A stretch of 64,000 nt of DNA from Clostridium ljungdahlii DSM 13528 (GTDB taxonomy: Bacteria > Bacillota > Clostridia > Clostridiales > Clostridiaceae): positions 3,162,001 through 3,226,000 of the forward strand of contig NC_014328.1 in assembly GCF_000143685.1 (NCBI RefSeq). Reading direction: 5' to 3'. Positions within the stretch are counted from its first letter, which is position 1. Each line of letters opens with the position of its first letter. The notes under the pieces are model-generated. The model saw only the letters and a list, made by a program, of their open reading frames with translations. It was not told the origin of the DNA and did not search any database. The position numbers and the translations under genes were made by a program. Shown here in pieces: positions 1 through 64,000 of the stretch.

Positions 1-357
1 TCTTAAAAATTTCCTCTTTCCATCACAAAATGCATTAAAGCCCATGTTATTATCAATAAGTTGATCTAACATAGTAAATAATTCATGCATATTAAACTTA
101 GTATTTGTACTTATTATAGTTTCAAGGGCCTTAAAGTCATAGACTTTTGACAATTTAGGGTCCTTAATTAGATCTTCTGTTACTAATTTTTTAAAAGCGC
201 TTGCTAGTTTTTCGTCTTTATCTTCCAAAAATGAAAAATCATTTTTACTGATTTTTAGAACCAATTGTATTAACTCACTTGTAGGATGAAGTCCCAAATT
301 TTTAGTAGCACCAGCTCCCCATAATACTACCGTTTCAGGCCAATATTTTTCAGGCAT
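1..357 (-). CDS. Partial protein with SIR2-like N-terminal GAGAT motif (3' end outside window)
   Basis: An uninterrupted frame of 119 codons starts at an ATG preceded by a strong GGAGGGAG ribosome binding site and runs off the left edge. The N-terminus reads TVVLWGAGATKNLGLHPTS. The hydrophobic strand followed by GAGA(T/S) and a Gly-Leu-x-Pro-Thr segment is the pattern of the NAD-binding loop at the start of SIR2-like domains, including those of phage-defence proteins. The rest is charged and helical with no motif I recognise. The remaining C-terminal part, which would decide the family, is not visible. The reading frame is well supported, but the SIR2 assignment is an inference from one motif. 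Confidence 0.6.
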   Translation of the reverse strand, partial: MPEKYWPETVVLWGAGATKNLGLHPTSELIQLVLKISKNDFSFLEDKDEKLASAFKKLVTEDLIKDPKLSKVYDFKALETIISTNTKFNMHELFTMLDQLIDNNMGFNAFCDGKRKFLR

Positions 358-450
358 AAACCCATCTCCCTCCTTTAATTTAATTTTAATTAATTACTAT
401 TTTTCAAATATATATATTATACCACCGCAAAACATTTCATATAAAAATTA

Positions 451-476
451 ACCGGGAGATTTTTCAATCGCCCGGT
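451..476 (-). terminator. Rho-independent terminator after the SASP gene
   Basis: A 6-bp GC-rich stem (ACCGGG/CCCGGT) is followed on the minus strand by TTAATTTTTATA. It sits just downstream of the SASP stop codon. Confidence 0.7.
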
Positions 477-495
477 CTATTTTTTAATATTTATT

Positions 496-693
496 CTACT
501 TTAAATTCTGTTCGTAGGATTCTATCATTCTTTTTACCATCTGTCCTCCTACTGATCCAGCTTCTCTTGCTGTAATATCACCATTATATCCATCTTTTAA
601 ATCTACTCCAACTTCTCTTGCTGCTTCCATTTTAAATCTATCCAGACCTTCTTTTGCTTCTGGAACTAATGCTCTATTACTTCTACTTGCCAT
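496..693 (-). CDS. Alpha/beta-type small acid-soluble spore protein
   Basis: This 65-residue protein belongs to the DNA-coating SASP family that protects spore DNA and is degraded at germination by the GPR protease. Family hallmarks are the N-terminal NRALVPEAKEGLDRFK region, the GPR-site-like segment KMEAAREVGVDL, and the C-terminal GYNGDITAREAGSVGGQMVKRM block. The length is typical. The ATG follows a strong AAAGGGGGAA ribosome binding site. It is monocistronic, with a terminator after it and about 240 bases of non-coding DNA before it. Expression in the forespore under sigma-G is expected for the family. It supports a spore-forming Firmicute host. Confidence 0.95.
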   Translation of the reverse strand: MASRSNRALVPEAKEGLDRFKMEAAREVGVDLKDGYNGDITAREAGSVGGQMVKRMIESYEQNLK

Positions 694-742
694 AATTAAT
701 TCCCCCTTTAGGATTTTGATAGATTTTTATTGAAGTACTTAT

Positions 743-773
743 TAGTTGTGTATTTAAATTTTGTGCAATTTCA
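743..773 (-). promoter_or_regulatory. Possible sigma-G promoter of the SASP gene
   Basis: On the minus strand TGAAAT and CACAACTA are separated by 17 bases. This loosely matches the forespore sigma-G pattern (TGMATA, N17, CATACTA). It is a weak match, supported mainly by its position upstream of a SASP gene. Confidence 0.3.
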
Positions 774-882
774 AAATTAATACTCTATTGAATTAATAAC
801 AAAAAAGTTAAATTTTAAGCTGCTTTATATTTTCTCGTAAATTCTCTAAAAGTATTTCTAAAATTTAAAAGGCACAAAAATA

Positions 883-910
883 CGGACAATCTTTACTCTT
901 AGGTTGTCCG
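883..910 (-). terminator. Rho-independent terminator after cbiO
   Basis: A 7-bp stem CGGACAA/TTGTCCG is followed on the minus strand by TATTTTTGTGCCTTTT. It lies directly downstream of the cbiO stop codon. Confidence 0.7.
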
Positions 911-933
911 CAAAAATATTTTTACAATTAAAA

Positions 934-1770
934 TTACACTTGAGACTTATTTTTTTCTAAAAAATCCTTTGCTTGTCCAATAGTAAGTGGCAAATCATCA
1001 GCATTTAAAATTCCATCTCTATCTAAAATCTCAATTAAATGTGCTACTCTAGGAAGTCTTAAATTAATCTTACGGATAACTTCCTTCTGATTAAATACTT
1101 CTTCAGTAGTTCCTCCCATTACGACCTTTCCTTTATCTAGAAGATAAACTTTATCTGCAAGAAGTGGAACTGTATCCACATCATGTGTTGCAAAAATTAG
1201 AGTAATTCCAAGTTCTTTATTTATAGAATCCAAAAGCCTAATTAATTTGTGTACTCCTCGTGGATCAAGTGCTGCGGTTGGCTCATCCAATACCATAACT
1301 TTTGGTTTCATAGCAAGTACGCTTGCAAGTGCAATTCTCTTTTTTTGTCCACCACTTAAATTGTGAGGGCTTTTATCTTCATACCCTGACATTCCCACTG
1401 TTTTTAAAGCCCACTCTATAGTATTCTCTAACTTTTTTCCACTAACTCCCATGTTTAAAAGTCCATAGGCAATTTCCTGCCTGACTGTAGGGTTAAAAAG
1501 CTGGTCATCAGAATCCTGAAATACCATTCCCACATTGCGCCTAATCTCTACTAAATTTTTTTTACATACTTCCATACCATTTACAGTGATAGTTCCAGAT
1601 GTAGGTTTTAAAATTCCATTAAATAGGTGAAAAAGCGTAGACTTTCCCGCACCATTTGGGCCAAGTATTGCTACTTTTTCCCCACTTTTTATTTTCATTT
1701 TAATATCTTTAAGCGCCATACTCCCATCACCATAAGCATAACTAACTTGAGACACATCAATAATTTCCAT
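934..1770 (-). CDS. cbiO: Energy-coupling factor transporter ATPase, CbiO type
   Basis: This is the ATP-hydrolysing subunit of an ECF (cobalt/nickel-type) importer, peripheral on the inner face of the membrane. Visible motifs are Walker A GPNGAGKST near residue 40, Q-loop GMVFQDSDDQLF, signature LSGGQKKRIALA, Walker B VMVLDEPTAALDP and the H-loop in FATHDVDT. I chose the second ATG because the AAAGGAG site sits only one base before the first ATG but about seven before the second. The gene follows cbiQ closely and ends at a terminator, so the two form the tail of a riboswitch-led operon. Substrate cobalt is inferred from the cobalamin riboswitch upstream. Confidence 0.9.
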   Translation of the reverse strand: MEIIDVSQVSYAYGDGSMALKDIKMKIKSGEKVAILGPNGAGKSTLFHLFNGILKPTSGTITVNGMEVCKKNLVEIRRNVGMVFQDSDDQLFNPTVRQEIAYGLLNMGVSGKKLENTIEWALKTVGMSGYEDKSPHNLSGGQKKRIALASVLAMKPKVMVLDEPTAALDPRGVHKLIRLLDSINKELGITLIFATHDVDTVPLLADKVYLLDKGKVVMGGTTEEVFNQKEVIRKINLRLPRVAHLIEILDRDGILNADDLPLTIGQAKDFLEKNKSQV

Positions 1771-1782
1771 AAACATTCTCCT

Positions 1783-2562
1783 TTAAATCAATACATTTGC
1801 AATAATTAGAACAACCAATAAAATCACACCTACTACACCAAGTTCAAAATCCTTAGAAGGTACTGGATATGTAAAAAATTTAGCTTCTATACTATCTTCA
1901 TTATATCCCCTTGACAGCATGGCATTATAAACTCTTATACTTCGATCTAAAGATTGTATTATAACATAGACTGCTATTTCTGCAGTATCTTTAACCTGAT
2001 GAAACCAACTAGCCTTATATCCCATACGACTCAACTGAGCGTGTCTCATACTTTTTCCCGTCTCTTCTATAATAAATATATACCTATACATCATATCTGC
2101 CAAGTCTACTATTATAGATGGCATTTTAAATATTCTAAGAGTTTCGAGTATTTCAATCATAGGCGTACAAAAAGATAGTACACAAGCTAAGGTAACAGCT
2201 GCCATTATTCTAAGCATAAGTAAAATTCCAAGATCAAGTCCTTCTTTATAAATATTTAAATGATAACTTCCAAATGGGATATAGGTTAAAACATGACTAC
2301 CATTAGTAAAAAGCATACTTATAAATACAATCCACGCTATTCCAAAAGGTATAAGTAATCTTTTTACAAGCCTTTTCCATGGCAAATGTACTGTATAATA
2401 CCCAAATAAAGATAGTCCCCATAAAAAAGTTACCAAATACCAATGCGAAAGGAAAGTAGCAATGATAATACCACTTAAAAACAAAACCGTTTTGACTCTC
2501 CCATCTAAACAATGTAAAAAACTATTTTTATCATACATTTTTCTAAATGAAGCTAGTTCCAT
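1783..2562 (-). CDS. cbiQ: ECF transporter transmembrane subunit, CbiQ type
   Basis: This is a membrane T-component of about 259 residues with hydrophobic helices near 25-65, 75-95 and 110-130 and a C-terminal helix. The coupling-helix region SRMGYKASWF and the segment MLSRGYNED match the conserved Ala/Ser-Arg-Gly motifs that contact the ATPases. I chose the ATG preceded by AAAGGGGAAG at about nine bases. The frame is open for 22 more codons upstream, and that extension reads IVGYYWGK, which resembles the C-terminal end of CbiN proteins rather than the start of CbiQ. No cbiM or cbiN is visible between this gene and the riboswitch, so the importer lacks its substrate-binding part here. Confidence 0.85.
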   Translation of the reverse strand: MELASFRKMYDKNSFLHCLDGRVKTVLFLSGIIIATFLSHWYLVTFLWGLSLFGYYTVHLPWKRLVKRLLIPFGIAWIVFISMLFTNGSHVLTYIPFGSYHLNIYKEGLDLGILLMLRIMAAVTLACVLSFCTPMIEILETLRIFKMPSIIVDLADMMYRYIFIIEETGKSMRHAQLSRMGYKASWFHQVKDTAEIAVYVIIQSLDRSIRVYNAMLSRGYNEDSIEAKFFTYPVPSKDFELGVVGVILLVVLIIANVLI

Positions 2563-2566
2563 AATT

Positions 2567-2700
2567 TTATTCTTCCCCTTTGATTTTAATTTGCTGAACA
2601 TCTTTCCCCAGTAATATCCAACTATCAATTCTGCACAAAATTAGTCACAAAAGCACCTACTTATTCATCACCTTACATGACGTCCAATTTTTAATAATCT
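2567..2700 (-). pseudogene. Possible remnant of cbiN/cbiM 3' end
   Basis: Between the riboswitch and cbiQ there is room for only about 250 bases, with no long reading frame. Just upstream of cbiQ and in its frame the translation reads AELIVGYYWGKMF. This resembles the hydrophobic end of CbiN (ending in IIGYYLG-type sequence). In another frame a 25-codon tail stops four bases before the cbiQ ATG. I read this as a deletion scar, but the resemblance is short. Confidence 0.35.
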
Positions 2701-2713
2701 TTTCGTAAACGAT

Positions 2714-2745
2714 TTTACCCTTCCTAGAAACCTAGGAAGGGTAAA
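2714..2745. repeat. Perfect 14-bp inverted repeat between riboswitch and cbiQ
   Basis: The arms TTTACCCTTCCTAG and CTAGGAAGGGTAAA enclose a four-base loop. Neither strand has a clear U-run after the stem. It may be an expression-platform hairpin of the cobalamin riboswitch or a degenerate terminator. Confidence 0.5.
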
Positions 2746-2821
2746 TTATAATAACTGAAATAATATACTATAACAAAGGTCACCCCCCTATCACTCGTAG
2801 AGTTTAATGGTTCCTAAAACA

Positions 2822-2972
2822 ACATAGGCAGGTCTTCTGACTTAAGATCATCATCCCTATAGCCTTCCCAGTTTCCCAGTGACATATAATAAGGACTCCT
2901 CTTTTCACAGCGGCGGGACCGTGCAGACTTTCCATCTGGCTTCCCTTTTCAGCATAATAATGCACCTATATC
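2822..2972 (-). promoter_or_regulatory. Cobalamin (B12) riboswitch
   Basis: The minus strand carries the adenosylcobalamin aptamer landmarks in order. There is a 5' GGTGC, then AAAAGGGAAGCCAG, the TGCACGGTCCCGCCGCTGTG core, GAGTCC, CACTGGGAAACTGGGAAGG, and finally the B12 box AGTCAGAAGACCTGCC. The family binds adenosylcobalamin and represses cobalt uptake or B12 genes. It reads toward cbiQ-cbiO about 260 bases away. Confidence 0.93.
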
Positions 2973-3161
2973 TTTTTTATATTTTTTTGTCAATAGTTGC
3001 TTTTCTAATTATGATATATAACTATTTAAGGCAATTTTCTCACAATATTTCTTTCATGTCAAGCATGCGACTTAATTAGTTGCAATTGGTGATTTGGAAA
3101 TTAATTATTGTAAAAACTATCCGAAGTATAAGTCGATTTTTTACTTAGAAACACCATGAAC

Positions 3162-4673
3162 CTAGTTTTCATACATAAAATAAGCAATAGCATCTTTTAA
3201 TGATGTAGCAAAATCTACATTTCTCTTATGATAAGCATTTCCTCCATACTCATTTCCTTGATTATCACATATATAAGCATAATCATAACTTTTTGGATCA
3301 CACCACTTCATAAAAGTATAGGTATGGCTTGGACCATTCGTTGTAAAACATATATCTCCAGGTCGAAGTTGTGCTAAATCCTCGCACTTAGTCCACCCTC
3401 TTTGTAAAAGTTGTGATGTAAATTGTACAGTATTACATACCCACTCTGGCAAATCAGTAAGCCCTGATCTTCTCAAAGCTTCACTTTGAAAATATACACA
3501 GTTATTGCTTGTGTCACCACCGTGAAGTTCAATAGCTCTACTTAAAACTGATTGTCTATGATCTTCATCACTAAGATAATTATAAAGATTTTTCTGCAAT
3601 TCAGAATGGGAAGCAGAAGTATCTGTTGGTGTAGTTGGCTCAGATGATGGGTCAGCTGGTGCTGGCTGCGGCTGCGGTTGTGGCTCAGGTGATGGTTGAG
3701 GCTTATCTGACGTTTTGCCATTTGTCAAAGTTGCCACTATGTCTCCAGTTATCCCAGCTTCACCACCAAATACATATAACTTACTAAAGCTTTTATTTTC
3801 TATAAAACATTGTGTTACAGGAGCTGTACTGCTTCCTACCAAAACTATTGGATTTGAATTTAATGCAGCAAAAGCTGATCCGCTTAGTGCATCTGCAAAG
3901 TCTTCTGAATAAGCCAGACAAATCGAACTAAAATCAAATTTATCAGAAAAAGCATTTATTATATTTATATTTCTTTCATATTTATCGCTGCCAGAAATCC
4001 TCTTAACATTTGGGAACTTAGATGACACAGCATCACTTATTATGTCTTGTCCACCTAATACATAAGTTACCGGTATATTTTTATTTTCTACCAATTGACT
4101 TACTGAATCTGGTACTGAATCCTTTGGTACTAATATAATTGGCATTTGCAATTTTGCAGCTATAGAAGCTATAGAAAGTGCATCAGTATAATCACTATCT
4201 GTAGTTAAGATTATTCCATTAGATGTCCCTATTTGATTTGCCACTGATACGGAGGTCTCAGTTCTGTTAAGTCCAGAAAATCTTTCAGTTGATATATTCA
4301 TCCCATGAAGCTCATCCTCAACTTCATTGCTTATAACTCCAGTACCTCCTACAATAAAAACTTGTTTAACACTTAATCTCTTTATTTGCTCAATTGTAGT
4401 ATTCTCTAATCTATCACTGCCATTTAAAAGTATTGGTGCATTATATTTTTTAGCTAAAGTTGCCGCACTTAAGGCATCTGGAAAGTTATATCCATTCACA
4501 ATAACTGCATAGTTGGAACTCTTCCAACCCTGATTTACTATTTGTGAACAGGTTCCATATCTATCTTGTCCACCTAATCTTATAGATTCCGGTGAAGCAG
4601 CACTAGCTCTCACTCCAAAAAATATAAATACAAACATAAAAACAGAAAGTAAACTAATTAATTTTTTTCTCAT
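3162..4673 (-). CDS. Cell-wall surface protein: three CWB2 repeats plus C-terminal Cys/His hydrolase-like domain
   Basis: This 503-residue secreted protein has a signal peptide with cleavage after VRASA near residue 26. Three cell-wall-binding type 2 repeats follow (about 30-125, 130-225, 225-325), each with the RxxGxxRYxT-like start and an FIVGGTGVIS, YVLGGQDIIS or YVFGGEAGIT end. A Pro/Gln-rich linker lies near 330-355. The C-terminal 145 residues contain NNCVYFQSEALRR, GPSHTYTFM and YICDNQG. Their Cys, His and Asn/Gln spacing suggests a papain-fold NlpC/P60- or CHAP-like peptidoglycan hydrolase, though I cannot name the family. CWB2 domains anchor proteins non-covalently to wall polymers in Clostridia. 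It appears monocistronic. Confidence 0.85.
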   Translation of the reverse strand: MRKKLISLLSVFMFVFIFFGVRASAASPESIRLGGQDRYGTCSQIVNQGWKSSNYAVIVNGYNFPDALSAATLAKKYNAPILLNGSDRLENTTIEQIKRLSVKQVFIVGGTGVISNEVEDELHGMNISTERFSGLNRTETSVSVANQIGTSNGIILTTDSDYTDALSIASIAAKLQMPIILVPKDSVPDSVSQLVENKNIPVTYVLGGQDIISDAVSSKFPNVKRISGSDKYERNINIINAFSDKFDFSSICLAYSEDFADALSGSAFAALNSNPIVLVGSSTAPVTQCFIENKSFSKLYVFGGEAGITGDIVATLTNGKTSDKPQPSPEPQPQPQPAPADPSSEPTTPTDTSASHSELQKNLYNYLSDEDHRQSVLSRAIELHGGDTSNNCVYFQSEALRRSGLTDLPEWVCNTVQFTSQLLQRGWTKCEDLAQLRPGDICFTTNGPSHTYTFMKWCDPKSYDYAYICDNQGNEYGGNAYHKRNVDFATSLKDAIAYFMYEN

Positions 4674-4788
4674 ATGTACACCCCTTATTATTTAAGTAAT
4701 TGACTTTCACACCTATTTTATCCTGTAGCTGTATCTTAAAGTTATCACAATTGTAAAATAGTTGTAACTTTTTTATTTAAACACTGCT

Positions 4789-5079
4789 TTACATACCTTC
4801 AACATCTTCTTTTTGAATATCTATTATTTCCGCGTCAGTATTGTTTTCTACAAAAGTTATGATATTTTCCATTGTCGAATCTACTTGTGCAGAAGTTCCA
4901 CATATTCCTGCAGCTCCTATAACTATCATTTGATGAACATCCTGTTCATCAACTTCTGCCACAGATACGTTAAACTTATTTTTTAACTTTTGAACTATGC
5001 TTTTTACTACCATTCTTTTTTCTTTCAATGAATGAACCCAGGACGCTCTCAAGGTAATTTTCATAAGCAATATTTTCAT
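4789..5079 (-). CDS. DUF503 family protein (YlxP-like)
   Basis: This small cytosolic protein of about 96 residues starts MKILLMKITLRASWVHSLKE, with the KEKRMVVKSIVQKLKNKFNVSVAEV block typical of DUF503. The family is widespread in Firmicutes, often beside ribosome-assembly or translation genes, and its biochemical role is not settled. I chose the internal ATG because GGTGAAA lies six bases before it; longer forms add 18 atypical residues. Here it stands alone between the hydrogenase genes and the surface protein, with no evident functional link. Confidence 0.85.
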   Translation of the reverse strand: MKILLMKITLRASWVHSLKEKRMVVKSIVQKLKNKFNVSVAEVDEQDVHQMIVIGAAGICGTSAQVDSTMENIITFVENNTDAEIIDIQKEDVEGM

Positions 5080-5210
5080 ATGTTTCACCATCTTTTCATT
5101 ATAAGTATAATTTGCTTTATGTTTTCCTGTCAACTTTTGATTATAAAAATAGTTTTACGGTAGCACAAATAACCTCTTCAATTATGCCATCCAAATTGCT
5201 AATATCATTT

Positions 5211-5477
5211 CTACTTTTCATCTTCATATTGGTAACCTTCTATATTTTTAATTATTGCCATTTGATTAGGCAAATTTTCAATTTCAATTTTAACTTCTGT
5301 TGATTCATCAGTTATGTCTTCATTATAGTTTCTCAAATAATCATAAAGATTATTTTCATTAACATGACTGTAACTATTTACAGCTATAACTACTTTACCT
5401 ATCTTTAAAATCTTATTTGAACTGCAGCATTCACTTAAAGTCCTAGATATTTTACTCAATAAAATCATATCATGCAT
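5211..5477 (-). CDS. Short HypA-like nickel metallochaperone homologue lacking the zinc domain
   Basis: This 88-residue protein begins MHDMILLSKI. HypA proteins begin MHE(M/L), using His2 and the N-terminal amine to bind nickel for [NiFe]-hydrogenase maturation. The middle (ILKIGKVVIAVNSYSHVNENNLYDYL) and the end (IIKNIEGYQYEDEK) also fit the HypA fold outline. The two CxxC pairs of the zinc finger are absent, and the protein is about 25 residues shorter than usual. It is the last gene of the hydrogenase cluster, which supports a maturation role. The HypA link is an inference from the N-terminus and context. Confidence 0.5.
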   Translation of the reverse strand: MHDMILLSKISRTLSECCSSNKILKIGKVVIAVNSYSHVNENNLYDYLRNYNEDITDESTEVKIEIENLPNQMAIIKNIEGYQYEDEK

Positions 5478-5512
5478 TTATTATTTACCCCTTTTTCAAA
5501 ACTAATTTGTTA

Positions 5513-5926
5513 TTAAATTTTTAACTCTCCCACTTTAGGTAGACCATTTAATATCTTTGTTTCTCCACTGTGACATGCCTTAAATTGTAAAGTTAAATCT
5601 TTTCCAGCATACAGACTAAAATGCGTCCCTCCACCCCATACAGGAGACAAACTCACATCATACACTATTCCATTTACAGCAACATACGCCGGAGAGCCAC
5701 CAGCACCATTGTATTTTGAAAGTTCTTCCAAAGTAAATTGTTTTTCCTGTCTTACTATATCTTTGTTCATTGTATTCATTAGTTTTTCTAATTCCCCTAT
5801 TTGAATATTCATGAGATGTCTATAATGGCTTTTTATAAAAGGACATACAGCAAACATACTATTTCTTTTATAAAAAGTAATTTTTCTCCTAATTATCTTC
5901 AGCCTTTTCATTAAATAAAAATCCAA
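5513..5926 (-). CDS. Cytochrome b5-like heme/steroid-binding domain protein
   Basis: The last 80 residues form a cytochrome-b5-like domain: FTLEELSKYNGAGGSPAYVA, VNGIVYDVS, GGGTHFSLYAGKDLT and a C-terminal GELKI. A basic N-terminal region of about 55 residues includes FAVCPFIKSHYRH. The gene begins directly after the protease stop codon. GGAGG sits eight bases before a TTG, so I take TTG as the start rather than the ATG five codons later. Its place inside the [NiFe]-hydrogenase operon suggests an electron-transfer or assembly partner, but the axial heme ligands are not certain. No membrane span is evident. Confidence 0.75.
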   Translation of the reverse strand: MDFYLMKRLKIIRRKITFYKRNSMFAVCPFIKSHYRHLMNIQIGELEKLMNTMNKDIVRQEKQFTLEELSKYNGAGGSPAYVAVNGIVYDVSLSPVWGGGTHFSLYAGKDLTLQFKACHSGETKILNGLPKVGELKI

Positions 5927-6391
5927 CTATTTTTCCTCCCATGCTCTATCATTCAATCTCAGAAAAATATTTTTCAATACATCTTTTGAAATAGACTTAA
6001 GCTTATTCTGTAAATTATGGCTAAGTCCCAATTTAAAGCTTATACTAGCTGCTTCAATTTCAATAATAAATCCAGTTAAGGATTTGTAATAAACTCCTAT
6101 CAAATCTATGAAACTATAGCTATGCTGAGTATAATATTTCTTTTTACACTTATAATCTTGTAAGCTGGCAACTGTTATCGTACCTGGAACTTTTCCATTA
6201 TAAGAAGCATCTATTATAAATATAAAATCACCATCTTTTACTTGGGAAATGCAATATTCCACATCTGTCTCTCCACTTATAGATTCAACATTGTTATGCG
6301 TAAGCTCCTCCTTTATATTTTCCAGTATTCTAATTCCAATGCCATCATCCTCCATCAATATGTTTCCTAGAGCAATAACTTTTGCTTTCAT
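5927..6391 (-). CDS. [NiFe]-hydrogenase maturation endopeptidase (HyaD/HycI family)
   Basis: This 154-residue protein starts MKAKVIALGNILMEDDGIG. The GN-(x)4-DDGIG element and the Asp in FIIDA correspond to the nickel-probing acidic residues of the family. The enzyme removes a short C-terminal peptide from the hydrogenase large subunit once nickel is inserted. The start codon overlaps the end of the large-subunit gene by four bases (ATGA), implying translational coupling. The substrate is almost certainly the large subunit encoded next door, whose C-terminus retains a removable tail after the last Cys motif. Confidence 0.9.
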   Translation of the reverse strand: MKAKVIALGNILMEDDGIGIRILENIKEELTHNNVESISGETDVEYCISQVKDGDFIFIIDASYNGKVPGTITVASLQDYKCKKKYYTQHSYSFIDLIGVYYKSLTGFIIEIEAASISFKLGLSHNLQNKLKSISKDVLKNIFLRLNDRAWEEK

Positions 6392-7773
6392 ACTATAACC
6401 TGTACATCCACTGGTTCATATTTATCACTTACAAGATGCGTTGCACAGGAAACACAAGGATCAAAAGATCTCATAATTCTCCCAACTTCTATAGGCTGCT
6501 TTATATCTTTTATTTTCGTTCCAACTAAAGATTTTTCTCCAATTCCAAGCGCACCTGATTGATTTCTTGGCCCCATATTCCACACTGTAGGAGTTATAAT
6601 ATTGTAATGCTTTATAAATTTATCTTCTATACTTATCCAGTGTCCCAAGGATCCTCTAGTTGTGTCAATTAATCCTGCACCAAATGCTTTATCTGGTATT
6701 TGATATATTCTTTGTTCTGCTGGAATAAGCTTAATTCTATCTGCAAGTCCTTGCATAATTTCTAAAATCTTTTTTGTTTCAAGTACTCTGGCAACATTTC
6801 TGTCCATACATGAACTTCCACCAGTATACTCACCTGAAAGTATCAATCTTGCTAGAGGTCCTACTTCCATAGAATATCCATTATAGGTTGGCGATTTTAT
6901 AAAGCTGTAACCTGTTTCTTTAGATAAATTTATCGTTTCATCATCGCTTGTATACCAGGTGTGGAGTATGTTTTCCGTAATTTTATTACTATTGAAATTA
7001 TACTTTCGTCCATTTATTAATACAGAAGGTCCTACATAACTTATCTCAGGATCAGCATACTTGTCAAAAATTCCATAAGTCATAAAGTTTCCATAAGCTC
7101 CTCCCATTTTAAAATAATCAGCATAGTATTTTGAAATTATGTTCATGTCCTCTAACATAACACTACTTACAAATTTATTAATTTGAGAAATAATAGATTT
7201 AACTTTTGTGAGTTTATATGGATCTATATTTATGGTAACTCCTCCAACAAAAATTCCATGATTATGGGGGGCTTTTCCTCCAAGGATAGCCAACCCTTCA
7301 TGGGCTAACCTGCTGTATTTAATACTTTCAATATAATCTTCACTTATCTTTTTATTTAGGTTATAAGGCAATCTATAATCTTCATATTGATTTGAAGAAA
7401 GAGGATTTATATCGGGCATCTTCACATAACTTGGTATGGTCAAATTATAAAAATGTCTTATATGATTTTGTATAAATTCAAAACCATGTATTAAATTACG
7501 CATATACGAATCATTTACACTAATTTTTATCTTCAAAGCATCTTCAAGAGCTGTAGCAGCCGCCACGGCATGAGCTGTTGAACATATTCCACAAATTCTT
7601 TCTGTAAAATATACTGCATCCAGCGGCTCTCTGTTCTTTAACATTTTTTCAAATCCTCTAAAAAGCAATCCACTAGTTTCAGCATCTACTATAATATTTT
7701 TTTCTACTTGCACTTTAGTTTCCAAAAAACCGCTTATTCTCGTAATTGGATCAATTGTAATTTTCTTTTTCAT
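6388..7773 (-). CDS. [NiFe]-hydrogenase large (catalytic) subunit
   Basis: This 461-residue subunit carries the Ni-Fe active site. The N-terminal L1 motif RICGICSTAHA and the C-terminal L2 motif FDPCVSCATHLVS supply the four Cys ligands. About 15 residues follow the L2 His, as expected for the peptide cut off by the maturation protease. It is preceded by the small subunit (13-base gap) and followed by the protease (overlap). No Tat signal occurs on the partner subunit and no membrane cytochrome b gene is seen, so the enzyme looks cytoplasmic. Its direction (uptake or evolution) cannot be read from sequence alone. Confidence 0.95.
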   Translation of the reverse strand: MKKKITIDPITRISGFLETKVQVEKNIIVDAETSGLLFRGFEKMLKNREPLDAVYFTERICGICSTAHAVAAATALEDALKIKISVNDSYMRNLIHGFEFIQNHIRHFYNLTIPSYVKMPDINPLSSNQYEDYRLPYNLNKKISEDYIESIKYSRLAHEGLAILGGKAPHNHGIFVGGVTINIDPYKLTKVKSIISQINKFVSSVMLEDMNIISKYYADYFKMGGAYGNFMTYGIFDKYADPEISYVGPSVLINGRKYNFNSNKITENILHTWYTSDDETINLSKETGYSFIKSPTYNGYSMEVGPLARLILSGEYTGGSSCMDRNVARVLETKKILEIMQGLADRIKLIPAEQRIYQIPDKAFGAGLIDTTRGSLGHWISIEDKFIKHYNIITPTVWNMGPRNQSGALGIGEKSLVGTKIKDIKQPIEVGRIMRSFDPCVSCATHLVSDKYEPVDVQVIV

Positions 7774-7786
7774 AGCACCCTCCTCA

Positions 7787-8668
7787 CTAATACCTTACAA
7801 ATGGTTCCATACCATCTGGAAATCTAGAATTTGCACATCCTATACAGTTGGTATTGTCTTCAACAGGCCAGTTCACGTACCCATTCCACTTTCTCCTAGG
7901 ACAATCTGTTTTAGTTACAGGCCCCCTGCATCCAAGTTTAAACATGCATCCATTTTCTCCAAATTTTTTTGCAAAAATTCTGTTATCAAAAAATCCTCTT
8001 CTTGTACAACTATCATGAATGGTAATTCCATAAAAAAGAAGAGGTCTTCCTTCTTTATCCAATTGTGGTTTTCCAAAAGCAACCAAGTGTGCTAAAGTTC
8101 CAACTACCCAATCCGGGTGGCATGGACAGCCTGGAAGTCTTATGACTTCACGATTTAGTATTTCTTTAACACTTTTGCTTTCTGAAGGGTTTGGCCTGGC
8201 GGCAGAAATTCCACCATAGGATGCACAAGTTCCTACACAGAGAACATGCTTTGCTTTTTCTCCTGCCATTTTTACAGCTTCAAGTGCAGTAACAGGGTTT
8301 CCTTCATAATTGGCAACAATATTATAAAAACCGTTCTGGGCAGTAGATACTGCTCCATCTACTAATAGTATAAATTCAGTATTCAATGTATCTAAGAATT
8401 GTTTAAAGGCATACTCCCCTTCTGAAGTCATTAGAGTATTGTTGTATTTTAAATTAATGAGTTTTTCCAAAATATAATCGAGTCCAGGATTTTCACTATT
8501 TAAAAAAGAAATGATATTTCCTGAACATCCTGTTACTTCAAGCCATATAGCATTTAATTTTTTCGTCTTTCTCCTTTCAATTAAATCTATAGCTTCACTA
8601 GTAAAAGCCTTTGAACTGCGTTCCTTATCTACGATTAAAGGACATATAACCTTGCTTCGAGCATTCAT
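7787..8668 (-). CDS. [NiFe]-hydrogenase small (iron-sulfur) subunit
   Basis: This 293-residue subunit holds the electron-transfer FeS clusters. Visible ligands lie in TGCSGNIISFLN, CVGTCASYGG, LPGCPCHPDW, HDSCTRRGFF, GCMFKLGCRGP, TDCPRR and NCIGCA. The usual CTGCS motif reads VTGCSGN, losing the first Cys, as also happens in the cytoplasmic HupS-type small subunits that I recall. There is no Tat leader, so a cytoplasmic location is likely. It is the first gene of the hydrogenase operon. No hyp accessory genes other than the HypA-like ORF are in the window, so the remaining maturation proteins must be elsewhere. Confidence 0.93.
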   Translation of the reverse strand: MNARSKVICPLIVDKERSSKAFTSEAIDLIERRKTKKLNAIWLEVTGCSGNIISFLNSENPGLDYILEKLINLKYNNTLMTSEGEYAFKQFLDTLNTEFILLVDGAVSTAQNGFYNIVANYEGNPVTALEAVKMAGEKAKHVLCVGTCASYGGISAARPNPSESKSVKEILNREVIRLPGCPCHPDWVVGTLAHLVAFGKPQLDKEGRPLLFYGITIHDSCTRRGFFDNRIFAKKFGENGCMFKLGCRGPVTKTDCPRRKWNGYVNWPVEDNTNCIGCANSRFPDGMEPFVRY

Positions 8669-8750
8669 TTACCTATCACACTACCTTTTAATTTTCTATA
8701 TTATTTATATAGTTAAAAAGCAATGGATATAACTTGTATTTACACAAAAA

Positions 8751-8787
8751 AGATAAAACTACCTTATTTTTTAAAGTAGTTTTATCT
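8751..8787 (-). terminator. Terminator after the esterase gene
   Basis: A 12-bp stem AGATAAAACTAC/GTAGTTTTATCT has an A-run on one side and a T-run on the other, so it could work on both strands. It ends the esterase transcript and separates the catabolic island from the hydrogenase operon. Confidence 0.65.
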
Positions 8788-8828
8788 TTTAAATCATTTC
8801 TAAATATACTTTTCTTAAGCTTGTATAC

Positions 8829-9746
8829 TTATAGCATATTAAATTCACGTCTAAGGGAATTATACATACCTTCCCTTATCCACAATGTCAAATTAGCAGG
8901 TACCATATCAAAACCATGACAAACACGTGGCAGGCTATATAATTCTGTAGGTACTGCAAACTCCATCAATCTTCTAGCATAATCTATCCCTTCATCACGA
9001 AGTGGATCATATTCCAATGTAACAACAAATGTAGCTGGCAAACCAGATAAATCTCTTGCTAAAGCAGGAACTGCATAATATGGAGGTTGAGTTCCATTAA
9101 ATCCATGATCACCAAGATATAATTTCCATACATCAGATAAACCATTACCTTTAACCATAGGTACATCATCAAACATTTGCGCAGCTGACATTGTATTAGC
9201 TAAATAATCAACAGTAGGAAAATTTAAAATTTGCATACAAACTTTAGGACCATTATGATCACGCAAATACAAGCATAATCCTGCTGCAATTGCGCCACCT
9301 GCACTCGTTCCAAATACTGCAATTCTTTCAGGATCTATACCAAATTCATCTGGATGGTCATGTGCATAAGTTAATGCAGCAAGACAATCCTTGAGTTGTG
9401 CAGGATAAGGATGTTTAGGCGCCAATCTGTAGTCTACGGAAATAACAGTGCAGGGAACATTTTTTACAAAACTTATATCACGTACATTGTCATTGTCAAT
9501 ATTTCCAGCTACAAATCCTCCTCCACGTATGCCTAAAATCAATGGAGCCTTAGAACTTCCCTTTTTTCTATAAACCCTTATTGACACATCAGGTTCACCA
9601 TCTATGCCAGGAACTTTTGAATCATATATTTCAATATCATCTGGTATATCACAATGCTTAAATGGTTCAATCAATTTATTTGCCTCTTTTACATCAGATG
9701 GAAGATTTTCTAGCACCTCATATCCAGGATGTAATTTTACTTTCAT
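8829..9746 (-). CDS. HSL-family alpha/beta-hydrolase (esterase) with altered oxyanion motif
   Basis: This 305-residue cytosolic hydrolase resembles hormone-sensitive-lipase type esterases. The nucleophile elbow GTSAGG, the SVDYRLAPKHPYPA block, the acid in EYDPLRDEG and the catalytic His in CHGFD are all visible. The oxyanion-hole motif normally reads HGGG but here reads RGGGF. It is the last gene of the catabolic island, separated from a second esterase by an intergenic repeat. A role in releasing hydroxy-acid moieties (for example quinate esters) is inferred only from the neighbours. Start: ATG with AAGGAGTG upstream. Confidence 0.85.
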   Translation of the reverse strand: MKVKLHPGYEVLENLPSDVKEANKLIEPFKHCDIPDDIEIYDSKVPGIDGEPDVSIRVYRKKGSSKAPLILGIRGGGFVAGNIDNDNVRDISFVKNVPCTVISVDYRLAPKHPYPAQLKDCLAALTYAHDHPDEFGIDPERIAVFGTSAGGAIAAGLCLYLRDHNGPKVCMQILNFPTVDYLANTMSAAQMFDDVPMVKGNGLSDVWKLYLGDHGFNGTQPPYYAVPALARDLSGLPATFVVTLEYDPLRDEGIDYARRLMEFAVPTELYSLPRVCHGFDMVPANLTLWIREGMYNSLRREFNML

Positions 9747-9780
9747 TATATGTCACTCCTTAAATAATAACTTTCCAATA

Positions 9781-9926
9781 TTTATCCGATCGCTACCATT
9801 GCTAATACCCACATCTTCTTCAAAGTGGGGAATAAACACTGCTATGCGCCTGGATAAGTTCTTCTAAGGTTCAGATGGAGAAAAAGTATTCCTTATAAGC
9901 AAACTCCACCTGAACCTAAGAATCAC
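9781..9926 (-). repeat. Modular multi-hairpin intergenic repeat, copy A
   Basis: The copy begins TTTATCCGATCGCTACC and ends at AAGAATCAC. It contains an outer stem TTATCC/GGATAA around a short loop, then a second stem (GGTTCAGATGGAG/CTCCACCTGAACC) with CTTATAAG in its loop. The same modules recur in the copies at about 10955, 46907 and 62007. Its edge overlaps the next gene's end: the last codons and stop of the neighbouring esterase lie within the repeat. Confidence 0.85.
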
Positions 9927-10887
9927 TTGATTTAATCATTGGTATCTTAGGAATTGGACCATATGTCCTATCTTTAACTCCCATAATATATTTATCCATA
10001 AACCTAAGAACTTTGTACATATTTTCATCAGTTCTAAAGGCATTATCACCATGACCAGCCCCTTCAAGCAAATCAATGTGTACATTTTCATCTCCACAAA
10101 TCTTTATATACTTATTAAAGAACTCTATTGCTTGAAGATATGGTACTACTTTATCAGATGTACCCTGTTGAATTAACATTGGGGGCATATTCTTTCTCAT
10201 CTGATAAATTGGAGATGCTGAAATATATTTATCTTTGTTTTCTTCCATGCTGCATCCCATTAGACGATCTGCAACACCATCATCTTGACACTTATAGGTT
10301 TCTCCTTCTCTAACAAGCTGTCTTTTATGATTTTCTGTATTAACAAAATCAAAAACTCCAAACCATGTTGCTACAGCTTGTACATCACTAGAATATTCTG
10401 AATTACCCATTGATAAATCTTCATACTCAGGGCGTCCATTTGTGACCCCCAGCATCGCAGCAAGATGACCTCCTGCTGAACTGCCTAACACTGCAATCTT
10501 ATCTGTTTTTATATTATACTTAGCAGCATTTGCTCTTAAAAACCTTACAGCTGCCTTACAATCATATATTTGTGAAGGCCACTTTGCATCACCACTTAAT
10601 CTGTAATTAATAGTTGCAACAGCATATCCTTCAAAAGCTAACTGAATTGCTGACCTTGTATGCACATTTCTCTTATCTCCAAAGAACCATGCACCTCCAT
10701 GAATATTAATAACTACTGGAAATGGCCCTTCTCCTTCATTTGGAATAATTATATCCATTTTCTGATGTTTACTTTCATTGGCATATGGAATATCTAAGTA
10801 AGTTTTTTTAAAAACCTTTTCTACATCTAACATTATTAATGCCTCATTTGATACTTCCACGCCAATTCCATCATTATTATTCAACAT
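9916..10887 (-). CDS. Alpha/beta-hydrolase, BD-FAE/esterase type
   Basis: This 323-residue hydrolase has an intact oxyanion motif NIHGGAWFFGD, nucleophile GSSAGGH near residue 140, acid in GTSDKVVP and catalytic His in GAGHGD. These features match feruloyl-esterase-like and kynurenine-formamidase-like alpha/beta-hydrolases. There is no signal peptide, so it acts on imported substrates. The AGGAGGAG site is seven bases before the ATG. Hairpin repeats of the same family flank it on both sides, and the 3' repeat supplies its final residues and stop. With the permeases and dehydroquinase nearby, hydrolysis of a quinate or hydroxycinnamate ester is a reasonable guess. Confidence 0.85.
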   Translation of the reverse strand: MLNNNDGIGVEVSNEALIMLDVEKVFKKTYLDIPYANESKHQKMDIIIPNEGEGPFPVVINIHGGAWFFGDKRNVHTRSAIQLAFEGYAVATINYRLSGDAKWPSQIYDCKAAVRFLRANAAKYNIKTDKIAVLGSSAGGHLAAMLGVTNGRPEYEDLSMGNSEYSSDVQAVATWFGVFDFVNTENHKRQLVREGETYKCQDDGVADRLMGCSMEENKDKYISASPIYQMRKNMPPMLIQQGTSDKVVPYLQAIEFFNKYIKICGDENVHIDLLEGAGHGDNAFRTDENMYKVLRFMDKYIMGVKDRTYGPIPKIPMIKSSDS

Positions 10888-10954
10888 AACAATCTCCTCC
10901 TAATTGTAGTAATATTTTTATTGTATACTTATCGCAGCAAATAAACAGAGTTCT

Positions 10955-11128
10955 TTGTTTCAGGTGGAGTTTTTTCTCCATCTGAAACTTAGAAATCGTT
11001 ATCCAGGGGCGTAGCAACCGTTATCCCCCACTTTATAAGAAAAGCAGATATCCCAAATCTTTGATTTGGTGATAGTCGCTTTCGCTGTGTGCGATGGGGG
11101 TATTACGGATGGTAGCCATCGGATAAAT
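10955..11128 (+). repeat. Modular multi-hairpin intergenic repeat, copy B
   Basis: In plus orientation this copy has a short version of the TTTCAGGTGGAG/CTCCATCTGAAA stem. The outer TTATCC/GGATAA stem follows, with a loop carrying the cassette AAGCAGATATCCCAAATC...GATTTGGTGATAGTCGCTTT. It lies between two minus-strand genes, so it opposes their transcription. Confidence 0.85.
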
Positions 11129-11202
11129 ATTACAAAATATAATCGTCGCTTAATAATTAAAGCTTGGCAACAAATTACAAACGTTATCATTAAGCTTTAT
11201 AC

Positions 11203-12513
11203 TTATTTAGATTCTGAAGAACCTGCTACCATATTTTTCGGTAGCATTAGGGTAGACAACCCTCCTATTACAAGCATAGCTGTTAAAAAGTACATTCCAG
11301 CACTTGATGATCCAGTTAGTGTAATAAAATAACCTACTGCATATGGTCCAACAAATGAACCTAACCCCATAGCAGCAGCCATCAAACCTCTTGTTGGTCC
11401 ATCAAGCTCTTTTACCAATACAAGAGATGGTATTGAATAGTAACTCGGCATATGCCCCTGTACAAATATACTGACAAGACATAATAATCCAATTTTAATT
11501 ACTGGGTTTAGTCCTAATGGCAAACTCGCTATTACCAAAAATACAGCAAACATAATAAGTGGTAAACCTGTAGTAAGTCTCCTGCTCTTTATCTTAGTTG
11601 CAAGATAAGTCCACAGCCAAAGCCCAATTACCGTAAATATGTTTGGTACTATGGATATAAAACCTACATTTAAAATATTGGTTTTTGTAATAGCTTTAAT
11701 CATAGTAGGCATCCAAATTGTATATCCAAATTGGCCAATATTTACAGTAAAACCTACAATACATAAACACCATACATATTTGTTACGCAGTAGAAGCCCT
11801 AAAGGCAACTTTTCACTTTTTACTTCAACATCCCCTGCTACTTTTTTAGCCTCTTCACGTTCTTGCTGTATAGTTGTTTCTATGTAATCTCTTTCTTCTT
11901 TACTCAACCATTTTGCCTGTTCAGGTCTGTCAAATATAAGAAATTGCCATAAAACAAAACCTACTAAACTTAATACACCAAGTATGATAAATAAATTTCT
12001 CCATCCATAAAATTGTATGAGAGCTCCTCCAATAGGTCCCATAGAAACTGCTGCTATTGAAATAGCTGTAAAATAAGTTGAATTTGCCCTATTTCGTTCC
12101 CCATGTTTATCTGGAAACCAAAATGTAAATATAGTAGTTATTGCTGGAGAGAATGCACCTTCAAAAAATCCAATAATAAATCTAACTACCACTAGCTGCC
12201 ATCCATTTTGAACGAATGCAGTAAGTATAGTAAATACACTCCATCCAACAATACAAAATGAAACAAATTTTTTAACTTTTCCTTTTTGAGCCATCTGCCC
12301 CGCTGGTACAGAAAGAAACAATATGCCGATTGAAAATACCCCTGCTACTAAACCTGCCATTGTAGAATTTAACGCAAGCCCTTTCTGAAGACCTCCTGGC
12401 AACGCTATGCTTATAATATTTCGGTCTATAAAATAGAAAAAAGTTGTAATAAAACATACTGGCATAATATACAGCCATCTTGCTCCAGGTATTTTTTTTG
12501 TTGAAGTTTCCAT
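11203..12513 (-). CDS. MFS transporter, anion:cation symporter (ACS) type
   Basis: This 436-residue permease has about 12 membrane helices and the usual central cytoplasmic loop (near 200-230, EERDYIETTIQQEREEAKK). The N-terminal MPVCFITTFFYFIDRNIISIA and the motif GFFEGAFSPAITTIFTFWFP are typical of the ACS family, which imports organic anions such as hexuronates, phthalate and other carboxylates by proton symport. Its neighbours suggest a quinate, shikimate or hydroxycinnamate-type substrate, but specificity cannot be read from sequence. A GGAGG-type site precedes the ATG. Confidence 0.88.
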   Translation of the reverse strand: METSTKKIPGARWLYIMPVCFITTFFYFIDRNIISIALPGGLQKGLALNSTMAGLVAGVFSIGILFLSVPAGQMAQKGKVKKFVSFCIVGWSVFTILTAFVQNGWQLVVVRFIIGFFEGAFSPAITTIFTFWFPDKHGERNRANSTYFTAISIAAVSMGPIGGALIQFYGWRNLFIILGVLSLVGFVLWQFLIFDRPEQAKWLSKEERDYIETTIQQEREEAKKVAGDVEVKSEKLPLGLLLRNKYVWCLCIVGFTVNIGQFGYTIWMPTMIKAITKTNILNVGFISIVPNIFTVIGLWLWTYLATKIKSRRLTTGLPLIMFAVFLVIASLPLGLNPVIKIGLLCLVSIFVQGHMPSYYSIPSLVLVKELDGPTRGLMAAAMGLGSFVGPYAVGYFITLTGSSSAGMYFLTAMLVIGGLSTLMLPKNMVAGSSESK

Positions 12514-12854
12514 TGATATATTCCTCCTTTATAAAAAATTATTTAATTTAACTATTGATTTAACATAATTTTAAAATTAATATACAGTCTGTACCAATAA
12601 CCATAATACTCACTTAACATCCAAACATTTAAAAAACCATGTAAACCACCTTTCTTTAGTTGTTTTTCTCTAAACTATTAGTGTCATATTATCGCATTGT
12701 TATTCCTCCATCCTTCATTAAATTTATTTAAATTAATTTTAACTTTCGCAATTAAAGTTTTAAAAATTTTCAAACAATTATTTTTTTAAATAAATGTGAT
12801 TTAATTTCATGTATTATAATAACTGTAATTGAACTTATTTATTAGACTCTATTC
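12514..12854. other. Intergenic region between two MFS genes; no gene seen
   Basis: About 340 bases of AT-rich DNA. I see no open frame with a ribosome binding site, no clear terminator and no copy of the repeat family. It may contain a promoter for the downstream MFS gene. Confidence 0.4.
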
Positions 12855-14054
12855 CTATTGTTCTATTGCATATTTTGCATATTGCCTATTTACAAATACT
12901 GAAAGTAAGACTCCTATAATAGTGATTACAGCATTGAATAATACAACATATTTTGGCCCATTTGCGCCACCTGATTTTGTTATAACACTTGCAATATTTA
13001 AAATAACATAGTTTGCTATACTAGATGCAATCATGACTATAGAAGTAATCTTACCTTTATTTGCTGGGAACATTGCATTTGCTGTAGATGTGACCAACTG
13101 AAGCACTCCACCTGCTGCTGTAAATCCAATTACAAATCCACCTATTAAACAAATAGTTGGTGTCTGTATAAAATATATAATTATAAGCATAATTGTAGAA
13201 ATTAAAGGATATAGAACAAGTACCCTAACTGGTTTAAGAAATCCTTTTACAAGAGCTGCTGTTATTAATACAGCAAGCATTGATCCTACTGCATAGTATG
13301 ATTGAATTTGTCCCAGGTTAGCAAGTCCATATAACTTTCCTAATTCTTGGTTGCAATTTAACCATAACTGGAATGTAGAAGTGCATGTAAAACCTATACA
13401 AATTAATGCAATACTAGTCACTGTAAATTTCATCCTTTTTTCTTTAGGTTTACCCTTGGCATTATTATTCATTGGTGGGAAAGGCATAGTTGCAATCAAA
13501 ATACCATCTATAACAAGTAAAATAGCCGTTACAATAAAGATTGTTTTATACGACATATGGCTTGCTGAAACAAAACCTATCCCAAATGGAAGCAAAAGTT
13601 GTCCTAATGATATAGAAAACTTTGTAAACATATTGGCAGCATCACCTGAATCTACAAAAATCTCCAAACATGATGGAGTGATACATGTATCCAAAAACGA
13701 GTTAGCTGCACCACCGATTAGTGCAAATATATACGCAACATACATATTTGGTGCTATTATAATACCTACAAAATATGCGATATAAAAAACTATACCAATT
13801 AATCCAGAGACCCTTCTTCCAAGCTTGTCCGAAACAGGTCCAGCAAAAGGATATCCAATAAGACGTCCTAATCCAAGTGCGGCAATAACAGCAAGTACTA
13901 CACTTACATCAAAAGTACCATTAGCTAATGTTTTCGCACCCCATACACCCGCAAAGTTTTGCTTGTACTGTCCTAAAATTGATACTCCAATACCATGTAT
14001 AAAATAGGCTAAATATAATGCCAAAGCCGTCGGATAATATTTTTTATTATTCAT
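12855..14054 (-). CDS. MFS transporter
   Basis: This 399-residue permease has about 12 predicted helices. The loop-2 motif GPVSDKLGRRVSGLIG near residue 75 is the canonical MFS G-x3-D-x2-GRR signature. It is a different subfamily from the other permease of this island. Its position between that gene and the flavoprotein, all on one strand, suggests it imports or exports an intermediate of the same pathway. Shikimate-cluster MFS proteins of Listeria are a plausible comparison, recalled rather than checked. Substrate unknown. Confidence 0.85.
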   Translation of the reverse strand: MNNKKYYPTALALYLAYFIHGIGVSILGQYKQNFAGVWGAKTLANGTFDVSVVLAVIAALGLGRLIGYPFAGPVSDKLGRRVSGLIGIVFYIAYFVGIIIAPNMYVAYIFALIGGAANSFLDTCITPSCLEIFVDSGDAANMFTKFSISLGQLLLPFGIGFVSASHMSYKTIFIVTAILLVIDGILIATMPFPPMNNNAKGKPKEKRMKFTVTSIALICIGFTCTSTFQLWLNCNQELGKLYGLANLGQIQSYYAVGSMLAVLITAALVKGFLKPVRVLVLYPLISTIMLIIIYFIQTPTICLIGGFVIGFTAAGGVLQLVTSTANAMFPANKGKITSIVMIASSIANYVILNIASVITKSGGANGPKYVVLFNAVITIIGVLLSVFVNRQYAKYAIEQ

Positions 14055-14186
14055 TTACTTTCTCCTTTCATTCTCTCAAGGAAAGGTTATTTCTTAATGT
14101 ATTCATCTATTTAATGCATATAAATCTATCATCTTGGTAATTTTTACTTTATTGTTAATTTCTTAACCTTTTACCTCTAATAGTTA

Positions 14187-14207
14187 GGTTGGACACAAAA
14201 TCCAACC
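14187..14207 (-). repeat. Short hairpin between flavoprotein and MFS genes
   Basis: Arms GGTTGGA/TCCAACC enclose a seven-base loop and have no U-run. It may be a processing site or a weak terminator that lets MFS expression differ from the upstream genes. Confidence 0.35.
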
Positions 14208-14298
14208 CAACTTAAAGCCTTTACGAAAAAATTTAAGTGCATATATTAAAAAACTATTTAAAATATAAGCCTCCTAAAACTGCTTCAACCTTCTGTTA

Positions 14299-16221
14299 TC
14301 ATATTTTAAGTGCTACATCTAATGCTTCTCTTGTTGCATCTATTGCTCTACGTGCTCTTGTTGCATCACCAACAACATAAGTTTCTTTTATAACTTTTTT
14401 AACTTCTTCACTTAATGGATCATAGTTACGTGATCCCATAGCAAGAACAACAGAGTCAAATCCTTCTAACTTGTATTCATTATTATCTGCTAGTGTGTAT
14501 GAAACTCCACCTTTAAAAAACTTTGCAACTTTAGCTCCAGTAACAGTCCTAATTTTGTATTTATCAAAGTCCTTCATCAAAAATTTACGGTGCTCTGAAA
14601 TTACATCAGCTCCAACTTCATCACGAAGCTCAATAACAGTAACATCGTGGCCTAATTCAGCTAAGAAATCAGCAACTTCACATCCAACCATTCCACCACC
14701 TACAACAAGAACATTTTTGCCACAGGAATCTTTTCCGTCAAGAAGGTTAACTGCATGAATTAATCCAGATTCATTAATTCCTGGTATAGGTAATATAAGT
14801 GGTGTTGCTCCGGTAGCTAGAACTACTGCATCCGGTTTCTCTTCAGTTATAAGTTCAGGAGTTACTTTTGTATTTAAACGAACTTTTACACCATACTTTT
14901 TACATTTAGTAATATAACTGCGTATTAAATTTGTAATATCGCCTTTTCCTGGAGGATAAGCTGCTAAACGCATTTGTCCTCCAAGTGTGTCAGTTGCTTC
15001 AAATAATGTTACATCATGTCCTCTATTAGCAGATATCCATGCTGCAAGCATACCGCCAACTCCACCGCCCACAACTACTACTTTTTTACTAGTATCTGCT
15101 TTCTTAAGTTCAGCTTCTCTTCCAAGCAGCGGATTAACAAGACAAGTTATTGGCTTTCCTTGATACATGTTACAAACACATCCTTGAAGGCAAGCAATAC
15201 ATGGACTTAATTCATCCAAACGTCCAGCTGCAGCTTTATTAGGTGTTTCTGGATCAGCTAGACTCTGACGTCCAAATGCTACCAAATCACATCTTCCTTC
15301 ACGAACTAATAATTCTGCATAATATGGTTCTGTAAAACGTCCTACAGCAATAACAGGAATATTTACCGCTTTTTTAATTTCTGTAACTAATTCGGCATTA
15401 AATCCTCCATGTACAAGCGTAGGTGCCCACATATACTCATCATGAAGATGTATCGCACGTGAAACATTTATAGCATCTGCTCCACATTCCTCTAAATAAG
15501 CAGCAACTGCTGCACTGTCGTGAACATCTAACCCTCCATCCATCTCATCTGAACTGTTTATACGACAAATAATTGCCATAGAATGTCCAACTTTTTTAAG
15601 TATATTTTCAATAATAAGACGGGATAACCTCATTCTATTTTGAAAACATCCGCCAAACTCATCCACACGCTTATTTGTTCTTGGAGAAATAAAACTGCTA
15701 ACCAAATAGCCGTGTGCACAGTGTACTTCAACTGCATCAGCTCCTGCTTTTTTTGCACGTACTGCTGCATCTCCATATATCTCTATTAATTCATAAATTT
15801 CTTTGTTTGTCATAGCTATAGGTATATCACGACCTACTGCTGCTGGAATTGCAGAGGCAGCTTTTAAAGGATACCCAGCAGCTTTTGCATTTCCTTCAGC
15901 TCCAGCATGTTGAAGTTGAATAGATATCTTTGCACCAGCCTCATGACATGCATCTATAACACGTTTAAAGCTTTCTATAGTACTATCATCATATAAGCAG
16001 GGTTTACGAATTCCCCCCTTAGCTTTCTTATCAACAACAGTAGCCTCAAAAGTAATTAATCCAAAACCGCCGCAAGCACGAGCACTATAATATGCCAAAG
16101 ACTTATCACTCATAGACCCATCTGTATTTGCAAAATTATTTCCCATAGGCGAAACTACAAAACGATTTGGAACTGTTATAGGACCAATTTTTATTGGTGT
16201 AAACATAGATTTAAATATCAT
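14299..16221 (-). CDS. NADH:flavin oxidoreductase / 2,4-dienoyl-CoA reductase-like enoate reductase
   Basis: This is a three-domain enzyme of about 640 residues. An OYE-type FMN TIM barrel comes first (IKIGPITVPNRFVVSPMG; catalytic-site segment EVHCAHGYLVSSFISP). A 4Fe-4S motif follows (CIACLQGCVCNMYQGKPITC). Last come two nucleotide-binding folds (VVVVGGGVGGMLAA for FAD, VLVVGGGMVGCEVADF for NAD(P)H). The family reduces activated C=C bonds of enoates or dienoyl-CoAs. I chose the ATG eleven bases after AAAGGA; upstream ATGs have poor spacing. It sits two codons from the sugar-isomerase-like gene. Its substrate may be an unsaturated hydroaromatic or hydroxycinnamate acid. Confidence 0.88.
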   Translation of the reverse strand: MIFKSMFTPIKIGPITVPNRFVVSPMGNNFANTDGSMSDKSLAYYSARACGGFGLITFEATVVDKKAKGGIRKPCLYDDSTIESFKRVIDACHEAGAKISIQLQHAGAEGNAKAAGYPLKAASAIPAAVGRDIPIAMTNKEIYELIEIYGDAAVRAKKAGADAVEVHCAHGYLVSSFISPRTNKRVDEFGGCFQNRMRLSRLIIENILKKVGHSMAIICRINSSDEMDGGLDVHDSAAVAAYLEECGADAINVSRAIHLHDEYMWAPTLVHGGFNAELVTEIKKAVNIPVIAVGRFTEPYYAELLVREGRCDLVAFGRQSLADPETPNKAAAGRLDELSPCIACLQGCVCNMYQGKPITCLVNPLLGREAELKKADTSKKVVVVGGGVGGMLAAWISANRGHDVTLFEATDTLGGQMRLAAYPPGKGDITNLIRSYITKCKKYGVKVRLNTKVTPELITEEKPDAVVLATGATPLILPIPGINESGLIHAVNLLDGKDSCGKNVLVVGGGMVGCEVADFLAELGHDVTVIELRDEVGADVISEHRKFLMKDFDKYKIRTVTGAKVAKFFKGGVSYTLADNNEYKLEGFDSVVLAMGSRNYDPLSEEVKKVIKETYVVGDATRARRAIDATREALDVALKI

Positions 16222-16263
16222 AAGATAAATCATCCTTTCACTTTTTAAGATTGATTGCACTTA

Positions 16264-17136
16264 CTATTTTGTCTTTGGAGAAAGCTCCGGCCAAGCTTTG
16301 TCAAGCACTTTTTTAGCATTGTCATATGTAAATTTAGCTGCCTCAGCAACACCTTTTGATAAAATAGCATCGCTTATTACTTCAACACCAATACATACAG
16401 GTTTGATTCCCTTTTCTTTGATCATACGAACAAAGCCTTCTGTTGCATTAATTCCAGTACCTGGTGCAAGTCTGTCATGCATTGATTCATCTCTTAATAT
16501 GGATTTTGCATAAGGTCTTTCATAAACATCATTAATCTGTATAGATACAATCTTATCAGCTGGAATACCTTCTAATAATTCAATATCATTTTCTTGATTT
16601 GCTCTTACCCAATGCCATGTATCCAAGATAAGTTTGGCATTATCACAACCAGCGCCTTTAACTACTTCCCAACCTTTTTTGATATCTGGAATACCACTGT
16701 ATGGCATAGGCTCAACACCAATAATATATTTGCCTGCTCTTTGACATAATTCTCTTAACTTCTGTGCGGTATGTTCTACACTATAAGTTTCCATTAAACC
16801 AATGTTTATATGTTGAACACCAAATAATTCACACATATGGAAACATATTTGCTCTTTGTATTTTTGCTCATAAGAACGATTATCTTCAGCCCAAAGTGTA
16901 ATATATTCAACTTCAGTAACCTTCATATCATATTTTTTGAGAATACACAAAATATCAGAATCAAATAAACCTTCGTTTAACGCATCCACATATGTTTCGG
17001 CACGAAGACCTATTCCGTCATAACCCGCTTCTTTTGCAGCTTTAACTCTTTCTTCAAATTTACATTGATCACCTAATGTCCATGAACTTACTGTGATGGG
17101 TGGCTTGCAAGTACTTTTCTTGCATTCATTAGTCAT
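16264..17136 (-). CDS. Xylose isomerase-like TIM barrel (candidate 3-dehydroshikimate dehydratase)
   Basis: This 290-residue protein has the fold of sugar-phosphate isomerases/AP endonuclease family 2. Likely metal ligands are Glu in GVEPMPY, Asp and His in ILDTWHW, and Glu in IGVEVI. The same superfamily contains the 3-dehydroshikimate dehydratases of the AsbF/QuiC type, which make protocatechuate. Presence in one operon with shikimate dehydrogenase, dehydroquinase and OYE-like genes mirrors the Listeria shikimate/quinate clusters, so that role is the leading hypothesis. A sugar or inositol-type isomerase is the alternative. Start: ATG after GAAAGAGGAATG. Confidence 0.7.
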   Translation of the reverse strand: MTNECKKSTCKPPITVSSWTLGDQCKFEERVKAAKEAGYDGIGLRAETYVDALNEGLFDSDILCILKKYDMKVTEVEYITLWAEDNRSYEQKYKEQICFHMCELFGVQHINIGLMETYSVEHTAQKLRELCQRAGKYIIGVEPMPYSGIPDIKKGWEVVKGAGCDNAKLILDTWHWVRANQENDIELLEGIPADKIVSIQINDVYERPYAKSILRDESMHDRLAPGTGINATEGFVRMIKEKGIKPVCIGVEVISDAILSKGVAEAAKFTYDNAKKVLDKAWPELSPKTK

Positions 17137-17197
17137 GATACATTCCTCTTTCCATCAAAAATTTTGTTATTAAATATGCTCAATTATCATAAAACCT

Positions 17198-19195
17198 TTA
17201 CAGTACACCTATTTTTTCTAATGCGAGAATAACATCTCTTCCTTCTCTAACGCCATCAATTATTTTTCTTGCTCTAACACTATCACCTATATTTACTACT
17301 TCAACATTCTTCTCTCCAAAGTACTCTTGAATTTCTTTTAATCCTTCAATTTGTGATCTCATTCCAAGACATACGAAACCATAATCAAAATTCATTGTTA
17401 CTTCTTTTTCATCTTTTTTAACCTTGAAGTTATCTTCATTTACTTCCACAAGAGCTGTACTTGTATTTACATCAACATCATATTTTTTCAGCATTTCCTT
17501 TACAGCTGATTTTGATACTACATCTAAATCTTTGCCAAGCATAGGAAGCATTTCAACTATTGAAGTCTTTGCTTTTCTTTCTGAGAAAAATTCTATAACA
17601 TCTAAGCCTACAGCTCCACCACCTATAACAACCACTTTTTTACCTGTAAGATCCATTTTTTCAAATTCACTAATTTTACTAAATACACCAAAAATTGAAT
17701 CTACTTTTCCTCCTTCTTTACCTATATTTTCTTCAAGCCCTTTTATTGGAGGAAGTAATGGTTTTGATCCAGTTGCATTTACTATTAAATCCGGATTAAG
17801 ATTTTCTATTTTCTTAATATCAGCTTTGGTATTTGTAAATATTGTTAGGTTATTTAAGTTTTCAGCTCTTTTTATTAGATAACTAGGAAAATAACCTATT
17901 CTGTACTTAGCTGGGAATTTTGATATTTCTCTTGCAAGTCCACCTACATATGATTTCTTTTCAAATAAAAATGTGCTGCACCCTAATTCTGCTGCTGTGC
18001 AAGCTGCCTCAAGTCCAGCAGTTCCACCACCTATAACAACTACATTCGTCTGTTTTGTAACTTTTCTTTTTTTATAAGTATCCTCATATATAATGTCCGG
18101 ATTAACTGTACATCTTATTGGCTTGTTTAAACCTATTCTATGTCCTGCACATCCAACATTACATGATATACACTTTCTAAGCATGTCTTCTTGTCCATTT
18201 TTAACTTTTGATACCCATTTAGGTTCAGCAATTAATCCACGACCTATTGCTATTAAATCTGCTTCTCCATCAGCTAGTATTTTTTCAGCTACTTTTGGAT
18301 CTCTTATGTTCCCTACTGTTATTGTTGGTTTATGGAACTTATCTCTTACAGCTTTAGACATATATGAACGCCATCCATCTTTAAGATCTGCCTTGTCTAT
18401 CTGATATTGTATTGAATCATTTAAAGCTGCAGATACATCAAATATATCAGCTTCATCATTTAAGTATTCTAATATTTTTAATGTATCTTCTAGAGTATTA
18501 CCACCCTCTAAAAATTCATCTGCACTAAATCTCAATAATATTGGAAATTTAGGACCTACTGCTTTTCTCACACTATCAATTACCATTCTTCCAAATCTTG
18601 TCCTATTTTCAACGCTCCCTCCAAATTCATCGGTACGTTTATTATAGAGAGGAGATAAAAATTGACTTATCAAATATGAATGACCTGCATGTATTTCTAC
18701 CGCATCAAATCCAGCTATTTGAACTCTCTTTGCTGCATCACCATACTTTTGGACTATATCTAATATTTCATCTTTTTCAAGTGGTCTTGGAACAGCTCCT
18801 CCAGTTTTAGAAGGTATATTTGAAGAAGAAACCGGCTGACAACCTATTCTAGATGGAACTGCTGATGCACCTGAATGGTTGATTTGTACTGCAGCATTTG
18901 CACCGTATCTGTGTAATCTTTCAGTTAATTTATACAGTCCAGGCATATAACTATCCTGATCTATTCTAAGTTGTGTTGTTCCATTTGAACCTAGTGGGAA
19001 ATCAACAGCTACATTCTCTATAATTATTAATCCTGTTTCACCCTTAGCTCTTTGCTCATAATATTTAATATGTTCTTCATTGATTTCTCCATCTTCTGCT
19101 GCATAATTTGTACCCATTGGCGGCATAACTATTCTATTTTTTAATATCATATTTTTCACTTTTAGTGAACTAAAAATATTTTTATATTTTGTCAT
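17198..19195 (-). CDS. NADH:flavin oxidoreductase / enoate reductase-like, second paralogue
   Basis: This 665-residue enzyme has the same three-domain layout as the neighbour: FMN barrel (VKNMILKNRIVMPPMGTN; EIHAGHSYLISQFLSP), 4Fe-4S motif (CISCNVGCAGHRIGLNKPIRC) and FAD/NAD(P) domains (VVVIGGGTAGLEAA; VVVIGGGAVGLDVIEF). A GGAGGAATAGAAA site precedes the ATG. The two paralogues differ widely in sequence, so they probably act on different intermediates or form an old duplication. In anaerobes these enzymes provide reductive steps with NADH as donor. With dehydroquinase and shikimate dehydrogenase next to it, a reductive hydroaromatic route is possible. Confidence 0.88.
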   Translation of the reverse strand: MTKYKNIFSSLKVKNMILKNRIVMPPMGTNYAAEDGEINEEHIKYYEQRAKGETGLIIIENVAVDFPLGSNGTTQLRIDQDSYMPGLYKLTERLHRYGANAAVQINHSGASAVPSRIGCQPVSSSNIPSKTGGAVPRPLEKDEILDIVQKYGDAAKRVQIAGFDAVEIHAGHSYLISQFLSPLYNKRTDEFGGSVENRTRFGRMVIDSVRKAVGPKFPILLRFSADEFLEGGNTLEDTLKILEYLNDEADIFDVSAALNDSIQYQIDKADLKDGWRSYMSKAVRDKFHKPTITVGNIRDPKVAEKILADGEADLIAIGRGLIAEPKWVSKVKNGQEDMLRKCISCNVGCAGHRIGLNKPIRCTVNPDIIYEDTYKKRKVTKQTNVVVIGGGTAGLEAACTAAELGCSTFLFEKKSYVGGLAREISKFPAKYRIGYFPSYLIKRAENLNNLTIFTNTKADIKKIENLNPDLIVNATGSKPLLPPIKGLEENIGKEGGKVDSIFGVFSKISEFEKMDLTGKKVVVIGGGAVGLDVIEFFSERKAKTSIVEMLPMLGKDLDVVSKSAVKEMLKKYDVDVNTSTALVEVNEDNFKVKKDEKEVTMNFDYGFVCLGMRSQIEGLKEIQEYFGEKNVEVVNIGDSVRARKIIDGVREGRDVILALEKIGVL

Positions 19196-19412
19196 TTTCT
19201 ATTCCTCCATTTTCCTATATTCTACCTTGCTTTTAGCAAATATGATAAAAGTATATGCTAAAAAAAATCTGATGCTTTCAAGTGCACACAAAAAAACATA
19301 TTCAGTTAAAATACAGAATTTTCCGAAACTTATCTTTAAAAAACAACATAGCAAGGGTAAGGAGCTTAAAGCTCAATACCTCTCGCAAAAATACTAAAAT
19401 ACAATTTCTATT

Positions 19413-20288
19413 TTAATATTCAATGTCTAATACTTTCTTCATGTGTTCAATAGGCATATCTTTTCCCGTCCACAATTTGAAAGCTGCTGCTCCCTGGAAC
19501 AACATCATTCCTAGTCCATTCATTGTCTTCTTACATCCCACTTCTTTTGCCATTTTTAGAAGTACTGTTTCTCTTGGTGCATAAACAGTATCTGTTACAA
19601 TTAAATCTGGCCTCAAAAAGCTTTTATCTGGAATATATGTCTTACCCTCTAAAGGTTTCATTCCTACTCCTGTTGCATTAGCAAACAAGTAGCTATCTGC
19701 TATTTCTTCCTTTAATTTATCAAGATCAGCCAAATCATATAATTTAGCTTTGCATTTAGTTCTTTCATTTATATCTTTTACTGTCTTCTTTGCTCTTTCA
19801 AAAAATTTGTCCTTATTATTGAATATTGATATCTCTGCTACTCCATCTAGTGCTGCTTGTACTTCAATTGCTGTAGCAGCTCCACCAGCACCTACTATTG
19901 TCATTTTCTTTCCTATTACATCTATATCATTATCCTTTAATGATTGCATATATCCAATACCATCTGTAACATGTCCAGTTAAAACACCATTATCATTTAC
20001 AATTGTATTTACTGACCCACAAAGTTCTGCTGCCTCTGACAATTTATCTAGATATTTATGTACTACTGTTTTATTAGGCATTGATACATTTGCTCCTCGT
20101 ACTTTCATTGCTCTAAAACCCTTTATTGTATCTTCAAGTTCTTCATTTCCAACTTCAAATGCAAGATAAGCATAGTCAAGTCCTAATTTTGCAAATGCCT
20201 CATTGTGCATTGCTGGTGAACTTGAATGTCTTATGGGATATGCAATCAATCCTATAAGTTCTGTATGTCCTGTAATTCTTTCTGTCAT
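19413..20288 (-). CDS. aroE: Shikimate/quinate dehydrogenase (catabolic AroE/YdiB-like paralogue)
   Basis: This enzyme of about 291 residues interconverts shikimate (or quinate) and the 3-dehydro compound with NAD(P). Substrate-binding segments are PIRHSSSPAMHNEAF and ANVSMPNKTVVHKYLD with the catalytic Lys. The nucleotide loop is IVGAGGAATAI, and the C-terminal GLGMMLFQGAAAF is conserved. GGGAGAGG lies six bases before the chosen ATG, five codons inside the longest frame. The copy in the biosynthetic operon (52735-53550) is distinct, having LSHSYS and NVTIPYK at the same sites. Location beside dehydroquinase in a LysR-controlled cluster argues for a degradative role. Confidence 0.85.
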   Translation of the reverse strand: MTERITGHTELIGLIAYPIRHSSSPAMHNEAFAKLGLDYAYLAFEVGNEELEDTIKGFRAMKVRGANVSMPNKTVVHKYLDKLSEAAELCGSVNTIVNDNGVLTGHVTDGIGYMQSLKDNDIDVIGKKMTIVGAGGAATAIEVQAALDGVAEISIFNNKDKFFERAKKTVKDINERTKCKAKLYDLADLDKLKEEIADSYLFANATGVGMKPLEGKTYIPDKSFLRPDLIVTDTVYAPRETVLLKMAKEVGCKKTMNGLGMMLFQGAAAFKLWTGKDMPIEHMKKVLDIEY

Positions 20289-20334
20289 AATAACCTCTCC
20301 CATTCACATTATATTTATTTTTACTTATATTCTA

Positions 20335-21102
20335 CTATTTAGTTGCTGTTATAAGTTTAAGTAATTTATCTAATTCATTTGCTTGTAATTGCCCTGGTGC
20401 TGATGCTGCTTTAGCTGAACCAAAAGTAAGTGCTGAGCCAAAAGTTTCACCTGCTAAACGGCTTATAACTCCAAGAGGTCCCATTGACATAGTAATAACT
20501 GGAGTTTGGTCGTGATCACGCCTCATTTCATTAGTTGCACTTAAAAGCTCAAGTACATCATCAGGAGTTGAAGGCATAACTGCTATCTTGGGTATATCTG
20601 CTCCTAGCTGCTGCATCTTACACAATCTAGATACTATTTCTCGTTTTGATGGAGTCTTATGAAAATCATGATTTGACATAATTACTTTTACTCCATTTTC
20701 ATGTGCCGTATCAACAATTTCTTTTACTATTTTGCTATTACTAATAAATAATTCAACATCAATTAAATCTGCATTCTTAGTCGCCGCAATTGCCTTATTG
20801 AGCTCAACATAATATTCTGGCGTAATTTCTTTTTCTCCACCTTCCTTTGCAGTTCTAAAAGTTACCAATAGTGGAATGTCACCTAATTGAACTCTAATCT
20901 TAGTTAAAATTTCTTTTACCTTCTCAATGTCTTCTACATCCTTGTAGTAATCAATTCTCCATTCCACAAGATCAAGGTTAATTGTCTTTAAGTATTTTAC
21001 ATCATCCTCTAACTCTTCATTAGTTCTTCCCATAAAAGGTACTGCAATTTTAGGAATTCCTTCTCCTAATTTTACATTTTTAACTTTTACTATACTTTTC
21101 AT
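20335..21102 (-). CDS. aroD: 3-dehydroquinate dehydratase, type I
   Basis: This 255-residue class I dehydroquinase forms a Schiff base with substrate. The catalytic Lys is in IPKIAVMP, the His in MSNHDFHKTP, and the conserved Glu and Arg in LVEWRIDYY. The lid region GSALTFGSAKAASAPGQL is typical. I use the internal ATG preceded by GGAAGGAATGAAAAT; the longer frame adds 21 non-family residues. It is the promoter-proximal gene of the catabolic operon, divergent from the LysR gene. No other dehydroquinase is in the window, and the biosynthetic aro operon lacks one, so it could serve both directions. Confidence 0.93.
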   Translation of the reverse strand: MKSIVKVKNVKLGEGIPKIAVPFMGRTNEELEDDVKYLKTINLDLVEWRIDYYKDVEDIEKVKEILTKIRVQLGDIPLLVTFRTAKEGGEKEITPEYYVELNKAIAATKNADLIDVELFISNSKIVKEIVDTAHENGVKVIMSNHDFHKTPSKREIVSRLCKMQQLGADIPKIAVMPSTPDDVLELLSATNEMRRDHDQTPVITMSMGPLGVISRLAGETFGSALTFGSAKAASAPGQLQANELDKLLKLITATK

Positions 21103-21390
21103 ATTTTCATTCCTTCCGATTTTATAGTAATCGTTATCGTAACTCATAAAAAAATTAAACGTCAATCTTTTTTATTTTTTAACTAAATTTATAATTTAAT
21201 AAAAGTAATTTTTTAATTCACAAAAATCGTATTATTTTTAACAACATAATAGTTATTTTTTTAACATTTCTTAGTTACATTATAATTCATTATCTTCCAT
21301 AATTCTAATACATCTTTTTATGATTATTGATAGTTTTTTTCTATGAATTATGGTATATTATTTTTAATGTATATTGGAGGTAGCCATAAT
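21103..21390. promoter_or_regulatory. Divergent aroD/lysR control region with candidate LysR operator
   Basis: This AT-rich intergenic region separates the catabolic operon from its regulator. A perfect inverted repeat CCATAATTC (21297-21305) and GAATTATGG (21345-21353) brackets 39 bases, and a related TATAATTCATTA lies at 21281-21292. LysR regulators commonly bind dyads in such divergent regions. The operator assignment is an inference. Confidence 0.5.
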
Positions 21391-22302
21391 ATGAATTTAA
21401 ATCAATTATACTATTTTAGAACTGTTGCAAAACTTGAACACTTTAGAAAAGCAGCATCTGAACTAAATATTTCTCAGCCAAGTTTAAGTAATTCAATGGC
21501 AAATTTAGAATCAGAACTTGGTCTTTGTTTATTTGAAAAGCAAGGTAGAAATGTCACACTGACAAAATATGGTCGTATATTTCTAAAAGATGTAGAAAGA
21601 ATACTTAATGAATTGGAAAATGCCAAAAAAAAGATGCAGCAATTAGCCAGCGGTGATACAGGTCATGTTGACATTGCATATATTTCTCCACTAGCACATC
21701 ATTACATTCCAAATACAGTACGTAACTTTTTAGATTTAGAAGATAACAAAAATGTTACTTTTACATTCAACCAAGGATTTACAAATGAACTTATTAAAGG
21801 TTTAAAAAGTGATAAATATGACTTGATTTTTTCATCTTATGTAGAAGAGGAACCAGATATAACTTTTGTTCCAATTATTGAACAAGAGCTATTTGTTATA
21901 GTTCCACTAAACCACCCACTTGGTAAACTTAATAATATTGATCTTGTTGATATCAAATCTTATCCTTTAGTGGGATATGACAGAGATTCTGGTCTTGGAA
22001 AATTTATTTCTAACTTACTGAGGAGCATAAACATAAAACCTAAAATAATTTGTGAAGCTGCAGATGAATATGCAATTACTGCACTAGTTTCTGCAGGCTT
22101 TGGCATATCTATCATAGCAGAAGCACCTGCATTAAAACATGCAAAAATAAAAAAATTAAAAATTACTAATCCCAAATACTCTAGGAAAATTTACCTTGCT
22201 TATAAGAAAAATAGAATTTTTCCTCCTGCTGTTCATAACTTTATTTCATACATAAAAAAGAAAAGTATCATTGAAGGCATGAAGCTTTATTCTGAATCGT
22301 AA
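21391..22302 (+). CDS. LysR-family transcriptional regulator
   Basis: This regulator of 303 residues has an N-terminal winged helix-turn-helix (MNLNQLYYFRTVAKLEHFRKAA, then ISQPSLSNSMANLE). A periplasmic-binding-like effector domain from about residue 90 includes the hinge DIAYISPLAHHYIPN and the segment VSAGFGISIIAEAP. I chose the ATG eight bases after TTGGAGGT; the longer frame is unsupported. It is transcribed away from aroD and is the obvious controller of the catabolic cluster, perhaps sensing shikimate or quinate like QuiR of Listeria. It ends in a terminator shared with the convergent DUF192 gene. Confidence 0.92.
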   Translation: MNLNQLYYFRTVAKLEHFRKAASELNISQPSLSNSMANLESELGLCLFEKQGRNVTLTKYGRIFLKDVERILNELENAKKKMQQLASGDTGHVDIAYISPLAHHYIPNTVRNFLDLEDNKNVTFTFNQGFTNELIKGLKSDKYDLIFSSYVEEEPDITFVPIIEQELFVIVPLNHPLGKLNNIDLVDIKSYPLVGYDRDSGLGKFISNLLRSINIKPKIICEAADEYAITALVSAGFGISIIAEAPALKHAKIKKLKITNPKYSRKIYLAYKKNRIFPPAVHNFISYIKKKSIIEGMKLYSES

Positions 22303-22341
22303 AAAAATTGCATTCTTTTACTTTATGTAAATTTTTTTACG
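22298..22341. terminator. Bidirectional terminator between lysR and the tad locus
   Basis: A 12-bp stem CGTAAAAAAATT/AATTTTTTTACG has A- and T-runs within the arms. It overlaps both convergent stop codons and separates the catabolic island from the tad locus. Confidence 0.7.
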
Positions 22342-22665
22342 AATCTCTATTAACTTTCCTTCTTCAACATTTTTAAATGTTCCAGTGCTTCCTTCTATAA
22401 CCATTTTAGCTTTTCCCTGGGGCATTATAATCTTCCCTGGTTTCAGGTCTTCTACTTTTTTTATCACTTTCATGTCCTCACTTACAAACAAAACATCAAT
22501 AGAGAATTTCATAAAGAATGTATGAATGCTGTTACAAGGCTTAATCAAAATTCCCTCATGATGTGGTTTTTTCCGAAACATAAACCCTAAAAATCTTTTA
22601 ACAAAACTATCCGCTATAAATATTTCAGCTATAACCTTTGACTCATACACTAAAATCTTGACCAC
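22318..22665 (-). CDS. DUF192 family protein
   Basis: This protein of about 115 residues has the DUF192 layout: FVKRFLGFMFRK, GILIKPCNSIHTFFMKFSID, VLFVSEDMKVIKKVEDLKPG and a C-terminal KMVIEGSTG segment. It appears to start at a GTG four to five bases after AGAGGTGA, which overlaps the tadC stop codon, so it is probably translated from the tad transcript. DUF192 genes are often associated with Tad or type II secretion loci, but their function is unknown. No signal peptide is visible. Confidence 0.85.
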   Translation of the reverse strand: MVKILVYESKVIAEIFIADSFVKRFLGFMFRKKPHHEGILIKPCNSIHTFFMKFSIDVLFVSEDMKVIKKVEDLKPGKIIMPQGKAKMVIEGSTGTFKNVEEGKLIEIRKKIYIK

Positions 22666-22669
22666 ATTA

Positions 22670-23590
22670 TCACCTCTTAGCAAATATAGTAATCATCCTT
22701 ATAACAGCAGGACCTAATATAATTATAAATATGGTAGGAAAAATAAAAAAGATTAATGGAAAAAGCATTTTAATAGGAGCCTTCATGGCCTTTTCTCTAG
22801 ACACCTGTCTCCTATGTTCTCTCAAATTTGCAGATTCAATTCTGAGCACTTTGCTTAAACTTACTCCCAATTCATCTGCCTGGATTAAGGAACTAATAAA
22901 CATGGAAAGTTCCTTTACATCACAACGTTCACTCATATTCTTAAGGGCGGCTTTTCGCTCTATTCCCATAGTAATTTCTTTAAGACTCTTTGCAAATTCG
23001 TCACAAAGTTCTCCCCTTATATTACTTATAACTCTAGCTATAGCACCATCAAAGGACAAACCTGCCTCAACACTAACTGTAATTAAATCTAAAGTATAAG
23101 GTAAGTCCTTTAAAATTTTGTTTTTTCTATTTTGAATTCTTCTTGATAGATAAAAATTAAAGAAGACATTAATAGTTATCACTACAAGTATTGTAAAAAC
23201 AATAACTTTCATTATATTAAAATCAACCATTAGCACCAGTACTCCTAGAATTGTAGAAAAAATCAAGATAATCATGCTCTTTTTAAGTATCCATTTTTGA
23301 ACAGTGCTATTTTTTAAAACTCCTGCTCTTTCTAACTTTTTGTTAAGCATTACAATTTTTTGATGAGGCGTTATTCTAAGCAAAACCTTACTAAAGTTTT
23401 CATAAAAGGGCATTATCATTCTTTCTGAAAAAGTCTTATTCTCAATTTCTTCTTCTTTCAACTTATCCAGCTCATTAAGCTCTGTAAATCTCTTTTTAAT
23501 TTTTATTTTGTCACTGTTTATAGCTGTTAGTATTCCATAGAAAAGAAAGAAAATTGATAAAAAGAAGATAAAAAATGCAAAATAAAGCAT
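22670..23590 (-). CDS. tadC: Tad pilus assembly inner-membrane protein TadC
   Basis: This 306-residue type II secretion F-domain protein has an N-terminal membrane helix (1-20), two central helices (about 105-145) and a C-terminal helix. The cytoplasmic F domain has DLPYTLDLITVSVEAGLSFD and a second motif LIQADELGVSLSKVLR. With TadB it forms the membrane platform on which the TadA ATPase works. It follows tadB by 16 bases and is the last core pilus gene of the operon. Length and topology match the family. Confidence 0.9.
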   Translation of the reverse strand: MLYFAFFIFFLSIFFLFYGILTAINSDKIKIKKRFTELNELDKLKEEEIENKTFSERMIMPFYENFSKVLLRITPHQKIVMLNKKLERAGVLKNSTVQKWILKKSMIILIFSTILGVLVLMVDFNIMKVIVFTILVVITINVFFNFYLSRRIQNRKNKILKDLPYTLDLITVSVEAGLSFDGAIARVISNIRGELCDEFAKSLKEITMGIERKAALKNMSERCDVKELSMFISSLIQADELGVSLSKVLRIESANLREHRRQVSREKAMKAPIKMLFPLIFFIFPTIFIIILGPAVIRMITIFAKR

Positions 23591-23606
23591 GTACCTCTCT
23601 CCTTTC

Positions 23607-24569
23607 TCACATATCTATATTAATAATTTTTCTTATTATTAATAATCCAAGAAACTCACTTAAGACAGCAGCCGCTACCATAATTAAGCCAATAGAAGTT
23701 GTAAATAGCAAAAGTATATACTCCTTGTTAAAAAGATAAATCGTTACTCCTAAAAAAATAGGTATAAGCATTAAAATAATGCCTGATAATCTTCCCTGAG
23801 CTGTCAGTGTTTTTAGCTCACTTTTTATCTTTTGTCTTTCCCTTATAGTTTCCGATATATTATCAAGTACTTCAGATAAATTTCCTCCTATATCTTTCTG
23901 TATTAAAATAACATTCACTATAAGTCTGAGATCTTCTGATTCAACTCTACTAAGCAAATTTTTTAAAGCATCTTCTTCAGAAATCCCAAGACTCATCTCT
24001 TTGAGTAATTTCTTAAATTCCTTTGAAAAAGGATCACTGGTTTCTTCTGATACTACAGCTATAGCTTGTAAGAAAGAATATCCTGCTTTTAAGGAGTTTG
24101 AAATTATAGTTATACCCTCATTTAATTCACTGTCAAAGTGCTTTATTCTATCTTTTTTCCTCTTTCTTATTATAAATTGGGGAACGTTCCATATTAGAAT
24201 GTAAATTAAAATGATAATAAAATAATTTTTAAAAACTGCAAATGCAAGAAAAGCAAAAGCAGAGGAAAATAGTATTTTTATAACTAGAAGTTCCTCTACA
24301 GTAATAGATAAATCTGCCTTCATAAGTTCAATCTCAAGCTTTTTATCTTTCTTTTTATTTAACCAGATCTTAGGAATTAAAGTTGATAGAGTTTTTAATA
24401 TGCTTATCCTGTCCTTCTTATTATCTTTATACTTTTGGGAAATAGCATAATCTTCATCAAAATATTTAAGCTTACGAATAGGCTTATCTTTACTAAATAA
24501 GGCAATTAATACAGTGCTTATAAAAAGCCACACCATTAAAAATATCGCTGTTACTATAACATATATCAT
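23607..24569 (-). CDS. tadB: Tad pilus assembly inner-membrane protein TadB
   Basis: This 320-residue F-domain protein has membrane helices near residues 1-25, 95-130 and 260-300. The F domain contains GITIISNSLKAGYSFLQAIAVV and DIGGNLSEVLDNISETIRER. AGGAGGAGGGCTT precedes its ATG. TadB partners TadC in the platform of the Flp pilus machine. It lies about 50 bases downstream of the ATPase gene, in the order tadA-tadB-tadC found in most tad loci. Confidence 0.9.
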   Translation of the reverse strand: MIYVIVTAIFLMVWLFISTVLIALFSKDKPIRKLKYFDEDYAISQKYKDNKKDRISILKTLSTLIPKIWLNKKKDKKLEIELMKADLSITVEELLVIKILFSSAFAFLAFAVFKNYFIIILIYILIWNVPQFIIRKRKKDRIKHFDSELNEGITIISNSLKAGYSFLQAIAVVSEETSDPFSKEFKKLLKEMSLGISEEDALKNLLSRVESEDLRLIVNVILIQKDIGGNLSEVLDNISETIRERQKIKSELKTLTAQGRLSGIILMLIPIFLGVTIYLFNKEYILLLFTTSIGLIMVAAAVLSEFLGLLIIRKIINIDM

Positions 24570-24618
24570 AAGCCCTCCTCCTTGATTTTGCTTTAGGCAT
24601 TTGAAAGAAAATAAGAAG

Positions 24619-25947
24619 TTATCTCAAAATATCTGGTGGTACATTTATACCTTTCTCCTTAAGCTTCTGTACAAATTTGGGCATAATACCTGTAGAAACA
24701 AATTCTCCTCTTACTTTTCCCCTATTATCAACGCCCTTTTGCTCAAACTTAAATATATCCTGAAGTATAATTACATCCCCCTCCATGCCTTGAACCTCCG
24801 TTATATAAGTGATTTTTCTACTTCCATCCATGAGCCTTGATTGCTGAACTATTATATCAATAGCAGAAGCCACCTGATCTCTGATAGCCTTAATTGGAAG
24901 ATTCATTCCCGACATAAGCACCATGGTTTCAATTCTAGATAACATATCTCTTGGTGAATTAGCATGACCTGTTGTAAGAGATCCATCATGGCCAGTATTC
25001 ATAGCTTGCAGCATATCCAAAGCTTCTCCAGAACGAACCTCACCTACAATAATTCTGTCAGGACGCATTCTTAAACTATTTCTAACTAAATCCCTTATAG
25101 TAATTTCCCCTTTTCCTTCTACATTTGCCGGTCTCGTCTCAAGCCTCACCACATGCTCCTGAGAAAGCTGAAGCTCTGCTGCATCCTCAATAGTCACTAT
25201 GCGTTCATTCTCAGGTATAAATGATGAAAGAACATTTAACGTAGTAGTTTTACCACTTCCTGTACCACCTGAAACAACTATATTTAATCTTCCTTCTACA
25301 CAATATTTTATAAGTTTTGCCATGCTTTGAGTCATTGTTCCAAAGCTAACCAAATCCTCTACTTTAAATGGATCTTCTGCAAATTTTCTAATAGTGATAG
25401 AGGGACCATCAATGGCTAAGGGAGATATTATAGCATTTACTCTAGAGCCATTAGGGAGCCTAGCATCTACCATAGGTGAACTTTCATCTATTCTCCTTCC
25501 AATTGGTGCTACAATTTTTTTTATAACATGAAGTACGTGATTATCATCTTTAAACTTGGCATCTGTAAGCACCAGCTTTCCGTTTTTTTCAATATATACA
25601 TGCTCTGGACCATTAACCATAATTTCAGTAACGCTATTATCTGAAAGCAATCCTGTAATCGGACCAAATCCTATAATTTCATTTAACAGCTCTTCTTTTA
25701 TTTTTTTCTTATGATTATTGGTCATATTTAGTGATTCCATTTCAATATGCTTGGTGACAATATAATCAATTTTTTGCTTTAGTTCCTGATTATGTTCAGA
25801 AATTTCATCAAAATCTATATCAAGTTCTTCGATTACCCTATTTTGAATTTTCATCTTCAATTCATAATAAGGATCTATTTCTTCCCTAACAGATTTATTG
25901 GCTTTTTTATCTACATTTATTTCTTCCAGTCTTTTCATAAGAGACAT
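24619..25947 (-). CDS. tadA: Tad pilus assembly ATPase TadA (CpaF)
   Basis: This 442-residue hexameric secretion ATPase powers pilin polymerisation at the cytoplasmic side. It shows Walker A VVSGGTGSGKTTTLNV near residue 225, the Asp box, Walker B region MRPDRIIVGEVRSGEA, the His box TGHDGSLTTGHANSP and the TadA-type N-terminal helical domain with GFGPITGLLSD. The gene is separated from the upstream tadZ by a terminator-like hairpin, so its level may be lower than or independent of tadZ. Length is normal for CpaF proteins. Confidence 0.95.
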   Translation of the reverse strand: MSLMKRLEEINVDKKANKSVREEIDPYYELKMKIQNRVIEELDIDFDEISEHNQELKQKIDYIVTKHIEMESLNMTNNHKKKIKEELLNEIIGFGPITGLLSDNSVTEIMVNGPEHVYIEKNGKLVLTDAKFKDDNHVLHVIKKIVAPIGRRIDESSPMVDARLPNGSRVNAIISPLAIDGPSITIRKFAEDPFKVEDLVSFGTMTQSMAKLIKYCVEGRLNIVVSGGTGSGKTTTLNVLSSFIPENERIVTIEDAAELQLSQEHVVRLETRPANVEGKGEITIRDLVRNSLRMRPDRIIVGEVRSGEALDMLQAMNTGHDGSLTTGHANSPRDMLSRIETMVLMSGMNLPIKAIRDQVASAIDIIVQQSRLMDGSRKITYITEVQGMEGDVIILQDIFKFEQKGVDNRGKVRGEFVSTGIMPKFVQKLKEKGINVPPDILR

Positions 25948-25976
25948 AGTAATTCCTCCTACTTAAGTCTTAAAAA

Positions 25977-26016
25977 AATAACAAGTCAAATATTCTTCCC
26001 ATAGTGACTTGTTATT
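25977..26016 (-). terminator. Terminator-like hairpin between tadZ and tadA
   Basis: An 11-bp stem AATAACAAGTC/GACTTGTTATT is followed on the minus strand by TTTTTAAG. It lies inside the tad gene series, immediately after the tadZ stop, and would reduce read-through into tadA-tadB-tadC. Confidence 0.7.
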
Positions 26017-26020
26017 TCTT

Positions 26021-27178
26021 TCAAAATGCCTTAATCAAGCTCTTACACATTTCATCCAGTGCCTTTCCTACTTTTAATTTATAGTATTTGTCATCATGAC
26101 ATAAAGGAATCCCTTTATTTACTGAAACAATAACAGTCTTTTCTTCATCTGGTATAAATGCAAAGACACCATCCTTAAAAGCCTCCTCCACTTCTTTTTT
26201 GTTTATTCCATACTTTACATTAAATCTATTTATAACAAGCTTAACTTTGTCTTTATCATATCCAACGGATTCCATAACTTTAAGACCCAATTTAGTATTC
26301 TTAAGAGCCATAATCTCCATAGTTGACACCATAAGTATTTTTTGTGCCATATCTAAAATATAAAGGGTACTATCATTAAAATTAATACCTGTGTCTACAA
26401 CAATTACGTCGTATTCCTTTCTTACATCCTTCATTATTTTCTCAATAGTTTCTTTTGTTATATATTCCGCTGCTTCTGGTTTTTGAGGAGCAAAGAATAT
26501 ATCAAGATTATTATTATATTTATATAAATAAGGTTTTATATTTTCATAAGAATCTATTTGTCCATCCTCCACTGCATCTAGAATAGTCTTTTCATTATAC
26601 TTATTAACCAACATGGATATATCCCCAAACTGCAAATCCATGTCCATAAGGAGTACTTTTTTATCGGATTCCTTACTTAAAACAATAGCTGTATTAACCG
26701 CTAAAACTGATTTTCCCACACCACCTTTAGAACTAAAGAAAGCTATAGTTTTTGCATCTTTCACTTTTTCTGCACTTCCTGTAAGCTTTACCTGTCGTTC
26801 CCTGCACTTTTCATAAGTTGTTGTTATAGTCTCAATTAAGGTGTTATAGTTAAAAGGTTTTATTATATATTCTTTAGCACCATGAAACATTGCCTTTTTT
26901 AAATACTCACTTTCAGCCTGAACAGACATAATGATTACCATTACAGAAGGGTACTCCGTGGTTATTTTTTCAGTAGCTTCTAAGCCATTTAAAACAGGCA
27001 TATTAATATCCATCAAAACCACATCAGGCTTTACCTTTGGTATAATTTTGAATACTTCTTCACCATTATCCGCTTCTCCTACAACTTCAATATTTTCTTT
27101 ATCTAACTTCAATATTTTTTTTATTACATTTCTAGTTTCTTCAATATCATCTGCAATTAGCACTTTGATCTTATTCAT
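26021..27178 (-). CDS. tadZ: TadZ/CpaE-like pilus localisation ATPase with receiver domain
   Basis: This 385-residue protein has an N-terminal receiver domain (1-120; acidic DD near 10, phospho-acceptor in VVLMDINMP, Lys in IIKPFN). A ParA/MinD-type ATPase domain follows (140-385; deviant Walker A FFSSKGGVGKSVLAV, then LLMDMDLQFGD). TadZ proteins place the pilus machine in the cell. Here the receiver keeps its full phosphorylation set, unlike many CpaE proteins, so it may be controlled by a kinase, perhaps the one encoded at the start of this locus. Confidence 0.9.
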   Translation of the reverse strand: MNKIKVLIADDIEETRNVIKKILKLDKENIEVVGEADNGEEVFKIIPKVKPDVVLMDINMPVLNGLEATEKITTEYPSVMVIIMSVQAESEYLKKAMFHGAKEYIIKPFNYNTLIETITTTYEKCRERQVKLTGSAEKVKDAKTIAFFSSKGGVGKSVLAVNTAIVLSKESDKKVLLMDMDLQFGDISMLVNKYNEKTILDAVEDGQIDSYENIKPYLYKYNNNLDIFFAPQKPEAAEYITKETIEKIMKDVRKEYDVIVVDTGINFNDSTLYILDMAQKILMVSTMEIMALKNTKLGLKVMESVGYDKDKVKLVINRFNVKYGINKKEVEEAFKDGVFAFIPDEEKTVIVSVNKGIPLCHDDKYYKLKVGKALDEMCKSLIKAF

Positions 27179-27190
27179 TGTTTCATCCCC

Positions 27191-28159
27191 CTACTGCCCG
27201 AGTATTGGAATTTTAATTGTCTCACCAGTTAATATTAAATTCTCATCCTGTATATTATTTGCTTCTTTTATAGCTGTATATTTATCTTCATTTTCATAAA
27301 CTTTCCTACTAATACTTTTTAAAGTATCCCCAGGTTCCACTGTATAACTTTTATAATTTTCACTACTTGTAATATTTAAATTATTTTCTTTATTGAAGGT
27401 CTTTTCATCCGTATTAACAGACATATCTTCCCATGTAGTTCCATTTGTTTGTGTAGTTATTTCATCTTTTAATGGTCTAAGAGCTAGCTTGATGCTTCCT
27501 ATACTTTGAGCAAGTACTACCTTTTCCAAATCTGATACTTTAACTGATAGGGTTACTAAAAAATTTGTTGGTGCTTTTCCATTATCACTGCTTTTATTAC
27601 TATTACTTTCTTTATTGTCTCTGCTTATCTGTTTATCTACTGCTAATACCTGAATGTTCTGTAATACAATTTTTGCTTCATCTGGTCTAACTACTTTTAT
27701 TCCATCTCTTTTTTCAGATGTATACACAATGATATCCACATAATCTTTTGGTTTTAACAATCCTGAAACTCCTGAATCACCTGTGACACTAATGGAAATT
27801 GCTCTATAATCATTATCTATTTTTAAGTTAAGTTCATCTCCACCTTTCTCCAAAAGTTTATCAATATGAAACCCTTCATTTTTTGAAATTGTTTCAGTTG
27901 TATATTTTCCAGCAATTTTCGAAGAATCCTTAATATAGTTATCAAAAATAGGATTGTAAGGCACCTGTATCTTTTTTATCATTTTCTTATCTATAAGGGT
28001 TCCTGGAGATATTGTCTCAGCTGCTACTAAAATCGTTGTTTTTTTAGCTGCTTCACTTGACGATTTCAAAGATTGTAAATATGCAAAAGCAGCCACTGCA
28101 GCTATTAGTGCTAAAATAAAAGATATCAATATCAATTTTTGTCCTCTGCCTTTCATCAC
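27191..28159 (-). CDS. cpaB: Flp pilus assembly protein CpaB/RcpC with C-terminal LysM domain
   Basis: This 322-residue protein has an N-terminal membrane anchor (about 9-28). An SAF domain follows (AAETISPGTLIDKKMIKKIQV), then the RcpC region (ISISVTGDSGVSGLLKPKDY, VDIIVYTSEK). The last 50 residues are a LysM-type peptidoglycan-binding module (YTVEPGDTLKSISRKVYEN to GETIKIP). In a Gram-positive cell this tail probably fixes the pilus base to the wall, where Gram-negative relatives use an outer-membrane secretin. It is followed by tadZ after 12 bases. Confidence 0.9.
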   Translation of the reverse strand: MMKGRGQKLILISFILALIAAVAAFAYLQSLKSSSEAAKKTTILVAAETISPGTLIDKKMIKKIQVPYNPIFDNYIKDSSKIAGKYTTETISKNEGFHIDKLLEKGGDELNLKIDNDYRAISISVTGDSGVSGLLKPKDYVDIIVYTSEKRDGIKVVRPDEAKIVLQNIQVLAVDKQISRDNKESNSNKSSDNGKAPTNFLVTLSVKVSDLEKVVLAQSIGSIKLALRPLKDEITTQTNGTTWEDMSVNTDEKTFNKENNLNITSSENYKSYTVEPGDTLKSISRKVYENEDKYTAIKEANNIQDENLILTGETIKIPILGQ

Positions 28160-28191
28160 TATCCTCCTTCATCCCATATTAGTAATTCTAT

Positions 28192-29085
28192 TTATTTTGA
28201 TAATTTTGCACCATATAACCCTGTGTCATTTAAATTTGTATCAACCGGACAATTTAAAACAAATCTAACAAACCTTCCTTTAACTTCTATTTTCCCTGAA
28301 TTATTAGTTACATTCTCTACATAAAACGCTGCAAATCCTACTACTAATACTGACTTTTGTCCACTTACAGCTAAAGAATCTACTAAGGGCATTATCCACA
28401 GCCTTATGGAATCTCTAGGAAAGTTATCAAAAGTGCTGTGTTCAGAGTTGATATAATTTTTTATATCATTACAAGCTCCTGCCATATTACCCGGTTCAGT
28501 ATCTATATAATCGCCTACTGATATTGTTCCACTGTAACCATACAGTGCATTTGCTCTAAAAACACTTCCACCAGACCCACCAAGCGAAACTGCACCATAA
28601 TTTCCTGAATATCCATCTCCTGCATCTTCTTTAAGTGTTACTAAGTCCCCATACGAAAATTTATATACTTCTACAGCAAAAGGCCTTATCCCACCTGTTA
28701 CTGATTTTGCAGGTGCAACCACAGCCTTTGTCTTAGCCTTTATATTGCTGCTGTTTATTCCTATTATTTGAGCAAACAGGTGTTTTACATTTTTAACTTC
28801 TTCTATTTGAATGCTCTTATGATCTGCACCAACAGTTATTAGAGCTAGACTTGGATCTACATTATTTTTTTGAAGATAATCTACAGCTGCAGTCCTTGCC
28901 CTCACCTCATTATCAGGTAATTCAAGTGCAGCTGCTAAGGCCCCTGAGTCGATTGCATTTGTTAACTTTGTCTTTTCAATATAAATCATACCTATATCAA
29001 GTACGTAAGCAGTAAAGCCAAGTAATGCGGTAATGAGTAAACAGGAAATAATGGCAACATTTCCTCTATCATTTAACTTTCTCAT
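28192..29085 (-). CDS. TadG-like pilus assembly protein (TadE/G N-terminal domain)
   Basis: This 297-residue protein starts MRKLNDRGNVAIISCLLITA, the pfam TadE/G-like N-terminal helix of about residues 9-33. It continues with the DIGMIYIEKTKLTNAIDSGA motif that follows this helix in the family. The remaining 250 residues form a Gly- and Ser-rich extracellular domain with no motif I recognise. Similar large pseudopilin-like proteins are thought to prime or cap the Flp pilus. It lies 12 bases after tadE, between minor pilin and cpaB. Confidence 0.8.
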   Translation of the reverse strand: MRKLNDRGNVAIISCLLITALLGFTAYVLDIGMIYIEKTKLTNAIDSGALAAALELPDNEVRARTAAVDYLQKNNVDPSLALITVGADHKSIQIEEVKNVKHLFAQIIGINSSNIKAKTKAVVAPAKSVTGGIRPFAVEVYKFSYGDLVTLKEDAGDGYSGNYGAVSLGGSGGSVFRANALYGYSGTISVGDYIDTEPGNMAGACNDIKNYINSEHSTFDNFPRDSIRLWIMPLVDSLAVSGQKSVLVVGFAAFYVENVTNNSGKIEVKGRFVRFVLNCPVDTNLNDTGLYGAKLSK

Positions 29086-29097
29086 TTATATCTCTCC

Positions 29098-29487
29098 TCA
29101 CTCAACCCTCATAGTTGTCTGCCCATTTAATACTATTACATTATTAAAAAGACTACTTATAATTGGAACAGTGAGATTATATTTATAAGTTACTTTTACA
29201 ATAAGGCTATCTCCGGATCTTCTGCTACTTTCACTAGGAGTTATAGTTACTGTTAAATTCTTAGGATCTAAATTAGGAGAAGTAGTTACAATTAAATATT
29301 GAATTTCCTGATCAGTGCTGCCTATAATTCCTGCCCTTGCACCTTCTCTCGATGCATTTTCAATAGTAATGTAGGAATTTATCACCATTCCAAATTGAAC
29401 TATTCCCATTACAATTAATAGAAGGATTGGAAGGATTATTGCAAATTCAACTAAAGCCTGCCCCTTTTCATTCTTTAAGTTTTTCAA
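29098..29487 (-). CDS. tadE: TadE-like minor pseudopilin
   Basis: This protein of about 129 residues has the prepilin-type site EKG-QALVEFAIILPILLL. Cleavage after Gly leaves Glu at +5 and Phe at +6, and a hydrophobic helix of about 22 residues follows. The C-terminal part is a small exposed domain. The most plausible start is TTG preceded by AAAAGGAAGTGG; the longer frame also begins with TTG but has no good site. It follows the major pilin gene across a hairpin. Confidence 0.85.
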   Translation of the reverse strand: MKNLKNEKGQALVEFAIILPILLLIVMGIVQFGMVINSYITIENASREGARAGIIGSTDQEIQYLIVTTSPNLDPKNLTVTITPSESSRRSGDSLIVKVTYKYNLTVPIISSLFNNVIVLNGQTTMRVE

Positions 29488-29516
29488 TATAACCACTTCC
29501 TTTTGATTAGTTTTCA

Positions 29517-29553
29517 AAATACTCTAACCACCTTTTTGTGATTAGAGTATTTT
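29517..29553 (-). terminator. Hairpin between flp pilin and tadE
   Basis: A 12-bp stem AAAATACTCTAA/TTAGAGTATTTT ends in TTTTG on the minus strand. It probably causes partial termination or stabilises the pilin message, giving more major pilin than assembly proteins. Confidence 0.6.
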
Positions 29554-29582
29554 GGAAAAACCTCAGCAGAACTTTTTCTATT

Positions 29583-29759
29583 TTATTGAAGGGCATTTAT
29601 TATATCCTGAAATTTTGCAGAAATCGCTGGTCCAAGTAGTACCAATACGGCAATAACTACTATTGCTACAAGTCCTATTATTAGTGCATACTCAACCATA
29701 CCTTGTCCTTTTTCTTCTTTTAACTTATTTAAGGCATATCCTTTAAATTTTTGCAGCAT
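29583..29759 (-). CDS. flp: Flp/Fap major pilin
   Basis: This 58-residue prepilin has a leader ending KEEKG. The mature protein begins QGMVEYALIIGLVAIVVIAV, with Glu +5 and Tyr +6 as in Flp pilins, followed by a hydrophobic helix and a short amphipathic tail. I chose the ATG eight bases after AAAGGGG; the first ATG in frame directly abuts the site. It is the first structural gene of the pilus operon, and the prepilin peptidase is encoded upstream in the same locus. Confidence 0.93.
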   Translation of the reverse strand: MLQKFKGYALNKLKEEKGQGMVEYALIIGLVAIVVIAVLVLLGPAISAKFQDIINALQ

Positions 29760-29865
29760 ATTATTCATCCCCTTTAAATTTATTTTTCTATTGATTTTAT
29801 TATAAATCTACCATTTTTAACTTGGCAGATTTCAAAAGTCACATATCATAGGTAAAAAAGTCAGA

Positions 29866-29894
29866 AAAAAATAGAGACCAAAGTCCCTATTTTT
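29866..29894 (-). terminator. Terminator after the response regulator gene
   Basis: On the minus strand AAAATAGGGACTTTGGTCTCTATTTT forms a hairpin followed by further T residues. It separates the regulatory genes from the pilin operon. Confidence 0.65.
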
Positions 29895-29900
29895 ATACGA

Positions 29901-30575
29901 TTAAGTTTCATATTTACTTCTATAATATTCATCAATATTATTTTCTATTGCAACAATTGCGGCGTGAACCCTATCGTCTACATTTATCTTCTTAAAAAGA
30001 TTTGTAGCATAATTTTTAACTGTCTTTTCAGAAATATATAATTGTTTTCCAATTTCTTTGTTGCTATATCCTTTTGAAATTTTACTAAGCACTTCAATTT
30101 CCCTTTTTGAGAGATTATCTAAAATATTAGATGCTTTCTTTGCCTTAATCTTTATATCAGAAAAAAGTGTGGAAACCAAAGACTTATCAATGTATTTTTC
30201 ACCCTTATATACTCTTCTAATTGCTTCTGCAATATCTGTTCCAGCTGAATCCTTAAGCATGTAGCCATCTGCTCCAATACTTATAGCCGTATTAAGGGTC
30301 TTTCTATCATCTTCAACAGTTAACATTATAACCTTAATTTTATTGTCCTTATCCTTTATGCTTTTAAGAACCTGAATGCCATCCATAATAGGCATATGGC
30401 AATCCAATACAATAACATCTAACTCATGATATTTTAAAAATTCCAGAGCCTTCTCTCCATTTTCCGCCTCACATACAATATCCATATCACTTTCAAAACT
30501 TATAATTCTTTTTAAACCATGCCTTATTATATCATGATCATCAGCAATTAATATTCTAATCACCTTGTTCTTCAT
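29901..30575 (-). CDS. NarL/DegU-family response regulator
   Basis: This 224-residue regulator has a receiver domain (ADDHDIIRHG acidic pocket, phospho-acceptor Asp in DVIVLDCHMPIMDG, Thr in VIMLTVED, Lys in YMLKDS). A C-terminal LuxR-type helix-turn-helix follows (LSKREIEVLSKISKGYSNKE). Its start overlaps the kinase gene by 20 bases, so they are a translationally linked pair. Position between the prepilin peptidase/kinase genes and the flp operon suggests it controls pilus expression. Confidence 0.92.
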   Translation of the reverse strand: MKNKVIRILIADDHDIIRHGLKRIISFESDMDIVCEAENGEKALEFLKYHELDVIVLDCHMPIMDGIQVLKSIKDKDNKIKVIMLTVEDDRKTLNTAISIGADGYMLKDSAGTDIAEAIRRVYKGEKYIDKSLVSTLFSDIKIKAKKASNILDNLSKREIEVLSKISKGYSNKEIGKQLYISEKTVKNYATNLFKKINVDDRVHAAIVAIENNIDEYYRSKYET

Positions 30576-31740
30576 CCTTTATCACCTCTCGATTAATAGG
30601 AAGCTTAACAGTATAAGTTGTGCCTACTTTCTCAGAGGATTTGATTTCAATTTCTCCCTGAAGTTGCTTTACTCTATCTAAAATTCCAATAAGCCCATAG
30701 GAAGCTCCTTTGGTCTTTACCCTCTTTAAAGTCTCTTCTACATTAAAGCCAACACCATCATCATTTATTATTAACATTAAATACTTTGTACCAAAATCCA
30801 TTCTTACATTTGCATGCTTTGCTTTAGAATGTTTTCTGATATTATTAAATATTTCTTGAACAATTCTATATACTGCTACTTGAATAATAGGTTCTATTTC
30901 CATTTTGATTGGCTTCATTTTTATCTTTACATCAATATTTGACTCTTTGAAAATAGCATTTGCTGTTTGATCTATAGTTTGGCTTAAACCTAAATCATCC
31001 AAAGACATAGGCCTTAAATCAAAAATAATACTTCGAACTTCTTTTAATGCCACCTTAACACTTTCCTTTAAATCTTCTAACTCCTTAAGTCCCTCTTCCA
31101 AATTCTTTTCAATAACCATCTTGCATATATCTACTTTCATAACTGCATTAGCCATATGTTGAGCTGGCCCATCATGAATATCCCTTGCAATTCTTTTTCT
31201 TTCACTTTCCTGAGCTTCTAAAATTTTTATACCAATAAACATCTCAGAATTCTTGTCTGATCCTTCTAAAGCAGAAAGAACATCCCCTTCTAAATAACCC
31301 ATAGCAATACTTATTTGATTAATTATCCTTTCACCATTTTCAATATTATCCATTATCTTTTTTATGGTTATTTCCAGGCTATCTCTTTCTTTTCTCAATG
31401 ACTTTTCTTCATTTATTTTCGTATAAAACTTAATTCTCATATCAGATGCTGCTTCATAAGCTTTCTTAATATCATCTTCAGTATACTTATTAAAGTTTGC
31501 AGATACATGAGCCAATCTTCTTCTAGCAGCCTTATCCTGTTCTTCCAATTCGTCAACTTCATCTATAACACTAGCAATATCTTTTTTAACTTTATCTAGT
31601 TTAAGCTTTAAATCTTCGTGATCTTTTCTTATATAATCAACAATACTGAGCACTTGCCCTCTACTTGAACTTATCTCATCTATTACATTTTTGATTATTT
31701 TATTAATAGCGTTAACATCCAAGTTTATATTATTCATCAT
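30556..31740 (-). CDS. DegS-like sensor histidine kinase
   Basis: This 394-residue soluble kinase has no membrane helix. The N-terminal 170 residues are largely coiled coil (for example KVKKDIASVIDEVDELEEQD). The HisKA_3 phospho-acceptor is in RIARDIHDGPAQHMAN, and the ATPase domain has IFNNIRKHSKAKHA and DDGVGFN. This is the DegS architecture: cytosolic sensing with a coiled-coil signalling module. It pairs with the overlapping response regulator. Confidence 0.92.
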   Translation of the reverse strand: MMNNINLDVNAINKIIKNVIDEISSSRGQVLSIVDYIRKDHEDLKLKLDKVKKDIASVIDEVDELEEQDKAARRRLAHVSANFNKYTEDDIKKAYEAASDMRIKFYTKINEEKSLRKERDSLEITIKKIMDNIENGERIINQISIAMGYLEGDVLSALEGSDKNSEMFIGIKILEAQESERKRIARDIHDGPAQHMANAVMKVDICKMVIEKNLEEGLKELEDLKESVKVALKEVRSIIFDLRPMSLDDLGLSQTIDQTANAIFKESNIDVKIKMKPIKMEIEPIIQVAVYRIVQEIFNNIRKHSKAKHANVRMDFGTKYLMLIINDDGVGFNVEETLKRVKTKGASYGLIGILDRVKQLQGEIEIKSSEKVGTTYTVKLPINREVIKDEEQGD

Positions 31741-31780
31741 ATTCTCCCTTCATTTAAAGTACAACCAAACCAAATTAAAT

Positions 31781-32377
31781 TCACATGAAAACTAATAGTG
31801 AAATAAAACTTCCTAGTGATAAAAATGGACCAAAGGGAATATAATCTTTAGTTCCTTTTACTTTAAATAATATTAAAATAATTCCAACTATCGAAGATAG
31901 GACAAAGGCTAAAAAAATTGCCCACAAGGTTTTCTTTAATCCTAAAAAAGATCCAATAGCAAACATAAGCTTTATATCTCCACCACCCATAACATTAGGA
32001 ACAAGGGATAATAAAAACATTGTTCCTCCTCCAAATATCATTCCAAGTATTGTATCTATAAATGAACTCCTAATGAAAAAAGGAAGCATTATTCCCATAA
32101 TCAAAGTTATAATCACCATAAAATCAGGTATAATTCTATAGTTAAGATCAATAAAAGAAATTATAATTAAAATTAATATCATCACTATTGCCTTAGCGAG
32201 TATAATAGTAAACCCTAATCGTAAAAATGAAACTTCAAAGCATAGACTACAAATAATAGGTATAAAAATACTCCCGGTTTTTTTATCGTTTTTAACAATA
32301 TTATATGAGATACTTTCTATTACAGTATTTAATAACATTCCTATAATGAAACCTATAGCAAAAATTAATATGTACAT
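31781..32377 (-). CDS. cpaA: Prepilin peptidase, A24 family (CpaA/TadV)
   Basis: This 198-residue membrane aspartic protease has about six helices. The two catalytic Asp residues lie in IIISFIDLNYRIIPD and in the GxGD-type motif NVMGGGDIKLMF. It is longer than minimal TadV proteins but lacks the N-terminal methylase part of PilD. It would cleave the Flp and TadE leaders after Gly. It is the first gene of the tad locus, and the divergent 32.4-32.5 kb region separates it from the rubrerythrin operon. Confidence 0.9.
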   Translation of the reverse strand: MYILIFAIGFIIGMLLNTVIESISYNIVKNDKKTGSIFIPIICSLCFEVSFLRLGFTIILAKAIVMILILIIISFIDLNYRIIPDFMVIITLIMGIMLPFFIRSSFIDTILGMIFGGGTMFLLSLVPNVMGGGDIKLMFAIGSFLGLKKTLWAIFLAFVLSSIVGIILILFKVKGTKDYIPFGPFLSLGSFISLLVFM

Positions 32378-32485
32378 ACTTCCCTCTTAAATAAAATTAT
32401 TATTTTCTTTATTATTTGCATTGGAGGAAATATTATTATAAGTTATATTTTAACTTGAGTTTTTTGGAAAATTTAAGTTAACCTC

Positions 32486-32514
32486 TTTACAACTAATAAT
32501 AAATATTATATAAT
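32486..32514 (+). promoter_or_regulatory. Sigma-A type promoter of the rubrerythrin operon
   Basis: TTTACA and TATAAT are separated by exactly 17 bases. The -10 box ends about 28 bases before the start codon, and a ribosome binding site (AAAGGGAGATG) lies between them. Confidence 0.75.
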
Positions 32515-32541
32515 TATTATTATAAAGGGAGATGATATAAT

Positions 32542-32994
32542 ATGGAAACTGATATAGATTTTAATTCCTTAATAACATCCATGGAAACCTGTTGTTTAGG
32601 GAAGGAAAACTGCGGAGGTAAGTGCGATACTTCCAATTGCATTATAGGATATTGTAAAAAAAATCTACTTGCTTGTCTTAAATCTAATGAACAATTTCTA
32701 GAAAATGAAATAGAAAACATTCCTTTATTTGATACAAAAGTTTTTGATGAATCCTCTGTAATAGATACTGTTGGCTTTATACTAAATCAATGTAAAAATT
32801 GTAACGCATATCATGATGAAGATTGCATAATAAATATTTTAAGAAGTGCCTGCGAAGTAATTTTATTTGGAAACCCAAAAGATTATAATGGCAGTGTGCT
32901 CCTATACTTAAATGATATAAAATTAGACAATTCAAAAGTAGCAGATAAAATACAGGAATCTTATTTATCTCATAAAAATATAACAAAAAATTAA
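32542..32994 (+). CDS. Cysteine-rich protein upstream of rubrerythrin, unknown function
   Basis: I do not recognise this 150-residue protein. The N-terminal third is rich in Cys: CCLGKENCGGKC, then DTSNCIIGYCKKNLLAC. Further Cys pairs occur at QCKNC and in DEDCI. This suggests a metal or FeS centre. It is cytosolic with no signal peptide. It has a strong promoter and ribosome site and is followed 27 bases later by a rubrerythrin-like gene, so a role in peroxide or metal stress is an inference from context. Confidence 0.8.
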   Translation: METDIDFNSLITSMETCCLGKENCGGKCDTSNCIIGYCKKNLLACLKSNEQFLENEIENIPLFDTKVFDESSVIDTVGFILNQCKNCNAYHDEDCIINILRSACEVILFGNPKDYNGSVLLYLNDIKLDNSKVADKIQESYLSHKNITKN

Positions 32995-33021
32995 TTATTA
33001 AAAAAAAGGAAGGGTATTAAT

Positions 33022-33450
33022 ATGGAAGATGTAAAATTATCTTATGAAACAACTTTAGGAGATACTAAGGGAACTAATTTAGAAAGGTCTGTAAAACAAA
33101 CTTTTAATGGTGAAACCAAGGAAGCAGGATTATATACTGCCATAGCACGCCAGGCCCAAAGGCAGGGATATGGCGATATTGCCGAAATACTAAAAGTCCT
33201 TGCAAAAGAAGAAGTAGAGCACGCTGCAACTTGTGCAGAATTGAACAATATGATAACAAATGATTGCTTTGAAGATATAAAACAAATGCTAGAAGGAGAA
33301 ATTTTTGCAAACAATGCAAAACATGAGGATGCTCTAAAAGCAGAAGAACAAAAAATAGATGCAGCAAAAGAATTTTTCAATTCAGCTTCAAAAGATGAAG
33401 GACGCCATGCACGAATACTGGAAGGAATATTAAAAAAATATAACAAATAA
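33022..33450 (+). CDS. Rubrerythrin-like ferritin-fold di-iron protein
   Basis: This 142-residue four-helix protein has di-iron ligands in TKEAGLYTAIARQA, AKEEVEHAATC, LEGEIFA and KDEGRHARIL, matching the paired E and ExxH motifs. The C-terminal rubredoxin FeS domain of full rubrerythrins is absent, as in the short 'erythrin' forms of anaerobes. The family reduces peroxide. It shares a promoter with the Cys-rich gene before it, which might act as its electron donor. GGAAGGG precedes the ATG, and a hairpin terminator follows. Confidence 0.88.
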   Translation: MEDVKLSYETTLGDTKGTNLERSVKQTFNGETKEAGLYTAIARQAQRQGYGDIAEILKVLAKEEVEHAATCAELNNMITNDCFEDIKQMLEGEIFANNAKHEDALKAEEQKIDAAKEFFNSASKDEGRHARILEGILKKYNK

Positions 33451-33468
33451 TATTAAATTAATAGTTAC

Positions 33469-33495
33469 CTAAGTTTTGTACAAACAAAACTTTAG
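33469..33495 (+). terminator. Terminator after the rubrerythrin gene
   Basis: CTAAGTTTTGT/ACAAAACTTTAG stem of about 11 bp followed by TATTTTCC. Confidence 0.6.
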
Positions 33496-33539
33496 TATTT
33501 TCCATATTGTAGTTTCCAAAAAATAAATAGTAGGATAAT

Positions 33540-33700
33540 ACCACGCCTTAAAGTATAATTTTCTTTGCAGAGAAAAATTAAGAAAGGCAGGTATTATCCT
33601 ATGAATAATTTTACCTTTACTCAAGACAATTGTAAAGAAGAAACTACTTCCACTTGGCTAATTACAGTAATGCAGTTTGGTTTAAAAATCAACTTATTTA
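33540..33700 (+). mobile_element. Left-end remnant of an insertion sequence with a truncated reading frame
   Basis: An inverted pair AGGATAATACC and GGTATTATCCT lies about 40 bases apart. An ATG immediately follows, opening a short frame (MNNFTFTQDNCKEETTSTWL) that ends where the next element begins. The layout looks like the end of an IS with the first codons of its transposase, cut by a later insertion. The family is uncertain. Confidence 0.45.
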
Positions 33701-33701
33701 G

Positions 33702-34301
33702 CGTGAGTTCGATGAGTTAAATGGAAATATTTAAGGTATAAAAAACCCCACCAAAATGTTTTATTATTGTAAGTGATAAAACAAACAAAACTAAAACAAA
33801 GGGATGGGATTTTATGCAAAATTTCAATAAAAGGTGAAATTTTATCATTCTACTTAACCCCTGGAAATGTAGATGATAGAAATTTAGATGTTATAAAAAA
33901 CCTAACAAAGGATTTATTTGGAAAATTACTTGGAGATAGAGGCTATTTATCGCAGAAAATTTCAGATATTCTATATCCAAAAGGTATACACTTGATAACA
34001 AAATTGAGAAAAAATATGAAAAATAAACTAATGTTAATGGAAGATAAAATTCTTCTTAGGAAAAGAGCAGTAATTGAAACAATAAATGACCATTTGAAAA
34101 ATATATGTCAAATAGAACACAGCAGACACAGGAGTGTCAGCAATTTTATGGTTAATACAGTTTCAGGTTTAATAGCATACAGCTTTCTTCCTAAGAAACC
34201 ATCCCTAAAATTAGACAAATACGTTGCTATAGCTTAATTTAAGCCATCTGGAATAATATGATAATGTTATCCATAAATAGCATCAAATTTTCGAACTCAC
34301 G
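33702..34301 (+). mobile_element. Internally deleted IS982-family element
   Basis: An element of about 600 bp is bounded by inverted CGTGAGTTCG/CGAACTCACG ends, extended outside by AACTTA-type bases. It carries only the 3' part of an IS982-type transposase. Full-length IS982 elements are near 1 kb, so about 400 bp has been lost. It separates one IS remnant on its left from a group II intron remnant on its right. Confidence 0.65.
33773..34237 (+). pseudogene. IS982-family transposase, C-terminal half
   Basis: About 150 codons remain open. They include SFYLTPGNVDDRNLDV, LFGKLLGDRGYLSQKI, HLITKLRKNMKNKL, RAVIETINDHLKN and SGLIAYSFLPKKPSL. These correspond to the middle and last DDE segments of IS982 transposases. 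The first catalytic Asp region and the N-terminal DNA-binding part are missing, and the frame opens only with GTG and no ribosome site. It is inactive as it stands. Confidence 0.8.
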
Positions 34302-34311
34302 TTAAGTTAAT

Positions 34312-34482
34312 AAACATCCATCTTATCAACGCTATGGCTTCCCTTGTTAGATACAACTCTATCATATTCTTGCCACATGTTCCCTCTAGCAAGAATACGT
34401 TCAAGAGTACCATATCCAAACATCAGCTTCCTTCAGATTCTGCCTCACGGCAGACACCCTTGCCCTCAGCCAGGTATATAGC
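34312..34482 (-). mobile_element. Group II intron remnant with start of reverse-transcriptase ORF
   Basis: On the minus strand the RNA-like sequence CCGTGAGGCAGAATCTGAAG is followed by a frame reading LERILARGNMWQEYDRVV then SNKGSHSVDKMD. Both are typical of bacterial group II introns: the conserved domain I/ORF-upstream region and the N-terminus of the LtrA-type RT. The frame stops after 36 residues, exactly where the IS982-type element begins, so that insertion or deletion removed the rest. Confidence 0.65.
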
Positions 34483-34483
34483 T

Positions 34484-35060
34484 GCAAGCGGGTTATGTCC
34501 TGGTTACACGATCTTTAACTGCAAGGACAGTTGCAGGTTTCTCCATGTATTTAAGCATCAGAGTATCGTGCCCCACACAAAGCCCAAGCAATATGTTAAA
34601 CTCAGTTTCCTGCTCGTTCATAAGAAGTGCCTATCCTATGGGGTTGCACTTGCTTTCCCTTGCACAGCCTGACACCGTTTCATCATCCCTTATCCCCATA
34701 AAGCTCTTTGGAACATCACCATTCTTACATATTATTGAAATCACCTCAAAGCCATTATGAGTCAATATCCTGTCAACTTCCTTGGTTTCACTGTAAAGAC
34801 CAATACACAATATAAGACCTATTCTCTAGTAACCAGCCTTATTCATGAACAGCATTATCTCCTCCATGCGAGTAAAAGACGTCCATAGTCCTCCGCCTCT
34901 ACAAGTGCAGCATTATATAGGGTATTTTATGGTTCTCCTCATCCTTGTATAGCTCTTTTTGCTTTCCTCTGTATCTCCCCATTTTTGCTCGGACAGTCCT
35001 CCATGGTCTTCATCATATCATGCATTTTACATCCATGAAGGATACATTCTGCACAACCTA
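34484..35060 (-). pseudogene. Decayed DUF1847 (putative metal-binding) gene
   Basis: Conceptual translation in shifting frames gives a DUF1847-like protein. It reads IGCAECILHGCKMHDM, then LYNAALVEAEDYGR, CIGLYSETKEVDRIL, SGCARESKCNPIG, LGLCVGHDTLMLKYM and ATVLAVKDRVTR-HNPLAAIYL. At least two frameshifts and two in-frame TAG codons (after NKAGY and after CNPIG) break it, and the true N-terminus is missing. The Cys-rich start and CVGHD core are family marks. It sits downstream of the ABC transporter genes, possibly once in their operon. Confidence 0.7.
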
Positions 35061-35077
35061 TGCATAATATCCTCCTC

Positions 35078-35812
35078 CTATACTGAAATAGACCCCACGA
35101 ACCTCTGTATTCTTGGGTTGCTGCTATTAAATATCTCTTCGGGAGTTCCTTCCTGAACAATAAATCCATTTTCCATAAACACTATACGGTCTGACACCTC
35201 TCTGGCAAACCTCATCTCATGGGTTACAATTAAAAGCGTCATTGTATGTGTTGAGGCCAGGGATCTTATAACCTCCAGCACCTCATTTACCAGCTCCGGA
35301 TCAAGGGAGGAGGTAGGCTCATCAAACAGCATAACCTCAGGTTTTACTGCCATGGCACGTCCTATTCCTACACGCTGCTGCTGTCCTCCTGACATATGTG
35401 ACGGATACACATTCCTTTTATCTTTAAGCCCCACAGAGGTCAGAATCTCCATAGCCTTAGCCTCTGCTTCCTTTACATTCATACCCTGGCATTTTATCAT
35501 TGGCTCCATTATATTCTGAAGGGCAGTTTTGTTCTTAAACAGATTATAGTTCTGGAATACCATTGCGGTCTTCCTTCTTAAGGCATAAACGTCCTTATGC
35601 TTATGATGCCATCCACTAAGTGTCACGTCTCCTATAGTAATAGTACCATCTGTAGGTTTTTCAAGGTAGTTGATACACCGCAGCAGTGTAGATTTTCCTG
35701 TTCCAGATGGTCCAATAATAGCTACTACCTGTCCTTTTTCAACAGTTAAATCGATTCCCTTTAATACCTCTAGAGAATCAAATTTTTTCTTTAAACCTTT
35801 AATCTTTAACAT
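35078..35812 (-). CDS. Polar amino acid ABC transporter ATPase
   Basis: This 244-residue protein has Walker [13 protein letters not shown], the Q-loop MVFQNYNLF, signature [17 protein letters not shown], Walker [14 protein letters not shown] and H-loop IVTHEM. It belongs to the HisP/GlnQ/TcyC-like group. It is the last gene of a three-gene operon with permease and binding protein. A decayed PatB-type C-S lyase gene lies divergently upstream, which makes cystine or another sulfur amino acid a plausible substrate. Confidence 0.92.
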
Positions 35813-35837
35813 AATATTACCTCATTTTTCTATTCTG

Positions 35838-36503
35838 TTAATAGGCTTTATTCATGTGCCTCTCCAGCCTGGACTGAAGATAGGATATGGAAGAAAGTAT
35901 TATCCAGTATATAATCAGCACTGCCATATATCCCTCCAGATAACGGAAGGATACATTAGCCTCATTTTTGCAATAAGCTATCATGTCCTTCAAGCCCACA
36001 ATAAAGCAAAGAGAGGTAGATTTGAATAGATTTGCAAAGCTGTTCATCATGCCTGGTATAGCCACTCTTACTGCCTGTGGAATAATAATACGATATACAG
36101 TCTGCCAAGAGCTAAGCCCTATAGATATGCCAGCCTCAAACTGACCCTTATCGACTGATGTTATAGCTCCTCTTATATCCTCACTCATATAGGCTGCAAA
36201 GCTCAAAGAAAGCACTATTATTGTCGCCCAGAAGCTGGGCATATTCTTTACTAGTTTTGATACCTGTGCAATACCATAATAAAAAACAAACAGCTGTGCA
36301 ATAAATGGAGTGCTCCTAAAAAAGGATACGAACACAGTGGAAAGCTGCTTAAGCATAGGTATGTTATAATAGCGAAAGGCCGCAATTACAAAGCCTAGTA
36401 TAACTGAAAAAAACAGCGATGCTCCTGCCACCTCAACAGTTATAGGCAATCCCCTAAGAATAACGGGAAACATAGAAAAAAAATATTCAATATTAAAGTC
36501 CAT
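35838..36503 (-). CDS. Polar amino acid ABC transporter permease
   Basis: This permease of 221 residues has about five helices. It shows the HisM-type N-terminus (FPVILRGLPITVEVAGASL) and the EAA coupling loop EAGISIGLSSWQTVYRIIIPQA. I chose the ATG preceded by AGGAGAC; the longer frame adds 16 residues without a site. It forms the membrane channel with the adjacent ATPase and takes substrate from the lipoprotein encoded upstream. Confidence 0.92.
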   Translation of the reverse strand: MDFNIEYFFSMFPVILRGLPITVEVAGASLFFSVILGFVIAAFRYYNIPMLKQLSTVFVSFFRSTPFIAQLFVFYYGIAQVSKLVKNMPSFWATIIVLSLSFAAYMSEDIRGAITSVDKGQFEAGISIGLSSWQTVYRIIIPQAVRVAIPGMMNSFANLFKSTSLCFIVGLKDMIAYCKNEANVSFRYLEGYMAVLIIYWIILSSISYLQSRLERHMNKAY

Positions 36504-36574
36504 GGCATGTCTCCTTAATTGAAAAGTTATATTACAGCAGGTGTCTCTCAAATAGGGGCATCTGACAAATATAC

Positions 36575-37423
36575 TTATTTATTCTTATTGTAGTATTCCT
36601 TTGCAGCATTAGTCTGCATAACATCATATTTAAACCACTTCTCACACAATTTTTTGTGGGTTCCATCTTTAATCATGTCATTTAAGGCTCCGTTTACCAG
36701 CTTGAGCAGCTTAGTACCACGTTCCGTACGTGCAAATGGATAACCATTTACCTCAGTATAGATAGGATGTGCTGTATCAACAGCCTTTAAATTCCAGTTA
36801 GGATTTTTTTGTATCAGGTAAGGTATCAGCAGATATGCATAAGGCATTGCATCTATACGTCCAGACACAACCTCCTGTGGAATTGTAGAAAAAGATTCAT
36901 ATGTAGTTTTCTTTACCTTGTTGTTAGGATCAAGTTTAGTGACAAACTCGTTCATTGCACTTCCATCAGCAAGACCTATAGTCTTTCCTGCCATGTCCTT
37001 CCAGCTGGTTATGTTGGTATTATCGCCTTTTACCATAAGGCAGTAAGGGCTGAAGAAGTATGGGGTTGTAAAGTCATATTTCTCCTTACGGGCAGGTGTT
37101 ATACTTATCTGTTTCGCTACCGTATCCACATGCCCTGTTCCCAAATCTCCAAAGGCGGAAGCTACATCCTCCTGTACAAATTTTACCTTGTAGCCTATAC
37201 GTTTAGCAATTTCATTCCACATGTCTATCTCAAAGCCTGACCAGGTCTTTGATGATTCATTATACACTGTAAAGCCAAGATAATCTCCAGAGGTAGCAAC
37301 ATTAATAGTCTTGTCCTCCTTTTTATTTTCTGATGCGGTATTTTTTTCCCCTGTGCTGCTACATCCAGCTAGCATTGCTATCATGGTTACAACACAAAGA
37401 AGTAATGTAACAATTTTTTTCAT
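36575..37423 (-). CDS. Amino acid ABC transporter substrate-binding lipoprotein
   Basis: This protein of about 282 residues has a lipoprotein signal peptide with the lipobox LAGC (Cys near residue 21). A family 3 solute-binding domain follows (VATSGDYLGFTVYNES, SGFEIDMWNEIAKRIGY, FDFTTPYFF-like segment KYDFTTPYFFSPY, AGKTIGLADGSA). These mark cystine/glutamine/arginine-type receptors. The ATG follows GGAGGC. It is the first gene of the operon, preceded by a good promoter. Confidence 0.92.
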   Translation of the reverse strand: MKKIVTLLLCVVTMIAMLAGCSSTGEKNTASENKKEDKTINVATSGDYLGFTVYNESSKTWSGFEIDMWNEIAKRIGYKVKFVQEDVASAFGDLGTGHVDTVAKQISITPARKEKYDFTTPYFFSPYCLMVKGDNTNITSWKDMAGKTIGLADGSAMNEFVTKLDPNNKVKKTTYESFSTIPQEVVSGRIDAMPYAYLLIPYLIQKNPNWNLKAVDTAHPIYTEVNGYPFARTERGTKLLKLVNGALNDMIKDGTHKKLCEKWFKYDVMQTNAAKEYYNKNK

Positions 37424-37479
37424 AAGATGCCTCCATTTCATTAATTTAATAATTCCCAATATTCTCCCTAATTAATACT

Positions 37480-37508
37480 ATTTTATATATAATAAATTAA
37501 AATGTAAA
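37480..37508 (-). promoter_or_regulatory. Promoter of the amino acid ABC operon
   Basis: On the minus strand TTTACA and TAAAAT are 17 bases apart, about 60 bases before the binding-protein start codon. Confidence 0.6.
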
Positions 37509-37623
37509 ATAGTAATTTCGAATTTATCCAGCATGAACTATAATCAAATTCTATAAATTGCATTATTATCTTTTATAAGCTATTGTACATATAATTAAGC
37601 ATGCTTATATAGAAAATGAGACA

Positions 37624-38126
37624 ATGAACAGGGAAATAGTATTTGTAGATCGTAGGAATACAGACTGCAATAAGTGGGATAATCTAGAGGCAACGTTTGG
37701 AGAAGCGAATCTGCAAGGCATGTGGATAGCAGATATGGACTTTAAGGTTACCAGATGCATAACAAAAAGGCCTTAGAGAAATATCTGAAGTTGGGAGTGT
37801 TTGGATACTATAAGGTTCCAGTCTCCTATCAGAAAGTCTTTATGAAATGGGAGCAAAAATATCATAATTATAAGGTAAACCAAGAGTGGCTGCGTTTTTC
37901 CCCAGGAGTAGTGCCTGCCATAAACTAGTTTGTACAGATTATGCCAAGGCCACAGGATGGCATAATGGTACAGACTTCGATTTATTATCATCCTTTTATG
38001 GACGCTGTAAAAAACAATGGGAGAAAGCTTGTGTGCAGCGGTCTGGTAAACACAAACAGTGTATACACCATAGATTTTGATAAATTTGAAAAAGAAATTA
38101 CAGGCAATAAGGTGATATTATGGTAA
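37624..38126 (+). pseudogene. Decayed PatB/MalY-type C-S lyase (aminotransferase class I/II) gene
   Basis: The plus strand encodes, in broken frames, the N-terminal half of a PatB/MalY beta-C-S lyase. It reads MNREIVFVDRRNTDCNKW, then MWIADMDFKV, LGVFGYYKVPVSYQKVFM, LRFSPGVVPAIN, QTSIYYHPFMDAVKNNGRK, and SVYTIDFDKFEKEI. There is a deletion after MDFKV, an in-frame stop after PAIN and a frameshift, and the Lys-PLP half is absent. These enzymes release thiol, ammonia and pyruvate from cystathionine or cystine. It is divergent from the ABC transporter. Confidence 0.75.
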
Positions 38127-38290
38127 AACAAAGTAGTAAAAAAATCAATAAGTTTTGGCTTGGTAATGTTAGTGAAAAAATTGCAGGTGCTTTAGAAAGT
38201 GTAATTCAGCAGGTTGATATAGAATTTCCAAAAGATAAAAGCAGGTGGTTGTCCCAATACAAATATAGGAAGAGAAAAAGGACATCAAAG
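38127..38290 (+). other. Orphan coding-like fragment
   Basis: A short frame (LGNVSEKIAGALESVIQQVD, then IEFPKDKSRWL) continues from the pseudogene junction. I do not recognise it. It has no ribosome site and looks like the end of another lost gene. Confidence 0.3.
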
Positions 38291-38455
38291 CATTATAGCA
38301 TTTATTGCCATATTTCTTGGGGTGTATCCTTTCATATCTCCTTCTTGATTACCTTCAACATTTTCTACAGTACTATCTATATCAATAGTAATTGTTTTTA
38401 ACTTGCTTGCTTTTAATATTTTTTGAAAATCGAAAAATTTATGTTTCTTAACATT
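38281..38455 (-). pseudogene. IS1380-like transposase fragment
   Basis: The minus strand reads KFFDFQKILKASKLKTITI, DIDSTVENVEGNQEGDMKGY and TPRNMAINA. The pattern ID(I/V)DSTV...GNQEG...KGY is the first DDE block of IS1380-type transposases. Both ends are missing. Confidence 0.6.
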
Positions 38456-38480
38456 TGCACTCCAATTTTAATTCTATCAA

Positions 38481-38716
38481 GTTAAATTAAGTCGTTAGAT
38501 CCTTTGGCTTTCTCGGCAGCTTCAGTTAAAATATTAGAGATACTTCCTGCAGATATATGAATATCAAATATATTTTCAAGATGTGCTTGAATATCTTCAA
38601 TGCTTCCATTGCATTCAACATCACAACTTACTATAATTCTTCTAATTGTTTTTTTATCTATATTAATTGATGCGTAATTATCTTTATTTATAGCATTATA
38701 ATAATGTATGGTATGT
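38481..38716 (-). pseudogene. Transposase-like fragment
   Basis: A 78-codon open stretch (DKKTIRRIIVSCDVECNGSI, then EDIQAHLENIFDIHISAGS) ends in a TAA. The segment resembles the helix-turn-helix region before the catalytic domain of some IS transposases. No start site or partner half is present. Confidence 0.4.
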
Positions 38717-38756
38717 TCAACCTCCTTTAAAACTTTTAGTTTTATTTAGAGGTTGA
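38717..38756 (+). terminator. Terminator-like hairpin, plus strand
   Basis: TCAACCTC/GAGGTTGA stem followed by GCTTTTTTTA. No intact plus-strand gene precedes it, so it is probably a relic of one of the decayed elements. Confidence 0.5.
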
Positions 38757-38774
38757 GCTTTTTTTATGTTTTTT

Positions 38775-38823
38775 CTACTATGAAATCCATTGGGTATTTG
38801 TTAGATAATAGATTTCATAGTAG
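38775..38823. repeat. Perfect 13-bp inverted repeat
   Basis: CTACTATGAAATC and GATTTCATAGTAG enclose a 23-base spacer. It is the right size for IS ends or a hairpin relic in this remnant zone. Confidence 0.5.
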
Positions 38824-38948
38824 AACTAATTTGTTTGAAGTTAATGTAAAATTACTTTTCTTCTTCAATTGGTTAATTTTCTGTTTTTTCATCCATATTA
38901 TTATAAATAAAAATGTCCATCATATTTGAACTACGCCCTTAATCTAGT

Positions 38949-39464
38949 TTATACTTGTCTTATAGCTCCTCTTTTTAAAGCTACATTTATTATATTAAAT
39001 AAAATTGCTCCTGCTATGGTATTTATAACTGCAGCAGGTAAAACTACAGATAAGAACAATGCTGTAAAACTTGTCTTTAATCCTACTGTAAGCAATACTA
39101 CCATTAAGAATGTGGAACCACTTATAATTGTACCTACAGCAGTAACTAATAAAATAGTTATTTGATTGTTTATCCTATCTCTAAGAGGTTTTATAAGCAC
39201 AAACATTATGTTTATAGTTACAAATTTGTCTATTACATTTGCAAATTGCCCCCCAGGGAAAGTAGTAGTTGCAGCTGCAAGAATACCTGCTACAATACCT
39301 GCACAGAGACAAGTTTTATATTCTTTGTTAAACATAAGTATTATAAAAAGCATTGCAAGAGAAAGATCAGGTTTCATTCCAAGTATAAGTGGTGGTGCAA
39401 TCTGATGCAGCACTGCACCTATAGCAAGTAGTATAGAATTTATAATCATCTTTTTTAAGTTCAT
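38949..39464 (-). CDS. trpP: TrpP-like tryptophan transporter (ECF S-component type)
   Basis: This 171-residue integral membrane protein has about five or six helices. The segments APPLILGMKPDLSLAMLFI, GIVAGILAAATTTFPGGQ and LPAAVINTIAGAILFN match the TrpP family. A T-box leader with a UGG specifier lies upstream on the same strand, so the gene should be switched on by uncharged tRNA-Trp. That strongly supports tryptophan as substrate. Start: ATG after AAGGAGAGTG. Confidence 0.9.
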   Translation of the reverse strand: MNLKKMIINSILLAIGAVLHQIAPPLILGMKPDLSLAMLFIILMFNKEYKTCLCAGIVAGILAAATTTFPGGQFANVIDKFVTINIMFVLIKPLRDRINNQITILLVTAVGTIISGSTFLMVVLLTVGLKTSFTALFLSVVLPAAVINTIAGAILFNIINVALKRGAIRQV

Positions 39465-39644
39465 ATTTACACTCTCCTTAAATCTAAATTTGAATATTCC
39501 CTATAATCTGAATATTCTTTAAATTAAAAATACAACTGATATTATTACAATTATCTATAAATAAATTTTTCCTACTTTTCTTTCACAACATAGCATACAC
39601 CACCTATACTTCTTTCTAACAAACTTTATTTTTTAATAAAATAA

Positions 39645-39925
39645 AAAAACTCCATCCTAAAAACTAGGACGGAGATATCCGCGGTACCACCTAAATTATA
39701 CTTTAAAAAAGTATCTCTTTTTCAGACACTAACATGTCCTATCCATTATAACGTATGGAATACGTTAACCACTACTCTTCGCTCTGCGAATTTCAATTTA
39801 CTCCTCTTAGGTCCATTCACAACACACAATAGTATTGAGATCCCACCATTCTCAACTCTCTGTAACTTTAATAATATTGCTACTATTCCTCGTCAAAGGA
39901 TTTATTTTTAAATTAAGTATATGTT
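39645..39925 (-). promoter_or_regulatory. T-box riboswitch, tryptophan specifier
   Basis: The minus strand contains the T-box sequence AATTTAGGTGGTACCGCGG (about 39680-39698). A terminator follows: CTCCGTCCT and AGGATGGAG arms at 39650-39674, then seven T. In stem I the specifier loop reads GAA-TGG-ACC, placing the UGG codon at 39813-39815. T-boxes bind uncharged tRNA with the matching anticodon and block termination. Confidence 0.93.
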
Positions 39926-39964
39926 ATCACTTATTCTTCTTCATGTCAATAAGTATTTTCACTT

Positions 39965-40399
39965 TTATTTAGCACCATAAGCTGGGTTAGCATTTTCATT
40001 AAATATTTGTCTGTAACAATAGTTTATTATATCACTTCTTTTTATGATCCCTATAAATATGTCCTTATCATCTATTACAGGTACAAAATTTTGATTTACC
40101 GCAAGTGATACCAAGTCTTCCATGTTAGAATTAATTTTCACTGGTTTATTATGCATACGCCTAGAAATTTGTTTCAACAATACTTTACTGGTATTTTTAA
40201 AATTCAAATCTGGAGTATTTTTTAGTTTCCACAACAAATCACCTTCTGTCAGAGTTCCCACATACTTACCGCAGCTATCAATTAGTGGAATTGCTGTATA
40301 TCTATGCCTTTCCATTCTTTCCAGTGCCTGTCTCATAGTTGAATTTGGAGTTTCACAAACAACTTCCTCTTTAGGTGTTAGAAAAAATGCTATATTCAT
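39965..40399 (-). CDS. Twin CBS-domain protein
   Basis: This 144-residue protein consists of a CBS pair: TPNSTMRQALERMERHRYTA to GTLTEGDLLW, and INSNMEDLVSLAVNQNFVPV to FIGIIKRSDIINY. Such stand-alone modules bind adenine nucleotides and regulate partners. No partner domain is fused here, and the neighbours (T-box transporter, small ORF) do not indicate one. Cytosolic. Confidence 0.88.
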   Translation of the reverse strand: MNIAFFLTPKEEVVCETPNSTMRQALERMERHRYTAIPLIDSCGKYVGTLTEGDLLWKLKNTPDLNFKNTSKVLLKQISRRMHNKPVKINSNMEDLVSLAVNQNFVPVIDDKDIFIGIIKRSDIINYCYRQIFNENANPAYGAK

Positions 40400-40488
40400 A
40401 TGTCCTTCTACTCCTTAATACTTTTATTTTAAATATACTATTTAAATTTGAAATTACACAATCCTAGAATCAAAGAACTTAGTTACAA

Positions 40489-40526
40489 GGTCAATTATTA
40501 ATCTTAAGAAGAAATAATAATTGACC
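40489..40526 (-). terminator. Hairpin after the small ORF
   Basis: Perfect 12-bp stem GGTCAATTATTA/TAATAATTGACC just downstream of the small protein's stop. The U-run is weak, so termination is possible but not certain. Confidence 0.45.
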
Positions 40527-40535
40527 CTCACAATA

Positions 40536-40715
40536 CTACCTTGAACATTCAGCCTCTACTTGAAGCAACTTTTTAAGTACTTCCTCTATATCATCTTCTA
40601 ATTTTTCATCAATTTCAACATTATCGTTCTTTACAGCTTCTATAGTAAGTTTTAGCCCCTTAGTTATATTACTTATTTCCTCCAACGTTAACAGCATAAG
40701 TATATTCTCTTTCAT
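40536..40715 (-). CDS. Small acidic helical protein, unknown function
   Basis: This protein of about 59 residues starts MKENILMLLTLEEISNITKG and continues acidic and helical (NVEIDEKLEDDIEEVLKKL). I do not recognise it. The chosen ATG is preceded by AAGGGGGTTATTAAC, a strong site that decides against the longer frame. It has its own hairpin downstream, and there is no evident link to its neighbours. Confidence 0.65.
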   Translation of the reverse strand: MKENILMLLTLEEISNITKGLKLTIEAVKNDNVEIDEKLEDDIEEVLKKLLQVEAECSR

Positions 40716-40936
40716 GTTAATAACCCCCTTATCTAACTTAATCTTTTTTAGAAAGCGACTTACATCCATTATCCCTTTTAATATATTTCGTAAAACTTAA
40801 GTTAATATAAAGCGTTTATCGAGAGATAATTTTTATTAAAAAATCTATATTTATAATAAATGACAAGTTTTTATACTTACTCACTTATCTCTAGATATTT
40901 AACAGTATGAAACATCTATTTCAAAAGGCTGTGTTA

Positions 40937-41332
40937 TTAAAAGTTTCCTATAAAATCATAATATTCTTGAAGCATGTATTCTGTGTATTTCTTTTTTCCC
41001 ATTAATCTATATATAACATCAAAACTTCTGTATCCTTCTTTATATAATTTATATTCTTTTAGAAGTTTTTTTAACATTCCTTTATTTATTTGTAGGAGAT
41101 TGACTAATTCATCCAACGTATAAAACTCTTTGTAAAGCAACTTTTCAAGCTTTTGCTGCATTTCCACTTTATACAACAAGTCCAATTTTCTATTCTTGTG
41201 AGGTCCACTCTTTCCTCTATGATGTTCTGAACAAAGATATTTAAAGTTCAAAGGGAAATCCACTCCTCCCTGAGATCTATAAACTATATGATGCTTATCC
41301 GCTGGTTTACCACATATTTGGCATTTTAACAA
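40937..41332 (-). CDS. HNH endonuclease-domain protein
   Basis: In this 131-residue protein the first half is an HNH-type zinc finger (CQICGKPADKHHIVYRSQGG to YLCSEHHRGKSGPH) with CxxC, HH and CxxHH. The second half is helical (LDELVNLLQINKGMLKKLLK) and could bind DNA. Small HNH proteins of this kind are common in Firmicutes and often have no known partner. It stands alone here. Substrate and role unknown. Confidence 0.8.
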   Translation of the reverse strand: MLKCQICGKPADKHHIVYRSQGGVDFPLNFKYLCSEHHRGKSGPHKNRKLDLLYKVEMQQKLEKLLYKEFYTLDELVNLLQINKGMLKKLLKEYKLYKEGYRSFDVIYRLMGKKKYTEYMLQEYYDFIGNF

Positions 41333-41541
41333 TTTATTCCCTCCTAATTATATTATAGTGGATTTTTATTATATTTTATATTATTATTATAGCACAGGTT
41401 TTATCGTATTACACTTATAAAAAATTATAAAAATGTTATAAGTTTCATATAAAAAGTGTATATTATCTACCTATAAAAATCAAACTATTACTATAGATAA
41501 TTTACCAATTAACATAGAATTTAATAGGGAGCCATCTTTTT

Positions 41542-42972
41542 ATGCGAAATATTTTTTACTCGATTTTTGTAATAAATGCCATATTGTCCATAGCTGTTAT
41601 AATGTTGGAAAGAAAAAATCCCGAAAAAACAATTGCATGGCTGTTAATTTTTATAGTTATGCCTCCTTTTGGTTTAATAGCTTACATATTTTTGGGACGA
41701 AATTGGAAAAAGCATAAACTTAACAATGAAACAAATGTAAATATAAAAGAATTAATATCTGAAGCTATTAAAAATATAAAAGATACTACTTATGCCCCTT
41801 TAATAGAACTTCTTTCTAAAAACAGTGAATCGCCATTATTTACAAACAATTCTATAAAGATCTTCAAAAGCGGAGTTGAAAAATTCAAATATCTTAAAAG
41901 GGAATTGCTAAATGCAAAACATCATATTCATATGGAATATTACATAATAAAAAGTGATGAAATTGGAAATGAAATAAAAGATATATTGATAAAAAAATGT
42001 TTAAGTGGTGTAGACGTACGTCTCATACTGGATAGAGTAGGTTGTATAGGCCTTGATAAAAAGTATATAAGTGATTTGAAAAGTGCTGGAGTTAACGTGG
42101 TCCAATATTCTTACTTTCTAGCACCAATTTTGAAGTACATAAACACCCAGATAAACTATAGAAATCACAGAAAAATAGTAGTTATTGATGGAAAAGTAGG
42201 TTTTGTAGGTGGAATAAATATAGGAAATGAATATATAGGAAAGAGTAAATACGGGTATTGGAGAGATACTCATATAATGGTAAAAGGTGATTTTGTTTTG
42301 GGACTTCAGGCAGTCTTCGTAGATGACTTTGTTACAATAAAATCTGCTAACAAAGAATATTTCTTTTATGACGGAAACTTCAAGGAAATTTTTCCTGAAA
42401 TTTCATCAGGCAGAAACAGCAATAAAATAATGCAGCTTGTAAAGAGTGGTCCAGATTCTGAATTTCCTGCTATTGAACAAGCCATTTTAAAGATGATTAG
42501 CATGGCAAAGGATCATATTTACATTACAACTCCTTACTTCATACCTACTGAAAGTATATTAAATGCACTTAAAATAGCCTCTTTAAGCGGTATAGACGTA
42601 CGTATACTATTTCCTGGAAGATATGATCATATATTAGTGTACTATGCTTCAAGAACCTATCTAGCAGATTTAGCTAAAAGTGATGTTAAGGTTTATTTCT
42701 ATAACAAAAATTGTTTCATTCACTCTAAAACCACATCTATAGATGGTAAAATATGTACCATAGGTACTGCTAATATGGATATAAGAAGCTATCAATTAAA
42801 TTATGAAATAAATGCTATGATATATGATGAGGATACCACAATGGAACTTGAAGATTTGTTTTTTCATGATCTTAAAAACAGTAAGATAGCTAGTTCTAAA
42901 TACTTTGATAATTTATCTCTTTTTACTAAATCTTTTGAAGCTTTTTGCAAAATATTTTCTTCATTGTTATAG
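41542..42972 (+). CDS. cls: Cardiolipin synthase
   Basis: This 476-residue phospholipase-D-family enzyme condenses two phosphatidylglycerol molecules. Two N-terminal membrane helices (about 1-20 and 30-52) precede two HKD motifs: NHRKIVVIDGKVGFVGG near residue 205 and IHSKTTSIDGKICTIGTAN near residue 398. The length is normal. It is followed by a terminator shared with the convergent fbp gene. A GGGAG site lies upstream of the ATG. Confidence 0.95.
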   Translation: MRNIFYSIFVINAILSIAVIMLERKNPEKTIAWLLIFIVMPPFGLIAYIFLGRNWKKHKLNNETNVNIKELISEAIKNIKDTTYAPLIELLSKNSESPLFTNNSIKIFKSGVEKFKYLKRELLNAKHHIHMEYYIIKSDEIGNEIKDILIKKCLSGVDVRLILDRVGCIGLDKKYISDLKSAGVNVVQYSYFLAPILKYINTQINYRNHRKIVVIDGKVGFVGGINIGNEYIGKSKYGYWRDTHIMVKGDFVLGLQAVFVDDFVTIKSANKEYFFYDGNFKEIFPEISSGRNSNKIMQLVKSGPDSEFPAIEQAILKMISMAKDHIYITTPYFIPTESILNALKIASLSGIDVRILFPGRYDHILVYYASRTYLADLAKSDVKVYFYNKNCFIHSKTTSIDGKICTIGTANMDIRSYQLNYEINAMIYDEDTTMELEDLFFHDLKNSKIASSKYFDNLSLFTKSFEAFCKIFSSLL

Positions 42973-43003
42973 CCTAAAATTTAAAAACATATATACTCAT
43001 CAA

Positions 43004-43043
43004 AAGGGCTGATACACTAATTAATTAGCGTAACAAAGCCCTT
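43004..43043. terminator. Bidirectional terminator between cls and fbp
   Basis: AAGGGCT/AGCCCTT arms around a loop containing the palindrome CTAATTAATTAG. It lies between convergent genes. Confidence 0.55.
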
Positions 43044-43053
43044 ATTGACAATT

Positions 43054-45054
43054 TCACTCAATTTGATTGTTATCTTCTTTAATTAATCCCTTCCTATATG
43101 CTATTAAAAGCTTTTCCAAATCAGCTATCTGTTTTGTCAGATCTTTTCCTATGTCTGTATCTTCTACCCTTTTTCTTTTAGTTACATGTTCCAAAATCAC
43201 CGTAGAAGATAAAATATCTTTGTCCTCTTCTATAGCATTTTTTATAGCACCAAACGGTTCGTGAGAAGTGAGCAGCAATCCATAAGAATTATATATTAGA
43301 GTATACCCTGCTATTCCGGTTTCAGGCTGATATGCTTTGCAAAATCCTCCATCTATTACAAGTAATCTTCCGTTTGCCTTTATAGGACTTTCCCCTTCCT
43401 TAGTTTTTACTGGAATATGACCATTTATAATGTGAGAACTTTCAGGTGGCAAATTAAATTCTGCCAGTATATTCTTGCACACATTCTCATCATCCCTATA
43501 TTGGTAATAATAATTCTTCTTTTCATAGTGTGCTATCTTATCATCAATAAAATATCTTTCAAAAGTTGTCATTCTAACTTTTCCAAACACAGGTGAATCC
43601 TCTCCACACCACATATACCACATCATATCCATACCATATTTTTTACTATTAGTATTATTTTTAAAGAAAAAAGCATCTCTCGCTAAACGGTCATACCTAT
43701 CTAAAAGTTCTCTGCCGCTGTAGCTTATTTTTCCTATTTTCACTTCTCTAAAACTACCATCTTTATTCAATGGAATACACCCGTGGTATAAAAGATTTGA
43801 ATTATATACCAAGTATATACTCCCTTTACCATATAAGAATTTAATATGTCTTTGAAGTTTCTCACTGTTTACAAAAGAACTAGTCAACTTTTCAATTAAC
43901 TCTTGTTCCCTATCTGTAAGTTTATATGGGTCATTCCAATCTATAGTAGGAAACTTGCTATCATTTAACTTATAATTATGACCATATATATCTATTTCCC
44001 ATTTTTCTATATCTATTTTATCAAGTAGAAGTCTATCATCCATCTTAAATTCAGGATGCCTTTTTATTATTTCTGCCTCTAATTTAAATTGCATTATAGC
44101 TATAGCCTTGTGCATTTTTGCCAGTAAATTAAGTTCATTTTTACTTATATCCTTGTTTAAAGTCTTAGGAATAAAATTCTTACAAGGATCATCTTTATAG
44201 AATTCAAGGGCAAAAGTAGCAAGCGGAAGTAAGTTTATTCCATATCCATCTTCAATAGTATGCAAATTAGCATATCTAAGTGATATTCTGAGCACATTAG
44301 CTATACAAGCTTCGCAGCCAGCTGCCGCTCCCATCCAGAGCATATCATGATTTCCCCATTGAATATCCACAGAATGATGTTTCATAAGAGCATCCATTAT
44401 AATTTCAGCTCCTGGTCCCCTGTCATATATATCCCCAATTATATGAAGTCTGTCTACAACTAACCTCTGTATTACATTTGAAATAGCTATGATGAATTCA
44501 GGTGCACGATTTATATCTATTATAGTTTTTATTATACCGTTATAATACGCTTGTTTATCTACCTTATCATCCTGGTCGTGAAGCAGTTCTTCTATTATAT
44601 ATGAAAAATCTGATGGAAGTGCTTTTCTCACTTTAGAGCGAGTATATTTTGAAGATACATTCTTACACAATTCAATTAATTGATATAAACTTATTCTATA
44701 CCATTCTTCCAAATTGTGTTCTTTTTCCTTAATTAATTCTATTTTTCTCTCAGGGTAATATACAAGGGTTGCCAGTGATGCCTTCTGTTCTTCTCTCAAT
44801 GAATTTCCAAACACATCATCAATTTTCCTCTTTATTACACCAGATGCATTTCTAAGCATATGGGTAAAGGATTCATATTCTCCATGAATGTCACTTATAA
44901 AGTGTTCTGTAGCTTTTGGTAAATTCAATATAGCCTGAAGATTTATAATTTCCGTACTGGCACTAGATATTGTGGGATATTCTCTAGATAATAATTGAAG
45001 ATATCTTAAATCTTTTTCTATTATATCTAAATTATTCTCATCATAGAAAATCAT
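43054..45054 (-). CDS. fbp: Fructose-1,6-bisphosphatase, class III
   Basis: This manganese-dependent gluconeogenic phosphatase of about 666 residues matches the roughly 670-residue Firmicute class III enzyme. The calcineurin-type motifs are [38 protein letters not shown] and the late [10 protein letters not shown] use the second ATG because AAGGAG is nine bases before it but only three before the first. It is monocistronic, facing cls. A perfect palindrome lies upstream. Confidence 0.95.
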
Positions 45055-45103
45055 GGTCATTTTCTCCTTTTTAATATATACAATTTATTTAATTTGTAAA
45101 AGC

Positions 45104-45145
45104 AATAATGATATACTATATAATATATTATAGTATATCATTATT
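45104..45145. repeat. Perfect 17-bp inverted repeat upstream of fbp
   Basis: AATAATGATATACTATA and TATAGTATATCATTATT enclose an eight-base loop, between the end of the phosphomutase gene and the start of fbp. It lacks a U-run. It could be an operator near the fbp promoter or a hairpin ending the upstream message. Confidence 0.55.
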
Positions 45146-45198
45146 AACATGTATAGTACAAATTGCATATTTAGTATAGCATATAATAACACATTTTC

Positions 45199-46713
45199 CT
45201 ATTTAAAACTACTAATATCAAGTTCATTATAGTTTATTAAAAAATTCTTTAAATTATCCATAATCACTTTTATTCCCTCTTTGGAATCCGACTCTATATT
45301 CAAACACAATACTGGTTCATGAAGAGAAATCCTAAGAAGGAACCATCCATCTCCATTAAGTTTATTACAATTTACCCTAACTCCTTCATAATTATTAGGT
45401 GCTTCATTCCATCCATTGATTTTTTCTACATATTTCTTTAAATCACCCAGTATTCTATATCCATAGTCTTTAAAACTACTGTTTAAAATATCAAATCTAA
45501 ACTCTAAACTTTCAGGTGAAATTTTTAAACTTTTTATTAAGTCCTCTATACTTTTACCTTGTTTATGAAGTTTAGCCATTTTTACTAGTATTTTAGATAT
45601 CAAATAAGCTCCATCATCTAAAAAGTAATTTTCTTTAAGTGCTGCATGTCCTGAAGTTTCAATAGCCAAGTAGCATTTTTCACCCTGCTCATTTAGCCTT
45701 ATTCCCTCATTTATTACGTTTCTATAACCTCTTTTGAATCTATGATGTTTTCCACCTAAATTTTCAATAAATTCACTTAATCCATTTGAAGTTACAGAAT
45801 CAGTTACTATAGTACTGCCTGGATGCTCTTCTAAAATTATAGAAGATATTAAAGCTATTAGGGAATTCCTATTTATCTCCATGCCTCCAGCATCTACAAT
45901 AGCTGCCCTATCTACATCTGCATCAAATACTATGCCAAGATCTGCTTTATTTTCAAGTACTGCCTTTCTAATAGAATCCATGGCTTCTTTTGCTTCAGGA
46001 TTAGGAATATGATTTGGAAATCTTCCATCTGGATTAATAAACTGACTTCCTTCAACTTCTGCACCTAACTTTTTTAAAACTTTACTTGCAAAAAATCCCC
46101 CTGCTCCATTGCCTGCATCCACAATAATCTTAAACTTGGAAAGAGGCATTTCGTAATCTTCATTTGAATTTATACCTTTCCTAATTTTTTCAACTAATAA
46201 ATTTGAATATGTGTCAATGAAGTCAACTTTAGAAATTTCTCCTTTATACGAAGGGTATTTTAAGTCTTTCTCCACTGCACTATCTAATATGTATTTTATA
46301 TCCTCTTTTTCACATCCACCATTTTCAGTGAAAAACTTTAATCCATTGTGATAATAAGGCAAATGGCTTGCAGTTATCATAATAGATCCATCGCATTTAT
46401 AATTTCCCAGTACAGTAGTCATAAACATAGCTGGGGTAGTACAAAGTCCGCAGTCATATACGCTGCACCCCAAATTTACAAGTTCATTTAAAATAACTTC
46501 TTTAATTTCAGGTCCTGACAGTCTTGAATCCATGCCTACTGCAATTTTTATTTTTCCTTTTCTTATATTTTTTTTGTCTTTAAGCCATTTTATAAAACCA
46601 CCTGCTATGGCTTTTACTTCTACAGCAGTCAAATTAACTTTCTTTTCCGGATTTTCAATTGCAATTCCTCTTATATCAGTACCATTTTGCAATTTATGTA
46701 ATTCTTCTATCAT
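45199..46713 (-). CDS. Phosphoglucomutase/phosphomannomutase family protein
   Basis: This 504-residue alpha-D-phosphohexomutase has the phosphoserine loop GSIMITASHLPYYHNGLKF, the metal loop VFDADVDRAAIVDAGG, the sugar-binding loop IETSGHAAL and a C-terminal phosphate-binding domain. It interconverts hexose 1- and 6-phosphates for wall and polysaccharide precursors. AGGGGGAAGAAC precedes the ATG. Exact substrate (glucose, mannose or both) cannot be fixed from sequence. The neighbour fbp also acts on hexose phosphates. Confidence 0.9.
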   Translation of the reverse strand: MIEELHKLQNGTDIRGIAIENPEKKVNLTAVEVKAIAGGFIKWLKDKKNIRKGKIKIAVGMDSRLSGPEIKEVILNELVNLGCSVYDCGLCTTPAMFMTTVLGNYKCDGSIMITASHLPYYHNGLKFFTENGGCEKEDIKYILDSAVEKDLKYPSYKGEISKVDFIDTYSNLLVEKIRKGINSNEDYEMPLSKFKIIVDAGNGAGGFFASKVLKKLGAEVEGSQFINPDGRFPNHIPNPEAKEAMDSIRKAVLENKADLGIVFDADVDRAAIVDAGGMEINRNSLIALISSIILEEHPGSTIVTDSVTSNGLSEFIENLGGKHHRFKRGYRNVINEGIRLNEQGEKCYLAIETSGHAALKENYFLDDGAYLISKILVKMAKLHKQGKSIEDLIKSLKISPESLEFRFDILNSSFKDYGYRILGDLKKYVEKINGWNEAPNNYEGVRVNCNKLNGDGWFLLRISLHEPVLCLNIESDSKEGIKVIMDNLKNFLINYNELDISSFK

Positions 46714-46906
46714 GTTCTTCCCCCTGTTTTTCTAAAGTTTATATGTAAATTCCTAAATAAAATATTTTTCAAGTTAGAAATATCACATATATATCCTAAG
46801 TAAAATTTGATCTTATACTCATAAATATACTGAAGTATGTTCCAACTTAGGATCTCCATATTAATTATATAATAAATGTTTTCCTATAGGTACAATTTAT
46901 ATTCAT

Positions 46907-47105
46907 TTTATCCGATTGCTACTATTGCTAACCCCATCTTTTTCAAAATGGGTGATAAGCACTGCTACGCACCTGGATAAGTTCTTCCCCTAAAGGATAA
47001 CGTATTCTAAGTGCTAAAGACACTAAGAATACTGTTAATAAGGTTCAAGATGGAGAAAAAGTATTCCTTATAAGCAAACTCCACCTGAACCTAAGAATCA
47101 CTTGA
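46907..47105 (-). repeat. Modular multi-hairpin intergenic repeat, copy C
   Basis: Same orientation as copy A. The TTATCC/GGATAA outer stem has a short loop. A third stem follows (module GTATTCT...AGTG/CACT..AGAATAC, missing from copy A), then the GGTTCAAGATGGAG/CTCCACCTGAACC stem. No gene abuts it, and it lies in a 720-base gap. Confidence 0.85.
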
Positions 47106-47173
47106 TAATTGATCTTACATATGGAAGTAAAAGTATACTAAAATATACATGATGAATGCAAATATTCTAACAA

Positions 47174-47400
47174 GAAAATAAACTTATGCGTAGAAATATT
47201 TTACAATAAACAAGTACATTTAAATATTTTGCATATAAGTCTTAGTGAAAAATTTGTAAAAAAACTTAGGACTTTTGAATTGTCTGAGGTACGAGTTTTC
47301 AAAAGTCCTTGGGTTTTTGCAAATTTTCTACTTAGAATTATCAAAATATTTAATCGTACTTGTGGTTGTAAAAATATTCGCAGCATAAGTTTATTTTTCG
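47174..47400. repeat. Long imperfect foldback element (arms of about 100 bp)
   Basis: GAAAATAAACTTATGC on the left is mirrored by GCATAAGTTTATTTTTC on the right. The two arms stay complementary with scattered mismatches and small gaps up to AGGACTTTTGAA/TTCAAAAGTCC, leaving a loop of about 20 bases (TGTCTGAGGTACGAG). It may be a MITE-like foldback or a structured RNA. The intergenic gap contains no supported gene. Confidence 0.7.
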
Positions 47401-47435
47401 TTTAGGAATTCTTTTAGTTATGCTTGTTTTAGCAT

Positions 47436-49601
47436 TTAAGCTTTTTCTACTTTCATTGCCCTCATAGAATTTAATACTGCTATAAGAGCTACCCCTACAT
47501 CCCCAAAAACTGCTTCCCACATATTAGCTATTCCCACAGCTCCTAGAACTAAAATCACCAGTTTTACTCCAAGGGCAAACACTATATTTTGGAATACTAT
47601 TTTTTTAGTTCTCTTAGCTATTTTAATGGCAGTTACTATTTTTGAAGGTTCATCTGTCATAATAACTACATCTGCAGCTTCAATAGCAGCATCTGAACCA
47701 ATACCGCCCATAGCGATTCCAACATCTGCTCTTGCAAGCACAGGAGCATCATTTATTCCATCTCCTACAAAAATCATTTTTCTGTTAGAAGACTTTTCAG
47801 TAATTATGTCATTTAATTTTTCTACTTTTTGATCTGGAAGAAGCTGTGCATGAACCTCATCCAATCCTAATTTATACCCTATTGCTTCTCCAATTTTTTT
47901 GTTGTCTCCCGTGAGCATTACTGTTTTCTTTATTCCTATATCTTTTAACATTCTAATTGTATCTTTAGAATCTTCTTTTACTTCATCGGATATTACTATA
48001 TAACCCATGTAAATCTTATCCAGTGCAACATGAATTACAGTCCCAATAACTTCTGATATATCATAATTTATTTTTTCTTTTTCCATAAGTCTGGTATTTC
48101 CTGCAATAATTTCTCTTCCATCTATTGCTGCTTTAATACCTTCTCCTGAAATCTCAGCATAATCCTTTATTAGATTTCTATCTATATCTTGATTGTACTG
48201 TTTCACTATAGACAAAGCTATAGGATGATTAGAATAAGATTCTACAAAAGCTGCATACTTTAAAACATCTTCATCTGTAAAACCATTAAAAGCTTTTACT
48301 TGGGTAACTTTAAATATTCCTTTAGTAAGTGTTCCTGTTTTATCAAAAACTACTGTATCTATGCTATTTAAAGCTTCAAGGTAATTTCCACCTTTTACAA
48401 GAATGCCATTTTTAGAAGCTGCTCCTATTCCTCCAAAGAACCCAAGAGGTACTGAAATAACCAGTGCACAAGGACAGGAAACTACTAAAAATACAAGAGC
48501 TCTATAAATCCACTTAGAAAAACTTTCTCCTCCCATTAATGGTGGCAATAAAGCTAGTCCTATTGCAAATGCTACAACTGCAGGAGTATAGTATCTAGCA
48601 AACTTTGTAATAAAATTTTCTGTAGGAGCTTTTTTACTGCTAGCATTTTCAACTAAATCCAATATTTTAGATACAGTAGATTCTTTAAAGCTTTTAGTTA
48701 CCTTCAAAGTTAAAACTCCATTTTCATTTATATATCCACCAAGCACTACATCCTCACGTCCTACTTCTTTTGGAAGAGATTCTCCCGTTAATGCAGAAGT
48801 ATCTACCATAGATTTGCCTTCTATAATTTCTCCATCCAAAGGTATTTTTTCACCTGGTTTTACTAAAATAAGTTCACCTATATTTACATCTTCAGGCTTC
48901 ATCTTTTTTAATCCTGATTTAGTCTTTACATTTGCAAATTCAGGTTTTATATCCATAAGGTCTGCTATAGATTTTCTTGAATTATTTACTGCCCTATCTT
49001 GAAAATATTCACCTATTTTATAAAAAAGCATAACAGCAACTGCCTCAGGAAATTGTCCAATTGTAAAAGCTCCTATACTTGCAATGCACATTAAAAAATT
49101 TTCATCAAATAACTGTCCGTGAGAAATATTTTTAACTGCTTTCCAAAGTACATCCTTTCCTATAGCAATATAACTTAAAAGAAAAAGTGTAAGTTCAACT
49201 TGAAATGAAAATTTAAATATTATGCCCGTAATATATATCAAAATGCCAACTATTGAGATTATGTCTCCAATTTTTTTACTTTTTTCCTTAGGTTTCTCAA
49301 CTTTTCTTGATTTCTCATTAACTTCATATATAACTTTTACATCTGGTTCTAACCTTTTAACTATAGATTTTATATTTTCCACAGTATTATTAAACTTTTT
49401 TTCATCGTACAACTCGAATTTAAGCTTTTTAGATAAAAAATCCACAGAAGCATTCTTTATTTCAGGTATTTCATTAATTTTGTTTTCTATTTTTGCAGCA
49501 CAGTGTGCACAATCAAGTCCTTCGAGAATAAATTCCTTTTTAATATACTTATTTTTTGATTTTCTATTATCTTGTAACTTTACTTCCATAGTGTTGTTCA
49601 T
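47436..49601 (-). CDS. Heavy-metal translocating P-type ATPase (Zn/Cd/Pb group)
   Basis: This P1B-type export pump of about 721 residues has an N-terminal metal-binding domain with GLDCAHCAAKIE. The membrane metal site is CPC (VVSCPCALVISVP). The phosphorylation motif is FDKTGTLTKG and the hinge VGDGINDAPVLARADVG. The CPC with these flanks fits ZntA/CadA-type Zn, Cd and Pb pumps better than copper pumps. I start at the ATG following GGGAGGTGGATTAGA, ten codons inside the longest frame. No ArsR/CadC regulator gene is adjacent. Confidence 0.92.
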   Translation of the reverse strand: MNNTMEVKLQDNRKSKNKYIKKEFILEGLDCAHCAAKIENKINEIPEIKNASVDFLSKKLKFELYDEKKFNNTVENIKSIVKRLEPDVKVIYEVNEKSRKVEKPKEKSKKIGDIISIVGILIYITGIIFKFSFQVELTLFLLSYIAIGKDVLWKAVKNISHGQLFDENFLMCIASIGAFTIGQFPEAVAVMLFYKIGEYFQDRAVNNSRKSIADLMDIKPEFANVKTKSGLKKMKPEDVNIGELILVKPGEKIPLDGEIIEGKSMVDTSALTGESLPKEVGREDVVLGGYINENGVLTLKVTKSFKESTVSKILDLVENASSKKAPTENFITKFARYYTPAVVAFAIGLALLPPLMGGESFSKWIYRALVFLVVSCPCALVISVPLGFFGGIGAASKNGILVKGGNYLEALNSIDTVVFDKTGTLTKGIFKVTQVKAFNGFTDEDVLKYAAFVESYSNHPIALSIVKQYNQDIDRNLIKDYAEISGEGIKAAIDGREIIAGNTRLMEKEKINYDISEVIGTVIHVALDKIYMGYIVISDEVKEDSKDTIRMLKDIGIKKTVMLTGDNKKIGEAIGYKLGLDEVHAQLLPDQKVEKLNDIITEKSSNRKMIFVGDGINDAPVLARADVGIAMGGIGSDAAIEAADVVIMTDEPSKIVTAIKIAKRTKKIVFQNIVFALGVKLVILVLGAVGIANMWEAVFGDVGVALIAVLNSMRAMKVEKA

Positions 49602-49689
49602 TCTAATCCACCTCCCAGTTATCAGCAACATATGTTCATATGTTTATGTTTTAAGTATAATTTAATTTGCTCTTCTTGTCAACAAAATT

Positions 49690-49735
49690 TATCTGATGCC
49701 TACCTAGCGTAAACTCCCACTTCATTTAATAATTA
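49690..49735 (-). repeat. Fragment of the modular repeat family, copy D
   Basis: TTATCTGATGCCTACC followed by CTAGCGTAAACTCCCAC matches only the first 45 bases of copy E. The partner AGATAA half and the other modules are missing, so it is a truncated relic. Confidence 0.6.
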
Positions 49736-49744
49736 ACGCAAATA

Positions 49745-49783
49745 AGGCATATAAAAAATAAACTAGTTATTTTTTATATGCCT
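49745..49783 (-). terminator. Terminator after the beta-propeller gene
   Basis: A 17-bp stem starting AGGCATATAAAAAATAA has a five-base loop and a T-run within the arm, immediately after the stop codon. Confidence 0.7.
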
Positions 49784-49802
49784 AAAATTTTTAAGTGCAA
49801 AT

Positions 49803-50561
49803 TTAATTATATATTTTTGTAGGTTTATCATCCAAATCTACTTTTTCAATATTTTCTGTATTGGGATTAACAAGAGCCACAGCCTTTTCCCTGCTCAAAG
49901 TTACCATAACATTTCCATTAGCTTTATCTATAGTAACATCAGTAGGATATCTACCTACTCTTATTTTTTTTATACTTTTAAAACTTCTCATATCCACTAC
50001 ACTTAAAGTATCCTCTCCTGTATTTGCCACATAACAGTATCTTCCATCATAAGATATACAAAAGTTCTTAGGTTTCCTCCCTACTGCTATAGATTGAAGT
50101 ATGGTATAATTCTGAAAATCTATTAAAGATATATCATTGCTCTCTTTGTTTGCTACAAGTGCATATTTCTTATCTGGAGTAAATGAAATTTTTGAAGGAT
50201 GCTTACCTACCTCTAATTTTTTTAAAAGCTTATCGTCCTTAATCTGATAAAATAACAAGAACCCTGTTCCATCCTCATCTTTGGAATTTGAAGCAACTAC
50301 TACTAGAATTTTACCATCTGGTGAAATTTGAATGTCCTCTGGTTTACCATCTACATTAATTTTACTTATAATTTGATTTGTAACTGTGTCAATCTTACAT
50401 ATGGTTTTATCGCCTGTGATTACAAAATAATAGGATCTATATTCCTCCAGATCTTTAGCCATAGAACTTGACTTATACTGCATTATTATAAATCCACTGC
50501 TTAAAAAAAGTACTACTAAAAACAAAATAAAAAAAACTTTAAACCATTTCTGATGAGTCAT
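49803..50561 (-). CDS. Membrane-anchored YVTN-type beta-propeller protein
   Basis: This protein of about 252 residues has an N-terminal membrane helix (WFKVFFILFLVVLFLSSG) and an extracellular propeller of repeated units: INVDGKPEDIQISPDGKILV, LEVGKHPSKISFTPDKKYAL, IAVGRKPKNFCISYDGRYCY and IRVGRYPTDVTIDKANGNVM. I start at the ATG preceded by GAGGTGG. Such proteins bind surface partners or ligands; the function here is unknown. The modular repeat E separates it from the L,D-transpeptidase gene. Confidence 0.82.
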   Translation of the reverse strand: MTHQKWFKVFFILFLVVLFLSSGFIIMQYKSSSMAKDLEEYRSYYFVITGDKTICKIDTVTNQIISKINVDGKPEDIQISPDGKILVVVASNSKDEDGTGFLLFYQIKDDKLLKKLEVGKHPSKISFTPDKKYALVANKESNDISLIDFQNYTILQSIAVGRKPKNFCISYDGRYCYVANTGEDTLSVVDMRSFKSIKKIRVGRYPTDVTIDKANGNVMVTLSREKAVALVNPNTENIEKVDLDDKPTKIYN

Positions 50562-50660
50562 AGGCACCACCTCATTATATGTTTTCTCTATTTTATTTTG
50601 CACCTTTTTTACCATATATATTCTTATTTATAACATTTTTTCAATTTTTAATATATTCAT

Positions 50661-50872
50661 TTATCTGATGGCTACCTACTGTAACACTCCCACTCCTATC
50701 AAAGTGGTAGCTAACAGTAGCTACGCCCCTAGATAATTCATCTAAACTTAGTGGAAAAAACGACTATCACCAAATCAAAGATTTGGGATATCTGCTTGCA
50801 CACAGCGAAAGCGACTATCACCAAATCAAAGATTTGGGATATCTGCTTTTCCCACTAAGTAAGATTCATTGA
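50661..50872 (-). repeat. Modular multi-hairpin intergenic repeat, copy E (tandem cassette)
   Basis: The outer stem here is TTATCT/AGATAA, where other copies have TTATCC/GGATAA, a compensatory change. A second stem CTTAGTGG/CCCACTAAG encloses two tandem cassettes (50761-50797 and 50811-50847) of CGACTATCACCAAATC-AAA-GATTTGGGATATCTGCTT, joined by GCACACAGCGAAAG. The end overlaps the neighbouring gene's stop codon. Confidence 0.8.
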
Positions 50873-51534
50873 TATATTTCTACTGTAGTTTTAAGTCCAA
50901 CATATTCTTTTAATATATCCATATCTTTATTAGATAGGGCAATACATCCATAAGTCCAGTCGTATTTAGAACCACCACCATGTATTCCTATTTCCCCTCC
51001 AAGTGAAGTATGCCAAGGCGGCTGTTCTTTATTATTTATAGCCCATTCTATTCTGTCATAATTGATTTTACCTATGACTTTCTTATCTAAAGCTTCTTTA
51101 GCATCATCTATATTTGGGTAACTTATTCCAAAAAAATAATCATATTTACTTTTAGGATTTATATAACATATGTAATAGGTTCCTTCTGGAGTTTTTAAAT
51201 CTCCTTCCTTTTCTTTTTTACCTGAGGGAACTCTTCCAAGTCCAACTTTAAACCTTCCAATCAATTCATTATCTCCATAAAGTTCCATTGCTCTTTTTCC
51301 CTTATAAATTTTTATTGAAGTCTTTTCCGGTTTTTGCTTTGGAGCTTCAAAAAACAACTTTCCTTTCTCCGCCTGTACGTCTTTTTCAGTTACATTATTT
51401 TTAGCTGAAATATTTTTAAATTCATTTTCCCTAATATATCTTTTTATAGATAACCCAGAAATAGTCGCTATTATAGCTATGCCAAAAATCAGAAATACTA
51501 ATGGGAAAATTACGTGCTTCTTTTTCATAATCAT
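50866..51534 (-). CDS. L,D-transpeptidase (YkuD domain)
   Basis: This protein of about 222 residues has an N-terminal membrane anchor (about 5-25) and an extracellular YkuD domain. The catalytic signature is IGIHGGGSKYDWTYGCIALS with His, the S/T-x-G-C-type Cys and the following Ser. The family makes 3-3 peptidoglycan cross-links or attaches proteins to the wall, using a Cys nucleophile. An AAAGG site precedes the start. It is followed downstream by repeat copy E, which includes its last bases. Confidence 0.9.
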   Translation of the reverse strand: MIMKKKHVIFPLVFLIFGIAIIATISGLSIKRYIRENEFKNISAKNNVTEKDVQAEKGKLFFEAPKQKPEKTSIKIYKGKRAMELYGDNELIGRFKVGLGRVPSGKKEKEGDLKTPEGTYYICYINPKSKYDYFFGISYPNIDDAKEALDKKVIGKINYDRIEWAINNKEQPPWHTSLGGEIGIHGGGSKYDWTYGCIALSNKDMDILKEYVGLKTTVEIYQ

Positions 51535-51578
51535 CACTTACCTTTTGTAGTATTTTTATTATATTTTACATTAATTTA

Positions 51579-52028
51579 TCAATCTATGCCAATTATACTC
51601 TTAATCCATTCTATTATATTTTTATTTTTCTTGTCCACTTTTTTATACTGCTCCACTCTTTGATTATATACTTTAAACTTATCATTATAATTTTTCACGT
51701 CTGTATTATATTGTTCAAGTTGGGTATTATATGCTATAACTGCATTATTCCACTTACTGGTTTCTCCTTGAGACTTTGTAGAATCTACCTGACTCTTCAA
51801 TTTTTCTAAACTATTTTGCTCTTTTTGGAGGTTATTTTTTAAATTTTGAATTTCATTTTGGCTTTGCTGAATGCTTAAATACATTTCTTTAGTTGTACTA
51901 TTACTGGCGGAATACTCCCTGCCAGACCTTATATCTACAAATGCTGCTACACAAACAATTAAAAATATTATAATTATGATAGAAATTTCAAGCAAAATAG
52001 ATTTCAACTTTGATTTTAGTTTTTCCAC
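51579..52028 (-). CDS. Single-pass membrane coiled-coil protein, unknown function
   Basis: This 149-residue protein has one N-terminal helix (ILLEISIIIIIFLIVCVAAF). A long exposed coiled coil follows (STTKEMYLSIQQSQNEIQNL, KNNLQKEQNSLEKLKSQVDS and onward). I do not recognise the family. GTG is the start, with GGAGAGG in front. It precedes the L,D-transpeptidase gene by 40 bases on the same strand, so an envelope role is possible. Confidence 0.7.
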   Translation of the reverse strand: MEKLKSKLKSILLEISIIIIIFLIVCVAAFVDIRSGREYSASNSTTKEMYLSIQQSQNEIQNLKNNLQKEQNSLEKLKSQVDSTKSQGETSKWNNAVIAYNTQLEQYNTDVKNYNDKFKVYNQRVEQYKKVDKKNKNIIEWIKSIIGID

Positions 52029-52122
52029 AGCTATCCTCTCCTACCTTAAAATAGAAAAATACTATTAAGTATATAATACACCGTACATATTATAATATTA
52101 CTGGCAAGGCAGAGAATATGCT

Positions 52123-52161
52123 AAAAAGCTGACGACAAAATCTCTTTGCCTTCAGCTTTTT
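52123..52161 (-). terminator. Terminator of the aro operon
   Basis: The 10-bp stem AAAAAGCTGA/TCAGCTTTTT follows the aroK stop. Flanking bases (AAGGCAGAGA, TCTCTTTGCC) could form a competing second stem. Confidence 0.65.
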
Positions 52162-52210
52162 ACTACAAAATCATATATAGATAAACACTAAATATTTATT
52201 TTAGTATTCA

Positions 52211-52720
52211 TTAAATGTATCCATTACAAGATTTAACTATATCCTCCACCATTGCTTCAAGATTCAGTATATTATTAACTGAAAAATCACAATATTCTTT
52301 ATAGATATCATATCTTTCATTATAAATTTTTTCTATTTCATTAATTCCTTTTTTTAAAAGAGGCCTCCCTGATATGTCAACATCAGAAATTATATTTTCC
52401 AAAGGTCTATCTATAAAAACTACAATTCCGTTCTTTTTCAAATTTTCTATATTGCATTTCCTTTTTATTACCCCACCTCCTGTAGCTATTATAATATTTT
52501 TTTCTACACTTACTTCCTCTACTGCCTTTGATTCTAATTTTCTAAAACATTCTTCACCATTTTTAAAGATATCTGGAATACTGCATCCATTTTCAGATTC
52601 TATATAATCATCTAAATCTATACATTTTCTATTTAATCTAGAGGCTAAAAGATTACCTAAAGTAGTTTTCCCTGATCCAGGCATACCTATAAGAACTATG
52701 TTTTTAGTCTCTGTCTCCAT
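52211..52720 (-). CDS. aroK: Shikimate kinase
   Basis: This 169-residue kinase phosphorylates shikimate with ATP. It shows Walker A IGMPGSGKTTLGN, the shikimate-binding DLDDYIE and FRKLESKAVEE, the ATGGGVI loop and the lid segment DRPLENIISDVDISGRPLL. It is the last gene of the aro operon, 14 bases after aroE. The length is typical. Confidence 0.93.
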   Translation of the reverse strand: METETKNIVLIGMPGSGKTTLGNLLASRLNRKCIDLDDYIESENGCSIPDIFKNGEECFRKLESKAVEEVSVEKNIIIATGGGVIKRKCNIENLKKNGIVVFIDRPLENIISDVDISGRPLLKKGINEIEKIYNERYDIYKEYCDFSVNNILNLEAMVEDIVKSCNGYI

Positions 52721-52734
52721 AATTATATCCCTCC

Positions 52735-53550
52735 CTATTTGTTGTACTCTATTTTAATTAATTCATCATATATTTCATTTATAGTTTCTATCGATATATT
52801 CTTTTTGTGCCAAATTTCTTCTGCTGCTACAGCCTGTGCTACAAGCATATATAGTCCATTTGCAATTTTAAGTCCCATTTCTTTACCCATCTTTAAAAAA
52901 AGTGTATACTCAGGATTATATATTAAATCTACAGCTGTATTAAATTTGGACAATATGTTTCTATTTATAGGACAATTATTTAAATTAGGGTACATACCAC
53001 AGGGAGTACAGTTCACTATTATATCTCCACTCTTTATTTCTCTGAGTTTTTCATAAGAAATAATTTCAAAATCACTTTGCTTAATTTTTTCAGGATGCCT
53101 GCTTACATAAGTAATATTTGAGGCACCTTCATCTAAGATGTATCTGACAACAGCTTTAGATGCTCCCCCTGTACCAAGTATCACTGCATTTTTATTTAAT
53201 ACATCTATGTGATTCTTTTTTAAAGTAAGACCAAAACCATAGTAATCTGTATTATATCCTTTTAAACTATTTTTCTTAAATTCTATAGTATTTATAGCAC
53301 CTATATTCTTTGCTTCTTCTGATATATCATCCATATAGTTCATAACGGCAATTTTATAAGGTATAGTTACATTTATTCCCTTGCATCCTAAAACTTTAAA
53401 AGCCTCCATACTTTTACCTAAGTTCTGAGGTTCTATTTCGAATAAATTATATTCTCCATTTATACCTAATTTCTCTAAAACCAATTTGTGTATTACAGCT
53501 GAATAACTGTGTGATAACTTTTCCCCTATAAGTCCCTGCAAGTTGCTCAT
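52735..53550 (-). CDS. aroE: Shikimate dehydrogenase, biosynthetic
   Basis: This 271-residue NADP-dependent enzyme reduces 3-dehydroshikimate. Substrate motifs are GEKLSHSYSAVIH and GINVTIPYKIAVM with the catalytic Lys, the NTD segment GYNTDYYGF, and the nucleotide loop ILGTGGASKAVV. The operon position between pheA and aroK makes it the anabolic copy, in contrast to the paralogue in the catabolic island. Confidence 0.94.
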   Translation of the reverse strand: MSNLQGLIGEKLSHSYSAVIHKLVLEKLGINGEYNLFEIEPQNLGKSMEAFKVLGCKGINVTIPYKIAVMNYMDDISEEAKNIGAINTIEFKKNSLKGYNTDYYGFGLTLKKNHIDVLNKNAVILGTGGASKAVVRYILDEGASNITYVSRHPEKIKQSDFEIISYEKLREIKSGDIIVNCTPCGMYPNLNNCPINRNILSKFNTAVDLIYNPEYTLFLKMGKEMGLKIANGLYMLVAQAVAAEEIWHKKNISIETINEIYDELIKIEYNK

Positions 53551-53577
53551 ATGAATCGCCTCCTTTTTATTTACTAT

Positions 53578-54714
53578 CTAAAAACAATCTCCTTTGTAAT
53601 TCCCCAAAAGTTTAAAATATGCGCTTTCTTCTTCTATACCATTTAAAGCATACCTAGTATCTTTATCCATAATATTTCCATTAAAATCAATGTAAAAGAA
53701 GTACTGCCAGGATTTATTTATTATAGGCCTTGACTCTATTTTAGTCATATTCAAGTTATTTTCATGGAAATACTTCAAAACATTATAAAGAGTTCCTGGT
53801 TCATGCGGCAGAGTAATCAATATACTTATCTTGTCACGTTGTTTATCACTTTCTATATTTTTTCCTATTATTATAAATCTAGTGTAATTATTGCTGTTAT
53901 AATTTATATTTTTTTCTATTATATCAAGTCCATAAAGTTTTGCTGCATTTTTACTTGCTATAGCAGCTTTACTCTTAACATTTTGCTCACTTATATATTT
54001 GGCACTTCTAGCTGTATTAAAATAGGGATTTAGCTTCCAATTCTTGTGTTTCTCCAGAAATTTACTACTTTGCATAAATGCTTGACTATGAGAATAAACT
54101 TCTTTTATATCGGAAATAGACGCTCCCTTTACTCCTAATAAATTGTGATTTACTTCAATACATTTTTCTCCAACTATGTAAAAGTCATATTCTCCTATAA
54201 GATCATAAACCTGTGGGATGCCACCTGTAGAGGAATTTTCAATAGGAAGAACGCCATACTTTATAGCCCCATTTTTTAGAGCTTCAAATACATCTTTAAA
54301 GCTTTCAAAGTTTAATGCTTCTGATTCATTTCCAAAATACTCTAACAGTGCTTCATGACTGAAAGATGCTGGTACTCCTTGAAATCCAATTTTAAATAAA
54401 TCACTATTTTGCCCTTTAGGCTTAATTTCACTACTTTTAGAAGATTGTTTGAATTCTCTTTTTTGTATGTTCCTGCTTATTTCCATAACATTCTTCAAAA
54501 AGATTTTAGTTTCATCTTTTATAGACTTATCTTTAAGATTTTTTAAGTTAACCTTTATTACCTCTTCTTCTCTTGATTTATCAAGTATATCCATAGAATT
54601 TTCCATTTTATATTCTGCTACTTTGCGAGATACTTTTGCCCTCTTTTCAAAAAGTTCAATCATTTCTTTATCTATTTTATTTATCTCATCTCTTAAATAC
54701 TCCAAATCTTCCAA
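53578..54714 (-). CDS. pheA: Bifunctional chorismate mutase / prephenate dehydratase
   Basis: This 378-residue enzyme leads to phenylpyruvate. An AroQ-type chorismate mutase occupies residues 1-80 (LRDEINKIDKEMIELFEKRA). Prephenate dehydratase follows (GFQGVPASFSHEALLEYFG, LPIENSSTGGI, NNYTRFIII with the TRF motif). A C-terminal ACT domain has the Phe-binding ESRP motif (KIESRPIINKSW). The start is TTG after TGGAGGTG. Feedback inhibition by Phe is expected from the ACT domain. It is in the middle of the aro operon. Confidence 0.95.
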   Translation of the reverse strand: MEDLEYLRDEINKIDKEMIELFEKRAKVSRKVAEYKMENSMDILDKSREEEVIKVNLKNLKDKSIKDETKIFLKNVMEISRNIQKREFKQSSKSSEIKPKGQNSDLFKIGFQGVPASFSHEALLEYFGNESEALNFESFKDVFEALKNGAIKYGVLPIENSSTGGIPQVYDLIGEYDFYIVGEKCIEVNHNLLGVKGASISDIKEVYSHSQAFMQSSKFLEKHKNWKLNPYFNTARSAKYISEQNVKSKAAIASKNAAKLYGLDIIEKNINYNSNNYTRFIIIGKNIESDKQRDKISILITLPHEPGTLYNVLKYFHENNLNMTKIESRPIINKSWQYFFYIDFNGNIMDKDTRYALNGIEEESAYFKLLGNYKGDCF

Positions 54715-54735
54715 AATATCACCTCCATAAGTAAT

Positions 54736-55818
54736 TTAATCTTCCATTAAATTGAGTAGTGAAAGTGCTGCAGCTGCTTCTATTACTGGTACCGCCCTAG
54801 GTACAATGCAGGGATCATGTCTTCCTTTTATCTCTAAAAGTGCATCTTTCCTTTTTTCAATATCTACAGTTTTTTGAGCTTTTGATATAGATGGAGTAGG
54901 TTTTATACAAGTTCTAAATATAAGAGGCATTCCATCTGTAATTCCTCCTAAAATTCCTCCATTATTATTAGTGTAAGTTTTTATAACATTATTGTCTGAT
55001 ATAAAATATTCATCATTTGCTTCAGAGCCCTTCATTTTTGATATATCAAAACCTTCTCCAAATTCTACCCCTTTTACTGCGGGTATAGAAAATAAAAGCC
55101 CCGAGATAGTACTTTCTACGGACTCAAAGAAAGGATCTCCTATACCTGGTGGCAAATTTATAACTCCAGTTTCTACAATTCCTCCTAAAGAGTCTCCTTC
55201 TTCTTTTAGCTTTAAAATATACTGCTGCATTTTTTCGCCACAGTTTTCATCTAAAACTGGAAATTTACTTTCAGAAAGTTTTTCTAAACTACTTTTTTCT
55301 ATAGAAGTGAATTTAAAGGATTTTGGGTCTTCAATTGTACCTATACTCTTTATATGACTACCTATAAATATGCCTTTTTCTTCTAATATTTTTCTGCATA
55401 AAGCCCCTGCAAAAACTATAGGTGCCGTAAGTCTACCTGAAAAGTGTCCACCGCCCCTATAATCATTAAATCCTCTATACTTTATTTTTCCCGTAAAATC
55501 AGCATGGCCGGGTCTTAAAAGCGAAGCTGTTTTTTCATAGTCTTTAGAATGAGTATTGCTGTTTTGTATAACTGCACAAAGAGGAGTTCCCGTTGCTCTT
55601 CCATTAAAATATCCGCTTAAAATTTCAAATTCATCCTGCTCTTTTCTAGGAGTGGAAAGTTTACTAAAGCCTGGTGCTCTCCTTTTCATCTGCTTTCTTA
55701 TGTATTCTAAATCAATTTCAGTTCCAGCTTTTAGTCCATCTATTACAATGCCTATGGCTTTTCCGTGAGATTCTCCAAAAATTGATAACTTTATTTTATT
55801 CCCCCACATTCCACTCAT
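54736..55818 (-). CDS. aroC: Chorismate synthase
   Basis: This 360-residue FMN-dependent enzyme converts EPSP to chorismate. It shows [39 protein letters not shown] and a C-terminal region with [13 protein letters not shown]. The ATG lies after GGGAGGTAATATAG and overlaps the end of aroA by 23 bases, suggesting coupling. No obvious deviation from the family. Confidence 0.96.
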
Positions 55819-57076
55819 CTATATTACCTCCCAATCGTCTAAAATCTTGCCAAAAACCAGGATATGATTTTTTAACATATTCAGCTTCTTTCATTATCAT
55901 AGGATTTACACATTTTGAAGATACAACAGCCAGTGCCATTGCTATTCTGTGATCTCTCCAACTTGTAACTTTTCCTCCCTTGAGCCTTTCCTTACCATTT
56001 ATAATAAGTCCATCTTCTCTTTCTTTTACATCTGCTCCAATTTTATTTAATTCTGTAGATATAGCCTTGAGTCTATCTGATTCTTTAATTCTAAGTCTAG
56101 CTGCATTTGTAATTTCGGTGGTACCACTGCTTACAGATGCCAGTGCCGCAAGTACTGGTACTAAGTCAGGACACTGGGATGCATCTATGTACGTTCCATG
56201 AGTTTCAGAAGGATTAACTTTTAAAGTATCACCTTTTTCTTCAATTTCAACTCCCATATCTTTTAATATCCGTATTACAGCCTTATCTCCCTGTAGAGAA
56301 TTCATATTGAGACTAGAGCATATAATTCCATCTCCAAGCGCTCCTGCAGTCATCCAAAAAGCTGCCTGAGAAAAGTCTCCTTCTATACTACAGTTATTTT
56401 TTTTATAAGTCTGCTTTCCATTAATTAGAAATTCCCTATAGTCTTTTTTATCCACATAGACTCCAAACCTTTCCAGCATATCCAGTGTAATATCTACATA
56501 AGATTTAGATTCAAGTTCTGTGGTAACTACTATTTTTGAATCCCCATCTAAAAGAGGCAGCGCAAACAAAAGACCGCTTATAAATTGAGAACTTATATTT
56601 CCCTTTACTCTATATTCCCCAGGCTTTAACTTTCCATTTATAGTTAAAGGTAATTTACCTTGGAAATTTCTATAAAAAATTTTTTGCTTATCAAATATAT
56701 CATAGTAAACATCTAAAGGTCTTTCTATTAATTTATCTTCTCCCGTAAAAGTTACTTTTTCTCCTAAAGTAGCAGCTATAGGTATTAAAAATCTAATAGT
56801 AGAACCAGATTTAAAGCAGTGTATATTTGAATTTTTCATTCTAATAACAGAATTTCCTGTTACATTTAAAGTATGTTTATCTCTTTTAATATCTACTCCC
56901 AAAGCTTCCAAAGCACTACAAGTAGCTTCTATATCTTCTGAAAAATCTACATTTTTTATATTGCTTTCCCCTTGGGCTAAGGCAGAACATATGAGTGCCC
57001 TATGACATACACTTTTAGAAGGAGGAACTTGTATTTGCCCTTTAAGTTTAGTAGGCTTTATAGATACATATTTCAT
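55796..57076 (-). CDS. aroA: 3-phosphoshikimate 1-carboxyvinyltransferase (EPSP synthase)
   Basis: This protein of 426 residues forms EPSP from shikimate 3-phosphate and PEP. Visible motifs are [30 protein letters not shown] and the late [13 protein letters not shown] start at the ATG eight bases after AAAAGGAG, six codons inside the longest frame. The SGSTIR segment replaces the more common GNAGTAMR of class I enzymes, suggesting the class II type. It follows aroB directly. Confidence 0.94.
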
Positions 57077-57094
57077 AAACTGCTCCTTTTCCAT

Positions 57095-58195
57095 TTATTT
57101 GATTAGATTTTCAGGAAATAAAAAATTAGCTGCTTCAGACAATTTAGTATTTCTTATTTTGCTCTTTCCTGCTTCTTCAACCATTATTAAATTAATTTCA
57201 TTTTTATCTGAAGATTTTTTATCTAGTGCTATGGTGTCTACTAAAACATTTTTATCCACACCCTGTATATAAACCGGAAGCCCATACTTTTTTAAAATAT
57301 TTACCATATAAGAATAAGTACCCTCTTTAGTAATAGAAAGCTCTTCCGTTCTTCCTGTTATATATGCCATACCAATGGAAACTGCTTCTCCATGACTATA
57401 TTTACTGTAATTATAATATCTTTCAACGGCATGCCCCAACGTGTGTCCAAAATTCAGTAGCATCCTATTCCCTAAATCTTTTTCGTCTTCTTCTACCAAT
57501 TGCTTTTTTATGCTGCAGCATTTATATATTATATTTTCTATATTGTTCAAAGCCTCTTCTTTGCTTTTATAGGAATTTAGATCTTCTAAAATAGTTTTAT
57601 CTTTTATAAAACCATACTTTATAACTTCAGCCATTCCATCACTAAAAAATCTATCACTTAAAGTTTTAAGCACCTCTGGATCTATAAATACAGCATCCGG
57701 GTGATAAAAATTCCCCACTAGATTTTTTCCCCAAGGAAGGTCCACAGCTACCTTCCCACCTATACTGCTGTCTACTTGTGCCAAAAGTGATGTTGGTATT
57801 TGAACATAACTTATCCCTCTCAAATAAGTAGCTGCTGCAAAGCCTGATAAATCTCCAACTACCCCTCCTCCAAGAGAAACTATTACATCCTTTCTCTTTA
57901 TCTTCAATTCACACAAATTTTCATATATTTTCTTTAGCATATCCAAACTTTTGCTTTTTTCTCCCGGTTCTATAGATATGACATTTACTTTAAATCCATT
58001 ATCCAAAAAAGATTGCTTCAATTCTTTCATATATAATCGTTCAACATTTTTATCCGTAATTACAACTAAAGTTCTCCCCTCATAAACTTGCCGTAATTTT
58101 TTTCCTATGGAAGTTAAAATTCCTCTTTCCATATAAATTTTATATTGTTTCTTTTTAAGATTTATATTTATAGAAATTGTATTCATCAAAATCAC
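57095..58195 (-). CDS. aroB: 3-dehydroquinate synthase
   Basis: This 366-residue NAD- and metal-dependent enzyme converts DAHP to 3-dehydroquinate. It shows VSLGGGVVGDLSGFAAATYL, IPTSLLAQVDSSIGGKVAV, DGMAEVIKYG and LNFGHTLGHAVERYYN. GTG is a likely start (AAGGATA upstream), with an ATG three codons later as an alternative. The product needs a dehydroquinase that this operon does not supply. Confidence 0.95.
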   Translation of the reverse strand: MILMNTISININLKKKQYKIYMERGILTSIGKKLRQVYEGRTLVVITDKNVERLYMKELKQSFLDNGFKVNVISIEPGEKSKSLDMLKKIYENLCELKIKRKDVIVSLGGGVVGDLSGFAAATYLRGISYVQIPTSLLAQVDSSIGGKVAVDLPWGKNLVGNFYHPDAVFIDPEVLKTLSDRFFSDGMAEVIKYGFIKDKTILEDLNSYKSKEEALNNIENIIYKCCSIKKQLVEEDEKDLGNRMLLNFGHTLGHAVERYYNYSKYSHGEAVSIGMAYITGRTEELSITKEGTYSYMVNILKKYGLPVYIQGVDKNVLVDTIALDKKSSDKNEINLIMVEEAGKSKIRNTKLSEAANFLFPENLIK

Positions 58196-58200
58196 TATCC

Positions 58201-59067
58201 TTATCCTTTAACTAATTCTTTTCTACTTGAGGATGCTTTTTCAAAAATATTTTTTATGGAATCTACATCTTTAGATATTATAGCTTTTTTTAATAAATTA
58301 ATACTTTCTTCAAACTTTTCTATTTCTTCCACTAATATATCCGAATTCATAGTAAATAGTTCAGTCCATAGTGAAGTGTTAATTTGGGCTACTCTAGTTG
58401 CATCTCTAAAGCTTCCACCTGTAAACGACTTTATGTTTTCTTCATTCTGATCCTGTGAATTCATAAGAGATACAGCTATAACATGAGGAAGTTGACTTGT
58501 AAAAGTAATTACTCTATCGTGCCTTTCGGGACTTATACAAGTTACATTGCTGCATCCTATTTTTCTAGCCATTTTACCTATTAAATTAATACCTCTAGAA
58601 GTATTTTTAGCTGTAGGTGTTATTATATAATTTGCATCTTTAAAAATATCTTTAGAAGCTCCTGCAATACCTTTAAATTCATTTCCTGCCATAGGATGTC
58701 CTGGTACAAACTCCAAGCGCTCTGGCAAGAATGAATTTATTTCACTCACCACACACTGTTTTATACCTGATGTATCCGTTATAATAGCCCCACTTTTTAA
58801 ATATTTAAAATTGTCCTTTACAAATTTAACTGTATCCTTAGGATAAAGAGCAATTATTATAAGATCAATTTCCTTTAAGAAACTTCCTCCTCTCTCGTAG
58901 CCTCTATCTATAATCTCCATATTTAAAGCACTTTCAAGTGTATTTTTATCATTGTCTATTCCAATAACCTGTTCAGTGTTTAGTGGCCTTAGGGCCATGG
59001 CATAAGAACCGCCAATAAGCCCCATTCCCACAATTGCTACCTTAAGTTTAAAATCAGAATCATCCAA
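58201..59067 (-). CDS. tyrA: Prephenate dehydrogenase
   Basis: This 288-residue NAD(P)-binding enzyme makes 4-hydroxyphenylpyruvate. The Rossmann loop AIVGMGLIGGSYAMAL, the segment DTSGIKQCVVSEI, the catalytic His region VPGHPMAGNEFKG and FTSQLPHVIAVSL are all seen. There is no ACT domain. TTG, eight bases after AGGGGG, is the most plausible start. The gene lies second in the aro operon. Confidence 0.93.
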   Translation of the reverse strand: MDDSDFKLKVAIVGMGLIGGSYAMALRPLNTEQVIGIDNDKNTLESALNMEIIDRGYERGGSFLKEIDLIIIALYPKDTVKFVKDNFKYLKSGAIITDTSGIKQCVVSEINSFLPERLEFVPGHPMAGNEFKGIAGASKDIFKDANYIITPTAKNTSRGINLIGKMARKIGCSNVTCISPERHDRVITFTSQLPHVIAVSLMNSQDQNEENIKSFTGGSFRDATRVAQINTSLWTELFTMNSDILVEEIEKFEESINLLKKAIISKDVDSIKNIFEKASSSRKELVKG

Positions 59068-59093
59068 TCCATATTCCCCCTGTCCTAGAATTT

Positions 59094-60128
59094 TTACACA
59101 TTTACAGTATCATATGCTTTATGAATTGTTTTTCCTGGAATTTTGCTTATATCGTTCATAAGCTGTTCGAATACTTTTGGTTTTATGGATTGCTGTCCAT
59201 CACATTTTGCATTAGCAGGATCATTGTGTACTTCTATCATAAGTCCGTCAGCCCCTACTGCCACTGCTGCCTTAGCTAATGGCTCTACCATCCACCAAAG
59301 TCCTGCAGCATGACTTGGATCCACTATTACTGGAAGATGACTTAATCTTTTTATGGCAGGAATAGCACTTAAGTCTAAAGTATTTCTTGTATAAGTTTCA
59401 AAAGTCCTTATTCCTCTCTCACAAAGTATTACATTTTCATTTCCTTCAGACATTATATATTCTGCGGACATCAAAAGCTCCTGAATAGTAGCAGAAAGTC
59501 CTCTTTTTAAAAGAATTGGCTTATTTGTTTTACCTAGCTGTTTTAAAAGCTCGAAGTTTTGCATATTTCTTGCTCCTACCTGTATTACATCCACATCCTC
59601 TACAAATTTGTCTATCATATCCGCAGACATAATTTCAGTTACTATAGGAAGCCCTGTTTCCTGCCTTGCTATTTTTAAAAGGTCTAATCCTCTAGTTCTG
59701 AGACCTTGAAAGCTGTAAGGCGATGTTCTTGGCTTAAATGCCCCACCTCTTAAAAATTTAGCACCACTTTTTTTTACATCTTGTGCAATTTTTACAATTT
59801 GCTCTTCACTTTCAACAGAACACGGTCCTGCTATAACAGCCAGCTCATCCCCACCTATAGAAGCATTTTTTACTTTTATTACAGTGTCATCCGGATGAAA
59901 TAACCTATTGGACAATTTGTAAGGCTGCTGTACCTTCTCAACATTTTCCACAAATTCATTAGCTCTTATTTTATCTGCATCCACTTTTGTAGTATCTCCA
60001 ACAAGTCCTAATATAGAACATTCTTTTCCATTTATTACATTCACTGTTACGTCATTCTCACTTTCAATTTTTTGTTTAAGCATGTTTATCTCTTCCTGTG
60101 TGGTTTGTGGTCTCATAATAACTATCAA
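59094..60128 (-). CDS. aroF: DAHP synthase, AroF/AroA type with N-terminal ferredoxin-like domain
   Basis: This 344-residue first enzyme condenses PEP and erythrose 4-phosphate. An N-terminal domain of about 80 residues (MIVIMRPQTTQEEINMLKQK) is the ferredoxin-like regulatory unit found in Thermotoga-type enzymes. The barrel has AVIAGPCSVESEEQI, FLRGGAFKPRTSPYSFQG and VDPSHAAGLWW. TTG is the start, eight bases after AGGAGGT. It is the first operon gene, behind the putative attenuator. Allosteric control by an aromatic amino acid is likely for this domain layout. Confidence 0.94.
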   Translation of the reverse strand: MIVIMRPQTTQEEINMLKQKIESENDVTVNVINGKECSILGLVGDTTKVDADKIRANEFVENVEKVQQPYKLSNRLFHPDDTVIKVKNASIGGDELAVIAGPCSVESEEQIVKIAQDVKKSGAKFLRGGAFKPRTSPYSFQGLRTRGLDLLKIARQETGLPIVTEIMSADMIDKFVEDVDVIQVGARNMQNFELLKQLGKTNKPILLKRGLSATIQELLMSAEYIMSEGNENVILCERGIRTFETYTRNTLDLSAIPAIKRLSHLPVIVDPSHAAGLWWMVEPLAKAAVAVGADGLMIEVHNDPANAKCDGQQSIKPKVFEQLMNDISKIPGKTIHKAYDTVNV

Positions 60129-60212
60129 TTTCTAGTACCTCCTAAAATTTTATATCTTAACTTCTATGCTAGCTCTAGAAGTTATTTACCTTGAAATTTT
60201 AATTAATAATAT

Positions 60213-60243
60213 AAAAAAGGCAGGGCTCCTAATGAGCTCTGCC
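60213..60243 (-). terminator. Terminator between leader ORF and aroF (candidate attenuator)
   Basis: On the minus strand GGCAGAGCTC and GAGCCCTGCC arms enclose ATTAG, followed by six T. It is about 85 bases before the aroF start, with no strong promoter between, so aro operon transcripts from the upstream promoter must read through it. Confidence 0.75.
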
Positions 60244-60284
60244 TAAATTAATCAAATACATTTTGTGTACGTAAAATTATTCAA

Positions 60285-60443
60285 TCATGTATCTACAATT
60301 ATATTACTCATTAGAAAAGGATTCAATTTTTTTGAGAAGCAAAAGTAACTAGCGCTAAAATAAAAATAGCCCCAGCTAAAAGTAAAGTTAAAATAATATT
60401 TTTCACTTATTGCTTCTATTTCCTTTCTAATGATGTTTTTCAT
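60285..60443 (-). CDS. Aromatic-rich 52-codon leader ORF upstream of aroF
   Basis: The ATG follows GGAGGGG at seven bases. The peptide is MKNIIRKEIEAISEK, then YYFNFTFSWGYFYFSAS, then YFCF and a polar tail. Thirteen of the 21 residues from position 16 to 36 are Tyr, Phe or Trp. It lies between a strong promoter and a terminator, upstream of the aromatic operon, as expected for a leader peptide of ribosome-mediated attenuation. A caveat: a shorter GTG frame inside it (60323-60406) encodes a 27-residue membrane-helix-like peptide (KNIILTLLLAGAIFILALVT), which would produce Phe/Tyr codons in this frame by chance. That GTG has only a distant ribosome site. Confidence 0.55.
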   Translation of the reverse strand: MKNIIRKEIEAISEKYYFNFTFSWGYFYFSASYFCFSKKLNPFLMSNIIVDT

Positions 60444-60511
60444 TAAATTTCCCCTCCATTGCAAATAATGCCACTAATTTTATAAATTAATTCTTAATCT
60501 ATTTGTTCTCA

Positions 60512-60539
60512 ATTATAGCATGTTTATTCCTTATGTCAA
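60512..60539 (-). promoter_or_regulatory. Strong sigma-A promoter for leader and aro operon
   Basis: Consensus TTGACA and TATAAT are 16 bases apart on the minus strand. The start point would be about 60 bases before the leader ORF. Confidence 0.8.
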
Positions 60540-60737
60540 CAGTAAGTTTCCAATTTTATTTATTTTTATCGTATAAAATATGAAAACTTTGCTAAAACTA
60601 ATGGAAAATTATTTTAAACCATAGTATAATTAAATTAAACATTTTTTTAATATTATTAAAAATAATTATATTATATAAAATTTATGTGAATTTAAAATGT
60701 TATTTTTAAATATACTATAATTTCAGGAGGAAAGAGC

Positions 60738-62012
60738 ATGAACACGTCTAAAAAACTGATCTTTGCTTTTTTTATGTCAGCATCTCTTATGAATAGTAAG
60801 GGCTTGGTAAGTACTGTATATGCTGCTGATGTACCAAATATGAGCAGTAGTGCTTATACTGCTGTTGGAAATATATTTGCAAAATCAGGATACACCGGGC
60901 AATGTACCTGGTTTACTTATGGAAGAGTACTTGAAAAATTAGGAATTGCACTGCCATCACAATTTTACGGTAATGCAGTAGACTGGTGGTATGCAAATGC
61001 CAGTTCAAACGTATACCCTTATGGCTCAGAACCTAAAGCAAATTCCATAGTTGTATGGGGTGGCGGTCCACATGGATATGGACACGTTGGCTTTGTGGAA
61101 GAAGTAAGTGGAGATACTGTATATTTTAACGAAGGAAACTTCAATATAAGAGGAAATTATGACGGAAGTGAAAAAACGCTTTCAAAAGAGGCTATAAAAA
61201 ATAGAGGAAATTTGTACCTTAAAGGATACATATATGTAGGCGATGGCAGAAAGTCTATTCCAGCTAGCAATCCTTCGCCTAGCAATAACAGTAGTTCAAA
61301 TTCAGCCCCTGTTACTAATATTTCCAAAACAGGAATTGTTAACATTTCAAATAGCAGTTCCACATTGAATGTAAGGAATGGGGCAGCTACGTCCTTTGGC
61401 GTTATAGGAGGATTAAAGAAAGGACAATCCGTTGCTATAGTAGGATCAGTTGGAAGTTGGTATAAAATTAAATATAATTCTTCTTACGGATATGTGAGCT
61501 CTTCTTTTATAAGTGCAAGCTCACAAGCTAGTCCTAGTAGTCAGCCTTCTTCTAATTCGGAAGCACAATATTTATCTCCAGCTTCTGCGAAATCAGGTTA
61601 TGTTAAGCTTAGTGACAGTTCATCATCTTTAAACTTAAGAACATCTCCAGGAGGTTCTGTAATAGGATCGCTTGCTAATGGTACTGCTGTAAATATATTA
61701 GGAACTAGTGGAAGTTGGTATAAAGTAACTGCAAACGGAAAGTCAGGATATGTTTCTTCTAGCTATATAAGTAATTCACAGTCCATAGTAGCAACTGCTG
61801 CAAGCGTTCAGTCTACAACTTTGAAAACTGGTACTGTAACATTAAGTAATAAGTCTTCAGTATTAAACTTACGAAGTAACCCTTGGACTGGTCGTATTGT
61901 ATCCACTCTATCTTCTGGAACCAAAGTAACCATAACAGGCACAGATGGGCGTTGGTATAAAGTAACTGTTGGTTCCTTAACAGGATATGTTCATTCAGAT
62001 TACATCAAGTGA
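60738..62012 (+). CDS. Secreted CHAP-domain peptidoglycan hydrolase with three SH3b domains
   Basis: In this 424-residue protein a signal peptide ends near ...TVYAADVP (about residue 30). The CHAP amidase/endopeptidase domain (about 45-150) has catalytic Cys in GQCTWFTYGR, His in GHVGFVEEV and a following VYFNEGNF. Three bacterial SH3 domains (about 197-258, 287-345, 362-424) each end in a GYVSSSFIS/GYVHSDYIK type segment and bind the wall. Ser/Asn-rich linkers join them. AGGAGG precedes the ATG. Repeat copy F starts at its stop codon. Confidence 0.92.
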   Translation: MNTSKKLIFAFFMSASLMNSKGLVSTVYAADVPNMSSSAYTAVGNIFAKSGYTGQCTWFTYGRVLEKLGIALPSQFYGNAVDWWYANASSNVYPYGSEPKANSIVVWGGGPHGYGHVGFVEEVSGDTVYFNEGNFNIRGNYDGSEKTLSKEAIKNRGNLYLKGYIYVGDGRKSIPASNPSPSNNSSSNSAPVTNISKTGIVNISNSSSTLNVRNGAATSFGVIGGLKKGQSVAIVGSVGSWYKIKYNSSYGYVSSSFISASSQASPSSQPSSNSEAQYLSPASAKSGYVKLSDSSSSLNLRTSPGGSVIGSLANGTAVNILGTSGSWYKVTANGKSGYVSSSYISNSQSIVATAASVQSTTLKTGTVTLSNKSSVLNLRSNPWTGRIVSTLSSGTKVTITGTDGRWYKVTVGSLTGYVHSDYIK

Positions 62013-62257
62013 TTCTTAGGTTCAGGTGGAGTTTTCTTATAAGGAATACCTTTTCTGCATCTGAACCTTATTAACAGTATTCTTAGTGTCTTTAGCACTT
62101 TAGAATACGTTATCCTTTAGGGGAAGAACTTATCCAGGCGCGTAGCAGTGCTTATCCCCCACTTTGAAGAAAAGCAGATATCCCAAATCTTTGATTTGGT
62201 GATAGTCGCTTTCACAGAGTGCGATGGGGGTGTTAGCAATGGTAGCGATCGGATAAA
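62007..62257 (+). repeat. Modular multi-hairpin intergenic repeat, copy F (fullest copy)
   Basis: It contains all modules in order: GGTTCAGGTGGAG/GCATCTGAACC stem, GTATTCTTAGTG/CACTTTAGAATAC stem, then the TTATCC/GGATAA outer stem whose loop carries the CCAAATC/GATTTGG cassette. It begins at the stop codon of the CHAP gene (AAGTGATTCTTAGG) in sense orientation, so it would be in that gene's 3' UTR. Confidence 0.88.
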
Positions 62258-62308
62258 ATAAAAAAATAATATTGTGTAGAACTATCTACACAATATTATT
62301 TTTTTATT
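62257..62308. terminator. Bidirectional terminator between CHAP and receiver genes
   Basis: A 24-bp perfect stem beginning AATAAAAAAATAATATTG has a four-base loop and a T-run in the arm. It directly follows repeat copy F, between convergent genes. Confidence 0.8.
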
Positions 62309-62320
62309 GCCAGAAAAACA

Positions 62321-63160
62321 TTACTTTTCTTTATTTATTTTCATTTTCATTTTAATATTTAATTTATTCATTAAATAATTTTTATCTGTTCCATCATCAG
62401 GAAAAATAACATAGCTGCATTTAAGATCATACTCACTATACTTTTCATTCATAATTTTTATTTTATTATAAACACATTCCATCTGATGAACAACTGAAAC
62501 AACTTTTCTGTAATTACAGTCTGGAACTACACTTATAAACGTAGATAATCCGTATTTCTCAAATAAATCTGGTACCTTAAAAAGACTTCTCAACTTTTCA
62601 TAAACCAAATCAAGTAAAATAAGATAACTGTCTTTTACTTCTATTTTCTCTTCTTGTTCTGTATAGTATTTTTTTACTAAGCTTACCATAATAATTGAAA
62701 GCTTTTTATTTTGTGACCCACATTTCATGATTTGTCTGGCAATATACTCCTGAAAATTCAAGTATACTATTTCTTCTGGTCTATCTGAATTTCTACTAGA
62801 TTTTATGAGTTTCATTATTCTTTTAACTAAATTTTTACTATTGAAAGGTTTTAATATATACTCTGAAGTACCTGCTTTTATGCCTTTTATAAATGCTTCT
62901 CTAGAATTTAATTTTGTAAGTATCATTACAGGAATGTTTAATTTTTTAGCCTTTATCTTTTTAAGTACTTCAAATCCATCTTCAGTGCTTAATCCCACCT
63001 CAAGTATTATCAAATTTATTTCTTCTTTTTTATCATATAACCTATTAAAGAACTCAAAGGAATTTCCACATTCATATACCCCAATTCCAGCATCTTCTAA
63101 TACGCGTCTCACCCTATATCTTACATATATCATATCATCTAATATTATAACTTTGTTCAT
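62321..63160 (-). CDS. Atypical response regulator: receiver domain with Asp-to-Glu site and degenerate GGDEF-like C-terminus
   Basis: In this 279-residue protein residues 1-120 are a receiver (acidic pair in IILDD, Thr in VMILTKL, Lys in YILKPFN). The phospho-acceptor position reads LIILEVGL, with Glu for Asp, which may mimic permanent phosphorylation. Residues 125-279 resemble a worn GGDEF domain: LFEKYGLSTFISVVPD stands where RxGGDEF-type sequence would be, so no cyclase activity is expected. A role as a constitutive signalling or binding protein is an inference. Neighbours give no partner. Confidence 0.75.
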   Translation of the reverse strand: MNKVIILDDMIYVRYRVRRVLEDAGIGVYECGNSFEFFNRLYDKKEEINLIILEVGLSTEDGFEVLKKIKAKKLNIPVMILTKLNSREAFIKGIKAGTSEYILKPFNSKNLVKRIMKLIKSSRNSDRPEEIVYLNFQEYIARQIMKCGSQNKKLSIIMVSLVKKYYTEQEEKIEVKDSYLILLDLVYEKLRSLFKVPDLFEKYGLSTFISVVPDCNYRKVVSVVHQMECVYNKIKIMNEKYSEYDLKCSYVIFPDDGTDKNYLMNKLNIKMKMKINKEK

Positions 63161-63284
63161 AATTATTCATCCTATAACATCAATATTTTAACCATCCCTT
63201 TTATTAAAATTAATTTTTCCATATTCTATTTATCGTCCACTACTACTATTATTTTATATGTATATTACACTAAAGGTTCATTTC

Positions 63285-64000
63285 TCATATCATTCCACCA
63301 TCTACCGTTATTATCTGTCCTGTTATGTAGGCAGATGAATCACCTGCCAAAAAGCATACAGTTTTTGCTATATCTTTACATTGTCCAAATTTACCCATAG
63401 GTATATCTTCGATTAAACTTTTCTTCTCATCCTCTTTTAACCAGGAGTTCATTTCCGTATCAATTACCCCTGGTGCAACTGCATTTACCCTTATATTCGA
63501 AGGTGCCATTTCCTTTGCAATAGATTTTGTAAAAAGATTTATAGCTCCTTTAGATGCAGAATAAATGGATTCACAGGCAGCACCTACATTTCCCCACATA
63601 GAAGAAATATTTATTATAGATCCTGATTTTTTAGAAATCATATGTTTTAATACAGAGTGAGAACAGTTAAGTACACCCTTTAAATTCACATCTATAATAG
63701 AATTCCACTCATCTTCTTTCATATCTACAAAAAGTCCTATTTTAGAAATTCCTGCATTATTAACAAGTATATCTATTTTCCCCATTTTACTTAATGCATA
63801 TTGCACTATTCTTTCAGCATTACTATATAAACTAACATCCCCCTGTACTACCATTCCTACCGAACCGGCTTGTTTTATCATATCCAAGGTTTTATAGGCT
63901 TCTTTCTCATCTTTTTTATAATTTATTACTACATTTGCACCACATTTTGCTAAATTTATAGCAATACTTCTTCCTATTCCTCTAGAAGCTCCTGTTACTA
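63285..64000 (-). CDS. Short-chain dehydrogenase/reductase, FabG-like (5' end outside window)
   Basis: The frame is open to the right edge. It starts in view with VTGASRGIGRSIAINLAKCG, which is the TGxxxGIG cofactor loop. Next come ILVNNAGIS, the catalytic Ser in INISSMWG, Tyr-x3-Lys in YSASKGAI, and the C-terminal AYITGQIITVDGG. This is the classical FabG-type SDR. It could be 3-oxoacyl-ACP reductase or a related clostridial SDR such as the YmfI-type; the sequence alone does not decide. Only a few N-terminal residues are missing. Confidence 0.88.
   Translation of the reverse strand, partial: VTGASRGIGRSIAINLAKCGANVVINYKKDEKEAYKTLDMIKQAGSVGMVVQGDVSLYSNAERIVQYALSKMGKIDILVNNAGISKIGLFVDMKEDEWNSIIDVNLKGVLNCSHSVLKHMISKKSGSIINISSMWGNVGAACESIYSASKGAINLFTKSIAKEMAPSNIRVNAVAPGVIDTEMNSWLKEDEKKSLIEDIPMGKFGQCKDIAKTVCFLAGDSSAYITGQIITVDGGMI

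Follow-up and report, generated by a model that had tools for sequence, protein, structure and literature searches.

Short multi-hairpin intergenic repeats of Clostridium ljungdahlii are mobile DNA inserted behind TTTAT

The short multi-hairpin repeats of Clostridium ljungdahlii DSM 13528 (NC_014328.1) are mobile DNA and not an RNA gene, because 15 of 17 collinear sites are empty in a sister genome and 13 of these hold a single TTTAT. The element reads CCGAT...(TTGAT or TTTAT) and is inserted directly 3' of TTTAT, with no further target duplication. We consider it likely, at a probability of roughly 0.7, that these are non-autonomous elements, some 130-250 nt long and devoid of genes, whose mobile form is folded single-stranded DNA as in IS200/IS605, and the best label for them is PATE-like non-autonomous element.

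A modular repeat family with a conserved fold

All six places reported in a preliminary description of the window (the whole stretch of 64,000 nt analysed here) were confirmed, but their limits had been drawn a few bases short; those in Table 1 were set from empty sites and end motifs. The grouping of five copies and one fragment into one family also held. The covariance model R1 was built from 24 left hairpins, those of copies A, C and E among them, so that these three match by construction (77.9, 75.5 and 89.7 bits); copies B and F scored 72.1 and 70.9 bits and fragment D matched weakly (17.3 bits, E 0.02). The covariance-model search suggested in the preliminary description did return further copies, with at least 135 in the 4.63-Mb genome (left-hairpin model, E ≤ 0.01; 150 of 3064 first-look candidates scored). 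Relatives of C. ljungdahlii likewise carry copies, and an equal layout was found in genomes from other families of the class.

The 41 complete copies of this genome are 127-249 nt long, which is too short for a transposase gene, and none of them lies within an open reading frame of at least 80 aa. Among the 38 copies for which both neighbouring genes were called, 19 are opposed to their neighbours, 10 run along with them and 9 are mixed. Orientation to replication (91 of 149, p 0.009) is weakly biased and confounded with gene direction; a lagging-strand bias was looked for and is weak. Searches with a typed, cassette-free element gave no match in 72,556 plasmids and 50,697 phages, and no element was visible by eye in six IMG/VR pattern matches. 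No Rfam family matches (whole window against the gathering cut-off; around copies A, B and F chance-level matches only), and the titles and abstracts listed from the open-access literature gave no description of the present clostridial hairpin family.

The element consists of two hairpins with palindromes near the ends, and the fold of the left hairpin is conserved via paired changes. Its 20 pairs are formed in 90.6% of 468 cells and 13 pairs carry double changes. Substitutions preserve the stems much more often than they disrupt them, the opposite of what would have refuted the preliminary description. The covariation score is 0.367; shuffling gave 0.146, with none of 500 shuffles reaching the observed value, and sliding gave no more than 0.132. 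The folding energy lies 9-12 SD below that of shuffles (three strands, two of them typed and consensus-like). The outer stem TTATCC/GGATAA (TTATCT/AGATAA in E) is common to all five copies, the middle module (module 3) is restricted to C and F, and the CCAAATC cassette occurs in B, E and F, twice in E, all as previously listed; the second module, with CTTATAAG, is present as well, in A, C and F only. The family is thus modular as described, and a mechanism that the preliminary description did not name can be put to it: the outer stem holds the left target, and the modules are read as alternative right ends plus a nested hairpin element. Such alternative right-end units may explain the modular appearance, and the middle module of copy C resembles an additional right end.

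Table 1. Positions of the repeat copies and their parts in the window
Feature	Position	Strand	Basis or comparison
Copy A, target TTTAT	9781-9785	+	Sister genome G005: single TTTAT, element absent
Copy A, element CCGATC...CACTTGAT, right end type 1, without 51-nt cassette	9786-9931	+	
Copy A, putative guide GGATAA+G	9852-9858	+	Sequence complementary to left TTATCC
Copy B, element CCGATG...CTCTGTTTAT, right end type 2	10941-11122	-	ATAAA site empty in G005, filled in G004
Copy B, target TTTAT	11123-11127	-	
Copy B, 51-nt CCAAATC cassette in left-hairpin loop	11042-11092	-	Sequence
Copy C, target TTTAT	46907-46911	+	
Copy C, element CCGATT...CACTTGAT with middle module	46912-47106	+	Empty in G005
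Copy C, middle module GGATAAC..hairpin..CTGTTAAT	46987-47039	+	Sequence
Fragment D, decayed left hairpin	49688-49754	+	17.3 bits; decayed sequence at equal place in G004 and G005
Copy E, target TTTAT	50660-50664	+	
Copy E, element CTGATG...TTCATTGAT, right end type 3	50665-50873	+	Site empty in G004 and G005
Copy E, left site/guide TTATCT/AGATAA	within 50660-50873	+	Sequence
Copy E, CCAAATC cassettes in right hairpin, the first of 41 nt and the second of 51 nt (50798-50848)	50757-50848	+	
Copy F, element CCGATC...CACTTGAT, middle module and cassette	62004-62252	-	Same site filled in G004 and G005
Copy F, target TTTAT	62253-62257	-	
Copy F, middle module	62070-62123	-	Sequence
Copy F, 51-nt CCAAATC cassette in left-hairpin loop	62172-62222	-	Cassette missing from both sister orthologues (G004, G005)

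Insertion sites and the loop cassette

Empty sites in sister strains, which the preliminary description had proposed to look for, are frequent. Of 21 copies tested against the sister genome G005 (about 95% identical), 17 had collinear flanks, and the 15 empty alleles among these read TTTAT in 13 cases (in one of them the projected gap is 3 nt instead of 5), TTGAT in one and TCTAT in one. In the reverse comparison, copies of G005 faced an empty site in our genome in 2 of 17 cases, one without a clean scar, while 11 were without collinear flanks in the fetched DNA. At the site of copy C, the TTTAT of the sister G004 runs into different sequence, and a further copy lies nearby; this site was scored as non-collinear. 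Copies have moved after the sister genomes split. Neither end, CCGAT or TTNAT, is an inverted repeat of the other, and the classical MITE features, terminal inverted repeats combined with a target duplication, are absent. From the three options offered earlier, the MITE-like one is supported by presence and absence between sisters and the clean TTTAT scar, whereas a structured RNA and a recombination or termination module are not favoured.

Lodged in the hairpin loops of these elements is another, shorter hairpin element of 51 nt, the CCAAATC cassette. It was gained or lost between orthologous copies of the sister genomes (copies A and F); G004 shares the insertion of copy A, but there it contains the cassette. 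In some other clostridia the cassette occurs outside such elements. It was never seen reversed alone.

Complementarity between guide and target

The 'outer stem' TTATCC/GGATAA corresponds to the left target site paired with an internal ATAA, the left site (TTAT of the target, then CC of the element) being complementary to internal GG.ATAA. At the fetched loci the combination of site and guide was CC/GG in 133 and CT/AG in 21 cases, with mismatched CC/AG in 4 and CT/GG in 2, and other combinations in 4 rows. The paired substitution in copy E does keep the pairing, as was pointed out earlier, but with CT/AG at 21 loci it is not a one-off. The complementary ATAA lies 3' of the left hairpin and at the base of the right hairpin on its 5' side, where it can also pair with the last bases of the element. 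In copy A the putative guide could pair with the right-end CTTGAT with one bulge.

The base after the guide and the base before the final TTNAT form a Watson-Crick pair (C-G 67, G-C 52, T-A 16) in 135 of the 139 elements whose left end is sound, a count that rests essentially on three right-end families, hence on few independent events, and on a right-end search pattern that favoured them. A looser list of 165 elements had 158 paired, against a mean of 63 and a maximum of 85 after shuffling; in 17 of its rows the left end was doubtful and a further 9 repeated the last 100 nt of another row, and dropping these left the 139. Two copies from other genera of the host's taxonomic family have ATAAAG opposite CTTTAT and CTTGAT.

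Insertion is probably by a single-stranded-DNA mechanism that resembles that of IS200/IS605, and our reading is based on the end geometry and guide rule set out for IS200/IS605 in PMC6006769. The internal ATAA would serve as guide for both sites, pairing alternately with the left target TTAT and the right terminus, with ATAAG facing CTTgAT, ATAAC facing GTTtAT and ATAAT facing ATTgAT. A Y1 (HUH) transposase supplied in trans would cut behind the left target and behind the right terminus, the ends would be joined into a circle, and the circle would then be inserted behind a new TTTAT. As in IS200/IS605, insertion takes place 3' of a short constant motif next to the left end and the right end closes in a similar motif; the putative guide at the right hairpin's 5' foot and a hairpin tip like those of clostridial IS605 end hairpins add to the likeness. 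In contrast, the present elements contain neither tnpA nor tnpB, and the guide for the left site is found on the 3' side of the left hairpin, whereas in IS608 it lies 5' of the hairpin foot.

Candidate movers, alternatives and known relatives

Two enzyme families were searched, Y1 (PF01797) and TnpB. PF01797 had matches in 46 of 59 genomes, C. ljungdahlii included in the search, but none in its one-contig genome, nor in three others that are all rich in copies (G003, G015, G025); both sister genomes retain IS200-type genes. No Y1 gene with element ends, which would be the autonomous parent, was present among 50 Y1 loci inspected, taken from the part of the matches that was listed (30 as listed, 20 selected by place). 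An IS200-like remnant (L256, G009) lies beside or inside a copy. IS605 ends in relatives gave weak model matches and share the hairpin tip, with no full match of both ends. Two candidate sources were rejected: the sole TnpB match of our genome (C1:48233) has no such ends by eye, and the IS605 of G010, judged from the ends of ten copies, has another specificity (target TTTAAC, right end TTCAC).

It is unlikely that the repeats are a REP/BIME-like family moved by a RAYT (TnpA-REP) that recognises GTAG of the opposite strand together with the left hairpin. On the strand opposite TTTAT, GTAG stands directly at both feet of the left hairpin (CTAC on the element strand) and is kept in most of the 24 aligned rows and in the listed left types; GT[AG]G at the foot is the REP definition in PMC6006769, and the high copy number and the intergenic position outside open reading frames are also shared. 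However, the genome has no Y1/RAYT match, and the long Y1 proteins inspected in relatives (about 307-338 aa) are flanked by other sequences, without these repeats. The unit here has two hairpins and a fixed target; REPs are not known to insert behind a fixed pentanucleotide. A mover other than Y1, some single-strand or hairpin-acting host enzyme that inserts the elements behind TTTAT, appears quite unlikely. Differences at 15 of 17 compared sites in a one-contig genome that lacks a Y1 match would fit it, but transposases are easily lost, the sisters have kept their IS200-type genes, and no candidate enzyme was found, TnpB being the only other family searched. Rather doubtful, too, is a reading in which the guide selects both left and right site and, in a lineage lacking any recognisable Y1 transposase, an unrecognised, perhaps host-encoded enzyme inserts the elements behind TTTAT and moves the 51-nt loop parasite likewise.

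A structured RNA or a regulatory or termination module with a host function is highly improbable, even though the strongly covarying fold and the intergenic placement would suit it: the repeats are present or absent at most compared sites of 95% identical genomes and leave a precise scar, they occur in both orientations to genes, they have no Rfam match, and their fold would constrain single-stranded DNA equally well. A group I intron, for which the outer stem spanning the insertion point would be the P1-like pairing, was rejected, as Rfam gave no match and the end rules of group I introns do not fit the element ends.

We return to the preferred reading, a PATE-like element moving as single-stranded DNA. 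The earlier statement that no named family has this layout holds for Rfam, yet PMC3119063 describes the kind, PATEs invaded by SMR-A, from Haloquadratum. According to that paper, the PATEs of Haloquadratum walsbyi likewise are of non-coding length, carry palindromes close to their ends but lack terminal inverted repeats, and insert without duplicating the target; their insertions are strain-specific and their copies heterogeneous. The hosts are unrelated and the comparison made here is one of layout; unlike those PATEs as described, the present family combines two dissimilar hairpins with a choice of several right ends, and the complementarity of guide and site is visible. SMR-A elements are portrayed there as small hairpin elements that invade near-terminal PATE palindromes without target duplication, and the CCAAATC cassette sits likewise, but SMR-A measures about 110 bp, with prominent inverted repeats, and the cassette 51 nt. 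The same account describes all IS200-type genes as broken in one of the two Haloquadratum strains, with insertions nonetheless. Clop-1 of C. perfringens (93 nt) and Clot-1 of C. tetani (74 nt) are likewise intergenic clostridial stem-loops, compared here by their description in PMC2267715.

The elements form a numerous and fast-turning share of the intergenic DNA in these acetogens, and sequence alone reveals at their ends the type of guide/target pairing reported for IS200/IS605. The puzzle of Haloquadratum, insertions despite broken transposases, recurs here in culturable bacteria, in a family whose target and ends are defined and whose one-base guide rule can be put to the test.

Layout, fold and occurrence of the repeat

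The preliminary description claimed five copies and one fragment, and all of these (copies A, B, C, E and F and fragment D) are present in the window sequence. On the strand that starts with TTTAT, a copy runs as follows: TTTAT, the insertion point, CCGAT.G.CTAC, the left hairpin, CTACG.CC.T GGATAA X, a linker, the right hairpin and AAGA.... X'TTNAT, where the element ends. The insertion point lies within the outer stem, between TTTAT and CC, and the partner of this stem, GG.ATAA, sits between the left and right hairpins. In the predicted fold the same ATAA, here called the guide because of its putative role, therefore closes the left hairpin and marks the 5' foot of the right hairpin.

In an alignment of 24 left hairpins, built by sequence and with a structure that we assigned from these same copies, 90.6% of 468 cells were paired, 13 of the 20 pairs had double changes and the covariation score was 0.367, versus 0.146 for shuffled and at most 0.132 for slid versions. 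The outer stem was CC/GG in 133 elements, CT/AG in 21, CC/AG in four, CT/GG in two and other in four. The paired substitution pointed out earlier in copy E, CT/AG, forms a single subfamily and therefore represents one or few events.

A covariance model of these hairpins (R1; 76 positions, 20 pairs) gave six matches in the window. Over 955 kb of DNA from C. ljungdahlii and relatives it gave 47, of which two were the opposite strand of others. The genome of C. ljungdahlii, a single contig of 4,630,065 bases, contained at least 135 matches at E<=0.01, a lower bound because just 150 of 3064 candidates were scored. BLAST found a match in 23 of 59 genomes and R1 in 16 of 196 genomes of the class (own genome counted in both sets), and 11 of these 16 belong to other families. 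No Rfam family was matched, and a typed, cassette-free query gave zero matches in 72,556 plasmids and 50,697 phages. None of 41 complete copies lay within an ORF.

Features located in the window and genome
Feature	Position	Strand	Remark
T-box leader	window 39662-39905	-	over Rfam cut-off
Cobalamin riboswitch	window 2810-2984	-	over Rfam cut-off
Middle unit of copies C and F			GGATAAC..hairpin..CTGTTAAT
Single TnpB match	own C1:48233-48448		506-aa open frame

Orthologous and empty sites

That the elements are mobile, and that they target TTTAT, is nearly certain. The sister genomes G004 and G005 are 95.4% and 94.75% identical to the window and 94.7% to each other (aligned stretches of at least 1 kb). 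Copies A and B are present in C. ljungdahlii and G004 and their sites are empty in G005, where the site of copy C is empty as well; in G004 the TTTAT of copy C is followed by other sequence with another copy in place of the element. Copy F is found in all three genomes, fragment D is decayed in all three alike, and copy E is found in C. ljungdahlii alone. A scar from precise excision would be the same as a site that was never inserted; copy E, present in just one of the three genomes, speaks for insertion rather than excision. The window together with 400 kb of further sequence supplied 21 complete own copies for comparison with G005: 15 sites were empty, two filled or other, and four without collinear flanks. 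Of the 15 empty alleles, 13 read TTTAT, in one case with a projected 3-nt gap; the other two read TTGAT and TCTAT. In the reverse test 11 of 17 G005 copies had no collinear flanks in the fetched DNA, four were filled or other (two of these being one place found twice) and two were empty, one without a clean scar. Towards G004, three of five window copies were filled, one empty and one not collinear, and of five G004 copies from the window region four were filled in C. ljungdahlii and one was not collinear. Further small intergenic repeats, such as units around TTAATAATGAAAAATTAATAGTGAAGGATGATTTT, also differed between C. ljungdahlii (C1:1640001-1960000) and G005 (C1).

Putative guide pairing and modular composition

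The base after the guide (X) was complementary to the base before the final TTNAT (X') in 158 of 165 elements of a looser first list (shuffled mean 63, maximum 85). Once 17 rows whose left end was doubtful and nine near-repeats had been omitted, 135 of 139 were complementary (C-G 67, G-C 52, T-A 16, others 4), in a search whose pattern was biased toward already known right ends. These pairs sort into three principal families of right end (GTTTAT, CTTGAT and ATTGAT), and the support thus counts as three families in agreement, not as 135 events. Right-end family is partly decoupled from left-hairpin subtype: in the looser list, left type CGCTACCATTGC occurred 21 times with G..CTTGAT and three times with C..GTTTAT. 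Among readable right ends in other families of the class, C stood opposite G before TTTAT in 13 copies; the right end is altered in L362 and lost in L353. Among copies from other genera within the own family, C was opposite G in L348 and L365, T opposite G in L368, and ATAAAG opposite CTTTAT in L349 and opposite CTTGAT in L355.

Judged by its sequence, the middle unit of copies C and F reads like an extra right end. A solitary right-end unit stands behind TTAAT in own copy L050, L039 is a palindrome bearing two type-2 ends, and L056/L074 is a type-1/type-2 hybrid. The 51-nt CCAAATC cassette is a unit separate from the element. One or two cassettes are contained in 67 of the 139 sound elements; in the looser list (81 of 165 elements) 70 lay in the left-hairpin loop and 16 in the right. 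Forward marks alone occurred in 82 elements of that list, reverse marks alone in none and both in five, which are partly symmetric variants; this one-way direction may come partly from common descent within subfamilies. Copy A lacks the cassette in C. ljungdahlii and carries it in G004, and copy F carries it in C. ljungdahlii and lacks it in G004 and G005. A rule assigned 13 of the 15 cassettes in the own stretches to element hairpins; inspection by eye put the remaining two in element-like hairpins. Outside such elements the cassette occurs in C. simiarum, C. thailandense and Clostridium sp. CX1. A CCAAATC-type hairpin, AAGCGA.T..CACCAAATC..GATTTGG..CTGCTT, is found singly or as tandem copies elsewhere among the clostridia (L183, L196, L181, L106, L107) and is an independent repeat family. 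A different second hairpin cassette, around TTAGAACTC...GAGTTCT, was seen in the left hairpin of L041, of a copy near own C1 2090470 and of some E-type copies, and there may be more than one kind of loop parasite.

Candidate movers and classification

PF01797, the Y1 transposase domain, had no match in the C. ljungdahlii genome and matches in 46 of the 59 genomes of a comparison set that includes the own genome; G003, G015 and G025 contain many elements, yet no PF01797 match. In 50 inspected Y1 loci, part of a longer list, element ends were absent with one exception, an IS200-like remnant adjoining element copies in G009. A TnpB search of the own genome, which has no match to a Y1 TnpA, gave one match. 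Apical end hairpins of clostridial IS605 resemble the element tip, CCCA-CTTCT...AAGTGGG, and the model scored 22.6 bits (E 0.0011) and 22.0 bits (E 0.0016) in two such ends (L210 and L215; 161 kb); since hairpins easily look alike, this is a lead and not proof. Orientation to replication was weakly biased (91 of 149). Y1 proteins from clostridia at L239-L254 are about 307-338 aa long, unlike the short IS200 TnpA, and sequences such as GGGGACGGTTCT upstream of several of their genes are perhaps these proteins' own REP-like repeats.

In IS200/IS605, as described in PMC6006769, guides at the hairpin feet choose the left-flank motif and the terminal bases of the right end. The right end of the element fits this arrangement, but at the left end the guide flanks the opposite side of the hairpin, and because tnpA is absent we do not class the family as an IS200/IS605 member. 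PMC3119063 describes Haloquadratum PATEs with near-terminal palindromes and without inverted repeats, target duplication or a gene, SMR-A elements that invade PATE palindromes, and one strain in which insertions were seen though every IS200-type gene was broken. We file the family as PATE-like, and consider it probable (roughly 0.7) that it moves by a single-strand, Y1-like mechanism.
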